Assembly: GCF_026210795.1 (NCBI RefSeq)
Contig: NC_089450.1
Span: forward strand, 2,542,001 to 2,606,000
Source of the DNA: Rhizophagus irregularis
Taxonomy: Eukaryota; Glomeromycota; Glomeromycetes; Glomerales; Glomeraceae
Length of the DNA stretch: 64,000 nt
Reading direction: 5' to 3'
Positions 1-64,000 of the stretch are shown here, one piece after another (the stretch's first letter is position 1; each line of letters begins with the position of its first letter). Below the pieces are notes generated by a model that saw only the letters and a program-made list of their open reading frames with translations, had not been told where the DNA came from and did not search any database. Both the position numbers and the translations under genes were made by a program.

Positions 1-513
1 TAAAATAGTAATTTCTCCACACACAGTAACCTTAAATAAATAATTATTTCTCACACACAGAGTAAACAATGAATAGTTAAATAAAATTCTCATTCATTGA
101 AATTCATTGATACCGAATCTATTATGTTGATGCTTTATCAAAATTATATATATATATTATCTAAAAAAAGCATTTTTTTTTTCTTATGATCTTCTTTAGT
201 AATTTATACAAACAATAAGATGATGATCACACTTTCCAATGTCCATTATGATTAGCCACAAAAACAATGGAAAAGTTAAATGATAACAATGGACATAACG
301 TAATGATGGAGATTAAAAATAGGTACGATTAATAATTCTTTTTAGTAAGAATAGTTTTTTTTATTGGTGTGGAAATTTATTATAAATACGAGTTCTTTTA
401 AAGAATTTCTTAGTTTAATCCTATTTTAAAAAAAAATAAAAAATTAAAGAAAAAAATAAAAAAAATAAAAATAAAAAAAAAATTGAAAATAGGAAAAAAA
501 TATACGAAAAAAA
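1..513. other. AT-rich 5' flank of the first gene
   Basis: No gene is seen. The last 90 bases are almost pure A with scattered T and G, typical of an A-rich 5' leader. A TATA-like site lies at 381-388. Confidence 0.5.
381..388 (+). promoter_or_regulatory. TATA-like box TATAAATA
   Basis: TATAAATA lies about 126 bases upstream of the ATG at 514 and before an A-rich leader. The spacing suits a fungal core promoter, but AT-rich DNA produces such matches by chance. Confidence 0.35.
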
Positions 514-1236
514 ATGATTCAAATTGACGATACGAACTTACCAAACTTAACAAAAAATAACATGGCAATTAATCCTCTTCCAACGATCGAAAAAACTATT
601 AACAAACATTCTTCTCCTAAGAATGTCAATATAAATGCTAACAAAAACAAATTTAGTTCAGAACATCGCGACCGTCACAAAAATTGTATAATACCTCTCC
701 ACAAAACCTTTTTACTTTATTCAATTATTCAATTTCTTGAATTAATTTTTATCAACAAAAGAGCAAATCAAATCGGTATCGTACCGAAAGAACTTAAACC
801 ATCTCAATGCTTTTCCACAAAAAACCTAAATACTTTAATTTCCTCTCCGTTTCTCCTTCGTTCTCTTTGTAAATTCACTCAATGTCAAATTGCTGAAATA
901 ACTTATCGTGTAAAAGTATTTGATAAATTTCGTAACGAATTAACCAAATATCAAATGATGATTGATAATGCATCAAGATATGATACGGATATTTTAAATT
1001 TACAAAGTGAACAAGTGGAACAATGGCTTAAAATTGCTTTTGAAGGTTATAGTTGGTGGGATAAGAAAAAATCTAATAATTCAAAAAAAATAAATCAATA
1101 TGATTTTAATATGTGTAATATTAGGTTAAAAAATATTATAAAAAATAGAAAGCGTAAGGAAACTATAAAGAAAAAAAGAGAATTTTTACCTCATAATTTT
1201 AGGTTTGTCCCTTATAACCGGCCAGAATCTAAATAA
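514..1236 (+). CDS. hypothetical protein, basic C-terminus
   Basis: Intron-less frame of 240 residues from the ATG at 514, preceded by an A-rich leader and a TATA-like site. I do not recognise the family. The first 60 residues are Asn/Lys/Thr-rich and probably disordered. Residues about 66-150 contain alternating hydrophobic and basic stretches (FLLYSIIQFLELIF, then QIAEITYRVKVFDKFRNEL) that loosely recall the spacing of a divergent MATA-HMG box, but the box signature residues are not convincing. The C-terminus, about residues 180-235, is strongly basic (NRKRKETIKKKREF) and could be a nuclear-localisation or nucleic-acid-binding segment. No signal peptide is seen. Length and lack of in-frame stops support a real gene; expression is unproven. 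Confidence 0.6.
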   Translation: MIQIDDTNLPNLTKNNMAINPLPTIEKTINKHSSPKNVNINANKNKFSSEHRDRHKNCIIPLHKTFLLYSIIQFLELIFINKRANQIGIVPKELKPSQCFSTKNLNTLISSPFLLRSLCKFTQCQIAEITYRVKVFDKFRNELTKYQMMIDNASRYDTDILNLQSEQVEQWLKIAFEGYSWWDKKKSNNSKKINQYDFNMCNIRLKNIIKNRKRKETIKKKREFLPHNFRFVPYNRPESK

Positions 1237-2160
1237 CATTATCTGTGGGTTTGATTATTGAAGGATGAAGAATTATTATCAAAAGACATTTTTCAGTTTT
1301 CTATTTTTAATAATATGCGTGAACCAATAGTATTATTATTGTAAATTTGGCATAATTCTTTTTCTTTTATTCATTCATTCCTATACATAAGCTATTTATT
1401 CTTTCCACTACATAAGTAAGCTTTAAATTTTTTTTATTAAATAAAAAACAAAGATACTTATAAGCTAACATATTGAAATTGATAATACTTTTGGGTTTGC
1501 AGTAGTGTTGGTCTCCGTAAATAGTTGTAAGTTCAAAAGTCAAGTAAATATAATAGTTGTAAATCAGAATTACCATCTTTTAGGTAACCACAATAGTGTA
1601 ATATTTACAGCCAATTTACAGCTTACGTTTATAATATTACAACTACTAAAAGTTGTAATTCGATATATAATAATCGTTACTTACGGCAACCAACCTTAGT
1701 TTGCAGTTGCAGTTGCGTTTAGGCATCTCATTATACGTTACAATATATACAAAAAGTAACGAATGTGTATGCAAATTACTGAAATAACGATTTTTATATG
1801 TTCTTAAAAAAATCGCTTTATCGTGAAATTCGTTATATCGCATAGTCGTTATATCGAGTTCTGACTGTAAAGAATTAAATCCAAAATTAACATGATACCG
1901 GCAGATACTGGCATTTTCTTGGAAAATAATTTATATTATTTCAAAAAATTTTTTTTTATTGTTTTTTTCAAATTTTAACTTCTTAAAATGTCAATTTAAC
2001 TAATAAAATTTTTGTATTAAAAAATTCAGTATTTTTCATTTCGTTATTTTGTCTTTGTCTTATGAAGTGTCGAGATTATAAAATTTTGGTATTGAAACTC
2101 TTTCGGAATTATGATTATAATCTTTTCGAGTTTTAGCAACCCATCACGCGCTAAACGGAC
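1237..2160. other. intergenic, no gene seen
   Basis: Short overlapping frames on both strands start at non-ATG codons or lack protein-like composition. Nothing recognisable. Confidence 0.4.
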
Positions 2161-2705
2161 TAAACTTAATTCTGGCCGGTATTAATGGGAGCGTGTAGTA
2201 ACGTGATTTATAATAAGACTATCAATGGCGCAAAATTTAAAATATGAAAAGCCCAAGAACAAAGTACTTTAGTTTGAATAATTATGTATTATTTTGTTAT
2301 TATTTTTGTAAAGGCATGTGAAAACATACCTATAGAATTCAAATATATTAAATCAATAAATGATGATAAAATGCTTTTTTTAAAAAAAAATAATATTATG
2401 TTTTCCAGTAGAGAGATTCTAAACTTTCACTAATAAGCGATTCGCAAACTTTTTGGAACTTCTTTTGATATTTTCTCCAAAATATAATATTTGAGTCTAA
2501 ATAAAACTATACCTGGTGAACTCTCAGGTTCCAAGCAAAAGGTAAGAAAATAATATATTTTTTTTAATAGTATTTAGTAATTTACAAATGTTTTATTAGA
2601 CACGGACGTACTGAATAGCACAAAAAATTTTTTGCGCCATGATAGTCAATTGAAAGTCACGTGATTACATTCCCTTTGAAATTTGGCCAGAGTTAAAACC
2701 TTTAC
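2161..2705. mobile_element. inverted-repeat element with GGCC/TCACGTGA-type ends
   Basis: The segment 2161-2240 is an imperfect inverted copy of about 2630-2705. Matching blocks in order are CTGGCCGG/GGCCAGA, ACGTGAT/TCACGTGAT, GACTATC/GATAGTC and ATGGCGCAAAA/TTTTGCGCCAT. About 390 bases with no frame lie between the arms. A third partial copy of the arm (about 2712-2768) follows directly. This is the structure of a non-autonomous TIR or foldback element. No target duplication was identified. Related arm fragments occur near 3124, 5968, 9119, 23982 and 33171. Confidence 0.6.
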
Positions 2706-2763
2706 TTAGGTCAAATTAATTTCGGCTGGAATTAATATGCTCGGCGGTCACAAAAAATCGTCA

Positions 2764-2967
2764 TCACATGATCAAATAATTTCTATTGTGTTCATCCCCA
2801 TGTCGGCTGATTGTGAGATACGAATAATTCCGTTTACTTAATTTAGTCTCATTAAGTATCCTGCATCCGGATATAAACTTAATATTGGAATACACGTCTG
2901 TTGCTTTAACGCTTATAAAATTATGATATGAAATCAGAATGAGCGAAAAGATCAACTTTGATAACAT
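2764..2967 (-). CDS. small putative secreted protein (67 aa)
   Basis: ATG at 2965-2967, 67 residues. The N-terminus looks like a signal peptide: one Lys at position 4, a hydrophobic core LIFSLILIS, and a plausible cleavage after SVKA near residue 22. The mature part is about 45 residues with one Cys. It carries a dibasic KR near residues 46-47 within KLSKRNYSYL, the type of site cut by Kex2-like proteases. Small secreted proteins with Kex2 sites are a recognised class in arbuscular mycorrhizal fungi, but I do not recognise this sequence. Its stop lies at the edge of repeat-like DNA (TCACATGATCA), so the gene could be chance or transposon-associated. No splice partner was found. Confidence 0.35.
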   Translation of the reverse strand: MLSKLIFSLILISYHNFISVKATDVYSNIKFISGCRILNETKLSKRNYSYLTISRHGDEHNRNYLIM

Positions 2968-5499
2968 GCATTAAATACTGTATCAAAAATCACTTCCGTC
3001 ACAATTAGTTAGTAATACGAACTTTAATTGAATTTCAATGAAAGTAATATAATTTTTGAGTCATCATTTTTTATACAACGAAGTATTGCTAAAGTTGCTA
3101 AAGCTCACCGGCGGTGATTGTCGTTAATTCTGGCCAAAAATTATAATTTCGGCCAGAGCTACGTAAAATTATAAAAAATTAAAAAATGTGGTGGTTGTTA
3201 CCGTTAATTTTGAAAAATCAAAAATTCACGTTTTTCTCAAAATCTATCCAAATAACAAGTCTTTCTGATCTAATAAAACTTTTTTCTCATAAATTTACAT
3301 GTAATCATGTAATAAATATCATAGTTAAGGGAGTTAAGGGTAAGTTTTAAAAATTGAACCAGTGATAACCGCTGATGATATTAGATAATCCCATTTGTTT
3401 TTTCGAATTATTAATTTATTACTATATATATTATTAAAAAAAAAAGAAAGAAATTTTAGAAATTACAGTATAATATAAAGGGATTTGTTCTAGAATATAC
3501 TATATTTTACTTAAAGAAGTTCTATTAAACAATGACAACAAATTTTTTTAATTTGGAATTGTGTAATATTTGTAATGAAAATAAGCATATCAAGGTCAAT
3601 AAAATCAATGTTAGTATACAAATTTTACAACTAAATATTTCATGCCTGAATGAGAGTTATGGGGAAGAGGCGTATCAGCAGTAAACAATACAGTGTCTTG
3701 AGTGAAATGAACTAATGGCTAATATTATTAGTTTAAATATTTCCTTTTTTATACAAAAAGTTAGTTACTCAAATTAATATATTTAATAAAAGTTAAAAAA
3801 ATTAGGAAAGTTGGCTTAAAAATATGAAGAGCCATTTTGTGCTCATCATTTCTGTTGTACAACAGTACAAAATCTCATGCTTGTGACCCTTTTCTATTAA
3901 AATTCTGTATATCATTTTTATATAAATTGGATTTACATAAAATTATAATATAATATTAATTTATTTAAAAAAAATTAAATTGTAAACGATAATACAATTA
4001 AATATAAAAGTCGATAACGAAAAAAAAAAAATTGCTAGGTCAAAATGTTATGAAATTTACGAATATTTGAAAAATTAAAAATCGATTTTTCATAGATAAT
4101 AATAATAAAAAGAAAAGTTCATAATTGTTAAAGAGAACTTATTGTGAGGAAAATTTATATCTTAGAAGGCTTAGTAGCGCATACTTATTATTTAAACATA
4201 AATGAAAATAAATTTTCGGAATACGTATACGTATCCGAAAATACAAAACGAAAATAAAATAAGCGAATATTGACGAAATAAAATGTGATGTGTTCACAGT
4301 ACCGGGCCATTATAAAGTTATTGTTTTAATATTACGTATTGCTACATTTATTTCGTCGAAGCATTGAAATAAATGTGACCTAATTTTTGAGGGTTAATTG
4401 ATATTTATTAAAAATATAATTTATAAATAATAAAATAATTTAATGAACGTGTAATAAAAATCGTATTAGCTTACCCAGTAGTGATGATTCGCGAATAAAA
4501 TTCACATTTGCACATTTTTATATTCTTAAAAAAAAAAGAATAGCATAAACTAAGAAATTTTCATATTGGTAGCTTTGATATTGCAAATTGCTACAAAGTT
4601 CGATATTGAGAAAAAATTCAGAGTTTAAATATCTTTTTTTTTTTTTGATTCATTCTGAAATAAATAAAAAGCCACTTACATATTTTATCAACACAAATCG
4701 CAAAATAAGTGATTACATACTCTCTATAAATACTTATTAATCTTTATTCATTCATATACGATGGAAATAAATGGAGTTACAATTTTTATAATTTGCAGTT
4801 TTGATCCGTAAAGAGATCGGAGTACGGAACCGATATTGGGTATTTTGGGTATTTACGTCAACTGTCTAACGATGGTAGATCTTAATTAAAATGTTTGTGT
4901 AGCTGAAAAATGATGAAATATTGTTCTACTTCGATGAATTAATAATTATGATAAATTTTTATTTCGATATAAATAAATTTTCTTTTTTTTTCTCTAAAGC
5001 GAATGGTATTACAAGTAGTATCCAATCAAATTAGTATATCTTCAACCGATTTTTAAAACCGTGTCACTACAGTCACTACAGTGCATCTAACTAAAGATCG
5101 GCGATGAAATTATAAAATCGTCGAAGAAATGATAGAGTTTTGAATCTAAACAAAACATTGGCGTGAAAATTCATAACGCTTTTATGATGCATCCGAAATC
5201 ATTCATAAAATGGACGTTTAGATCACGATCTAAAAAACTTTTCATTTTGAAATCAACGAAATCGAACAAAAATTTTGTCAGATGACTATCACCAATTATT
5301 ATTTTTATTACTTCAACTCCTTTTAAATTAATTAGTGTTACATACAATTTGCTTACATTATTTCGAAAGATAATTAATCAACTTATTATTGGTAATCTAA
5401 ATTATTATTATTCATCACTTTATCTAATACGTTAAGAGATTAAATGAAAAATTATTTATAATATAGGACAATCCCAATCTATCCTAAGGTATTGATTGA
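2968..5499. other. intergenic, no gene seen
   Basis: Very AT-rich with long A/T runs. A GGCC-type arm fragment lies near 3124-3160 (CTGGCCAAAAATTATAATTT then CGGCCAGAG, itself a short inverted pair). No frame with protein-like composition. Confidence 0.4.
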
Positions 5500-5639
5500 T
5501 TTGTATGATACACTAGATACATAAGGACCTATCAAAGGCGCCATAAAATTCAAGGCCAATTTTATACAAGGTTCATTCTATATCATTATCGTCGGAATTA
5601 TAAATAAAATTTCCCAAAAAATGATGTCAATTACGTCAT

Positions 5640-6160
5640 AATTTTGTCTATATAATCACATGACCAGGTCAAATGACTTGGTCATTTCGCTGAGGATTGC
5701 TATATTGTTGCGCAGACTTGTGGGTTGATTGTTAGTTTTAAAGTTGCTTTTGACTCATGTATTTGTTGTCTAAGTAATTTGTACTTCAATTTGGTTTTTT
5801 CTGAAACAAAAAATAAAAATAAAAATATATTGTTGCGCAGAACACAGCCACAAAAATTACAATCTTTAATACGAAAGCTAGCAGAGTAGCAGTGACTCAA
5901 ATGACTGATCACGTGCAATTGTCATTTGGGTCATTTCAACACTAAATGACGAATGACCTAGTTACATCATAATTCTGGCCAAAATTATTTAGATAAATTT
6001 ATCACGTGACATTGATTTGTAATTCTGGCCAGCATCATGGCAGCCTTAAACTCAAATGCATGGTCTATCAAGAAGACTAGTCGTACAATATCAAGATCAA
6101 TACTTTTGCCATTCAGGGGTCATTTCAAATGACTATCTGGTCATTTCCATTAGTGTAGGA
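5640..6160. repeat. clustered AAATGAC/GTCATTT inverted motifs with GGCC arms
   Basis: AAATGAC and its complement GTCATTT recur in both orientations at about 5663-5680, 5898-5950 and 6118-6150. The phrase ATATTGTTGCGCAGA occurs near 5702 and 5827. Two CTGGCC arms (about 5971 and 6025) and TCACGTGA at 6002-6009 lie inside. It looks like one or more nested degenerate foldback elements; exact borders are not resolved. Confidence 0.4.
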
Positions 6161-6416
6161 CAAGAATCAGCCAGAAGAATATGATATAATTTTCAATTGA
6201 CCTAATTTAAGAAATATAGTGAACTTAATTTTTTGTAAAATTTTGCTTTAACTGCTATTATTATATTTAAAAGAAAATATATTCAAATTCGACAACAACG
6301 ATCGTCTGATTTATTTCATATTCTTGACTTTATTCACAGTTAAGAAATTATTTTATGTCACAAATATGTGTAAATTAAGAAGATGAATATTGAGCCACGT
6401 TTATAAAATTTTACGC

Positions 6417-6424
6417 AGTCACAT
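6417..6424 (+). repeat. left 8-bp target-site duplication AGTCACAT
   Basis: Identical to 6942-6949 on the other side of the hAT-like element. Confidence 0.8.
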
Positions 6425-6941
6425 AGGGCCCCTGAATACACTGATAGAAACCTCGTTGTACGGATTTGATAATTTAGTGTTGAAGTTCCGCGGTTCTTAT
6501 TGTACGGATATGAAAAGTTTAGAGTAACAAACAGATTTACCTTGTTGTACGGATTTACAATAAAAATTACCTCCGTGTACAGATTTACTCCAGAATTAGG
6601 GGGTTCGACGTACAAAATTCATATAAATATACTTTTTATCATGTTTTTTTTTGTCAATTAATTTATCATAAATATGAATCTCAGAAACTTAAATTCGTCC
6701 AACATAGATAGAAGTGAAACATTGATGAAATCAAAAAAAAAAAAAAAAATAGTCAAGAAAATCCAAATATTCAAATAATAATATAAAAAATTTTTGTGAA
6801 GCTCGTATAGATTGAATTTTCAAAAAATTTATTATTAAAAAAAGTTCAGTGTACGGATAAATATAAGGCCTGAAGGTTAATTAATGTACGGATATATAAA
6901 ATTTTGTCCGTGGAAGTTTCATTAGCGTATTCAGGGGCCCT
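6425..6941. mobile_element. non-autonomous hAT-like transposon (517 bp)
   Basis: The left end AGGGCCCCTGAATACACTGA and the right end are inverted copies over about 28 bases with a few mismatches. The element is flanked by the perfect 8-bp duplication AGTCACAT. An 8-bp duplication with GGGCC-rich termini is the hallmark of the hAT superfamily. Inside both subterminal regions TGTACGGAT is repeated (near 6456, 6499, 6545, variant 6574, then 6851 and 6886), the usual arrangement of hAT transposase-binding repeats. No transposase frame is present, so it must have been moved in trans. The intact duplication suggests a fairly recent insertion. Confidence 0.85.
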
Positions 6942-6949
6942 AGTCACAT
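6942..6949 (+). repeat. right 8-bp target-site duplication AGTCACAT
   Basis: Identical to 6417-6424. Confidence 0.8.
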
Positions 6950-7484
6950 GCATAAATTTAATAATACAGCGAAATTATTTTTTTCGCATATGCGTGCCGA
7001 TCTTTGCCAAATTTTCTAATTCTCAATTTTTTTACATTTTTGGCGCAAACCTTTATGTGCCTATTGTAACACTTTTAAAAACCATATAGTATGCGTATTT
7101 TACAATTTTATTTATTATATCAAAAAAAGTTTAGAATACTGGTTTTGACTTTTATATGGGGATGCGATATTTCGCGGGTGCGATAAAACAAAAACCCAAA
7201 TTATTATTATTTCAAAGGAAATTCCGAATCTTATATGACAAATATGTATCGAATTTCATTGTGTACAGCATATATTAATAAAAGAAAGAAAATCAATATT
7301 ATGGGGTGTCTGGATTATAAAATTCGGAATTCGTACAAAATCACACGAAGTTTCATTATATTGAATTTTAAAATTTGCATACTATAGTAGGAATAATCAA
7401 TAAATTATCCTAAAAAAATTTTACTTACTAATACATTTGTATTATCGTGTGTAGTAATGGAGTAACAAAATCTAAAGAAAAAAA
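6950..7484. other. intergenic, no gene seen
   Basis: AT-rich, no supported frame or repeat. Confidence 0.4.
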
Positions 7485-7748
7485 AACGTATAAAATCTGA
7501 ATGAAAGCTGTATAAAATCTAAATGAAAGTTGTCTAAAATCTAAATGAAAGTTGCATAAAATCCTAAATGTAAGTTGTATAAAATCAAATGAAAGTTGAA
7601 TGAAATTGCATAAAATTCTAAATGAAAGTTGTATAAAATCTAAATGAAATTGCATAAAAATCTAAATGAAAATTGTATAAAATCTAAAATGAAATCTAAA
7701 TGAAGTTGTATAAAATCCTAAATGAAAGTTGTATTTGTACAAAATCTA
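7485..7748. repeat. minisatellite, about 22-bp degenerate unit
   Basis: About a dozen tandem units of the form TATAAAATCTAAATGAAAGT with base changes and small length changes (CTAAAT, CCTAAAT, GCATAAAA, GTCTAAAA variants). It lies 3' of the Asn-rich gene at 7816-8358, starting about 70 bases beyond its stop. A minus-strand frame through the array is an artefact of the repeat. Confidence 0.8.
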
Positions 7749-7815
7749 TGGCCAGAAATTGTTTTATACTGATTATGGTAAAAAAGATGGATTTGAATTA
7801 TTATAAGGTATTATT

Positions 7816-8358
7816 TCAGTTGTTAACGTTAAAGGAATGATTTAAGTAAGCATAGACCTGCTGAAGCTGGTGATTTTGAATATCTGAGTTAGTTGCTGGT
7901 ATAACAATAATGTTTGTCTGAGGAGAATTAATATGAAAAATATTGGACTGTGGTAAATTTTGATTAATATGTTGCGGGTAAAACTTTTGATAATTATGAC
8001 GAGAAATATTATTTGAATCATATTGTTGATAATGACTATTGTTAAAAATGCAGTTGGAAGTGGATTGCTGGTTATGGTTAAAAGAGTCATATTGTTGATG
8101 ATTATGATCAGGGGAAATAGTAATATTATTATTGCCATTAGACGTGGATTGCTGATGATTTTGATAAATGTCGCTCAAAGCGTCATATTGCTGATTGGAA
8201 ATGGGTTGCTGATCAGCATTATTAATGTTATTGCTGTATGTTGCTGGCACGTATGTATCATTCATTACTCTCTCTTGAGTAATAAATTTATTAGTAAGAA
8301 TTGATTCGCAGTCATCATTATTACTAAAATTATTTTGTGAATAATTATTATTACTCAT
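7816..8358 (-). CDS. Asn/Gln-rich prion-like protein, family member 1
   Basis: Single-exon frame of 180 residues, ATG at 8356-8358. Very rich in Asn, Gln and Ser, with HQQYDS and QQSTSN repeats in the middle (about residues 65-125). The C-terminal block, about residues 141-176, is hydrophobic and conserved in paralogs: QSNIF, INSPQTNIIVIPATNSDI, then LQQVYAYLNHS. No signal peptide, transmembrane segment or known domain. A TATATAA-like site is at 8433-8439 on the minus strand. The leader shares CATCAAT...CAACAATTTA with the member at 27386. Function unknown; composition suggests a prion-like or assembly-prone protein, which is inference. The same segment continues rightwards into degenerate exon-like DNA also found next to the 55-kb member. 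Confidence 0.7.
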   Translation of the reverse strand: MSNNNYSQNNFSNNDDCESILTNKFITQERVMNDTYVPATYSNNINNADQQPISNQQYDALSDIYQNHQQSTSNGNNNITISPDHNHQQYDSFNHNQQSTSNCIFNNSHYQQYDSNNISRHNYQKFYPQHINQNLPQSNIFHINSPQTNIIVIPATNSDIQNHQLQQVYAYLNHSFNVNN

Positions 8359-8432
8359 GTTTTATTTTTTCTTAAATTGTTGAAATGATAAATTGATGAA
8401 TATTTCTTTTTATGTTGAAAAACTTCAAGTTA

Positions 8433-8439
8433 TTATATA
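8433..8439 (-). promoter_or_regulatory. TATA-like box of Asn-rich gene 1
   Basis: TATATAA on the minus strand about 75 bases upstream of the ATG. The four family genes each have such a site 40-100 bases before the start. Confidence 0.4.
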
Positions 8440-9334
8440 AAAATTTTTGTCCGCAGCAGACCGTTCTGCCACATGTTTTTTGTTATTATCCAGAACAAAA
8501 AAAAACTTCTTTTTTTTTCGGAGAAAGAAATTTCCGCCGTTGTGCAATATATTTTTTTAAACAATTGTCATATTTTAATTGTTGTTATATTAATAAAATT
8601 TTGAAAAAACTTCTTTGTTAAGCTCATTATATTATTTTCTTTTATACTTACTGCGATGTCATTATATAATGCATAAAAACTTTATTTTAATACAAAATCA
8701 TATATTATCCACGCCAATTTAAAATAATTTTGAAACTTTTAATTTGATAATTAGTATTTAAAAACTCGCGTCCCATGAATTCATTAGGAATATTAAAACT
8801 TCTAGAATTATCGATCAATTAATTCTTAAATCAGGTATGTTCTAAAGTACTATAGGCAGCGTTGATTTGTAGAAGAGTGTGAAATATTTTATAACTGTAT
8901 ATGATTAATGTTTAAATTCCAAAGACCATCATTATTTTTTTTTTCTTTGTTTAGTTTGTTATTATTCCATTTATTATAAGAAATATATTTAGGTAAATTA
9001 TAAATACTAATAGAGAAATGAAAAGTGCAAATGGCGTAAATTATAGAATTTTCAATGAAAATTCAATAAAACTATAACTTGTGCAACATCGTACAACGTA
9101 TGTTCTAAGCGTGTAATATCACGTGAATTTATGGCCGGAATTACGGCATTAAGAATTTAACTATAAATAATTCTAAATTAGGATGACTGGAATTTTTATG
9201 CACAGCCGCAATTTTGTTTTATTAGCTTGTTTAATAGTTATTGAATTGCCCAATTCGAATCTGCTTAGACTTTAGACCATGATTTCTTTTTGGTACCTTT
9301 TATCGTTGTTTACAAAACCGTGCGACCCTAAAGC
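8440..9334. other. intergenic with one GGCC/TCACGTGA arm
   Basis: No gene seen. At 9119-9147 TCACGTGA is followed by TGGCCGGAATTA, an isolated arm of the family seen at 2161-2705. Confidence 0.4.
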
Positions 9335-9561
9335 TGATTATTGACGATTTCTGAAAGAATTCTTGCAGAAACCCCAATTAAGAATGTAACCAACGTTTTT
9401 CCTAAATCATTACTTCTGTGTAATTACACTTCGGAGCTAATTCCGCGAATTACTAATGAATTCATAAAAATTTCTAAATGCGGTAAAAGAATGATTTTAA
9501 GGGAAATACTTAAATAGTTGGGATTTCTGCAAGAATTCCTTCGGAAATCGTTAATAATTGG
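9335..9561. mobile_element. foldback (long inverted repeat) element
   Basis: Arm 9335-9378 is inverted at about 9518-9561. Both contain GAATTCTTGCAGAAA (or its complement TTTCTGCAAGAATTC) and ACGATTTC. Weaker pairing continues inward (CTAAATCATT against AATGATTTTA), so nearly the whole 227 bases can fold. No frame and no clear target duplication. Confidence 0.6.
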
Positions 9562-9984
9562 TTTTCTTCTGAATATTTTGAAAACTGGTTTTCTTTTGCG
9601 CTTTATAGTTGGTAACGATAGAAAAGTCTTTTTTTTTTAGTACAAAGAAACTATAAAATGAAATTGTTGTTAAAAGAACAAATTCTTCTCTTGCTTTTTA
9701 ACTTCATTTAGCTGAGATAAGGCTTCATATATCTAATGCGGAAGTAGGAACATGCAGCAACGTTTGGTTTAGGTACTTTTTCTTAGTTTTATAATACAAA
9801 GGACTTGCTAAAGTTATCATAATAAACGGTTATCTAATTTAAATTGTATGAAAGTTATCTCTTTATAATCGTGAAAACGTGCGTGGTACGACTGGTGCAC
9901 CTTAAAATATCCGTCCGTTGTATATATTATAAAATTTTTTCATTATTATTGTTTAATGAATAGTAAATCTAATACTTCTTAGTA
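9562..9984. other. intergenic, no gene seen
   Basis: AT-rich, nothing recognised. Confidence 0.35.
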
Positions 9985-10278
9985 TTGTGTTCTGTAGATG
10001 ATTTAGAATCAAATGTATATTTTTCGATGCAACTCGAAGTGTCTCAAGGATTAGAACTCAATATCATGGCTGAAAGTATTGATCAAAATATTAGAAATAA
10101 AATGAGCAAAAATATGTGTTTGGGTACTTACTATGATAATATTCAACTTTTAATAAAAATTACTAGTTTACATGCCAATGTCAAAATTTCATCACTTTTG
10201 AACTATCCCGTGATTTTAGTTCCAGAATTTACCAGCGGTAAATATTCGTTATTCGTTACACGCAGCCGCTTTTCCTGA
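9985..10278 (+). CDS. possible coding fragment (hypothetical)
   Basis: Open frame of 97 codons that begins at a TTG; the first ATG is at codon 15. The composition is protein-like (SMQLEVSQGLELNIMAES, then KITSLHANVKISSLLNYPVI). It overlaps an equally plausible minus-strand frame at 10203-10412, so at most one is real over the overlap. It may be an exon or remnant of a gene whose other parts lie in 10.5-11.5 kb. No family recognised. Confidence 0.2.
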   Translation: MCSVDDLESNVYFSMQLEVSQGLELNIMAESIDQNIRNKMSKNMCLGTYYDNIQLLIKITSLHANVKISSLLNYPVILVPEFTSGKYSLFVTRSRFS

Positions 10279-10412
10279 TTTGCCCATACTTCAAAAAAAG
10301 TATAAATAGTATAAATATTCCCATGTTCATCCAATTCCTTTACGTTAACTTTAATTTGTAAATCGGAAACACCGTTAATAAAATTCTCATATAATAACTC
10401 GATTTTCCGCAT
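10203..10412 (-). CDS. possible coding fragment (hypothetical)
   Basis: Frame of 69 codons from an ATG at 10412, with protein-like composition (VNVKELDEHGNIYTIYTFFE then NQEKRLRVTNNEYLPLVNSG). It is antisense to part of the frame at 9985-10278. It may be a first exon; a GT occurs in GCTGGTAAAT near its end. No family recognised. Confidence 0.25.
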   Translation of the reverse strand: MRKIELLYENFINGVSDLQIKVNVKELDEHGNIYTIYTFFEVWANQEKRLRVTNNEYLPLVNSGTKITG

Positions 10413-10519
10413 TTGTCTTTTATTAATTTAATTTGCTTGATCGTAAATTAAAAAAATAAGAAGTATTATTTAATCAAAGAAGCAACTTCTTAAGATTCCC
10501 ACCCAAAGTAAGTATTTGT

Positions 10520-11530
10520 TTGAAGTATACAACATATTAGATAATTAATGATGTTATTTTAATGTTAGAAACTGAAGAATATTGTAAGAATCATAAATCA
10601 GTTGCTTTAATAAGTTCAGTAGGTGATTATGAGGAATATGGTAGAGTATCAATTGAATAATATAGATTTTTATCATATGTTTGCTTCACCTTATACTACT
10701 TGGTATATGAACTTCAAAAAAAAAAAAAAAGATTTAGGGTAATGTGCTTTTCTGATGCTAAATAATAATTATTTGGTTATTAATTAATTATATTCTTTTA
10801 ATATAGAAATGATAATGATGAGTCGAACTCATTCACATGAACATTTTTACTGATGACTGATTCCACTACAGAACATAATGTTGCGCGGAAATCTGATAAA
10901 GTGACACAGGAGGTATTTGGTAAGTTCGCCGATACGTACTATACTGTATATCAGATATTTTAACGATATACTTACATAATTTTTTTATATATGACTCAAG
11001 ATTATCGTATATATAGTTCAAGTAATCGTCCTGATGATGAATGATTATGATGGAATTTATTATCTAAACAATTAATAATTTATTTTACCTTTTTAAATTT
11101 TTTATTTCCTAGTTTAATAAATTTATCATCATTCACGGTACAAAATATACATCCTTTGATTTTCGATGAGGCGGTATTCAATAATGCTGATATTAGCCAC
11201 TTGCGTGATGAAGATGGAGCTAGATTTTAAAAAATTCTTTCCGGAATTGGAAATTGTGTTGGTATTTAATAATATAACAATGATTTTAATATCTTAATGT
11301 AAAATTATTCATTTATTTTTATTAATTAATATTTATTTCCTTGTATGATGAAATATAAATATCTTATTTATTTTAATACAGTAACTTGGACATCTTTGTT
11401 TAGTATCAGTATCTCATGTATTGATGAATCTATCAACAAAGAAGTGATATTAGTAGAAAATAGAGATAACGAAAAATGTATTTCAAATAACCGGATGCTT
11501 CGTCAAGACAAGATCGAGAACAAGTTATAA
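10520..11530 (+). pseudogene. degenerate exon-like region shared with 57.3-58.4 kb
   Basis: This stretch aligns by eye in order with 57290-58390. Shared anchors are TAATGATGTTA, AGTCGAACTCA followed by TCACA, an exon-like module 10807-10919 ending ATTTG|GTAAGT, and CACTTGCGTGA with GAATTGGAAATTGTG (about 11199-11262). Modules begin after TATAG and end at GTAAGT-type donors, so they look like exons, but most carry stops in every frame. A coherent frame of about 33 codons (NIHPLIFDEAVFNNADIS then HLRDEDGARF) lies near 11130-11229. Best read as remnants of a gene copied together with the neighbouring Asn-rich gene. Family unknown. Confidence 0.4.
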
Positions 11531-13178
11531 TACTATACGTTCTTATTTATCTTTAATACCGTTTCTTTTACTACTTTGCCCTCATATTATACCTAAAAAC
11601 ACTGCAACACACAAGAACTCCGACCGAATATCTGTTTAAAGCGCCAAATGTGTTTTTTATTTATAGATAGTGTTTATTGATCATTCATCATTGGGATGAA
11701 TAGATCATAAATTCAAGACGAAACCAGGAGAGTGAATTTGCTGATAAGTCAACAAAAAAAAGATATTTCACATTGGATGTCATGCGATTCAACATAATAA
11801 GCAAGCTCAAATTCACCATCATAAAGAGTCACAAAGATTCAAAAGTTTCTAAGAACGTAAATTATTATATATATAACAATCGCGTCAGAAAAGAACATAA
11901 TTAATAGTAATTTTTTTATTTCAAATTATCTAGTATCAGATGTCATTACGACACTAAAAAACATCGGGAAGGGAAAGTGTAAGTAATGTAAGTATTATAA
12001 TACCATCTTTATTTTCGTATCGTTTTGTGCGTTTTATAAAGATTTTCGAAAACTTGTTCAAAAAAAATTTAAAAAGGTTGCAAGTTTAAGAATATCTAAT
12101 ATTTAATATGTTAATAGGACTAAAGAAACGTATTTAATTTTTTTTTAACCTTTTATATGTTTTTCAGAATTAGTTGTTATTATTGTCCTCTTTTAACACT
12201 CCTTAAATTTCAAAAGCACTTTTATTACTGTTTTTATTATAATTATTATAGCTGTACATTAATACAAGCATTATAATAAAAACCCAGTGAAAATTACTTC
12301 ATAATAAGCCTAAATGTAATATTTAGGATTTGTTTCTACCTACAGTATATGATCAAAACTATTAAACGAATAAATAAAAATTCTTAATAATTATCTCATA
12401 CCAAATAATTTCCTTTTCAAAAATTTTGTCCAACGTTCTAGTAAGCATTCACTCGTAAAAGAATTGTATTGTTAGAAAGTAGATCGCATTTGTAATTAGT
12501 ACGTTTCATCCATTTCCATTTATATTGATAACTCCAAATTTTTGTTTCTTTCACTGTTGACAAACGTTTTTTATCGGCGGAGCAAACAAACAATTTGTCA
12601 TGTGTCGTAACATGATTTTCCGGACACTAAAAGCACTTGTTGATGAAGCATCTGATCGAATGTTATGTGGTAAATAATAATTTGTTGTACAAATAACATT
12701 CTCGTAAACAAACAAGACTTCCTTAATATCTAGTATTCTTTTCGCTCTTTCCTTTTTTTTAAAAAATCCTTTGGTGAGACCTATACAATAAATATAAAAA
12801 TGGTTAACTTAAACGTTACCATTATAGAAAAGTTTATCCTTTTTTGGTAGTTTCGATACAAAACATTTTTTTCACCTTTCGGACGAAAAATTGTTGTGAT
12901 AAACTAATGAACTAATAAGCTTCCATTTTTGTTCGTAATGAAAGTGAAAAGGTAAGGTCCCGTTATCACTATCATTAAAAATGATTGTGAACTAACAAAA
13001 TCTTCGAAGTGTAAATGATATGATTTTTTTTACCATCTTTCTCTTCAAACCCTGCCCATAATAAAAAAAAAAATTATTAATTTTAGAAATTGCTTTAACT
13101 ATGGCCTCAAAAATGACTTCACCATCTTCAACAAGCCCTCAAATTTCTTCAACTATTAGTTTCTCGTATTTTACTATC
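11531..13178. other. intergenic, no gene established
   Basis: A 25-codon frame with ATG at 12600 (MCRNMIFRTLKALVDEASDR) could be a first exon because GGTAAATAA follows, but nothing downstream supports it. Confidence 0.3.
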
Positions 13179-13182
13179 AAAG

Positions 13183-13369
13183 CCCTATAAAAATTTTTAT
13201 CCGAATATTTCCATTATTTCTCCGTGACTTTCGTAAAATTCCGTGAAAATGATACATTCACGGATATCCTGAAAAATTTCTATGATTTAAGGCTATAAAT
13301 TCTGTGAGAATGATACATTCACAAAAAAACATGGGAATATAAAACACGGATCAACATTTTTTTACAGGG
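13183..13369. mobile_element. CCCTGTAAAAA-type MITE, copy A
   Basis: Ends are CCCTATAAAAATTTTTATCC and ...TTTTTTTACAGGG, inverted copies of each other. The flanks AAAG (13179-13182 and 13370-13373) are identical. Internal GTGAAAATGATACATTCACG, GATTTAAGGCTATAAATTC and ATATAAAACACGGATCAAC match copies B (about 22010) and C (60807). No coding potential. Confidence 0.75.
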
Positions 13370-13373
13370 AAAG

Positions 13374-14062
13374 TCAAAGCTAGTTTCTTATATAATTTGA
13401 ACTAACCTTAATGAGGTTAGAACTTTATTTAAAATGTGATTTTAACTAATTATTTGGTACCCGCCGGATATTTCTCAACAGAGAATGGAAGAGATAAAAA
13501 ATATATATACAAGTATAATAAATAATAATAGTATAAAAAAAGTATTGTAGGCAATATAAAATTAAATCAAATATATATAAAAGAAATAAACTTCAGTTTC
13601 GAGGTTAATATGACCTTGAGGATAATTTGAAGATTTCTAAATAATATTAAAAGATCATGTAAATTAACTTAATCATAATGAAAGAATTATAGTTAGACGT
13701 ATAATAACAAATAAATGTTTCATAATAATAAGCATTCAAAAAATCTCTAAAAATTATTGATAAAATAAAAGTAAGTAAAAGAACTATACAGAAAGTATTA
13801 AGAAAAAAAAATTAATATAAGGAAAATCTAATTCGTTTTTGACTGACAATTATTCTTATTTATATCCATTTGGAATTTCCATGTTATACCAATATTTAGC
13901 ACATCATGCTTGATTACATGATTTTATATTACATGGTATAAATTTGAATCTATTATTAGTAGTGATGCCTGCCTAAACTCTTTTTTCAGTTTCGTCACTA
14001 ACTAAACTATATAGTAATAATTTTTAATTTTAACTTTAGTTATATAAAAATTATAATTTTAT
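13374..14062. other. intergenic, no gene seen
   Basis: AT-rich, no supported feature. Confidence 0.35.
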
Positions 14063-14599
14063 TATCCCTTAAACTGTAGGGGTTAAAATTAATTTTAAAA
14101 ATTTTTGAATTTTTAAAATATCTTAAGATCTAGTGATCATAGAAAGATGAAATTATATTTATTAGATTCCTCTTATTAAGGCGCATTTAATGGTAATAAA
14201 ATCATAACTCTAAGTTTGATAGATAAAAAGTTATATTAATTTATAAATTTTTAGATTTTATAAGTTATCCTGTTACATAATATTTGTAGAAGAACAATTT
14301 TATTTCTATCAGATTCTTCTCATTAAGACACATCAAATGGTGGTAATTTTACATTTCTAGGGTTAATGGATAAAAAGATATTTCAATTTGAAAAATTTAG
14401 CTACTATTTGTTATAATTTGTTGATCATTTACTTTTAAAAAATCATTAATCAAATTGAACTTTTTTTTCAATTTTTACTTAGAAAATACTATAGATTTTA
14501 TTACAAAAACATTGGTTTATGTAATAAGATATTTAAAAGTGTCTTTAATTAAAAAACAAAATTGCAGGCAAATTTGGCTGCAAAACAGTTTAAGGGATA
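14063..14599. mobile_element. Tc1/mariner-like MITE with 15-bp perfect ends
   Basis: TATCCCTTAAACTGT at 14063-14077 is the exact reverse complement of ACAGTTTAAGGGATA at 14585-14599. If the outer TA is the duplicated target, the inverted repeat is TCCCTTAAACTGT and the family is Tc1/mariner-like. The interior holds two diverged direct repeats of about 110 bases (about 14140-14250 and 14288-14400). No transposase frame is seen. Confidence 0.7.
14140..14400 (+). repeat. two diverged direct repeats inside the TIR element
   Basis: Both copies contain ATTAGATTC or ATCAGATTC, then TCTYATTAAG, then AATGGTAATAAAA or AATGGTGGTAATTT, then GGATAAAAAG. They are spaced about 148 bases apart. Confidence 0.55.
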
Positions 14600-17500
14600 A
14601 AATATATAAAATTATATTATATATACAATAATTTTATAAATTCTTTTTTAAAAAATAATTAAAATCCATGGAAATTTTATGGAATATTGAATTTTGGCAT
14701 TTCGTCTTTTATGTCTCGGTTTCGCTTAGCATCATTAAATATCAGATCCAATATAAAATATAAAGGGGTATGAAAAGTTTTAAAAAAAGCTCAATAATAT
14801 GATGATCATTAAATATTGTTATTGCACGGGTATCGGCACATATCAATAACAAGCACGCCTATACAATAACATATAATTAATATTGTCGGATCGTTAAATG
14901 AATTCTTTGTTGAAAAATTCGCAACATAAAAATATTTAATATTCGGTAGGAATTTTTACTGTTTATAAGTATGAAATGACATCATATACAAAAAATATCG
15001 TACTACAAAAAATTTTTTTTTTTTATATGATCGTTTTTATGTTTTACTTGGGGCACTTGCGGATTCTAGTGATGAAATTACACATAAAATTTTAATAATT
15101 TCGCTTTGATTAATTCTATTTACGGGTTTTAGGAGATTCACGAAGTATACATATGGCCATATGGCTTATATGCACACATGATCTGCCAAGTAATGCTAAG
15201 TCATCTTTTTTAAACGAAAATTCTGGAAATTTGGTTGTAGATTCTTATTTGGGAAGTGTATCGAGTATGGCATGTGAAGTAAAATAATGGGTTTTGACAA
15301 ATAATATTAACCATATGCACGGAAAACGAATTCCGACATTTTTTTTTTTGGGACGTACGTTTATTAAAATAGCGGGAAATAAAATGATTGGCAGAAAAAA
15401 AAAATATTTTTTTTCAAATGTTTTTTAAAAAGCGTCTAAATAGAAAACAGAAAAAATTTAATTACTAAAAAGGTTTATAGTATAAAGAATAAGAATAAAT
15501 ATGCAACAAAAAGCTATCATTAGCATTGCTCATAAAAGGTATAAGGTATAATTTGAATTAGCCTAAAATTGGTGCTTTTGACGATCAATTTCAATTTCAT
15601 GCAGTTGACGCGCATCATTTACAATTTACACTTTTAAACGTTTATAAATTTCAATTAAAAAGAATTAAAATGTTATTTTTAACCTACGTATTTTAGTGAA
15701 TGATTTTAAGTTATTACTTATAACCTATATTCGTAAAAATAAAAAGAAATACTAGACTTAAAAAGAATAATAAAGCAATAAATTTAATCTAATACCTTGA
15801 AAAATTACTTAAAATTGTGTGAAAATGCATGTTAGAATAAAATTAAATTTTTACGCGGAGTTACATTTCAGAATTATATAATCCTTTTGCTTTTGCCCTA
15901 ATTGTTAATCTCCTTTTTTTTTATCGTGTTTGTGCTACATTTTTTTATCATTTTTTTTTCATTATACGCAGAAGCCTCATTTCATTATATTTTTATGTTA
16001 ACATTGTGTGAGATATCATTTTAAATGAAACAGATACAGAACAATATAATTATTGGGTACCATGAAAATTTAATCCGTTACGCCAAAATGTATTTCTGAT
16101 TCAAAGCCAAAATTTACTTTTTAGAATTCTAATTGTTCAAAGAAAGATACAAATTTTGAAGTTATTTATGTATAAATAAATTTGATACATGAAAGTAAAG
16201 AAAAAATGAACTAACTAAATTTCTTGTGCACAATAAGTTTTGAAAGTAAAAAGGGTAAATTAAAACACATGATATTGTGGATAATTTGGAAATGAAGAGA
16301 AAAGTATCTTACGTATTTTGTGTATCGTCTGAAATTTAACCACTGTTAACTGAAAAAAGTGAAAGTTCTTTGAATTGTATTCCCTATAATGACAGCGATA
16401 CTTCCATTATATCAACTATAATCGGTAACAATTATTCATGCATAGAATGGAATCAAATGACATTAAAATCATTGTAATGTCAAAAATATATGACGGTAAA
16501 TGCCGAGTCACTCGAATATTAATTATTAGTTGTCAGGATATAGAAAAACAATACGAATATAAACGGAGAACCAATTTTGATCGAAAACTAAGATCTGGCT
16601 GCTGTCCAATGAAAGATCTTCACAATTGTATCACAATCGATTACGGTTAAAATAACATGACATGTGATTCAATTATGAGGGTTCAGTTCGCTTTTTTTGT
16701 TTAAATGTTGAAAAATTGAAAACATTCTAAGTATAGATTTAATCTTTCTTTAAATGTGTTAACACAGTCTTACAATAAAATATTCTAGAAAATGAAAACG
16801 AAGAAAGAATACCGGATTTGAGTTATAATTTATTTTTGCCAATTTAGTAAACATAATGAATCTGATTAATAGATTATGAGATACGTTATCAAAGTCAGAT
16901 TGATAAATATACAATACTAGTGAACAGGGGGACACCAAGTTGGGTTGTACGATTGTCATCTGTTCAATTTTTTTTGCATATGGCGTATCCAATTAATCAT
17001 AATAAACCGGATTACACGTAAAAACATTATCCATCACAAAGTAATAAATTTACATTTTAGACATATTTTCTTAATAATTTCATATGTGCATACTTATTTT
17101 ATACCTTTAAAAGATTTGATATTCTGTAACATAACTCTCCGAATTTTTTTTTTTTACCAATGAATGAACAATTAAATGGCGATTATTTATTATTTACTTT
17201 TTAGATATAACTATTACACATTTTTTTTATACCTTTTTAGAACTAGATTTATCAAAAAGAATCAATAAGGGACAGTATTTTATCAATTGATCATTTGTTT
17301 ATATATATGTTTTCTTTTATTTATATGTAAAAAAAACTAGATTATCGGTGTGACTGTCCCCGGTCATAAATTTTTGAATCTTACATTAAATAAATATATT
17401 ATGTGACATAGATATTAATTATATTTAATTTCACAATTCAAGGGACTTTAATAATTAAATATTAATGTATTTTAAGCTGTGATTATTATATATATATTAT

Positions 17501-17909
17501 TATTTGTCTAAACTGAATTTTGGATGGTGCGATTTTTTATTTTTATTTTTTTAAAAAAAAATTTAGTTTATCAAATTTCGAGGACGGAAATAAATTTATC
17601 CATGTGTCCATGTAAATTTAACTTCTTTTGTAAATTAAAACAAAAATTTTATGCGTGAAATCTTTTAGTTGATCTTGACATTTGTAATTTCCATTTAAAG
17701 AGATTTTCACTTTTTTCTTTTTTTTTACATTGATTTATAATTAACTATTTATATACAATTTATGTTTTTTACATTATAAGCATAACCGGAATTTAACTCC
17801 TAAAAGAGAAAAAAAATAAAGATAAAGCTAATCAAAAACATATAAATACAATAGGTCTACCCTCCATTTCATTTCCATAGTTCTTAACAATACGAGATAA
17901 TTTTTGGAA
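14600..17909. other. intergenic, no gene established
   Basis: About 3.3 kb of AT-rich DNA. The only ATG-started frame worth noting is listed at 16438-16650. Confidence 0.35.
16438..16650 (+). CDS. possible small protein (70 aa)
   Basis: ATG-started frame of 70 codons, basic, with four Cys (CRV, SCQ, GCC). No signal peptide, no known motif, no splice partner. It may be chance. Confidence 0.2.
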   Translation: MHRMESNDIKIIVMSKIYDGKCRVTRILIISCQDIEKQYEYKRRTNFDRKLRSGCCPMKDLHNCITIDYG

Positions 17910-18563
17910 ATGAGTAATAAAAAATCGACCAAATACGAAGTTCCGTTCTTTAAAGTACCATTTCCACCAGAAGTGACGGTGGAAGAGATCTTAGCAACTA
18001 GGTCAGATGATAAACTTAAGTCGAGAGCTCCCAATCGATACCTAATTTACAGGATCGCATTTCTTAAGGAGCTGAGGAAACGAACTAATGATAATGTGCC
18101 CATGACGAAGATATCAGGTCATATCAGCTCGTTGTGGCATAATGAATCAGCTGTAGTGAGGGATGCTTATAAAAATTTGTCTGACCAAGTAGAAGATCGC
18201 CTAAAGGAAATAAGGCAGAAGGAAAAGTTAGTGATGATCACTGAATTTCCAAACGAGTCTCAGGATCTACAAGATTCGCCATCTGAAATGGACATTCCAC
18301 TCTTTCCACTCTTTTCTAATCCACAGCCCCTGCAACCACTACATCCGCAACACCCGCAACACCCGTCTCCATTAAGTCCATTCGTTACCGAAAATCATTT
18401 ACTGGTTAATCAAGATTATACTCCAGTTTTTTATTTTGATCCTCTTCCTTATCAATTTTTTGATGACTATATACAAACTGACTTCGAAATGCCAATATAT
18501 CCTTATCCTATCGATTCATGTTTATGCGAAACATGCTGGAGTAATTTTAACAATCAGTTTTGA
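17910..18563 (+). CDS. MATA-HMG-box protein
   Basis: 217 residues from the ATG at 17910; the frame opens six bases earlier at a TTG. The HMG box spans about residues 39-101: APNRYLIYRIAFLKELRKR, then PMTKISGHISSLWHNES, then VVRDAYKNLSDQVEDRLKEI. These fit the three-helix MATA-HMG pattern with the N-terminal P-N-x-[FYI]-[IL]-Y-R motif and the central LW. HMG boxes of this class bind DNA; in Glomeromycotina they form a large expanded family whose roles, including any in mating, are mostly untested. The C-terminal half is disordered: a Pro/His/Gln-rich tract (about 130-160) and an aromatic, acidic tail ending in CLCETCW. A nuclear DNA-binding regulator is the likely role. No intron is needed. 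Confidence 0.85.
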   Translation: MSNKKSTKYEVPFFKVPFPPEVTVEEILATRSDDKLKSRAPNRYLIYRIAFLKELRKRTNDNVPMTKISGHISSLWHNESAVVRDAYKNLSDQVEDRLKEIRQKEKLVMITEFPNESQDLQDSPSEMDIPLFPLFSNPQPLQPLHPQHPQHPSPLSPFVTENHLLVNQDYTPVFYFDPLPYQFFDDYIQTDFEMPIYPYPIDSCLCETCWSNFNNQF

Positions 18564-18613
18564 ATTTCGTTAAATTTTTTTCGTTAATACGTTCCATTTT
18601 TTTTTTTTTTTTT

Positions 18614-18688
18614 TTGCGAAATCGTTTTGTATTCGAGATATATATATATTGCGAAATCGTTTTGTATTCGAGATATATATATATATAT
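18614..18688 (+). repeat. tandem duplication in the 3' flank of the HMG gene
   Basis: GCGAAATCGTTTTGTATTCG followed by AGATATATATAT occurs twice in direct succession, the second ending in a longer (AT)n run. Confidence 0.8.
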
Positions 18689-21600
18689 CTAATTCGTAAA
18701 TAATTCGTATTTTTTTCAGTGTTAAGCTATTCGCTCGAACGTAATTTTGAATGGCTTCGTTAAAGTTTTTTCAACATTTATCGAACATGTCGAACATATT
18801 TTTTTTTCTATACATTTTTTTCTATAGTTTAAAATTCGCTATTTCGTTGTTTTTTTTATCCCTTGATGAATGGCTTCTAAGATTCTAAGAAAATCTTAAC
18901 GTTAACGTTAAGCTTATACCCCCCCAAAAAAAATATATATATATGATAAGATATTTTGTATGCTTAATAAATTTATATGTTGTAATATGTCATAATTTAT
19001 TTGTATCATATTAAAAACTTATATCACCGAATGACAATGTTAAAGTCACACTTTGTTGTGTAGCATAAACCATACACATTTTATGATAAATAATTTTAAA
19101 AAAATTTTAATTTTTCTTTTTAGATAAAGGCACACGCTGCAATTTCTTTTTTTTTTTCATTCCTAAATTCTAACTTATAATCCCGATTAGCTGAACTACC
19201 ACCAATACCCCAACTTAAGTAAGATGTTTATTATTGGATTGTATCAAATAATTTTTCAACTTATTGTTTTCGTTCACTGTGAAAATATTTAATAACATTT
19301 CTTGTCAAAACTTAGGCGCAAACTTAACGTACGTAAGTATAGAAGTTAGATTGTAGATTTGTATCGGGAATTAAATGGTTTGAGTCCTGTAATGTAAACA
19401 AATCTGTACAAAATTATGCCTAAAAATTCTTGTAATATTGGATACTTTTTCTTCATATTCTTAGATATGCAAATAATGAACTTATAAATGTATGAAAATA
19501 TTCAAGATGATATAGTCAAAATCTATATATGTTTATTATTAATCACGATTTTACTTTACTTTGAGTGCCTCTCTTGAAAACGGTCCTTCTTTGATTTAGT
19601 TACATTTTTCCAAGAATGAGTTTTTAGGCTTGGTAATTATTTTGTCGAAATGTTATTGTAATTCTAACAAAATGTTCAAAGATGAATTTAACGATCCTTT
19701 CGACCATTTTTTCATACGTCTATAGGTCAAAAATCTCATGTTTACGCATTTTCCAATTAACGAACTTTCATTTTTATTTGAAAAATCGAATTCTTGACAG
19801 CAAATACTCCTTTATAGTGAGTTTTACTATTAGTAGGAGGGCTATATTTACGTTAAATATACGGATTTGCTTAACATTTACTAGATCTCAATGTTTTTAT
19901 TTCGGGCAGCGAAAATTTATATTCATGTGATCTGAAATGTAGCTCAAGGCTTGAGATATGTAATATTTATTTCATTCTCTTTCCTTTTTCTTGTCTTTTA
20001 TTCTTTATTTTTCTTTGTATTAATAAATAATTTTCTAGCAGATATAGCAATATTGCTTTTTTAAAACTTTACAGATAATTTCGGCATTTTGATAAAATAA
20101 TGGTTAAACAGATATGTAACCACTACTCAAGTATTAATTTTCATGCTATTATACTTATTTGAGATATTAGAATTTTTCATAATTGTACTTACTTACGTAA
20201 TTGTAATATTCATATGGGCGTGTTTGGTTTCTTTTGCGCAGTGCCAAATTGATTCAACAAATGAGAGATTTCATATTAGGTAAGTATGCAGTTCGATTGA
20301 AAAAAATAATTTTATTCGCGCTAAAACTTAAAAATCCATCCCAACTCATTTACATGGTTCCCAACCAAGGTATGTCAGTTTAATGAGTTGTATGAATATT
20401 TATTACCAAACATTTGTTATTCTTTTAGCTAGTTTTTTATTTCTTTTTTTTATTCCTTTTTTGACTTTAGATCTAAGAATTTTCGAAATATTTCTTCTAA
20501 ATTCTTTCGTTTAAGAAGACTCATAAGTAAAGATATTTTAAAATAAAATTTTGAATTAAGTTAGAATGGTTGTTTAATAATGTGTTGTGCTCAAATTTTA
20601 TATCTCTCTAACTCAGAGTTATATCAATAACATATATATAATTTTACGCAGACGCTTGTCGTCGGAATTAATTAAGACATATGGAGCTTATGCGTAATGC
20701 CGTAATTCAAATACCGCAAAATAGAAAGATTTATGCGATACAAAAAAAACCCCATTTAAATATTTATCAAAAAATCAATATTTGCAGCATTAATGAGCAT
20801 GCATTTATGAATATATGGCATATTTAAAAATTCTGAATTAATAATCGACGTATAGCTCTAATCACGTGATTAATATTAAATTTTTATTGGCTAGCTTTTT
20901 AATATAAATTTCTCCATTTTTTTTGCTAATGTTGTTTTCCTCTTTTCTTTAGAATAATCTTTAAACAACTTCATTGGAACAGTCCTGACTATCAACGTAT
21001 TTCTTTCTTATGTTTTATTATTTTCGTCATTCTTTTTTGTTTTTAAAATAACACTAACTATAGGGTTTTCTTTGGTATTTTTATTTTTTTCTCATTTTAT
21101 TGTACTTCTTTCATTATTTTTGTGGTGCTTCCTTCGTTCTTTTCAGTTTGTGATTTTCATTTTTTGCAGTGTTTTCTTCATCATCATTTTTTTCGTGATG
21201 TCTCTTGTAATCTTTGCAATTCTTTTTTATTATCCTTGAATTCTTCTATCATTATGAATTTTTCTGATTATGTGATTTTTTATGGTTCTTTTATATTATT
21301 AACATATAATAATTACAATAAACCAATAAGGTGTATTTAAGCCAGCGTATTAATTTTTTGAAACTCAGCGAAAAAAACTCGGGCACATGACATAGCCAAT
21401 AATATACCCTAACCTTAAACCGTAACCTCTGAATAAAAATAGAAGATTAATTTATTACATCACTATTTGATGCTCTCCTCAACTCGGTAATGCTTCTATT
21501 GATATGGATACATTTAAATTTAATTGCAAGAAATGTTTTAGTGTCGAAATATTTTATCCAACTATTGTTTGTTTTCGAGAACATAATCAACATTACTTTG

Positions 21601-21774
21601 ACATAAATAGAATATGTGCTTTCTAAAAGATAAATTACTCCGTACAAGTAATTTATCTATGTTTGTTTATCAATTAATTGAAGGATTAGCTAATGCCAAC
21701 GAAAGATTTACTTTCAAAAGGGAACAATATAGAGTTATTTCATTTCCTCTCTGTTAATCTTCACGTAATAAGTC
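18689..21774. other. intergenic, no gene seen
   Basis: About 3 kb without a supported gene. TCACGTGA occurs at 20862-20869. Several short T-rich frames have signal-peptide-like hydrophobicity only because the DNA is T-rich. Confidence 0.35.
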
Positions 21775-21957
21775 ATGATTCAGAGAAAGATCGAAAATTC
21801 AATATATAATCCTGTCAAATTTCCTCCTAGATCAAAGTTACTTCAACTAATACCAATTCCCAAATATCATTCGTTCAAGGGTGGCTATAAAAAAAACAGT
21901 TGCGTTAGATATAATATTCCTTTCGGTTTAGAATGTCATTTTAATATTAAAAAGTAA
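21775..21957 (+). CDS. possible small basic protein (60 aa)
   Basis: ATG-started frame of 60 codons, basic and Pro-containing (NPVKFPPRSKLLQLIPIPKY). No motif recognised. It could be one exon of a larger gene or chance. Confidence 0.25.
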   Translation: MIQRKIENSIYNPVKFPPRSKLLQLIPIPKYHSFKGGYKKNSCVRYNIPFGLECHFNIKK

Positions 21958-22009
21958 TTTTTACTTTTCTTATATAATATTTATTTATTTAAAAAATATA
22001 TAATGTATT

Positions 22010-22155
22010 TTATACCATTATTCCTCCGTGACTTTCGTAAAAATTCTGTGAAATAATACATTCACGGATACCCATGCCATGATTTAAGACTATAAATTCC
22101 ACATTTCACGGAAAAAACATGGAAATATAAAACACGGATTAACATATTTAAAAAT
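22010..22155. mobile_element. CCCTGTAAAAA-type MITE, copy B (ends lost)
   Basis: Shares TCCGTGACTTTCGTAA, GAATAATACATTCACGGAT-like sequence, ATGATTTAAGACTATAAATT and ATATAAAACACGGATTAAC with copies A and C. The outer CCCTGTAAAAA termini are missing or too diverged to see, so this is an older or truncated copy. Confidence 0.65.
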
Positions 22156-22400
22156 ATTTATTAATTAAATAGTAAATGATCTCAAATTTGAAAGAGATCG
22201 GTATCTAAAAATAAAACTGACGTTTGTACGCACTCCTTTTTTGTGTGCCAGGTTCGTGGCGCGACAATTTCAAAAAAAAGGGCGTTAAGGATTTTTTTCT
22301 TTGGCACAAAAGCTTTTAAACTTATAATGCAGTTGTAATTTCACCTGCTCTGCAAGTTTACTTAGGATTTTGAAGAAGGTTTTGAATGCCGATTTTGACT

Positions 22401-22685
22401 TTACATATAGATGATTGATTTTATCGTCTTTACCTGATTGATTTTACCGTCTTTACCGATCATTTCCTGATTGTTTTTACCGTCTTTATCGATCATTTCC
22501 AAAATAGATTTAGCGGACTTATTTATGAATCGGATATCTTCCGACAAAGAAAGTAATAATTTATTATCCAAATAAATATTCACACAAAACAATGCTTGTA
22601 TCCAACAATAACTAAGTTTGAATTCCAAAGAACTAATTTTTTTTATTAAAGTAATTGAACAAAATTCCGGCCCAATTAGAGTCAA
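22401..22685 (-). CDS. hypothetical protein fragment with internal 11-residue repeats
   Basis: Open frame of 94 codons with protein-like composition; it opens at a TTG and the only early ATG lies in a different frame, so an upstream exon is probably missing from this model. Hydrophobic N-terminal part (SLEFKLSYCWIQALFCVNIY), then EDIRFINKSAKSIL, then tandem 33-bp repeats encoding EMIDKDGKNNQ and EMIGKDGKINQ plus a partial third unit. It is transcribed away from the gene at 22909. No family recognised. Confidence 0.35.
   Translation of the reverse strand: MTLIGPEFCSITLIKKISSLEFKLSYCWIQALFCVNIYLDNKLLLSLSEDIRFINKSAKSILEMIDKDGKNNQEMIGKDGKINQVKTIKSIIYM
22410..22499 (-). repeat. 33-bp in-frame tandem repeat
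   Basis: Units at 22467-22499 and 22434-22466, with a partial unit at 22410-22433. The length is a multiple of three, so copies add 11 residues without breaking the frame. Confidence 0.75.
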
Positions 22686-22767
22686 AGAGTTGTAAATTCA
22701 TGTGATCAACACAAAAAATCAATACCGATTTTACACATTTGTTACACATTTGTGATGTAGCAAAAAG

Positions 22768-22774
22768 TATAAAA
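22768..22774 (+). promoter_or_regulatory. TATA box TATAAAA
   Basis: TATAAAA about 140 bases upstream of the ATG at 22909. Confidence 0.35.
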
Positions 22775-22908
22775 ACCCTATTTTTACAAAAGAATTTAAT
22801 CAAAGTTAAAAAAAAAAAAAAATTTTTAATAAACCTAAATATTATATTAGAAGCTTTTTTTTTTTGTACCTCTTCACACCTTTTTTGAAAAAAATTTTGC
22901 AATCAAAA

Positions 22909-23388
22909 ATGAATATCGTACAATCATTGAAGAATGAACAATCAAGACGGTCACCATCTTCAAATAGAAGACAATCAAGAAGAGCGAATACTTATCCTTA
23001 TAATAGGAATGAAATAAACAGTGAAAATTATTATAAGTGTGATCAAAATGGTGATCATATCAATATTTTGAATGCTCAAGGAAGTTCCTTAAGGTATGAT
23101 GTTATTTAATATCAAACCGATTGTTTTTAATTTTTTAAAGTAGGAAAATATTCAAAACTTTTCCATAAAAACAATACCTATATACACGATAACAGATCTT
23201 CAAAATTGCTTACTCACTTCACTAATAATGTGGAAACATATGGATCACGAAAGATTAAACAAAGAAGGCGAAATCGATATGTAAGACAACGAAATACAAG
23301 TATCTATAATTTGAGGTTAATAAATCTTCCTCAACAATCTGTAAATGATCCATTTATAAATCAATTTTTCAATGGAATTACGTTTTAA
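22909..23388 (+). CDS. small Arg/Asn-rich protein, two exons
   Basis: Spliced model: exon 1 22909-23093, intron 23094-23195 (starts GTATGA, ends CACGATAACAG), exon 2 23196-23388; 378 nt in total, encoding 125 residues. The joint completes the codon at SLR|SSKLL and keeps frame to a TAA. The protein is basic: SLKNEQSRRSPSSNRRQSRR near the start, and a second cluster KIKQRRRNRYVRQRN in exon 2. The C-terminus is LPQQSVNDPFINQFFNGITF. No signal peptide or known domain; Arg/Ser-rich clusters suggest nuclear or RNA-binding localisation, which is inference. Choosing the ATG at 22909 puts a T-rich leader and a TATA box upstream. Confidence 0.55.
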
Positions 23389-25504
23389 AAAATAAATTTA
23401 AATTGGTGGATCTGGCATATCATATATCGGTAGATATTCTTTCCTTAACGTAACGACGTAACGTATCAATGCTGCGGTACCACTACTATTATACTGCTGC
23501 AGTCTTCTTAAAAAATCAAGCATATTCAATTTAAGATCTTAATAAATTAAATATTTTATGAATATTTTTTTTTATAGAAATGCAAAAATTAGTATGTTTA
23601 CATATTATATTAATATTACCTAATAATAATATGCGTAACGTTCGAATTATTAATTTTGATTGAAAAATTTTCTTTTAGAAATATTTTTTACATTGACATT
23701 ATGTTTATTATCTTTGGAATATGACAAATGAAATAATCAATAAAAAAAATCAAATGACTAAATGGCAACGACAAATGACCAGATAATTTTTCGAGTCAAC
23801 TTCAAATCTTGTTGTCTTTGATTGCTATGATCAGATAATAACTATATCATACTGTATAAGGTAGAAGACTTTCGATTCCGTTATTTCTAGCATCATGAAA
23901 TAATAATACAAATTACAAAGTCCATTAAGCATGAAAGATCAAAGTGTGGGGACAAAAATCGACCGTAATTTAGAAAAATAGTGCTGGCCGGAATTGCATA
24001 ATTTCGGCCGACACTATTAATCATGTGATTCAACTGACAACTATTCACTTTATGAAATATAATAAAGTACAAAAATATCGCTTTGATGTTAATTCTCAGT
24101 ATTTCCAGAAAATTATTTACGTGACTTATACCTGTTTCCAGTGTCATACCCCTCCTTTCATTTTTTTCGGTTTAAAATCTTATTTGTCACCTTTATTTGA
24201 TACATGATTAATTTTCCCGATGCTTAATGCTGGCTTGTTATATAAAAATTATATAGTCTCAAATTTAGATAGTATAATTAAATTATTAATATTTAAAATG
24301 CTAAAACTTGATCAATATTTTTTTAAAAGGAAATTAACCAATAATTTTTAAAGTTTAGGTTATGAACTTTTAATTGTTGCTATAAGCTATTGGTTAAGTA
24401 TTATCAAAATTATGTAGTATGTCCAACGTACTGTAGTCTGTAGATCATACAGTAGCAACTCACTCAAAAAATTCTGCAATTGGCCCGCATTATGCACGAG
24501 CACGTATAAGTTTCACCTGCATTTATTTTAAAAACGTATGTCACGTGATTGAGGAATCATTTCGGGTGTTACTGGCACTAAATTTAAATCATCTCTATCC
24601 CGCAGTATAATACAGTATCTAATTGACCCAAGTTAAATAAAATATCGAATAATCGGATAATCTAAAAAATTCGTCCCTATATAAATAAGTAAAACAGCAA
24701 CAATTAAAAGGGAGATTTATCGTGTCGCGCTTATGTTTTATTTTGCCGCAACAATTTCAACAGTTATTCAAACTGAACAAGCAACCAAATTGTTTATGGT
24801 CACATAGATATTAAAATTTCTATTAATTCGTGATCTGTAAAAAAGATTTCGGTGCAAATTAATGTCGATCATTAGTAAATTTTCGATTTTCAATTCTTTA
24901 AATAATGCACTGTAAATTTCTTTATTATGTTAATCGTTTATTTTGATTATAAATAGAGTACAAAAAAATGATTCTTGTTTGCTTCTAAGTTATTCTTTGA
25001 AACAATACCTTAAAGTTTTTAGGGTCAATTGAATCAATCAAAGTTTTGGCGATAATATTATTACACGATACAATAATTTTAGTGAACGTAAATTTTTAAC
25101 GATACTATTATGCACAAAAAAAAATGGTTAATAAAATTTTTTCTAAATTTTAAGTAAATTAAATTTAAACTTGTTAAACGTAGTATATAACAAAATTAGG
25201 TGGTTAACATGTATGTAAAAATTCCGTATACAGTGTATCTTTTATTTTTAAAGAAGCAATTTAATTTATATTGTAATTTTTTTTTTTTAGATGCAATGAC
25301 CGAAGTTTATCATAATGGTAAAAAATAAAAGAACATTGATGATTGATCTCCTTTGAATTACTTGGCAACATAATTTTTGATGTTCCACATTTTTTCTCGT
25401 TTATCTGAAAATAATTAATTTGCTTGCAAATAATTCTTTCAATAACAGATAATAATTTGAAATATTCTACTATTAAAAACTATTGAAATTATACTAACGA
25501 GGTA
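23389..25504. other. intergenic with repeat fragments
   Basis: No gene supported. At 23982-24013 CTGGCCGGAATTGCATAATT followed by TCGGCC forms a short inverted pair of GGCC arms, next to TCATGTGAT. AAATGAC motifs recur at 23750-23790, and TCACGTGA is at 24541-24548. Confidence 0.4.
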
Positions 25505-25737
25505 CTCATAGGTGGTTTTGGTACGAAATCTCGAAAATCATTTGAGCGACCGACAACAAAATCTCGACAATCCAATATCTTGACAAGTCAAAATCCTGAC
25601 AAAATTATCACACATTTAAACTAAATATTACATATTGCAACAAATTATTTTATTAGAACACACATCACAAAATTGTCGATATAATGACTTGTCAGGATTT
25701 TGGATTGTCGAGATTTTGATCGGATACCCTCATAGGT
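25505..25737. mobile_element. foldback MITE with 9-bp flanking duplication
   Basis: CTCATAGGT at 25505-25513 is repeated at 25729-25737. The 215 bases between have inverted ends: AAATCTCGACAATCCAA (about 25559) matches the complement of TTGGATTGTCGAGATTTT (about 25700), and GACAAGTC with CCTGACA also pair. The outermost bases are GGT...ACC. No frame. A 9-bp duplication suits Mutator-like insertion, or 8 bp would suit hAT; the superfamily is not settled. Confidence 0.6.
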
Positions 25738-25945
25738 AGTACCAAAAGTGAGTAGGACTTACTGTGCGAAAACATTGGGAGACGCTTACTAATGGTGGAG
25801 TGATGGTGATGGCGGTGGTGTTCGCTGTAAATTCATTATTCGGTTTAAAAATATTCAATATACAGATTTTGGGGTTTTATTTCATTTTCTTTAAGCTTCC
25901 CACAACGTCATTTTCGGTAAATGTAATTTTTAACTTTCCAAAATT

Positions 25946-26137
25946 TCAAAGTCTGACAGAATCATCAACTTCTGTTAACTTGTTTATACTAATTCTTTGA
26001 TTATTTATCTTGACAAATTTTCCACTTTCATCTTTGAGAATTTCAAGCGGAAAGATGTTAACGTCGGATACGTTTCTTAGTGTGCAACAATTGAACATGT
26101 GGGTAATTGAATCTGAGTGGATCACGAAGGGTAGCAA
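25946..26137 (-). CDS. possible coding fragment (hypothetical)
   Basis: Frame of 63 codons with protein-like composition (HSDSITHMFNCCTLRNVSDV, then PLEILKDESGKFVKINNQ). It has no family match that I recognise and no clear splice partner. It could be a gene remnant. Confidence 0.2.
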   Translation of the reverse strand: MLPFVIHSDSITHMFNCCTLRNVSDVNIFPLEILKDESGKFVKINNQRISINKLTEVDDSVRL

Positions 26138-27293
26138 TAATTAACGAATCATTTCATAATAGATTTAGAAATTATTTTCTTTCTTTTATTTTTATTTTAT
26201 AACTCGGGAATTTTCATAATTTTTTTTTTGTAGCTTGAGGTGGCAAACGTCTTAATGACAGGCTCAAGTCCTACACCGGATTAGGGCTCCAAATTACGTA
26301 TATTGAAATAGTTTCAGTTTTATACTAATTACGTGATTATAGTGAATAATAAAGATCCATATTTCTGATTATAATATTTGATATTTAATTTTCAATATTC
26401 CCAATATTCCTTCGCTCACGTTTACAATATCATTTAGTAAATTTAATTAAATTAAATAGTAAGCTAAATCTACAATCATTGGCTAATCATTAATACACTG
26501 TACAGTATATATATTATACCTTTCTGAAACATTATGACTAATAATAACTGAAGGTAGTTGTTTCTTATGATGATATAGTGTAGATTCCACATAATTAATC
26601 ATATTTTATCTCGTTTACGATTTTTTTAATAGTAGCTCTACTAATAAAATAATAATAATAATAATATATAACCTTTGATACTCGGTTACAAATTGTTATT
26701 GAAATGATATACAATGTTTTGGTAAAAGAGATAGTGCGTAATACTAACGTGAATTTAACGTACCGGTACTGCATATCTCGTATATACGGTATCTTATATT
26801 GCACAATGACTACAAGTTTAAATTGAGTAATAGATTCCAATTTTTTTATTGGCTTCGGCTAATATTTCTGCTACAAATTTGTCATTTTGATTGGTTTGTG
26901 TCGATATAGAGAGATCATTTAGCGTTAAAATTTAAAAATCTCTCGAAATAACGATGTAAATGAATTGATTAATTTCATCGAAAAAAACTATTATAAAAAA
27001 CATTAGATATTATGAGAAGTACATTCTCGGTAACTAAAAATTTACATTACGTAATAACGATAATTAAAAAAAATTGGCGCTAAAGGTTACCGAAGAACAC
27101 GCTTTTAGATATCGCTACGTGTCATTTACAATCCGTGGTTACGTTTCATGAGTTATTTATACTAGAATAATATAATTAGTTGCGTTTAGTTACGCTTTAA
27201 GTATTGTTTTCTAAAATTAGCTACACAAAACTAGACAAAAAAAAAAAGTTTTATGGTGTACAAGATGACTCGATCTTGTGACGTGTTTATCAA
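26138..27293. other. 5' flank of Asn-rich gene 2, no gene seen
   Basis: AT-rich; no supported frame. Confidence 0.35.
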
Positions 27294-27300
27294 TATAAAA
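27294..27300 (+). promoter_or_regulatory. TATA box TATAAAA of Asn-rich gene 2
   Basis: TATAAAA 86-92 bases upstream of the ATG at 27386. It is followed by a CATCAATCATTCCAACAATT leader resembling that of the 7816-8358 gene. Confidence 0.5.
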
Positions 27301-27385
27301 ACTTCTGATGAAAAATTCCTGCATCAATCATTCCAACAATTTATAAATTCAAAATTCAAATATCATCACATTATTCAAATAAACC

Positions 27386-27817
27386 ATGGATAACAATAAA
27401 AATATTCCTAGCATCTCGTCCCTCGTGAACTCGCTGGGCTTATCTCGCAATTCTAATGATATACCGCAAACTTCTGATATTCAAACGGGACATCTTTTGG
27501 CAGTTAATAACTCTTCTAACAACGTGACGAACAACCGTGATAATTATCCTACACCTACAAGTATTTCTCCGGAACCTGATCACCAGCAATATAATCCACC
27601 AAACGATAATCCTACTATTTCTCCTTCGCAATCCACGTTCAATGACATTTCTAACAACGATGATACTAACGCGCAATTCTACTCACAATATATCAAAAAT
27701 TCACCCAAGCCAAATGTCTTTCCTTTGCTTAATTCACTTAGGATTAATATTAATTCTCCTCAGACAAACATTATTATTTTGCCTGTCTCTAATTCAGATA
27801 TTAAAAATCAGCTTTAG
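27386..27817 (+). CDS. Asn-rich prion-like protein, family member 2, with in-frame TAG
   Basis: 143 residues from the ATG at 27386 to a TAG at 27815-27817. The frame continues for 14 more codons (QVYTYLNHSKNSPK) to a TAA at 27860-27862, and this extension matches the C-terminal end of member 1 (LQQVYAYLNHS). TAG thus stands where paralogs have Gln, one base away from CAG. The rest fits the family: N-terminal Ser/Asn-rich region, DHQQYNPP, ISPSQSTFNDISNN, and the C-terminal block NVFPLLNSL, ININSPQTNIIILPVSNSDI. It is either a truncated variant or, less likely, read through. No signal peptide. It lies about 0.5 kb upstream of the LINE insertion. Confidence 0.65.
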   Translation: MDNNKNIPSISSLVNSLGLSRNSNDIPQTSDIQTGHLLAVNNSSNNVTNNRDNYPTPTSISPEPDHQQYNPPNDNPTISPSQSTFNDISNNDDTNAQFYSQYIKNSPKPNVFPLLNSLRININSPQTNIIILPVSNSDIKNQL

Positions 27818-27862
27818 CAAGTTTATACTTATTTGAATCATTCAAAAAATTCGCCAAAATAA

Positions 27863-28371
27863 TTCCTTTTACATCAACTTGTGATCATTATTCTCATTAT
27901 TCTGATAGTTTTAGCCTTCGATTTTTTAATTTTTTTTTTATTTTCTATTTTTGAGAAGTTCTTTGATACAGTAGTACATTCCATAATCACATGATTAAAT
28001 TTATAATTTATTGATTCAATAAAGAAAATCCCTCATAAAGCCAGTCCGATAAACTTTAAATATGGTTACTTTTGGTTTTGGTCAAATTATATGATTAAAG
28101 AATTACTAGAAACTTTAAAAATTACCTTTGACAATCTTTCAAATATTTAGAGTTTCCATGCTTCTGTTATTCCATTCGTCGTTTAGAGCAAATTGCATAT
28201 TTTCGTTCTCCAAAGAATATTATAGAATGACTTAGCCAATAATACAAAAGGGGGAGGTTAAAACAATGTGAAAGAATTGTTTATTTGATTGTCTTCACTT
28301 TTTGCTATTTATGATACACTACTTAGAGCTTATTATTATATGATCACGTGATTCCGATGATACACACATAT
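27863..28371. other. intergenic between Asn-rich gene 2 and the LINE
   Basis: No gene seen; TCACGTGA at 28344-28351. Confidence 0.35.
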
Positions 28372-28388
28372 ATATTTTTGCAACATTA
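28372..28388 (+). repeat. left 17-bp target-site duplication of the LINE
   Basis: ATATTTTTGCAACATTA, identical to 32037-32053. Confidence 0.9.
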
Positions 28389-28402
28389 TTTCGAAGGGTG
28401 AG

Positions 28403-30032
28403 CAATGTTCGCTAAAATCAACTCGTCCCCTCATTCAGGTTATCACCTTAAAGCATCTTTACCAATGAATATTCATCGATTAGATGAACATCACGAAGAA
28501 AATATTGAAGTAAAATTAATTGGTTAACAACATGGTTTTCTGATACTCTCAACAATTTAGAAAACAATTTGAAGATAGCAGATGATTTCTACTCACTTGC
28601 GAATATTAAGATCAATAAAGAAAAAACAAAATTATTAACCAACGATGAGGACCTCTTGAAACAACCGAACCATAGATACAATTTACAATTTGGTAATGAT
28701 CTCGTAGAAATTGAAATTGTTCCAAAGAGAAAAGATGAACGTATTTTAGGCATCCACGTCAATATAGCTAATTCACCATCATTTACTTACAACAAGATCA
28801 AAAAAATGTTACATTATATTTGTTTCAAACTTTGTATGAAAAAAATCACGCATGATCACGTGATGTATATTATTAATAAGGTGCTATTACCGAGGATAGA
28901 ATATTTAACGCAACACATTTTTATTGAACCAAACAAATGTAATGAATTCAATAGAATTTTACGCTCAATTTTTAAACACTCCTTATCATTACCAAAATCT
29001 TTTTTTAATTCAGTGGTACATAATTCGATATACCCCAATATTTTGAATATTTGGGATTCACAATTGCGTTCCCAAGCATCTTTATTAAATGCACAAATTA
29101 ATAACCCAGTCACGTCAAAAGTTATAGAATTCCTTTTTTTAACATCACAATGTAAACTTTGGACAAATGATATAAGTGAAACGACTAAATATTTTCACAA
29201 ACCTTCTAAACATTTTAACCGCTTAGAAAATTTATTATGCATTTTCCATTTCTATAACTTATCCTTTCATACAAATTTTAAATATAATGTTACTGGTGGT
29301 TTACATCCTATTAGCTATTTTATCGTTGACCCCAAAAAATATTTTGGTTTTGTTAAATCACTCAAGAACAAGAATATTTTCTTCTTGGATCAAATAATTA
29401 GTAACGATGGTGCTTTTCTTAAAACTTGGAAAGAGATCAAGAAATTATTAAAAAATAATCGAGGGCGTCGACCTAAATGGTATGATTTTCTTAAAGATAA
29501 TATCGTATTAAATCCTTCAACAAATCGTTTACAATTCACGACTCAATCCGATAATATGTCACCTGATCTCAGATTTCCACGACCTAAAATAATTAAATGT
29601 AATAATCATAGTGTTCCTTGTAAAAATCAATGGGCAGCTTTCTGGTCGCCACGAGTTTCATGTATAGTTTATGGAAAAATTTTGGAAAAATCACATTTCC
29701 CTGGAGATTCACCAAAGGTTTATTTAGAACATCATATTCCCTTTACAGATATGTCTAATCCTAATCATAATATAACTCCTCACTCCACACCTAATTTACT
29801 TGTACCTTGCACTGGTTGTGATCTTCATGACTCATTCTATATAGGTGACGTTCGTCCCAAGTGCATTATTAGCTATTTTTCTAATTTTACAATCACTTTA
29901 CATGTGAATATATTCAAAAAAGATAATAATCGATTTAATAACATTTTTATTGTACATAAGTCTGACAGTGAATTACGTGCAGATACTTTTCCCCTCGTTT
30001 ATATATCCCTTCTAACATTAATCATAGATTAG
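28403..30032 (+). pseudogene. LINE reverse transcriptase C-terminal part, broken at the catalytic box
   Basis: Frame 1 (28402-28524) reads FAKINSSPHSGYHLKASLPM and ends EVKLIG just before a stop. The sequence resumes in another frame with TTWFSDTLNNLENNLKIADD, then FYSLANIKINKEKTKLLTN, the conserved region just after the YxDD motif of LINE reverse transcriptases (the N-x-x-K-T motif is visible). The frame offset equals the loss of 3n+1 bases, about ten, exactly where the catalytic Y-x-D-D codons should be. The long open frame 28569-30032 that follows encodes the thumb and linker, with a CTGCDLH...CII cluster near its end. It cannot encode an active polymerase. Confidence 0.85.
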
Positions 30033-31003
30033 TGAATGGTTTATTATTACCTAATGATATCTTTAATGAATTTTATATTTTAATTAATAATTTAGCTTCT
30101 TTCACAAATTTAGTAGAATTTTATACTGATGGTTCTTTAAAAATTGATGATGATAATCCCCGAATGGGTTTTGGGTGGATATTTACTTCGGATACTAGTT
30201 TAAATATAAAATTTTCTGGTGCAACTACGCAATGGCCCAGTTCTACTAGAGCTGAAATTATGGCAGTATTAACATGCCTTATAGTTTGTCCATCTAATAG
30301 TTCAATTAACATTTTTACAGATAGTCAATGTATGATCGATACTTTCACATCGTTATCGAATTATAAGTTAACACCAAAACGAAAGCAAAAGATTAATAAT
30401 ATCATTCTCTGGCAGGCAATCCAACAAATTATAGCTGAGTTGAATTTACAGGTACAATTCACGAAAGTAAAGGCACATTCAGGAGTCGAATATAACGATA
30501 TTGCCGATAGATTGGCCAAAAACGGATGTGATTCCAATAAGATGATTTCAATTTCACCAAAGGGCGTCAAAGCACAAAAAGGTTATATCATGTTTAACAA
30601 TGATACTATCATTGATCATAATATCAGGAAAATATTAAAGAAACCGCTTAATTTCCGTCACATAGAACGTCAAATTTCACTCAAACCTTTACATGTACTC
30701 AAATCATTCATCACCAATCATATCATCAACTGGGAGTTTTCACAATTATGGATTAATCATAACCCCTTTCAAAAAGCCATGAGTGAATCGTATAGTAAAC
30801 ACGTTGGTTGGCGTATCAAATGTTCAAATTATGCCTTACCTACGCTGGACGCTCTTAATCGAAATTACCCGGATATCCTTAATGGATACGACACATGTTT
30901 TTTATGTTCCTCTACTGCAGAATCTAATGAACATTTTTGGACTTGTCCAAAGTCGATAGATATTTTGAAATCCATATTTAGAATCCATGAACAGAAATTT
31001 TGA
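30005..31003 (+). pseudogene. LINE RNase H domain and zinc motif
   Basis: Counted from the GTG at 30032, residues about 28-165 form an RNase H fold with all acidic catalytic residues visible: D33 in FYTDGS, E75 in TRAEIM, D97 in FTDSQ and D159 in NDIADRLAKNG, plus H149 in KAHSG. It then has the LINE C-terminal LPTLDAL motif and C-x2-C-x8-H-x3-C in CFLCSSTAESNEHFWTC. Sequence upstream in the same frame (YIPSNINHRLVNG) shows that this part was continuous with the reverse transcriptase before a one-base shift near 30000-30010. It ends at TGA 31001-31003, after which the same frame continues. Confidence 0.85.
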
Positions 31004-31333
31004 TCACACATTATTAACAACATGGATAAAGAAAAGATCAATATTAATGCTATCAATTTTGATATCCCTATATTTACTTCTTTCAATTCCCCTATCAATT
31101 TGATTCATGATGCACCAGATTTACATTGCCTCCTGATTAATCTAGTCCCGAATTGTCTCTTATTACCGTTGAAAGATGCCAAAATTCATAAAAAGTTAAT
31201 CAAAAAATCACTTCTTTCATTTTTATTTGATCTACATCATGATATTTATGATCAACTATGGAAAGCTCGCAATATCAAATGGAAAGAACATAAGAAAATT
31301 AATGGTATAACGAAAAAATCCTTTCTAAAATGA
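31004..31333 (+). pseudogene. LINE extreme C-terminus beyond an in-frame TGA
   Basis: The frame after the TGA at 31001-31003 stays open for about 110 codons (MDKEKININAINFDIPIF, then KLIKKSLLSFLFDLHHDIYD, then LWKARNIKWKEHKK). In active relatives this tail is expected to belong to the same protein as RNase H. The W-x-x-R-x-x-x-W end is common in LINE C-termini. Confidence 0.7.
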
Positions 31334-31745
31334 CAAAAACAACGAAAAAAATGACGTAGAACCAACGATGAAAACTCGACATTCATTGACCGAACTAATT
31401 ATAACATAACAACTGTTGGATATACTAATCCATTTATGACTTCTATTAGAAATCTTGATGATTCTATATTTTGGATCTATTTAACTAGTAGTAATTTCCG
31501 CCATAACTTACCATGGATCAATTCTTTATCAACTAACTTTATAGATTCTATTACTTTTGACCACAATTTGTTTTATTACACTATATAACCTCTTCGCTCG
31601 TCACACACTGTAGATAAAGTTAGACTATATTACTCGCCCTTAACTTTTCTTTTTTTTAGATAGTTGCTGCTAGTCTCTCGGATGGTTTTTATTATGGTTC
31701 CCATTTGATTTATTAGCGTAGTCCTACTTTATCAAATAGTACAGA

Positions 31746-32036
31746 TCGAAGAGTGAGGTCCCGTAGGGGATGACAAACTACGATCTATACACATATATTA
31801 GTTTTAAGTCTTTTCGAACTCTTTCTTCTTTTATTTGTAATAGTCTGGGTTTACCACTCTTTCAGTAATAAAATAAATAAATAAAATAAAATAAAATTCG
31901 AAGGGTGAGGTCCTGGCTTATCTCTACGGAATAGATTGGAATGAATTTCATTTAGTCTGGACTTACAGTGTATTATGCGCGTCTTTTTTATAGTACTATT
32001 TTAGTCTTGCAATGTTACTACTCTTCTTGAATAAAA
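31746..32036 (+). repeat. two diverged copies of the LINE 3' module
   Basis: Module 1 starts TCGAAGAGTGAGGTCC (31746-31761), contains TAGTCTGGGTTTAC and ends CAGTAATAAAA followed by AAATA-type repeats to about 31896. Module 2 starts TTCGAAGGGTGAGGTCC (31897-31913), contains TAGTCTGGACTTAC and ends CTTGAATAAAA at 32036. The first 13 bases of module 2 also occur at the 5' edge of the element (28390-28402). Confidence 0.75.
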
Positions 32037-32053
32037 ATATTTTTGCAACATTA
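32037..32053 (+). repeat. right 17-bp target-site duplication of the LINE
   Basis: Identical to 28372-28388. Confidence 0.9.
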
Positions 32054-32274
32054 AAAAAATAATCGAAGAAATCATGAAACACCCGCATACTGGTTTATTT
32101 TTTTATTAATTTCGGATAGTACGTTGTACAATTTGATAAGTTGTAATTTTGTTTTACAGTATGTTATAAAAGGAATAAAAGACGACTTTCGATAATGTAA
32201 ATTTAGTTTTTAGCTTAAATACACATACTCTCCCTGGTTTACAGTATGATTTCTCGATTGCTATTTTCCTGTAC

Positions 32275-32368
32275 ATGTCATTTCCTGAAGTCAATTTTTC
32301 CGATTGGCCATTTCTTCTTGAATTTAACTGGAATAACTGGATCATTTCCCGAAACTCCAATTTCCCAT
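32275..32368 (-). repeat. GAAATTGGA-type repeat, inverted copy
   Basis: Read on the minus strand it contains GGGAAATTGGAGTTTCGGGA followed by AATGATCCAGTT, then ATTGACTTCAGGAAATGACA. This matches, in inverted orientation, the array at 32800-32975. Confidence 0.65.
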
Positions 32369-32799
32369 ATTAATATTCTAAATGGACATTTTTACTGGAT
32401 TTAATAAAAATTTTCTTTTTTTTTTTAGAATAGATTTTATTTATATTTATTATAATAAATTATAGTGACAAAAAAAAAATTAATTAATTCCTTAAATATT
32501 TTCTCATAATTTTAGGTTTCATTCCATTTTGATCAAACGACAAAATTTAAAATAAAATAAAATAAATATAAAATAATAATCCAAATATGTGCGTAAACGT
32601 TTTTTACGTGAGAACCATAAAAAAAAAAAGATCACCTGCTGCTACTGCGTAGTAATTATTGTTGGTGTATACAGTAATTACATAGATTTAATAACTTGAA
32701 AATAAAATTCTTGACGCAATAATTTCCTTAATCCTTATTATTTTTTCATATATTATGTAGTAAATTATAAAAAAGTATAGTTTAGAATTTTAGATGTTG

Positions 32800-32975
32800 G
32801 AAATTGGGATTCGAGAAATTGGACTTCAGGAAATTGGAATTCAAGGAATTGGCATTCGGGAAATTGGACTTCAGGAAATTGGAATTCAAGGAATTGGCAT
32901 TTGGGAAATTGGAATTTCGGAAAATAATCCAGTTCGGGAAAACAAGCATTCAGAAAGTTTACTTCGGGAAATGGA
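32800..32975 (+). repeat. minisatellite with 15-bp unit and 45-bp higher-order repeat
   Basis: Units of 14-16 bases: GAAATTGGGATTCGA, GAAATTGGACTTCAG, GAAATTGGAATTCAAG, GAATTGGCATTCGG, and so on. The trio ACTTCAG / AATTCAAG / GCATTCGG is repeated twice as a 45-bp unit. Degenerate units continue to about 32975. Both strands stay open through it only because of the repeat. Confidence 0.85.
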
Positions 32976-33170
32976 TCAGATCGCGACAAAGAATATTCCT
33001 ATGAAATTTGTCATGCTTTTTTCACTTTAAAAATTATGTTTTTTTATTACGTACATTAGTTGTGTATAAGATTATTGATGTAATTTGTACAGCTAAACTT
33101 CGATATACACTGTTGTTTTGAGAAAAAGATCGGTATATCAAATTATGGTCATTAGTAGACCATAATGTAG

Positions 33171-33358
33171 GCCAGTTATAATTTGTTTCCGACCGGAATT
33201 AAGATGGCGCAAAAATTCATAATTTTATAACTTCTGCCAAATCCACACTGTGTTGATCATTTTTTTTGGCTAAAATTAACGTTAATTTTGGGCAAAATGA
33301 TCGACATTCCGATCAAGTGAGCCAAATCCGCCCATATGCGTTAAAGTTCTGGCCAAAA
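33171..33358. mobile_element. small GGCC-ended foldback element
   Basis: Starts with GGCCAGTTATAATT, carries CCGGAATTAAGATGGCGCAA near its left end (compare ATGGCGCAAAA at 2225), and ends TTCTGGCCAAAA. Its centre (about 33244-33303) is a near-perfect palindrome around AAAATTAACGTTAATTTT, extended by GATCATTTT / AAAATGATC. Related to the element at 2161-2705. Confidence 0.55.
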
Positions 33359-33360
33359 TA

Positions 33361-36300
33361 ATACTAGTATAACCTAAAATATCGGTTTAGATTTAAAATT
33401 AATAACGAGATGACGAGATGTACATAATACATTAAGTAATAATTAAGACATTTCGGATCCCAACTTAGGTTGCAAGTTATAATCCAAGTTCGACCATACC
33501 AAAACCGTAAATCAAGTGAAAACATAAGTTGTGAACGGTTGCAAACATTACAGTAGATCACGTTATTATTAAAGGTTAGTTGAAAAATGATGATTCAATT
33601 TACAATTATTATTATTATAATTAATATAATTAATTGATTCATTAATATCGTAATATATAATATAGTGTTCTTAATCGAATCAATTAACATTGATCATTGT
33701 TTTTATGATTGACAGAAAATCTTGCTTGCGGAATATTTCAAAAAGTAAGAAAGAAAATTTAGTCTTTTTAATATTTTAAATAATCTTTTAAAAATACTTT
33801 TATAATGTACTATATCACATAATAAATTTGTGATTATAAAAGTTGCTGTATTTTAATTTTTAAATGATGTGAATTTCTTTTATAACAAATCTAGCGAAAG
33901 TTTTTCATCACGTTATTTTAAAATTTATTGGACGATTTGATATTTATGGATAATTTATTATGCAATAAAATTTACAATGAAGTCACATGTATCACCTTTC
34001 AAATAAAAAATTTTGTCCTGTTGGCCATTACGCTTGATAGTAACACTTTTATAATCATTCGAATAAAGCACGTACCAAAAATTTGTTTTTAATTCTCTTA
34101 CTTCTTTTTGATAACATCACAAAGCCCAATTCTTCATTGGAATCCAACATATTTACCACTATTCACAAATCTTTCTGCATGCTCTCTCAAATGATTACCC
34201 GCTCAATTTTCAACAATAATTGCTATTAACAAAAAATCTTCCACGCAAAATGTAGCATCAACGTTAAGACTTACTGATGTATCCTTTGGGATTAACAGTT
34301 TGAAAGATGGGGACAGTGAGCTGTATTTTTCCAGAATCCACCATGGCAAGTCCTGAGTCCTGACCTAATAAAATTATTGAAAAAACAATCTGTGCTATAG
34401 TCGACACTTCCAACCTGATTGGAAAGTAATATGTTACGAATAAATTTAGTCTCTTCATCAGTTGGATTCCAACTATTGATCAAATAAAATCACGTGAACC
34501 TTCACCTTAATGGCAAAGCAAGATATGATTCATCATTGCTAAAGCTTCTTCAGTTTTTCAGCTATAAAATGATCTTATTTATCTTTATAACAAATGAATA
34601 GAAATCCAAAATATATAACATAAGTCAACATGACCTTTGGTAAGAGAAAATCGCAATCTCAATAGATATTGAGCACGGTTACTGTAGATGATTTGTATTT
34701 TCCAGAAATCTTCAATAGTTTCCTCATATACCAGCTAGTACTTATATACTAATCTCATGATGGCGGACTTCGCAAAAGGTCACCGTGGTCTCTTTCACGA
34801 ATTTAATGATACCATTTAGTCAATTTTCAGGATGGAAAATAAACTGTCCCGTAGTCAAGATTTCCTTTCTTTCAGTTTCTACTTCCATGCCTTCCTCCGT
34901 TTTTCTTTTCCTTAACCGAATAAAAAAGATCTACCAAATTGTTTGATCCATCACCAATTTTGGTGTAAAGAATATTGTAATATTTCATATTTTCTGTAAA
35001 AACTCCAAGTGATCAACAAATCTAATAAATTCAAAACATGGAATATAAATCCAGTTTAAAAGGAGAATTTTTGATAGTGAATGTCGGATGATTAGATATT
35101 TATAAGCTAGCATCATCAGGAGATCAAATCACATGATTATTGGTGTAGATTCATTTTATTTGTAATGGCACATTAATCAAAAATTTTAACATTGCATATA
35201 ATGACAGTTTTTTTTTTTTAGAAACTACGTTGAATACGTTTTTGTTACAAATTATTTTTTATCATAAAAACATTTGATTGTTTTTTTTACAATCAGATCA
35301 GGTAAGATTCATCATATAAGAAGAATCCTACCCTAAAATGAGTACCATAATATTCATCTTCTTTGCTGAAAGATTACAATGAATTTTAGATACAGCTTTG
35401 GAATATCGAAAGCAAGCTCTTCAATACAGTAAAAAAGATTGTAAATCAAATCTTATAATTTGTCACAGGTCGAATGATTGGTATTAGAAATTAAGTATAG
35501 TATATAGAGATTTTAGCATGAGAAAAGATTCGTTACCGACGGAGTTTTCAGATATAATATTTTGTTTTATGAGGTCGATCAAAAAAAAACCAATATCACA
35601 TATACCACATAATGCTGGGATAGAATTCGGGCAGCACTATGACACGCAGATCACGCCTGGTCAAAACTTTATATCGGATAGATCTTTATACAATAATATA
35701 TGATACTATATATAGTAAGATATATAATAAGTATATTATTGTATGTTACAGAAATTATCAAGATCCAAAATTTCCCAACTGGAGGTTTGTTATACCGAAG
35801 TTTAATCTTGAAAAAGACGAAAAATGTGCACGAATAAAAAGTACAAACAAATTTTTTTTAAGGAAATCATTTCTTTCATGTTTTCATGTTTCGAAATTTC
35901 TATTAATTTAACCCTTAAATAGTAAATATGTAAAAAAAAAAATTTTTTTTTTATTTAAAAATTTGACAAAAATATGACAACACTAACGATTAATATTCAA
36001 TATATTTATTATAACTCATGTTCATAATTAATTTAATTAATTTGAAAAAAAAAAAATCACACCAAAAAAAAAAAACTTTTTATCTTAAAAATCTAAAATG
36101 TTTTTCAAAATGAACAATACTAATTTTTTAAATCATCGGGAATAAATAAATATGAATAATCCCATATTTGGATTTATGATTTCAATTATCGAATCATATA
36201 AACAGCTCATTTTTATATGAATTAACTTTTTTTTGAATTAACTAAAAATTGGTATATAAAATAAAAAAAAGGATAATTTCAAAAGTGAAAAGGGGGGTTG

Positions 36301-36551
36301 TGTGATCATCCTATGATTCCTATCGAATGATAATAATAATAATAAATAATAAATAAATCGAATGCTCATTTATTTACCGATTTTCAGGGTCAAATCCTAT
36401 CAAATAGATCATGCACGATAAATAACAAATTGTTTTAACTGAATAAATAAATTTTAGATAACTAAATAAAGTTAAAGATAAATATTAAAACACAAACGAA
36501 ACATACACGTTACACATACGTTTGTTTATCAAACAGGATACCGGAATATTT
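33361..36551. other. intergenic with possible gene debris
   Basis: No intact gene. On the minus strand about 34050-34490, short protein-like stretches in different frames (NSWNPTDEETKFIRNILLSN, and QDSGLAMVDSGKIQLTVPIF) are interrupted by stops and look like an old pseudogene of unknown family. TCACGTGA is at 34490-34497. Confidence 0.3.
35518..35703 (+). CDS. possible small protein (61 aa)
   Basis: ATG-started frame of 61 codons (PTEFSDIIFCFMRSIKKKPI, then HNAGIEFGQHYD). No signal peptide or motif; isolated. May be chance or an exon. Confidence 0.2.
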   Translation: MRKDSLPTEFSDIIFCFMRSIKKKPISHIPHNAGIEFGQHYDTQITPGQNFISDRSLYNNI

Positions 36552-36924
36552 TTAATAACGAAATCCTATTGTCAAAGAAGGGAATAGTTTATTTGAGGCG
36601 TCATAAGAAATATTATTGGGCGTAAGAGAAATTGTAATGTTATTATTTGAAGAATCGTATTTGCTCGTAATATCATAAAGTTTGGACTTTCATTTGCGGA
36701 AAAATGTTATTTATATTTCATCAAGAAAAACCATTAATATGGTTGCAAACAGGCTTACAGTTGAAGAATATTCCATCTGGAATCTTTGGATATCAGCGGG
36801 TTAAATTATTAGAATAACTATTACTGTATTATATTTTATTATTAAATCCCGGTAAATCGAGATTAGTGACTTGTCGGGAATGGGAATATGATTGGGCCGG
36901 CGGATCCGTGAAAGTCAGGGTTTA
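36552..36924 (-). pseudogene. possible fragmented gene (minus strand)
   Basis: Two coherent coding-like pieces lie on the minus strand. One reads TLTFTDPPAQSYSHSRQVTN followed by LDLPG (36924 down to about 36848). The other reads KLYDITSKYDSSNNNITISL, TPNNISYDASNKLFPSLTIG and FRY to a TAA at 36552-36554. A possible linking piece, RFQMEYSST, precedes a GTAAGC donor near 36750. Stops and uncertain splice sites between the pieces prevent a confident gene model. No family recognised. Confidence 0.3.
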
Positions 36925-37155
36925 TGACGTAATGATATTAAAAATTTTTGAATTCATAAAATTTTTATTAAAATGATAAACGATTAGCGATAATCGATGT
37001 ATCAGCAGTAAGTACTGTTGAAAAACGTACGCGTATTACGCTGTCACGCATTGACGCATATGACGCATAAAAATTTTTTTCATTTAAATTTTTTTTTTTT
37101 TACGACTTTTTTAAAAGATTCCATATGGTTTATTTAAGTAGTTATAAATTTATAA

Positions 37156-37385
37156 TGTATTAACGAATCCATTTCGAGTTCATTTCTAAAGTAAAAAATA
37201 AATGTGTTAACAAATTCATTACGAGTTCATTTCTAAAGTAAAAAAATATATATATTAGCGGATTCATTTTTAAAGTATGTTAACGAGTTTATTTCTAAAA
37301 TAAATAAATGTGTTAACAAATTTCATTTCTGAAATAAAAAATGAATGTTAATAAATTCATTTTTCTAAAGTAACAATACGAATTT
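37156..37385 (+). repeat. minisatellite, 40-50 bp unit, about five copies
   Basis: Each unit contains TTAACRAATTCATT or a close variant followed by ATTTCTAAAGTAAAAAA. Units vary by small deletions (for example ATTAGCGGATTCATTTTTAA and GTTAATAAATTCATTTTTCT). Confidence 0.75.
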
Positions 37386-37853
37386 CACGCTTTAATTGAA
37401 ACAACTTTAAATAATAAACAAAAAAAAATTTTTTTTTTTTCATTAAAAAAAGATTATAAGAAAAGTTTTTTATTATGAATACATATTTTTAAGTAATTAA
37501 AATTAAATAAAAAAAAAATTATTATTAAAAAAAAGGACGAACTAAAAAAAAAAATTAAATAACATTACAAAGAAAACCTTTCAAATTTTGAATTTTTTTT
37601 TTTTTTATTTATATTTTCCGTAGCATCATTTCTAACTTGATTAATTTATAATAAATATACATTTTTTTTTTCATTATTAAGAAAAAAAATAGAAAAAAAA
37701 GTCCAAATGTTTATATATATATATGTATATATTTCAAAAAGAAAAAAAATTCATTTTGAAAAAAAGGGGAAGAAAAATTAAAGGTGACGAAAAAAAAAAG
37801 CTTGGACCTCCTTCTTATTATTTTCTGAAAATTATTTTAAAATTTGTAAATTA

Positions 37854-38572
37854 TTATTCAGCGGTAAATCTTACACAATCATCTTGAGAACCTATGAAAA
37901 AAAAATTAAAAAATTTATAAATTTTTTATTAGTTTCGTCGCGATACATTTATTAATTTCATAAATTACAAAAAATTTTATAATTATAATTACCTCTTTGA
38001 GCAACAGGCATTAAAACAGGTTGATGAGCAAATGAAGAAACCATGGTGCAAAGACGATAGTCACCAGCTGGCAAGCCTTTTTCAACTAATGCGGTTAATT
38101 CACCATTGCCGTCTGCTGGATCATTTAAACCTTTGAAGAAAGCGAAGATTTCGGGATTAAGAGGTTCATCAGGATTATCAATTTTTTGAACTGTTACGTG
38201 GGAATGGCCTTGAATAAATCCATCATTATCAAGAGTTTGTGGGAAGATGTAATATTGTTTTACGGGATCATCGAAAAAGCCAGTTCTTAAGTTAATTGTT
38301 TTGGTTCTAATAGTGAATGCTGTGTTAGCCGGAATCTTATCATTATTCTTTGGGAAACGGATTACAGTTGAAACCATTTGTTTCTTGCTTGGAATTTCTC
38401 CCATAACTGTAGTTACACATTCACCATTAGGATTTTGAGTTCCATTAAATAGGTCTTTCTTGGATATGTCACAAACATTATTTCCAGTATTTGAATCTAC
38501 AGAGAATACTACTGCAAAGATATAAGCGGCCAAAATTGCCGAAATGATAAGTGATTTTCTTAAGAGACTCAT
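37854..38572 (-). CDS. secreted protein of the fungal family often mislabelled 'ribosomal protein s17'
   Basis: Two exons: 37993-38572 and 37854-37891, with an intron at 37892-37992 (GTAATT...TTCATAG). Total 618 nt, 205 residues. Without splicing the frame ends NYNYKIFCNL; splicing gives PVAQRGSQDDCVRFTAE, a better and family-like C-terminus. Residues 1-24 form a signal peptide (SLIISAILAAYIFAVVFS). The mature part has the family pattern: early Cys residues, IRFPKNNDKIPANTAFTIRT, NLRTGFFDDPVKQYYIFPQT, then FIQGHSHVTVQKI, AFFKGLND and LPAGDYRLCTMVSSFAHQPV. Similar secreted proteins are common in basidiomycetes and other fungi; function is unestablished and there is no relation to ribosomes. 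The family recall is from memory. Confidence 0.8.
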
Positions 38573-41500
38573 TGTTTTTTTTTTATATTAAATTAAAATT
38601 ATTTTAAAAAAAAAATTTATATTCTTAAATATTATTTTAATGGTAGTTGAAAAAAAATAATTTGGATAATTTGAAAAGGAATTCTTATTTTTTTTTTTTG
38701 TCGTTGATTAATTTTTTTTAAAGTCGTTAAATTCAAGAGAAAAAAAAATATATTTTTTTTTTTTAAATCGTTGGTACAAAAAAAAAAATATTCTTTTTTT
38801 TTCAAAATGAGTCAGGTCAAGATTCCAGCATTTTTATATCTTTGAAAGGACCAAAGGACCAAATGATTTTTTTTTTTTATTATATTATTATATTAAATTA
38901 TTATATTATATTAAATTATTTTATTATATTAAAATAAATTAACGAAGACTATAAAAAAAAAATATCTATATATAGGACAATTTAACCATAAGTAGAAAGT
39001 TAAAAATATATTAATTATATTAATTATAAATTCTATATAAACTTGGAAAAATGGAAAACCGATAAAGCCCGCAATCATAACGTAAGTTTAGAGCCACGAG
39101 AATTTTGTTATATTTTAAGAAATGGATCCGAACCGATCGGCTTAATTTCTCATTATGATAAAAATCTTTCGTTATACAAAAAAAAAGTACAAATGAAAAA
39201 AAAGTAGATTCATATAAAAAAGTACAATAATAAAGAATAGGTAGTGATACAAGAAAATTAGTTAACAGGAAGGTGGTACAACTAAGGTTTATATTATCTA
39301 AAAAGGAAATAGCATGTTCATCAGGGATGTGATGGATAACAAAAAGTACACTCAATACCTGTGGATAGTCCGGACAATAAGATAAAATATATATTTTAAT
39401 ATATCAATTGTTATTTTATATATTTTAAAACTTTCTTCCGTGTGAAAAATTTAATATAAATAATAGAAAGCCAAGACCGGGGAGCTTAATAGGGTTTGAT
39501 TGAATTTTTTGAATGAGCAATTTTTGACCATTAATAAATGTTTTATGCATGTAGTTAACGTTTCACAAAAAAAAAAAAATGACAAACATAGTTAAAATAA
39601 ACAACTAATATAAATAAAAATTAATTAGCTAAACGCCAAAGTAAACATCAAAGCAGGAGAGAACAAGATAATTGGAAAGTACAAAAATAAACTTTCAAAA
39701 AAAAACGTTAACTTATATGAAAATTTACTGCGGATAAACTAAGGTTAACTAAGATTAGATGACAGGTACTTTTTTTGTGTAAAAGGAACTTACGATGTTT
39801 GTACAATAAACCAAATATATATATTTTTTTTTAAAAAGAATTTTTCCATTAAAAGTAAGTGTTGAAGGGATTTTCGTTTAGAAAAATTTTCATACCATAT
39901 CGGAAAATCATTCATTTGTTTTACAAAATCAATTTTATATATAAAAAACGAATCAAACGATAAAAATAATTAATTATTAAAATATTCCCGGAATACGATC
40001 CGCGATGGTTTTTTTCACATTCATTACATTCATTATACATAATTGTTATTGTTATTTATCTTTTATTATTTATTATTCAACAAATTATTTATTATTACAT
40101 CCGATATTATGTAACAAATTTTCTTTTTTTGTCTTTTTGTACACACAATTTATTTTTGTATATTTTACTAAAATCGTAATTTCCGTAATTCTTTAAACTT
40201 TATAATATAAAGAGTTACCAAATAATAATTATAATTGGAAGGAAGAAAAGGAGAAGGAGAAATCTCATTAAGTAAATAAAGTAAATAGAATCACGAAAAC
40301 CACATAACTGGTAACTGGTAAAATATGCAGATGATTACATACTTCGTTTCTAAATAATTTTTATAATTTATAATTTATATAATTTATCGAAGAAATTAAA
40401 GTAAAAAAAAAAAAATTTATTAATAAATTGAAATAAATCATTTATTTATTTAAATCATATTTTAAAATACATTAAAAATAAATTTATTTCCAGAAAATTC
40501 TTACAGGAATAGAAAATCATTCATGCATGTCAATTATTAACATTTGACGAGATAGAACACAAAAAGGAGATTTTTCTAATAGGAAAAATGCCGCATAACC
40601 GCATGAAAAAAAAAAAATACCGCATTAAAAAGGTAGCGTACAAAAATTTTAATTATCCTTGGCATTTTTTTTTTAAAAAAAATGGGGTATAAAAATAAAC
40701 AAACAATAGCACAACATTTTAATAAGGAGGAGCAATGTGGCGAAATTATATTATTTTTCTAATTTAGCCAAGTAACTTTTTTCTTTTTTTAATTAAAAAA
40801 AGTTATTTAATTTAAATGACAATAATATAAAAGGTCATTCGATTCAAGTTTACATAAAAGTTAATGTCATAATGAGAGAAAGGATCGGAGAAAAGAATTA
40901 CGGAATTTAATTACATCATTTTTATTTTTAAAATAAAATGGATCAACATTCTAATTTTAACATCAGATGTACAATGTACAACCCATGATATTTTTTTTTT
41001 GATTGTTAATTACTTGATTAGCTTAAGTATGTAAGTATAATGGACCCGTTATCTCGTGTTTCTTAAATGACAGACATAATGCATGTATATGCATATAGTG
41101 ACGAATTTTTGCTTATACAAAAAAAATTTTAATTTACACATTGTGTAATATAAGGGATAAAAGTAACATTTTCATTTGAAAATAACAAACTGGAATATGG
41201 AATACAAACAAATTTTTTAGAAACTAATTTCTTTTTTTTCTCTTTGAATGATAAATAATAATGCATTGTTTTCAATCCCATCATAAATATTTTTTTTGTT
41301 TGATAAAGAATTTCCGGTTTTTTAGCAAGAAATTTAAGAAAGAAGTGATAAAAAGTAACAAAGAGATATAATTAAACCTGTGTATTGTTACAATATGCGT
41401 TATTAACGCCAATGCAACCGTAATCATTTTCATATAATAATAATAATAATAATGTTATTTAGATGGTCTTAAAAACTTTGATGAACAAATCTATCTTTTT

Positions 41501-42080
41501 GAAATTATTTATCTTTTCATATTTATTCTATTTTTAGTAAAAATTTTTTTTTTTTAGGCACGTTTTCTTATAAAAAATTTGAGTAATAATTTTAAAAACA
41601 ATATTTAATGATTCCAACAATACCATATTTGTAAAACAGCTTTATTCATTTTTTTAGAAATTTGGCGAATAAGAATGACTCTACTAAAAAAAAATAATTT
41701 CATTATTAATAATGAAAATAAAAAAGGAAAAATTTAACCTAATTTTGTAAAAAAGAAAAAAAGAAAAAAGAAATAAAGAAATAAAGAAATAAAGATGATT
41801 TTCTGATTACTAACAAACAATGAAAATAGAAAAAATAGAAACTAATTCCAAATTCGAATATGTCTCTCATAAAAAAAAAAAAAATTTTTTTACAAGGGTA
41901 TATTGAGAAAAACTCTCAGAAAATCCATCTATATTACCCATACAAATAACATTCAATTTTTTGTTTTATATTATAAAGCATTCAACTTATTTAAAATAAT
42001 ATATCTGTCATAATTAATATAATTTTATTATTAGTGGTATCTATATAATTTTTTTATTCTCAAATATAAAATTATCATAA

Positions 42081-42168
42081 AACTACGATAAATGCAACGG
42101 AAGCTTTATTGAGTGATTTGCAACTACGATAAATGTAACGGAAGATTTATTGAGTGATTTGCAACTAC
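42081..42168 (+). repeat. tandem duplication, 41-bp unit x2
   Basis: AACTACGATAAATGYAACGG followed by AAGMTTTATTGAGTGATTTG and C occurs at 42081-42121 and 42122-42162, and a third copy begins (AACTAC) at 42163. Confidence 0.85.
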
Positions 42169-43647
42169 TCTTATGGATTATGGACAACCTGCGCCCGATG
42201 TCATAGTATGCGCAGTAAAAAAAAATATCTCTTTTTAATGGGAATTAGAATGAAATTTCCACATGTTTCCCCAAGGCGTACATTTAACATCAAAACATCT
42301 ACAATTATTTAATATTTTATCTATATTTAGTAAAATGGTATTTTTATACGATTCGTTATGAATTACCCAAATCAATATTTCCTATCATAATTTCTGATTA
42401 CAGAAGATGGATAATTTGCAGCTAAAAAAAGTATTATTTTATTAGTTAAAAATACTAGGTACAACGGAACACATGAAAAATACGTGGTACAATAGACAAT
42501 GTAAATTTAATTAATGTAAGCAAGCAAGCAGTGACATATTATAATTTACTGTGCCGTATATAGTATATTATAAAATTATTTAATGCATTCCGCATTTTAT
42601 TTTACGTCATAAGGATATATTAAAATTCTATATTGATCTTTCCATTAGCAAACGACAATTATGGTTTCTTTAAGATTTTCATGTGTAATTCTCTTGAAAT
42701 TATAGTATGATAGTATGATTTGAATTATTCCACTTCAAAACCACCATAGGTTTATATGATAGTTATGCGTGCTTATATTTAATTTGCACATATTACAGTA
42801 TGTACTATGTACCGTACCAAATATTTTTTCTCATATAAAATTTTTTTAATCTTTTTTAAATGATTCACTTCACTTGCACCCGAAATTGCCTATATACTGC
42901 TGTATATACTAAGACTCGTTTTAATGCTACCGCTAAGAGAGTGAACAAGTAATTAAATTTGTTACACAATTTATAATATTTATTTATTATATATTTGTTA
43001 TAAATAACGTAATAAATTCTAAATGACTCATTATAAACCAAACTAAGAAATTAATCATTATAATATAGAAAAGAGAAATAATAGATCATGTTGCATTTTT
43101 CGGTCACATGCAAAATAAACCATTCTATTGGTGAAACATGTTCGACATAAAAAGCTAAAATTTTTATGGGGTCAAAAGATTCGGATATTTCATGTTTACA
43201 CAAAAAAATCAGATAAATCAGAACCCGACCGCAACCGGATATGAATAGGGCTAAATATGATCAATAATACGATCAATGTATAAAGATATAAAAGACAGAA
43301 AATTTTTTAATCATTATTCTTATTTCTTTATATTTTCTCATTTTACGTTATTATTATGATAAATAATTAAATATTTTTTTTTTAATATTGCTTAAATATT
43401 ACTTTATATTCTTTACTCACTGGAAAATAAAACTAAAATGTATTAAAGTAGATATTAGCTTTAATATTTATTATAATTTAGTATTTGTTAGATTTTTATT
43501 AGTTAGATAATTGCAATAGTTAAAATTAAAGACTGGATGTACCCCGTCCCGTGATCACAGTTTGCGATCGCTTCTATTCAGGTAATCAGACCTGATGCAC
43601 ACACGGAAGCTGCTGTTGTAAATGTCCTTTATTTTTGTTTTTGTTAT

Positions 43648-43672
43648 CCCTATATATATATATATATATATA
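43648..43672 (+). repeat. (TA)n microsatellite
   Basis: About 12 TA units. Confidence 0.8.
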
Positions 43673-43773
43673 CTGATCCTTATTAGCCTTTTTTGTAGAA
43701 TAAGCTGGAAGTACGCCATGGCCATACTATGCAAATATTTATATTTATATAACAGTGTGTAAATGCTTCACTT

Positions 43774-43862
43774 GATTTATTTTCTTAGTCGTAAATTATT
43801 TTCTTGTTAAATTGGAACGGTGTTATTTATTTTCTTGGTCGTAAATTATTTCTTGTTAAATT
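43774..43862 (+). repeat. direct repeat around TCGTAAATTATTT
   Basis: ATTTATTTTCTTAGTCGTAA followed by ATTATTTTCTTGTTAAATT occurs twice, about 49 bases apart, with two differences. Confidence 0.7.
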
Positions 43863-46566
43863 AATTAATGTAGTCGTAAAAAGTCTTATACTAGGTAAGG
43901 AATAAGGATACGGTATATCTTTTTCTTTCTAACTTCATAGCTCGAAACTAACGCGTCCATTCTAAATTATTATCGTTTAGGAATAAAATTGATTTCATGT
44001 AGGATTCTAATAGAGGGCGGCCAGGGCGCGTATAAAGATATATTTACAACATACTATTTTAAATGTTTAATCTTTAATTTGACCAATCTCCAATTTGATG
44101 ATAATTAAAGTTGTTATTATACTGTGAATTAGTGAATTAGTGCTTTTTTTTATAGTTTCAGCAAATTATCCATGAGTTACGGTCGAAAGATCGCATTGTT
44201 TTGAAAACGTGACAAAATTTCAAATTATTATTACTTACTGTAATAAGTTTTATTGAAAATATAATTTTTATCATATTATTAGACATTATATTATTATTAA
44301 GGTTATCACGCAGAATAAAGAGTTAAAGACTCCATACTATTTATGACAGTTATGACAGACACTATATTGTTAGAAGATGAATCATTCGGAAACAAACTTG
44401 CAGCATATTAGTGATACTTACAGTATAGTATCTCAACTATCCATTTATATTTTATAAAAAAATAGGACGATTATTAAAAGATACTTACCAAAGTAAATGA
44501 ATTTTAAATTTTTCTTTTTTTTTTAAAAAAAATACTTTATATTGTTCAAAAAAGAATAGATTGCAAGAAGTGTATAATTAATGTTATAAATCGGGAATAC
44601 ATTCAAGTTAATAATTCAGAATTTTTAACGTTAAGATTTAAAATTTATAAAATATTAGCAACATCCCGTTGCTTCGCACAGAATTCAACGAACTCATACC
44701 GTATAGTAAGCACGAATAATATCCTGAAATTATTCCTGAAGATAAGCTGTAGCGAGAAGACCGCTCAATTTGTAGGTGAGTATTATATTAACTTTTTAAT
44801 TTATTTAAATAATATATTAAATTTATAATTTTTGTGATAAATTATGATATCATCAACAAAATTCATGATACGAATCTTAAATGACATAATTCTACCGTCA
44901 CGTTATACACGTTACGTAATCACGAAGAAACAGATCAGCTAGATCAGCTGCTGGTATACTAATAATTCATTCATACAGGGTACATAATCTAAATATGATC
45001 AAATTACAATAAATAAATTTCAAAAATTTTCGGGACGAATTAATTTAAACTAAACAAACAAACTTTGAAATCCAATAAGATTCAGATCTTCATTTTAATA
45101 ACTTTCTAAAAAACAAATAGATATTCATTATTACATTATACAATAATTAATATGGACATATTATAAACATTTTAATGTTGTATAATTGCTTTTTTATCTC
45201 ATCGAAATGACGAAATGTGTAATGACGCAATGTCTAACCACACAAACAAATCTGTGCGACAGTAATTTTCTCATTTGTAAATAGCCTAAATAGCCTATAA
45301 AAAATTTTCACGCCACGGAGTCGGTAATCTACGCCAGATAATCTTAATTCCTAGATTGGCTAACTTACCGAAAAGGCGTTCAAGAGTTTTTCAATTTGAA
45401 TTTTTTTTTATAAATACCTCAATGATTTTACTTTCCAAAATTTTCTTTACGGTAGCTAACTGAGTTAACTGCCAAAATATTTGGATTACACTGCGCCACA
45501 ATTTGACAAAAACCAAGTATACTATATAGAACTAGTAAAAACATCAATTAAGATTATTGTATTTATGTGCAGAGATTGCCAATTAGTTTAAATCAAGATT
45601 ATATCGCATTGAGAAGTGGGTTAATTGGAGAATATATTTTTTTTAATGATTAAAAGAATTAGGTGTTGAATTAATTGGAGTTTGAAAAATAAAAAATTTT
45701 TAAAGTTATTATGACCACGTTACAAGAATTCCTAAACGAAAATTATTTATAATTATTTATTTATGTAACTAATTCTACATAACAATTGTTTTAATGATCA
45801 ATAAAATTTCATTGATAAAATTTTGGCTCTAAAAATTTTACGAAAACTATAACGTGTTGTGGGTCCAATTTTATTTAAGTCCATAATTCGAAGCAGCAAT
45901 CTACTAACACTTTTAATATGCATTCAGAATTTTTCCATTCAACTTAACTAGGAATTTACGATTTAAGTATGGAACAAAATTAGCCAATTTAGCCAACGGT
46001 ACGTATGCAGCAGATCTAAAAGATATTATGACTCAAGTGAACGCGAAGTCCTGCTTCGTACCAAAAAACAGATTTTCGCAGAATTATGAAAAAGTAATTT
46101 ATATATTTTACGACTTCACTGAAAGATATCGATTCGCTCTAAAATAATATCGATATTTAAATCAGTAAATCATCGCAATAGTCTCGAGTAATCTAGAAGG
46201 CGATTACCGTGATCGTGTCATTTGATAACTACGCCCATCAATAAAATTTTCGTATGTGAATCCGAATTTATTCAAACTCGAAGGTTTAGTGTTGAGAATT
46301 TCAAGTGAGAAAAATTATTTCATGTCCTAAAACAAAATGAGATTTATATAATGCAGAGCATCATGAAAGTGTTGTTTTCATTTCGTTGTTCTAATATCAA
46401 TCTACTTAATTATTAATTTTAATTTTTTCAAAATTTTGTTATAACCTTTAAGGATGAAAAATGTAATAAATATTATCAACATTTAATATGTAAATATATA
46501 GAGAATAATTAGTATGTTTGTTATTACTTAGCAATTTATTTATTTATTTATTTATATTTAACTTCA

Positions 46567-46753
46567 TTTCAATAAGAAAGTATTACCATAACGACGTTGA
46601 CTCTTCAATTCAATAAGAAAGTATTATACCATAACGACGTTGACTCTTCAATTCAATAAGAAAGTATTATACCATAACGACATTGACTCTTCAATTCAAT
46701 AAGAAAGTATTTATACCATAACGACATTGACTCTTCAATTCAATAAGAAAGTA
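46567..46753 (+). repeat. tandem repeat (41-44 bp) abutting the ankyrin gene stop
   Basis: CAATAAGAAAG starts units at 46570, 46611, 46654, 46697 and 46741. Each complete unit continues TATTATACCATAACGACRTT then GACTCTTCAATT. The last unit runs into the 3' end of the ankyrin gene, whose terminal bases ATTACCATGATGGCTTTGAC resemble ATTACCATAACGACGTTGAC of the units. Confidence 0.85.
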
Positions 46754-46763
46754 AGTTTCTATA

Positions 46764-49700
46764 TTACCATGATGGCTTTGACCAATATTTGAATATTGAA
46801 GCAAAACTTCCAGGATAAGTATCCTTTTCTTTCGATCCAATTTTTCTACCTAATCCATATGAGATTTTTTCGGTTAATTTATATGTCATATCATTAACCT
46901 TATTAAATTCAGCAAGTACTCTTTTCGATGATGGATTTCCTCCATTTCTAGGTAAATAAAATGGTACCATGAGGTTAAAAGCTTTAATCGACTTTTTCAT
47001 AACTGGATCCTTTTTTTTTGAAAACAGTGATTCAAATAAAATAGATGATAGTTCATTCAAAAACATTTGTATGGCTATATCTGTCGGGGTTTGTCCAAAT
47101 GAATTTTCGTGAAATAAGGAACCAAACTTCTCATCATCTTCAACTGTAATCGTAGATTCTAATTCAATCAATTTTTTTGAAATATACCAAAGACCTTCTC
47201 TAAGAGATAAATGAAGATATCGATTGTTCTCAAAATCATGAGTGAATAAATTCGCAGTAGAGACATGTTGTAAAAGATATTCAGTTAGTTTGATGTTGGA
47301 ATTTAGAATCGAGATTGATATTGGTGTATGGTTGAATGATTTACTACGTTTTTTCAACATTCCCTGATAAATTTCTGGTTGCAACAACTCATGCAATAAA
47401 CTCATTAATTCATCATTGTTTTTATTTCTATAATAAAAAAGTTAATACTTTTAAATAATTAACTAAAAAAAATAAAATAAATATAAAGTTATGAATATTT
47501 ATACGTACGCAGCATAATGAGCTAGAGACCAACCATTATTATCCGCTATTTCGGGATTTGCTCCAACTTCTAATAATGTTCTAACGCAGTTATTGTGACC
47601 AAAGTAAGCAGCCAAAAGTAAAGCAGTGACTTTATTGCGATCGGTTCTCATATCTAGGATTTCTTCAATTGTTAATTGTTGTTCCTTATTGTCTCCTGCT
47701 TGTTCATTAATTTCTTTCTCTTTATATAATTTAACTAGTTCCTCAATTGCATAGTGTTTATTTCCATCTACAGCCCAATGAAATGGTGTTTCATTATTTC
47801 TAAATAATTCGTAAGTAAATAATTTTCTTCCAACATTTTGAATATCTTCAATTGTATTCAAAATCGTTACTCTTAAATCTTTGGAGTTGTTATTAATGTA
47901 TTTTTGTGCAAACTTTTTCAATGCCTTTATTGGCCTCTCAGAGAAAAAGTATCGCATACTTGTTATATTTCCATAATACGCAGCGTAAAATATGTAAGAG
48001 GGTTTTACAGATTTATTAGAAAAATCAGAATTATGATGAATTATCCAAGATCTTTTCATAGAACCATTCACATCTAAACCTTGATAGTATCTTAATGAAA
48101 AATAAAAATAAATTAAATTATCATTCTATTTATGTATAAGATTACAAAATAAAAATTTACTTTGGTATCTTGATCAAAGGAGTGTCTTCTTCAGGATCTT
48201 TAATGTCAAAGATAAAAAAATCATTTCCCCCTGCAGCATATCTATAAAATAAAGGAAAATAAAATATCGTTCTATACTTTTTTAAATTTATAAAATTTAA
48301 TTAGACTTACTCAATAAGCAAATCCATCATATCCACATATCCAAGATAAATAGAATCCATCATCGGATTTCTTTTATCCATGCTGTTCTCTCCTTGAATT
48401 AAATATGTAACTAATCCTCCAGCCTTTTCAAGATTGTTGTCTAAATAATTTCAATCGAAATAAATGATTTGTTTAAATATTGTCTTTAAAAATTTAACAA
48501 TCTCAACAATCTCACCTTCAACATATTGATATTTTTCAGCCCAATCCAAAATTTTTTTTACCATTTCTAAATCATTTTTTAAAACAGCTACTTCAAATCC
48601 ACTTGAGTAATATTTATTTTCACTTATGTTGTGTTCTTCCAAGAATTTTTTAGGGACAATTTTTATATTCATAAAACATTTCTTATATTGAAGAAATTGA
48701 AATACTGAATAATTAGCTGTGGGCTTAATATTAGAGAGTTTGAATTTATCGTTTTCATCTTCAAATACATTCATTGAGGCTGATTGTGAAGATTCTTGGT
48801 ATGTGTAATTCAAACCATCATCTATTTATCAATTTAAAGATAAGATATTATTTTTCCTTTATTTTAAAAGAAAGATTCATTTTACAATATAAATTACCTA
48901 CCAATAATATCGTAATTGTTAATAGCATTAATAGCATTAATACTTTCATTCACTTCATCCTCTTCTAAATCAATCTTTTTCTTAGGTACATATTGACTAG
49001 AAACAATATCTAAAATTTTAACTGCCAATTCATTATGACCACGTAGACAAGCCAACATAAATGGTGTCATGTTAAATTTATCATGAACGGCAAAAACTAA
49101 AATTTGTGCCATTTTTTCAACTTTGCTAATGTCATTAACATAAATAGCTTGAAATAATTCCATATATTCTTGAACTAGTTTTTCTGGTACAACTTTTTCA
49201 CAATATACATTATCATCATCAAGATAAGTGAATTTCATTATAAGTTTATCAAAATTTATTGGCTCAGAAAAAATGTTTTCAGGTAATGGTAATTCTAGAG
49301 TTGATTCTTCATTATATGGTTCTGGTTGTATAGATTCTTGATATGTTTTATAAATTTCATCAATTTCTTCCTGCTGCTTGTTTATAGCTTGTTGTAAAAG
49401 AATTTCTTCCTTAAGGTAACGTTCTTTTTCTTCAGATCCTAACACTTCAGCCTTTTCTTCCATTAATATCTTGATAGCATTTAACTGTTCTTGATATCCT
49501 TTCATTAATTTTTTTGGTATTTTTAAATTATTTTTCAAGTCAACTTCTTTTGAATTTTTAGCGCCATGATTAATAAAATGTTCTAAACATTCCTCGTTAT
49601 AGTTTAATTTACTAATTTCTAGTTCAATTAATTTTGTGTATTTTTCTTTGAGTTCATTTATATCTTTGCTATTACAAGGCTTTTGAGATGAATGTGGAGG

Positions 49701-52700
49701 ACATATTGTTGGATACATCTTATGATAGAAATCATAAAAATCTTTAATAGTATGCTGACTAAGTGCATATTCTCTATAAGATCCTTTTACATCCTCTTTT
49801 TCTTTTTTAATTAATTCCTTTAAATACTGCATAATTTTTGTTACTTTTATTTCTTTTGGAGTTTGCTTCTTTCCTTCATTTAAATGTTTTAAATTTTCTT
49901 TATAACTTTTAATATTGGCTTTATTATCATCTATTAATTTTTCAATTTTATCTCTAGCGTAGTTTTTATGATAAGTAGCATTGACATCTGCTCCAGCCTC
50001 AATTAAAGTACGATATAAATTATTTTGCAATGCATCAAATATGGGCTGCTTTATGCCCTCAAATAATTTATTTGCTGTAGAATACTTATTTTTAGGTAAT
50101 TTACGATTATAATATTCTTGAACGTCCTTTAATGTAATATTTGTCTATTTAAAGATGATTGAATTAAAAAAAATTTTTCAATTAAATGAACAAAAAAAAA
50201 AGTAATGAATAATTGATTAGTTACTTACTCTTGCACCGTACTTAATTAATAATTCGATGATTTCTAAATGATTATTATCAATAGCTAGACATAGTGGGGA
50301 TTTAAGAGAACTATTCAATGAATTAATTATTTTTGATGATATTGGATCCATATCAAGTAACAATTTAACAAATTGTATTTTTCCAGTTTGAACAGCAAAA
50401 TGTAAAATGTTATTAAATGAGTAACCGATCTAATAAAAAAATATTAAATAAATTTAAATTTTTTTTTTAAAAAAAAAAATAAGAAATAAACAAAAATCAA
50501 TTTTTAAAAAAAAATTTAAAATTTACTTGAGAAGCTGAAGCACCATTTTCCAGTAAAATTGAAGCAATTGCTAACCCAGATTCCTGATCTTGAATTAATA
50601 AACATAAATTTAATGGATAGCAAGGTTCATATCTTAAAAATTTGCAATTCTTATCCTGTAATTTAATTAATCTTCGAACGTTTGCTCCGGCTTTAACCAA
50701 TTGTCTTACTATTTCTACATTTCCAAATAATATGGCATAGTCTAAAGGAGCTAGCGGATGATCCCAAGATTCGGCATTTATATCTACTATGTCGTCATCT
50801 TGTTCATTCTCATTTTCTGGGTCTAAAATTGGATCGCCCTTGGATACCATTGATGATTCTTGCGTTTCATCAACCATTTCCAATGAATCATCAATTATCA
50901 TTACATTATCATTAGTTTCCTGTTGTTCTTCAATTTGCATTTGATTATTTTCCAATTCTCTATTTTCTTTTTCTTGCGCTTCTTTCTTATTTTCATCACT
51001 TTTTTGTAATAATAATCTTAAAATATCTAAAAATCCATACTGTGAAGCCAAATGAACGACAGTTCTACCATCTGGCATTCTTGCAATGATTCTAGCACCA
51101 TGTTGTAATAAAATTTTAACTATCTCAGTATGACCTCCCAAAACAGCCAACTGTAATGGAGTCCTTCCAAGATAATCTCTTGCTTCGACATCAATCTTGA
51201 TCTGGGAGTCCTCATTAACATTTGGTAAGGAATTCTGCTTTAAGAGATTCTCAACGACATCCACGTCGCCTCTTGCACAAGCATTACACAGATCTTCTCT
51301 AACATTAGTAATATAAGCTTGTGCTGCCCAATCATCATCGGTTAATGGATGAAAGCTTCCAATAGTTTGCCTTCCTGGATCATCCTTTATAAATTCCATT
51401 TTACCTCTTACAAATGTTTTATCTTCTTCAATTTGAGTAGCAACTTCTTCTGAAGTACTAGGAACGGGACAATAACCACAACCATCATTAAAAATTTGTT
51501 CCATCGTTCCAAAGAAGCATGGATGTCTATGTAGAACTCTCTCTTTGTTTTTTTCATACCACTTTGAATTCAATACCATATCCTAAAATTAATGGAAAAA
51601 AAGAATATTTGTTAAATTCAAAGATAAAAAAAAAGATAAAATAAATTTATACCGTACATACCTTTGTATAAAGTAATTTCATAATTCTTTTCGCGTCATA
51701 TTTAGGACCATATGGTAAAGTTACCGTTTCATAATCATTATTTTCAAATTTATTTAATTTCATATTGCTACGTCTTCTCGGTCTCCTTGATACATATTTA
51801 CCAGAATTTGGATGTTTTGGACGACAATTGCGTTCACGTTTTTTTTCTATATATTCAAATCTTTCATAAGGCGTGTTTAGACGTTCTAGTACAAGTAAAC
51901 GAGCGAGACCATTAAGTTTTTCAAAACTTTTTTCATATATTGTAGGGTCAATTCTGGAGCGATCTAATGATGGAACTTTGATCTATTTTTTGTAAATATA
52001 ATAATTAAGTATTTATTGTAAATATATTTTAATATATAATTGCCCGGAGCGAAGCGAAGGACTATATATGCCTACGCATTATGAAAAATTATCGATCACG
52101 TGAGTTTATCTGTCCTCACGTGACGTCATCGAAATCGCAAATCTGAGTTTTATCGCTCCGGACTTACAACGGTTTCCGGTTCCTAGTAACATAAATATTT
52201 AATTACAGACCTCAAAACCTCTTTCTGCATATTTTACCAATCTCATCTCATATGATGGAGACCTTCTAGTCAAGTCAACAGTGTTACATTGTTTAATGAT
52301 TGCTTGATGAGCTCTTGGTAAAGCCCAGACATTTTTACCATCGAACCTGTATAACAAAAATCCTGGATTTGTTAGAAAATAGGGTTATTATTTTATTAAG
52401 AAATGTATCTGAATAAACATTACCCAACGCAACAACAATCAACATCAAAGCCAGTAAGAATTTCTGAAGGAGAGTTATATAATCGAAGTATAATCTAATT
52501 AATTAAAGAAAAAGTTTTTTATATCTAAATAAGTAAATTTTCACAATTATTACAAGATATTATTTTAGATCATTTTGATAACATACTTGAATGTGACGAT
52601 AAGGATATTGACTTAAAATTGTCACACAATGTTTACTTCGAAAACATGCAACTGCCCAAGGAATAGAATTACAAACAGCTTCGTAAATCTCTATCATCTT

Positions 52701-53507
52701 TTGCTTAGCTGCTTCCTCGTCCAGTCCATAAATGAAAAGATCGATATCAGAGTCTCGATAGGAAATATCATGATACCAATCACGAGTTTTACGTGGGCTA
52801 ACACCATATTTTTGGGGAATTGGAAGAAGGCATGACAATACTGCGCCACCTATTCAAAATTTAATTAAGAAAAGGGGATCGAATTTTTTTTTTGCTTATA
52901 ATTTAATGAATAATTTGAGTAATCTCAATACCTGCTGCAAATACATTTGACCAATCCAAGCCAGAGAGACTCGCTAAATTTATTGATATAAAAAAAAGAT
53001 ATATGTTTTAGTAAAAAATTTTCAAATCAATTTTGCGAATACCGAGATCAAATTTTTTTTTCTTAACATACATTCAGTGAAGAGATTCCAATTCTTTTGG
53101 AATGTTTCAATCCCACCAAGACAAATAGCAGGATCACCTTGATCTAATATTTCCTCTTCAGGCAAAGGCATAACATACATTCCATCTTCATCATCTTCAT
53201 CATTATCAGTTTCATTATCAAAGTACCTATTTTTGACTTCCCAAATATCTTGATTTTCGTATACGTTAATCAAATTCAAATACGGTTGACGCAATAATGA
53301 TAATTGGGGAGGATCAATATCATTAGGTTGCTGAGCAAATAATCGACGATAAACTGATTCTTCAATCAGAGATGTTTTGACGCCATTCACATCATTTTTT
53401 CGAAATGAGGATAAATATTTTGCTACATTTGGTTCATTTGCATATGTCGATGACATTGATGTTGTTGAAAACAATCTTACTAACGGTAACCTAGATAAGG
53501 ATTGCAT
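46764..53507 (-). CDS. nucleotidyltransferase-fold and ankyrin-repeat protein, 14 exons
   Basis: Exons from the ATG at 53507: 53072-53507, 52932-52973, 52587-52849, 52424-52494, 52211-52346, 51662-51982, 50527-51582, 50229-50429, 48902-50144, 48516-48821, 48311-48440, 48161-48241, 47509-48090, 46764-47427. The sum is 5,532 nt, 1,843 residues, in frame at every GT-AG joint. The N-terminus (QSLSRLPLVRLFSTTSMSS) could be a mitochondrial presequence. Residues about 150-300 look like a nucleotidyltransferase fold: G160-G161 in FAAGGAVLSCL, D194-x-D196 in RDSDIDLFIYGL and FDVDCCCVGFDG at 263-274; activity is unproven. A basic region follows (VSRRPRRRSNMKLN). From about residue 515 there are many degenerate ankyrin repeats, for example GRTPLQLAVLGGHTEIVKIL and NKVTALLLAAYFGHNNCVRT, separated by acidic and coiled stretches. 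Similar ankyrin proteins occur widely in fungi; their role is unknown to me. Confidence 0.85.
52036..52195. mobile_element. small GC-rich insertion in intron 5 of the ankyrin gene
   Basis: Intron 5 is 51983-52210, 228 nt, against 69-98 nt for the other twelve introns. The excess is a GC-rich island containing CCGGAGCGA (52044-52052) and its exact complement TCGCTCCGG (52153-52161). Between them are two TCACGTGA palindromes (52096-52103, 52116-52123), the second overlapping TGACGTCA (52121-52128). It looks like a MITE or SINE-like insertion; a target duplication was not found. Confidence 0.55.
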
Positions 53508-55184
53508 GGTGGAGTAGACTTTTTTTTTAAAAAAAAAGAAAAAAAAGGAGTCAATATTAATAATTTATACACCAAATCAACCTATCAGATGATACCGAAT
53601 TACCGATCGACAAAGGCCCCTTAATATTTATTGATTTAAGTAAAAATAAAAAATATGATTTATAGATGAAAAGTGTAATACTAATAATTTTAATTTTAAC
53701 GTGAACTTAATATATTTCTTTAACTAATAATTTTTTTTAAAAATAAAAAGATTTTAGATTCATATAATGTCCAAGTTTTCGATTCACCATTATCACATTA
53801 TGAGTATATATTATTAATACGAGCGATATTTCTTTTAAAAATAATTTTACGTTTGGATTTCATACCAAGCAATAAAATTGTGAGGTTAAATACTGTCCTC
53901 GAATATGACAATGAATTCAAGAAGTGATAATAAAGTAAGAAGGTTAGCGGGTTTTGTCTTTTTTGAAAGGAACAACAGACAAAGCAGATGAATCAGAATC
54001 TGCGGGATTATTACAATTATATTTAAGAAGCTATAGTAACATTTAAACCTCAATTCTGGTTGGTCATAAAAATGTTCCTGATTAGTTATCTTAGGGAAAT
54101 GGAAAAAGTAACGAATATTATTATATTAAATCTCAAATCGATTATTTCGTATCGGTCATAATACATTTTTTCTAGTTTACAAAATAACAGTCGAAAGATG
54201 AGTTTTATGAAACTTTTTTTTTTGCAGAATATCGATATTCAACGAAAAAAAAAATATTAGAATTTGACCGGTATTTTTGTCTTATTTGATAAATAGTTAA
54301 TATGGAATATAACAAAAAGAATTTTAAATTCAATGATTTTTGAATTAAATTAATTAAATTCATATTGTTAAACCTTAAACGTAATATTAGAACAAAAATA
54401 AACCAACATCTAACATTTCGTGTAATTAATTATAAATACCGTACCCTATAATACAAAATAACTATTACAAAATTCGAGGTATTTTGAGTGGATGCTCTTA
54501 GGGTGAAAAAGTCCGTTACAATCCTGTCAAAGTTCTAGGACTTATTGGTCCTAACACATAGACCGATATATATTACGTAATATTTTAGGACGTGGGCAAA
54601 GATTTTATATACTATGTGAGGGGTGGGTTAAAACTTATATGAAAATAAAACATTTTGACGATAAATAAATTTACTATTGGTCAGCTGAACAATAAATATT
54701 ACATTCCTATTATAAAGTATAATTTGGGACTGCGGTATAACAGGTGATTTCTATTAAATCAACTAGATTTCTTGTGGCTTTGTTGCATTATAATATAAAT
54801 ATAGAAAATTCCTGCGGTTAATCACCAATTGGCGCAAATCACATTGTAATTTATAATGTCAGAAACCGGATTATTTAATCCGTTAATTCTAGAATTTTTG
54901 GAATTAATGGAAATTCTATTTACGTAAAGTCTTCATATCACGTTAATAATTTAATATATATAAGAAATATCGAAACCTAAAAGAAGTAAGTTAAATTATA
55001 TGGTTTTGTTTATTTATTTATAAATGAATACTACGAAAAATTAATAATATAATTGTTTTAATGCTGGGATGAAATAAAAGAAATTCTAAAGGATAAAATC
55101 TAATGTTATATATAAAATTGTGATATAGTATAATAAGAGATATATATATATATGAATCACGAAAGTCACCGAATAGAGATTTCA
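53508..55184. other. intergenic, no gene seen
   Basis: 5' flank of the ankyrin gene and 3' flank of Asn-rich gene 3. AT-rich, no supported frame. Confidence 0.4.
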
Positions 55185-55739
55185 TTATTGGGATCGAGTT
55201 TGTGGGTTGTTTATTGAGGACCAATTATCCAGAATTTGCCGAAGAATATCTGAATTAGTATTATTAGAAATTGTGCCAATATTATATTTTACCTCATGAC
55301 AATTAAAATTGCCATAATTAATGCAAGGAAAGACATTATTAGACCGAGGCAAATCTTTGTTAACATATTGTGGAGGTGAAGTGTTATTGGACGTGGGCGT
55401 GAATTGAAAACCAAAAGGAGCATTATCTGAAGAGTTAAATGGTTGATTATTAGGAATACTATCACTATTGTTAGGAATGCCATTGGACGTGGGTTGTGAA
55501 GGGGAAATTGTAGTGTTATTTTGCTGGAAATTTGAGCCATGAATGCTTGGATGTGCGGAAAAATTATTATCATCAATCACGGATAAGTTATTATTACTGT
55601 CGTAAGAAGAACTATAGTTATTATTATTTGTTGAAGAATGTCCCTGGATATCACTGGGTTGTGATATATTATCGGTATAATTAAATTCATTATTGTTGCC
55701 ACTAAGATTACTATTTTGTAAAGGGTTGGTATTATTCAT
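55185..55739 (-). CDS. Asn/Ser-rich prion-like protein, family member 3
   Basis: Single-exon frame of 184 residues, ATG at 55737-55739. Asn, Ser, Gln and Pro dominate. It is closest to the 61.5-kb member: SNLSGNNNEFNYTDNISQ, DDNNFSAHPSIHGSNFQQ, then NNTTISPSQPTSNGIPNNSD. The C-terminal hydrophobic block of members 1, 2 and 4 is changed here (SNNVFPCINYGNFN, then TNSDILRQILDNWSSINN), keeping only the NSDI...LRQIL ending. No signal peptide or known domain. It lies in the segment 55.2-57.9 kb that is duplicated at 61.5-64 kb. Function unknown. Confidence 0.7.
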   Translation of the reverse strand: MNNTNPLQNSNLSGNNNEFNYTDNISQPSDIQGHSSTNNNNYSSSYDSNNNLSVIDDNNFSAHPSIHGSNFQQNNTTISPSQPTSNGIPNNSDSIPNNQPFNSSDNAPFGFQFTPTSNNTSPPQYVNKDLPRSNNVFPCINYGNFNCHEVKYNIGTISNNTNSDILRQILDNWSSINNPQTRSQ

Positions 55740-55747
55740 AACTTAAT

Positions 55748-55851
55748 ATGAACGAAGTAAATTTCTTTTGAAGCTGGAAATTTATAATAAAAGGAAATAT
55801 ATGAGATGATGAACGAAGTATGTTTCTCTTGAAGCTGAAAATTTATAATAA
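55748..55851 (-). promoter_or_regulatory. duplicated core-promoter segment of Asn-rich gene 3
   Basis: A 43-bp segment occurs at 55748-55790 and 55809-55851, with three or four differences. Read on the minus strand each copy contains TTATTATAAATTT (TATA-like), then CAGCTTCAA and ACTTCGTTCAT. The two TATA-like sites lie about 41 and 102 bases before the ATG, so both could direct initiation. Confidence 0.6.
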
Positions 55852-56089
55852 TTGAGTGGAATTCTAATTTGGTCCATGTATAGATTGTACAGTATATTTA
55901 TAATATGTTACAAATAGGACAAAACTGCTTTTATTTTTTAACTCCGGAGTGTAACATTTAAACAATAAGATAACAAAGCCATTTTTACTATACCGGATAA
56001 TGATTATTAACCAATCGGCTACTGCCGCAGTCAGGCAAACGCCTTGCATGTGTGTGTATCCTATAAGAAACCTTGTTATTTTAACCAAA

Positions 56090-57289
56090 ATTGGTATTAA
56101 ATGACGATAATATCGGAAAAAAAAATCCCGTACAGAACAAAAGCTTTTATAGCCAAAATATTGAAAGCATTTTACATGATGAATGGAGGATTTTCTTGGT
56201 TACAAAACCCGGAAATAATCTGAAACTAAAAAATGGAGAAATCCAAAATGAAACAAAAATAACAAATGAAAGGATTATTAAATGATAGAATGAAAAATAA
56301 AAGGACAAAAGAAACCCAAAAACAAAAATATAGTTCCCCGAGAATCGACTTAAAACCGAAAAAAATGAATATATAAAATAACGTGCATCAATCATTATAC
56401 CGAATTTAATTTCTCAAAAGTATGCGAAACATATGAAGAGTTAAACCAAAAAATCAACAATATTCTTTATTTGACATTTATCATAAATATATATATATAT
56501 ATATCGAATTCATTGTATATACAAAAATTAGTTAAGATTATACGATCATTTAAATTGATTTTCTGAAAAATTTTATTATCGCGGTTTTCAAAATGATGTA
56601 CGTAATTAAATTTGAATAAAAAAGAAAGAAACCGGACGAAATATGGACAAAAAGCGGATGAAAACCGGGCGAATATTGGTATTCGAATATACAATCACAA
56701 AATAAACTGCGTACACCATTTTGAAAACGGTGATAATATAGTCGTTTGTAATTGATATGATTGCTATTTTTGATAACGTTTAAATTTTATATTTTGTTAC
56801 AATAATTATCTAATATTAAGAAAAATATTACTGTAGTAATAGTTTAATGACCCGACGATAATTATTATTACCTCTAGCGGTAAAATAATAAAGGAATTTA
56901 ATATTCCATACCATTAGCCTAATATAGAAATAAATTATAAATGATTATAAATTATATCAGTACAGCATATAAAATTACAAATATTAACAACGTTGCCACG
57001 TGTTCATCATTTATCTTTTATCGTGTTACAACTGTTACATGCCCCTGTTTTGCAACACGCAAAATTAGTATAAATACCCAAGATCTTCTCACGTTTATCA
57101 AATTTATCAAATTTCTTTTTATCGAGATCAGAAAAAAAAATAAAAGAAAATAATAATAATAATTGAAAATACCGTAAAAGGTTTATTTAGAAATTTTCAT
57201 GTTGATTTAGACGTAACTTGTGTTAAATTGATGCGCTTCTTTATCATGGTATTATCGGAACAAGTTTTCGTTGAATTTTGTAAAATTAT
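56090..57289. other. left part of the segmental duplication, no gene
   Basis: Anchors shared with 63.0-63.5 kb: CAATATTCTTTATTTGACAT, TACGATCATTTAAATT, and CGTGTTACAACTGTTACATG (63346 has the same except the last base). No supported gene. Confidence 0.5.
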
Positions 57290-58390
57290 TCAGATTGCTT
57301 ATCTAGTCATCTTCTAATGATGTTACTCCATCTAGTGTCAAGAGAATATGACAAGAAAAATCATAATCACATAATTTAATAGATAAGCTGATGATGCTTG
57401 TATTGGTAGTTGATTCCGTGGTTAATTGTCAGAATATAATGGAATAGTTTAAATTTCAACTTCGTTTTACTTTTTCTTTGAAGTCCATATAACAAATAAG
57501 ATAAAGATTTACGTTACGGAACCTATTCTTTTATTGGGTAAGACGTTTTTCCAACGTTAAATAATCTGTTTATTGATTAATTATTTTTTTTATACGTAGC
57601 TGATGAAAGAAATGATGCATTTATTTGATGATAACATACTTCAACTGAACTCATTACTTGTGTCATTGTGAATTAGAATGGAATCTTATGTTGATAAAAC
57701 GAGAACCGGTGAAATTTGGTAATTATCTCAAAGGAGAAAATTTAGGATTTTACGCTAAAGACCCTATTGTTTATTGAAGTAAGACGCTTTTTCAACGCTA
57801 AATGATTATTTGAAGTTGTTTACTAATTAAGGATATTTGTTGTACATATAGATTCTTTGATGATAATGTACTTTAGTCGAACTCAATCACACAAACCTAC
57901 CTTTTTATTAGTGCACTGCAAATTATGATGTTATGCTATCTTTGTATTCAATGAATCTTAGATTTGGATAGCATTTGGTAAGTTTTGCTTATACAAATAT
58001 TTTTATAGCATTGCATTATAATATAATACTAACATAATTTTTAATAATCATCATATGAACTTTAGGTAACTGATTAATGAAGGTTAAAAGTGGCGAAGAC
58101 TCGGCAGCCAGTTTTAAAGAATTCTAATATTTTCATTCAACCCATTAATTAAACTTTGGAATATAATTAGAATTATCATTTTTTGATAGATGATTGATTA
58201 TAGGGATAATATTTAATTTATTAATTGTAATTTTTTTAAAACGGCACACAATATACGTTCTTTACTTTGATGATGTGAGATTACATTCAAAAAATATTAT
58301 TCTACATTGCTTGTATAATTCTTAGTGACTTGCGTGAAGAGGATGAATTTAACAAATTGGAAATTGTGGTTGTGCAACAATAAAGCTCTA
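57290..58390 (+). pseudogene. degenerate exon-like modules, second copy
   Basis: Parallel to 10520-11530. Two tandem modules follow TAG acceptors and end at ATTTG|GTAA donors: 57600-57718 and 57852-57977. Both begin with TTTGATGATAAYRTACTT and are preceded by TAAGACGYTTTTYCAACGYT, then AAATRAT. Reading frames such as LFDDNILQLNSLLVSL break at stops. The last anchor, GACTTGCGTGAAGAGGATGA at 58327, matches 11199. Best interpreted as decayed exons of a gene that lay beside the Asn-rich gene. Confidence 0.45.
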
Positions 58391-59120
58391 GTTATAACAC
58401 AATATCATTACATTTGCGATTCGATCATACTTTGATTGACGATTTTCTCGTTGATAAATATTGTAAGCAATTTTTCGTTTATTTTTTTTTTAATTTTTTT
58501 TTTTTTTAAGTTGAACTAGGAGCTATAGATCATGTTGAATTATATTACCCTTGAACGTTTTTACTGTGTGATAACAAAGAGATGTTCCCAATACGTGATT
58601 GAGAAAACTGAAAAGAGAGATTGTTTTGAATGGATTAAAATTGAAATTTCTATGAATAAAATTATTAAAGAAACCCAATTCTAAAATTTTGAATTACATT
58701 ACAAGTTTACAGCCGAGATTTTTTTCCAAATTTTTAATTTCGATATTGTAAAAGCGTTATGCGATTTGTGATGATAGCATATGAGTGAAAAGGATTTTCA
58801 AATTAAAGATAATATCTATAGTTTTTGAATTTATATTACCGTATTACGAATTTACAAATTTAATAGTGAATATTAAAATTTCCAGTTTTCGATTAGGCCA
58901 TAGGTATGTATCAAAGAAAATATATTTAAAAAAAAAATTTAAAGTGAAAGCGTGTGACAAAATATTTACCGTAAAATTGTAGGTATCGTACGTCACGCAT
59001 ACGGCATACCTCGCTGTAAGTATACCTCCAAAGATTCGCATCGCATCTTGAGATTGATCGCACAAACGCATATAATACAGTTATTACATAAAGAATATAT
59101 ATGTTGTGCGTCAGATGACG
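58391..59120. other. intergenic, no gene seen
   Basis: AT-rich with a long T run near 58485-58508. Confidence 0.35.
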
Positions 59121-59267
59121 ATTTGTGTCAGATGCAGCTGACGTGCGTCACCTGAATCGTCATAGTAACTTTAAAATTTATTTCGAAAATTTAATGTTCA
59201 ATTATAACATAATTATAGCAATTTTATATCACAAGTGACGCACGTCAACTGCGTCTGACGCACAAAT
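59121..59267. mobile_element. MITE-like hairpin with about 34-36 bp arms
   Basis: Arm 59121-59154 (ATTTGTGTCAGATGCAGCTG then ACGTGCGTCACCTG) is inverted at 59232-59267 (CAAGTGACGCACGTCAACTG then CGTCTGACGCACAAAT). They differ at only a few positions across a 77-bp AT-rich loop. An extra partial arm TGTGCGTCAGATGACG sits just outside at 59104-59119, suggesting nesting or slippage. Confidence 0.7.
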
Positions 59268-60803
59268 TTATATCGCCGAAATCTACTCCGCTTTGTAGAA
59301 CCCGCATAACTGAAAACTAATTTTTTAACCAAATGTTCGAATGACTTGGTTTATTTGTTACCCGAGTATTTACTGTAAATAAACAATTCCAACACTTCGG
59401 AACATTGAATCGATACAAGTATTAAATCAAATGAATAAAAAACATAAACTAAAATTGCATCTATAAAAAAAATAGATAAATAAATTTCAGCAAGATGTCT
59501 TCTCGGCAAGGCGGTATTTTGGAAAGTATTCCTTCGGTAAAATGAATTTCGGTAAAATGGTATTTCGATCAAGTGACTTTTTGTTAATACAACATTTCAA
59601 TTCTATATAATGGACTTAGATAACTTAATTTTGATCGTTGGTACGCAATTACAAATTATTTTTTCTTTGATTCTTGATGATCAGTTGTTAATAACACTAA
59701 AATTAATGTGCTACCAATTGCTATGGTCAAGTCGTTCAAAGAATTTCCTTCAAACTTCCTCTGTTCGCTAATGATACACGATGATAGTGTTGCTTCATTG
59801 AAAGACTTTATATTTGTTTTAAATCTGCTTATTTTTTTATATTATTATTAAGAAATGAAGTTATTATAGTTAAAATCTTTTTTTACTTTAAGCTTATTTT
59901 ATAATTTTCATCGACTCAACATATAAATAATAAATAATATATATATTGTGTAACACAATATTTAGGAAGCATTGCATAGGTTTATATTAGTACAGCATTT
60001 CGTAACATTGAATTTTTAAGGCTTAAATAACAAATAAACATTGAATCAATTTTAAATTTGTATATCGGAAAAATAAATTAATGATATGAAAGTTTACCTT
60101 TTATAGCATATAATTATTTTCGCCACGAGATCAGCGAATGTGATTATTGGTAAACCGCGATTTAATTGGTTGACTCGCAAAAAAGGTCAAAATATTGTGA
60201 ATATTGCTGCCTCATTTTCACACTTCAACTTATTTACGATAAATGATTTAATTTAGAAATTTCATACAACAATGATTTCCTGATTTTTTGGTGGCTACGC
60301 TTTCTTGCCAAAAAAAATATATTTCATTGATGCACATCAAGGGCGTTGTCTTACAATCTGCATATTTATCGGATTTATTATTCCATACAATAATTTATTT
60401 ATGCGATTCATTTGATAACTGAAGAAATTTCCGGCAAATGATCTTCACTTTTTAAGTTCAATTATTTTAAAGACGATTTTTATGATAAAATATTTCGTAA
60501 ATTTTTTACAAACAATAATATAATTATCTTAATAATTAAGATTATTTAAAAAAAGAATTTGGTGTATTAAATTTTGAGTTCATTGTTATGTAAAAATTTC
60601 TCTGTTTTTTTTGTGTATTGCTAATAGCCGAACAAATTGGAGCGGTAGTACAATTTTCTTTTTTTATCTTATGGCGATAGTGTGGTGTCACTGTGGCATT
60701 ATGATGCCATTATGACTGTAATCAATCTTATGAGCTTTAAGCCGAGCCTATAATTACCATAATTATCATTCATTATAAGACTTATTTTGGTCATATTAGA
60801 TTT
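59268..60803. other. intergenic, no gene seen
   Basis: A short run of TTTCGGTAAAATG-type repeats lies at about 59530-59570. No gene. Confidence 0.35.
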
Positions 60804-60806
60804 ACT

Positions 60807-61012
60807 CCCTGTAAAAAATTTTTATCCTAATATTTTCATTATTTCTCTGTGTCTTCCGTAAAAATTCCGTGAAAATGATACATTATTACATTCATAGATA
60901 TCCGTATTAGCGAGATGAAAATTTCCATGATTTAAGGCTATAAATTCCATGAAAATGATACATTCACGGAAAAAAATATGGAAAGATAAAACACGATCAA
61001 ATTTTTACAGGG
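60807..61012. mobile_element. CCCTGTAAAAA-type MITE, copy C (complete)
   Basis: Starts CCCTGTAAAAAATTTTTATC and ends ATTTTTACAGGG, inverted over about 12 bases and more loosely beyond. ACT flanks both sides (60804-60806 and 61013-61015). The interior matches copies A and B (GATTTAAGGCTATAAATTCC, GAAAATGATACATTCACGGA). Confidence 0.75.
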
Positions 61013-61015
61013 ACT

Positions 61016-61499
61016 AATTACGTTTTCACTTAAAGCCCTTCGCTTGAAAACCAATCACATATACGAATATCTCTTTTCGCATTAAAAATTTAATAAAATA
61101 AATTATATTATATTATATTGTAGTAAGTGAAGTTCCCTTGTTATTTAAAAATATCAATGTTTTAAGAAAATAATAGGACCCAACGCAATATATTATTTCT
61201 GGTTACCTATTTCAGTATTGCTCGGGGCCCTAAAATAATTGTAAGTAAATTAGTGCTACATGTGCGAGTCTTATGCGTCTTTGTTAAAAAAAAAGGAAAA
61301 AATATTTTTTAATAATTTATTCTTTATTTATATAGAAAACGTTATGATAAGTTACATAGATTACAGATGAATAAAGACGTAGATAAAGATATAAAATAAA
61401 TAAACAAAAAGTATCTAAAAATTCAATAATATCATCTGGAGGTCTTTATTTGTTGAAATTGAGCTCCAAAAATTACTGAATAGATAATTTATTGTTGGA
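61016..61499. other. 3' flank of Asn-rich gene 4, no gene seen
   Basis: AT-rich; no supported frame. Confidence 0.35.
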
Positions 61500-62009
61500 T
61501 CAAGTTCGTGAATTATTTGTTGATGAAGAATGATTCAAAATTTGTTGAAGACGATCTTGAATATTTGAATTATCTACTGGCATAATAATAATAAGATTTG
61601 CCTGAAAAGAATTAATATTAATGCCAAGTGAATTAAACAAAGGTAAAACATTAGACTGAGGATTTGATGTGGACGAGGGTTGTTGATAATTATGATGTGG
61701 AGTATTGCTCGAAGTGGCGTATTGTTGATGAGGAATATTACCGCTATTGTTAAAAATAGGATTGGATGTGGATTGCGAGGGAGGAATAGTAGTGTTGTTG
61801 TTGTTTGAAGCATTATAGGGCTGATAATTAGAATCAGGAATACGTGCGGAAAAATTATTATCGTTGTTGTTCATCGCGGTATTATTATTGTAAGTAGCAT
61901 CATTGTAGTCAATATTTGTTGAAGCAGTTTGTGGTAAATTAGCGGGATAATTATTAAATCCAATATTATTATCACCAAGATTATTTTGTGAAGGATTAAT
62001 ATTATTCAT
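61500..62009 (-). CDS. Asn-rich prion-like protein, family member 4
   Basis: Single-exon frame of 169 residues, ATG at 62007-62009. Order of blocks: N-terminal NINPSQNNLGDNNIGFNNY; NDNNFSARIPDSNYQPYN; NNTTIPPSQSTSNPIFNNSG; HQQYATSSNTPHHNYQQ; then the conserved C-terminal block SNVLPLFNSLGININSFQAN, LIIIMPVDNSNI, LQQILNHSSSTNNS. No signal peptide or transmembrane segment. TATAAAA on the minus strand at 62057-62063 is about 50 bases upstream. This copy joins the N-terminal type of member 3 with the C-terminal type of members 1 and 2, so it links the family. Function unknown. Confidence 0.7.
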   Translation of the reverse strand: MNNINPSQNNLGDNNIGFNNYPANLPQTASTNIDYNDATYNNNTAMNNNDNNFSARIPDSNYQPYNASNNNNTTIPPSQSTSNPIFNNSGNIPHQQYATSSNTPHHNYQQPSSTSNPQSNVLPLFNSLGININSFQANLIIIMPVDNSNIQDRLQQILNHSSSTNNSRT

Positions 62010-62056
62010 GTTGTAAAATGTTAAATTTTCTTTCTAAGTAGAAAATATCCAGTGGC

Positions 62057-62063
62057 TTTTATA
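62057..62063 (-). promoter_or_regulatory. TATA box of Asn-rich gene 4
   Basis: TATAAAA on the minus strand 48-54 bases upstream of the ATG. Just upstream ACGCAAAGTG is repeated (62085 and 62101). Confidence 0.45.
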
Positions 62064-64000
62064 ATGGCTAACACCTTAAGTAACGCAAAGTGTCCAATAA
62101 CGCAAAGTGGCTAAAGTGGCTAATAAATATCCCTATTAGTAGTACAACTTTCTCAGTAATACCCGAAAAAGATCAATTTTTGGTAGATTTATCAATGAGA
62201 AAATGACTAATTCATTTGGCCATAGTAATCGATGTCGATCATGAAATGATCAGCGATTACTTATTTATTTGTTTTCCGTTGTCTTTAATAAAATTTTCAC
62301 ATAATAAATTCTTGAGTATAGTTTCTTATACTAAATTTCAATTTAATAGTGCACAAAATCTAGAAGGCCGATAGATAAAAAACCACATACTGTTAATAAT
62401 AAAAAATTCTAATAATAAATTTTATAATTATTAAAGATAATTCCTCTAATTTTTTTTTCTATTTTTAGTTACAAATATAAAAATAATAATAAGTTTAATA
62501 AATAAATTACATGTAAATAGACACTATCTAGTGAACCCTCTATTTTAATTAATTACTCAGAATTGTACATAATAACAATACTAGAAATTTCAATATGTGA
62601 TAACATAGATTCTAAAAAATATGAGTCTTTGTCCAAGTAGTATAATTAGAAGTGTGAAATTTTGAATATATATTTTTTGGAATCTGCCATCACGTATTAA
62701 AATCCAGTATATAGTATGTACAATTTTGAATAATTAACAAAAATAGAAGGTCCGCTGATATGCTATTGTCCAGTGTATTACACGGAGTAATAATTCAAAA
62801 ATTTTCGCACGTGATTTTTAAGTCACTTACATGATCGACAACCATAAATAAAATTACAATTTATTTTTTATTGAGATAACACACACACAAAATATTGTAT
62901 AAATATTTATAACAATATGCATACGAACTATGATCGCGTAAATTAAATTAATTAATCATGCATGCAGGTGTATGACACATCGACCGATTGACGCATACAA
63001 TATTTTCTTAAAAAATATAATAAAAACAAAATAGACAAAGGAAACCAATATATTCTTTATTTCACATTCGCTAAAAATAATTAAGGTCTTACAAATACGG
63101 AAATTACAAGCATTAGTATTGACATTTACGATCATTTAAATTTGTTTTTTTTCATCGCTTGTTTTTAATATGAATACCCTGCCTCTTTTTTTTGATAATA
63201 TCAAGTTATAAAATATCTCATCATTAGGTTTTTAATTTTGGTAAATAAATACACATTCCTTTCAAATATCAAAAAGAAATAGCAGATAGTTTTTTAAAAC
63301 GAACACTAATTCGGGCGACACCACAAGCCAATATTCCTTATTTTTGTCGTGTTACAACTGTTACATCCCCTGTCTTGTCGTACAAAAAATGTATACCTAA
63401 ATATCCGAGAATTTACACTTCTTCTTAAGATCAATAAGGAAATTAATGAATGAATGAATGAAAGTAAACATTGTATAATGCATTTCGTTAATGATCCCAT
63501 TTCATGAAATCTGAATATCGGATAAATTTCCGTTAAACAAATTATCTTCTACTCATCTAATGCCAGAGGATTAAGAACATTAAAGAACATGTTAGAACAA
63601 ATTATTATCAGATAATTTAATAAATCCAACTGATGATGATAGTATTGATAGTTGCTATTGTGGTTAATTCATCAGCATATAATGATGCAACGTACATTTC
63701 AATCACATGATCGTTTTACTTTATTTATCTTACTCTTAATTACTGATAAAAAATAAGCGAAAATCAATGTAGTTCTCCTAGCTAACCATAAAATAAATAA
63801 ATAAATAAATAAATAAAAAAAATAAGCGAAAAATAAAATAATTATGTACCCTTCACTTTTAAAAATCGTTTGGTGAAACAGTAAGATTTTTTAGCGTAAA
63901 ATCCATCCTCTTTGAAGATAATAGTACCGTTATTTTTAAAGACGCTAAATAATTATTTAAAGCTATTTTATTAATTAAGAATATATTTTATACATCTAGA
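62064..64000. other. right copy of the segmental duplication, no intact gene
   Basis: Homologous to 55.8-57.85 kb and cut by the window end just before the first exon-like module would begin. Anchors: CAATATATTCTTTATTTCAC, TACGATCATTTAAATTTG, CGTGTTACAACTGTTACATC, GATGATGATAGTATTGATAG then TTGCTATTGTGGTTAATT, and AAGACGCTAAATAATTATTT. A (AAAT)n run lies at 63791-63818. Confidence 0.5.

What the first reader, a model, noticed from the sequence alone, without database searches (positions are those of the whole stretch)
7816..62009. Four-member family of short prion-like Asn/Gln-rich proteins with a shared C-terminal block
Genes at 7816-8358, 27386-27817, 55185-55739 and 61500-62009 encode 143-184-residue single-exon proteins rich in Asn, Gln and Ser. 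They share a mid-protein TISPSQSTSN-type motif. Three share a hydrophobic C-terminal block (INSPQTNIIIxP, NSDI, LQQ, LNHS) in otherwise low-complexity sequence. Conservation of a beta-prone block next to fast-changing N/Q tracts suggests selection on an assembly or interaction module. Four copies in 64 kb suggests an expanded family. What they do is unknown; a role in protein assembly, signalling or self-recognition is inference only.
Basis: partly seen in the sequence, partly recalled or inferred. Interest (0 to 1): 0.8.

Follow-up and report, generated by a model that had tools for sequence, protein, structure and literature searches.

The report
One-chromosome family of asparagine-rich proteins
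In what is most likely an arbuscular mycorrhizal fungus, these four small asparagine/glutamine-rich genes belong to a family of at least 34 copies, 32 of them within about one megabase of one chromosome; the genes look real and constrained, but what the proteins do is unproven.

Summary
The four ORFs exist as described; 5 of 6 pairs beat all 500 residue shuffles, A–C does not. Corrections: copy B is cut by an in-frame TAG, so its LQQ/LNHS tail is not coded; copy C lacks the core, and 55274–55399 resembles a dispersed repeat. They are four of at least 34 places in a 32-contig, 146.7-Mb assembly resembling Rhizophagus irregularis: 32 on C22 (2.21–3.24 Mb), one intact on C11, one broken on C17. 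Coding constraint is visible: pooled dN/dS 0.26–0.45 against 0.59–1.09 in neutral simulations, in-frame indels, asparagine codons 20% but lysine codons 0.7%. A 17-bp TATA element has nine exact matches in the genome, all upstream of members in the cluster; two led to a member not found before, but 19 of 27 members lack it. Among close paralogs the block is not clearly more constrained than the N/Q part. Best reading: a locally expanded family of cytosolic prion-like proteins that assemble through their end motifs; assembly is inferred only. No secretion signal, known domain or block-bearing NLR was found, with limited searches.

The parts
7816..8358 (-). Copy A, unbroken member, 180 aa; family N-terminus and C-terminal block
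7834..7944 (-). C-terminal block of A (NIFHINSPQTNIIVIPATNSDIQNHQLQQVYAYLNHS); lacks the FPLLNSLG lead
27386..27817 (+). Copy B, 143 aa, truncated by an in-frame TAG inside the block
27713..27814 (+). Retained part of the block of B
27818..27862 (+). Remains of B's frame beyond its stop (block tail), ending at TAA
27294..27310 (+). Core-promoter element of B at -92, 3 mismatches to TATAAAAACCTCTGAAA
55185..55739 (-). Copy C, 184 aa, open but without the core block
55274..55399 (-). Stretch in C resembling a dispersed repeat (C6 at two places, C1), where the core block should be
61500..62009 (-). Copy D, unbroken member, 169 aa
61527..61652 (-). C-terminal block of D (NVLPLFNSLGININSFQANLIIIMPVDNSNIQDRLQQILNHS)
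   Evidence: helix 147-163 in a low-confidence model
62047..62063 (-). TATA element of D at -54, 4 mismatches to the family element (weak: 33 of 2000 random 200-bp windows do as well)

Best explanation
A single-exon gene family amplified mainly by local duplication on one chromosome of what is most likely an arbuscular mycorrhizal fungus. Architecture: a short conserved N-terminus (MNxNxSxxNNFxNNVYESN type), a middle of degenerate in-frame repeats rich in N, Q, S, P and H and almost free of K and E, and a C-terminal block: a hydrophobic core (FPLLNSLGIxINSPQTxIIIMP type) that in about half of the members is followed by a helix-like segment (NSDIQNQLQQVLAYLN type). Most likely mechanism: the proteins stay in the cytosol, the end motifs make homotypic or paralog-to-paralog contacts, and the disordered N/Q-rich middle gives reversible condensation or fibre formation tuned by repeat number, so that co-expressed paralogs form mixed assemblies. 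Shown: family, cluster, coding constraint, composition, a promoter element shared by several subfamilies, in-frame repeat variation. Inferred: localisation, expression, contacts, assembly, function.
For: Family and cluster; block-only search: 24 of 24 matches are members, 23 on C22 and 1 on C11. Control family, the HMG-box gene of the window: 85 matches on 22 contigs, 3 of them on C22. Coding constraint: CDS indels 38 of 42 multiples of 3 against 19 of 81 in flanks; pooled dN/dS 0.26-0.45 against neutral simulations 0.59-1.09. Composition: AAY 20.2% and AAR 0.68% of 5596 codons; eight control ORFs of the window 7.9% and 8.2%. N-termini not hydrophobic; no basic run of 3 or more in 27 proteins. 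Promoter: 9 exact matches in the genome, all in the cluster, 7 upstream of known members, 2 leading to a new unbroken member. Helix 147-163 in the model of D, pLDDT about 64 in residues 151-160; hydrophobic moment at or above 95% of shuffles in 7 of 14 members tested, several of them close paralogs.
Against: No expression or protein data. The model is low-confidence (mean pLDDT 42.8) and has no strands. PAPA-type scores (recalled weights, no disorder filter) pass 0.05 in 20 of 27 members, but 36-96% of shuffles do as well, B and C fail, and 4 of 8 ordinary control ORFs pass too. The block is not clearly more constrained than the N/Q part and single pairs reach dN/dS near or above 1. The indel test compared open frames, which favours in-frame indels. 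19 of 27 members lack the promoter element. Group II members lack the helix-like segment, and two members end just after the core. Nothing computed here demonstrates assembly.
Confidence: 0.4

Rival explanations
1. Amyloid signalling as in HET-S/NWD2: the block is a templating motif shared by a receptor (NLR) and an effector, and the family is part of an allorecognition or cell-death relay.
For: Short C-terminal hydrophobic block after a disordered stretch; birth and death with repeat variation, as in fungal recognition genes.
Against: The 24 block matches are all family members, though that search also missed at least four members that carry the core (2208, 2849, 2895, 2917 kb), so a receptor with a divergent block could be missed. 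No amyloid-motif model among Pfam matches; no RHIM tetrad (recalled pattern) in 27 members; no effector domain in members; no NLR domain in 12 non-family window frames scanned, out of 38 of 85 aa or more.
Confidence: 0.07
2. Nuclear, transcription-associated low-complexity proteins (activator or coactivator type) whose short hydrophobic motif binds a partner.
For: N/Q/S/P-rich sequence with an embedded hydrophobic motif fits activation domains (general knowledge); SP7-like effectors of AM fungi localise to nuclear condensates (PMC11333574, search listing with start of abstract).
Against: No DNA-binding domain found; no basic run for a classical NLS, though proteins of this size may enter the nucleus without one.
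Confidence: 0.2
3. Secreted or cell-surface disordered proteins, an N-rich counterpart of the AGL proteins of AM fungi.
For: AM fungi have small families of disordered glycine- and asparagine-rich proteins (PMC8786786, abstract).
Against: In 23 of 27 proteins the best 15-residue hydropathy mean of the first 40 residues is below 0.3 (maximum 0.77), and the most hydrophobic window, usually in the block, has a mean of at most 1.35; no signal-peptide or GPI predictor was available. Unconventional secretion remains possible.
Confidence: 0.1
4. Decaying or selfish low-complexity DNA: ORFs of a local repeat without cellular function.
For: High copy number; 7 of 34 places are fragments or broken and 7 more are altered; copy C is partly repeat-like.
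Against: dN/dS below neutral simulation, in-frame indels, near-absence of lysine codons against the A+T bias, a promoter element confined to members; 32 of 34 places on one contig.
Confidence: 0.08

Closest known systems
Yeast-type Q/N-rich prion and prion-like proteins (Rnq1, Sup35, Ure2; recalled)
   Same: N/Q-rich, almost free of K and E, disordered, degenerate repeats
   Different: Here nearly the whole protein is low complexity, with a shared C-terminal block, in at least 34 places on essentially one chromosome; assembly not shown
Fungal NLR-associated amyloid signalling motifs (HET-s, sigma, PP/RHIM-like)
   Same: Short C-terminal hydrophobic motif after a disordered stretch
   Different: No receptor or effector partner with the block found, no Pfam motif match, no RHIM tetrad
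AGL / IDP families of Glomeromycotina (PMC8786786: outline, abstract, passages)
   Same: Small, disordered, repeat-bearing, co-located genes of AM fungi
   Different: AGLs have ER and GPI signals and are P/G-rich; here the N-termini are not hydrophobic and the composition is N/Q/S
HMG-box family of the same genome (MATA-HMG; name recalled)
   Same: Expanded gene family, one member in the window
   Different: On 22 contigs, with an HMG box

Membership tests
Q/N-rich prion-like proteins | N/Q-rich stretch poor in charged residues | tested here: met
   AAY 20.2%, CAR 11.2%, AAR 0.68% of 5596 codons; D 273 and E 44 codons, so D is not depleted to the same degree
Q/N-rich prion-like proteins | Prion-propensity score above cut-off and dependent on residue order | tested here: inconclusive
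   20 of 27 above 0.05 (recalled weights and cut-off), but shuffles do as well and 4 of 8 controls also pass
Q/N-rich prion-like proteins | Self-propagating aggregates | not testable with these tools
   needs experiment
Fungal amyloid signalling motif families | Match to a described motif model | tested here: not met
   no such Pfam model among the matches; RHIM pattern (recalled) 0 of 27
Fungal amyloid signalling motif families | Same motif in an NLR-type receptor | tested here: inconclusive
   24 of 24 block matches are family members, but at least four members with the core were missed by that search
AGL cell-surface proteins | ER signal and GPI-anchor signal | tested here: not met
   hydropathy only; no dedicated predictor
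Transposon-encoded ORF family | Copies dispersed over the genome | tested here: not met
   32 of 34 places on C22; control HMG family on 22 contigs
Duplicated gene family under purifying selection | dN/dS below neutral expectation | tested here: met
   (pooled, 10 pairs)
Duplicated gene family under purifying selection | In-frame indels | tested here: met
   with the caveat that open frames were chosen
Lineage-specific family | Absence in other fungi | not testable with these tools
   no fungal collection at hand; no relative in viral contigs or, with one member as query, in prokaryote contigs

The most novel reading that the evidence does not exclude
The C22 cluster is a dedicated repertoire of co-expressed prion-like proteins whose repeat numbers and end blocks give each strain its own set of compatible assemblies: an intracellular self/non-self or conformational-memory system, without an NLR receptor, in a coenocytic fungus whose hyphae fuse.
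Probability: 0.07. Interest if true: 0.9.

Novelty: new variant of a known kind. Interest (0 to 1): 0.5.

Why it matters
Genes without known homologs are hard to study in AM fungi. This is a compact, testable case: at least 34 places on essentially one chromosome, a promoter element confined to the family in several subfamilies, and a protein design (end motifs plus a variable N/Q-rich repeat) that predicts assembly. If assembly is real, it would be a large natural family of stand-alone prion-like proteins outside yeast, in a coenocytic obligate symbiont. The promoter element also gives a handle on when the genes are switched on.

Tried and rejected
Pfam gave only weak, below-cut-off matches in two large members. 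Solved structures, one member as query, gave only Plasmodium erythrocyte membrane protein chains at E 0.11-0.65, taken as composition. Viral contigs: 34 pattern matches, none confirmed. Prokaryote contigs with one member as query: 36 pattern matches, none confirmed. An early hint that synonymous divergence is lower in the block did not hold in 10 pairs (p=0.28 and 0.44), so no gene-conversion claim is made. Similarity and distance along C22 correlate only weakly over 26 members (Spearman -0.09; 145 of 2000 permutations as low), although many closest pairs lie within 100 kb. An unbiased 8-mer scan upstream was uninformative; the TATA element came from reading the upstream sequences and was then tested. 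Open alternative frames over the genes were taken as a by-product of codon composition, untested. A possible further fragment at C22:2978835-2978987 (E 0.001) was not counted.
Full report
WHAT WAS CLAIMED AND WHAT IS THERE. The four ORFs are at the stated coordinates (A 7816-8358 minus, B 27386-27817 plus, C 55185-55739 minus, D 61500-62009 minus), with 20-25% N. With composition-preserving residue shuffles, none of 500 reaches the real BLASTP score for A-B, A-D, B-C, B-D and C-D; for A-C 14 of 500 do, so C is tied in through B and D. B's frame is cut by an in-frame TAG and goes on for 14 codons with ...LNHSKNSPK, so its LQQ/LNHS end is no longer coded. C lacks the core; 55274-55399 there resembles a dispersed repeat on C6 (two places) and C1 (64-81 bp at 81-85%). 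Whether the gene took up the repeat or the repeat carries a piece of a family gene was not settled.

WHERE THE WINDOW LIES. The window is C22:2542001-2606000 of an assembly of 146,748,485 bases in 32 contigs. A published R. irregularis DAOM197198 assembly has 32 chromosomal scaffolds and 146,773,001 bp (PMC10234402, passages).

THE FAMILY. Ten genome searches with family proteins and one promoter search give 34 places: 32 on C22 between 2.208 and 3.237 Mb, one unbroken copy at C11:443.9-444.5 kb and one broken copy at C17:1066 kb. Dropped: weak matches on C9, C31, C27, C18 and at C11:734.9 kb (E 0.18 to 2.2), the repeat-derived matches of C on C1 and C6, and C22:2978835-2978987 (E 0.001). The tool scores only its best candidates, so 34 is a lower bound. 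If places fell at random, 31 of 33 on C22 (the count before the last member was found) would have a probability near 2e-47; that sum ignores that copies arise from each other. As a control for the tool, the HMG-box gene of the window has 85 matches on 22 contigs and 3 on C22.

By my count, 20 of 34 have an unbroken frame with both the family N-terminus and the core block. Seven are open but altered: B (stop), C (core replaced), 2859 kb (different start), 2969 kb (divergent end), 2991 kb (ends within the block), 3206 and 3226 kb (end just after the core). Seven are fragments or broken: 2343 and 2794 kb (frameshift), 3182 kb and C17 (stops), 2378, 3115 and 3231 kb (fragments).

ANATOMY. The N-terminus is similar in most members (MNxNxSxxNNFxNNVYESN type). 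The middle holds degenerate units such as NNVTISPDxNHQQY; in the 440-aa and 403-aa members they are tandem repeats at DNA level (periods 135-198 bp, and 39-192 bp). The block has a hydrophobic core, FPLLNSLGIxINSPQTxIIIMP type, and in 14 of 27 members (by pattern, B's cut short and C's without the core included) a following NSDI segment; in 7 of these 14 its helical hydrophobic moment is at or above 95% of shuffles, several of them being close paralogs. AlphaFold2 on D with the other three window copies gives mean pLDDT 42.8, helices at 122-127 and 147-163 and no strands. A beta structure of the core is not shown.

ARE THEY REAL GENES? Four lines say yes. (1) In 10 pairs (the 3044-kb member occurs twice) pooled dN/dS is 0.43 (N/Q part) and 0.45 (block), or 0.36 and 0.26 on reliably aligned columns, a filter that itself lowers dN. 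Neutral simulations with transition bias 1-6 give 0.59-0.94 and 0.69-1.09. Synonymous differences are 136 transitions to 27 transversions, so the lower end of the simulated range is the fairer yardstick. Single pairs vary and some block values reach 1 or more. Block and N/Q part do not clearly differ (non-synonymous p=0.23, or 0.036 on reliable columns). (2) In nine pairs 38 of 42 CDS indels are multiples of three, against 19 of 81 in flanks alignable at over 60% (p=4e-13); the four exceptions compensate within two pairs. The pairs were picked among open frames, which favours this result. (3) AAY codons are 20.2% and AAR codons 0.68% of 5596 codons; in eight other ORFs of the window, two of them from a retrotransposon remnant, they are 7.9% and 8.2%, so N-richness is not an effect of A+T bias. 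Adjacent N codons are the same about as often as codon use predicts (184 of 323, expected 59%), which argues against simple triplet slippage. (4) 14 of 16 representative members have TATA[AT]A[AT] within 160 bp upstream, against a mean of 4.4 and a maximum of 8 in 200 shuffles and 34% of random 160-bp windows.

A SHARED PROMOTER ELEMENT AND A TEST. Several subfamilies share TATAAAAACCTCTGAAA at -81 to -144. Of 27 members 4 have it exactly, one with 1 mismatch, one with 2, B with 3, D with 4; the other 19 have 6 or more. Of 2000 random 200-bp windows none has fewer than 3 mismatches, 6 have 3 and 27 have 4, so D's is weak. In the genome there are nine exact matches, about 0.2 expected from base composition, all on C22 in the cluster. 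At one mismatch the pattern is not special: the reversed pattern gives 44 sites with up to one mismatch against 12 for the pattern itself, so the weight rests on the nine exact matches and their places. Seven lie upstream of known members. The other two, at C22:2849.49-2849.54 kb on the minus strand, had no known member; fetching the stretch showed an unbroken 255-aa member at 2848633-2849400. It is closest to the 2895- and 2208-kb members (51-52% identity), and no member of that subfamily had been a query, so a protein query from it might have found it too. Between subfamilies III and IV the only DNA match at E up to 1e-15 is a 73-74-bp stretch just before the ATG (2208, 2895 and 2917 kb against 3179 kb), so that stretch is better conserved there than the coding part.

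WHAT IT IS NOT, AS FAR AS TESTED. No Pfam family beyond weak, below-cut-off matches in two large members; no meaningful solved-structure match with one member as query. N-termini are not hydrophobic, which speaks against AGL-type surface proteins (PMC8786786: outline, abstract and passages). The block-only search found 24 matches, all in members, but missed at least four members that carry the core, so it does not exclude a divergent block elsewhere. No RHIM tetrad and no basic run in 27 members. No NLR domain in 12 non-family window frames out of 38 of 85 aa or more. The receptor-effector layout of fungal amyloid signalling (PMC10197012 and PMC9815663: passages) was thus not found. Viral contigs and, with one member as query, prokaryote contigs hold no confirmed relative.

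HOW IT MOST LIKELY WORKS. Inference: cytosolic, lysine-poor disordered proteins, co-expressed at least within the subfamilies sharing the element, that assemble through the two end motifs, with repeat number setting length and valency. Composition fits; residue order adds nothing (PAPA-type score with recalled weights: 20 of 27 above 0.05, but 36-96% of shuffles do as well and 4 of 8 control ORFs pass). Depletion of K and R is a general trend of fungal low-complexity regions (PMC11878562: passages), so it is not specific evidence for prions. I give 0.4 to the assembly reading and about 0.95 to a real, constrained gene family.

NOVELTY. Nine full-text searches (capped lists) showed no title or abstract start that describes this family. 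Of the 14 papers naming both R. irregularis and prion I read passages of two. DAOM197198 is reported to have regions of young genes with low poly(A) RNA and abundant small RNA (PMC10234402, section 21); whether C22:2.2-3.24 Mb is one of them could not be seen. Fungal relatives could not be searched, so lineage-specificity is untested.

Noticed in passing
window 17910-18563: HMG-box gene (Pfam HMG_box E 0.0011, below the curated cut-off) of a large family: 85 matches on 22 contigs.
   Followed up: partly
window 28509-31333: Probable non-LTR retrotransposon remnant with an RNase H domain (Pfam E 9e-17) downstream of copy B.
   Followed up: no
window 46764-51582, minus: Cluster of ankyrin-repeat exons (Pfam Ank E down to 2e-23).
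   Followed up: no
window 37958-38572, minus: 204-aa protein with a hydrophobic signal-like N-terminus and no Pfam match at E<=0.01: possible secreted protein.
   Followed up: no
window 7488-7731: Minisatellite (periods 22, 33, 44, 77 bp; type GTATAAAATCTAAATGAAAGTT) just downstream of copy A.
   Followed up: no
window 46562-46753: 43-bp tandem repeat, 4.5 copies, 96% matches, next to the ankyrin cluster.
   Followed up: no
L038, L039, L041 (C22:2895, 2917 and 2991 kb): Members of 350, 440 and 403 aa; tandem arrays checked in L039 and L041.
   Followed up: partly
G000:C6:4295382, C6:4017488, C1:6914294 (L027, L030, L029): Dispersed repeat carrying the stretch seen in copy C; direction of transfer not settled.
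   Followed up: partly
group II and V members (for example L024, L042): Conserved Cys motif in the N-terminal part (INCNDPSCNCN / INCDHSCSCN) not seen in the other subfamilies' first 60 residues.
   Followed up: no
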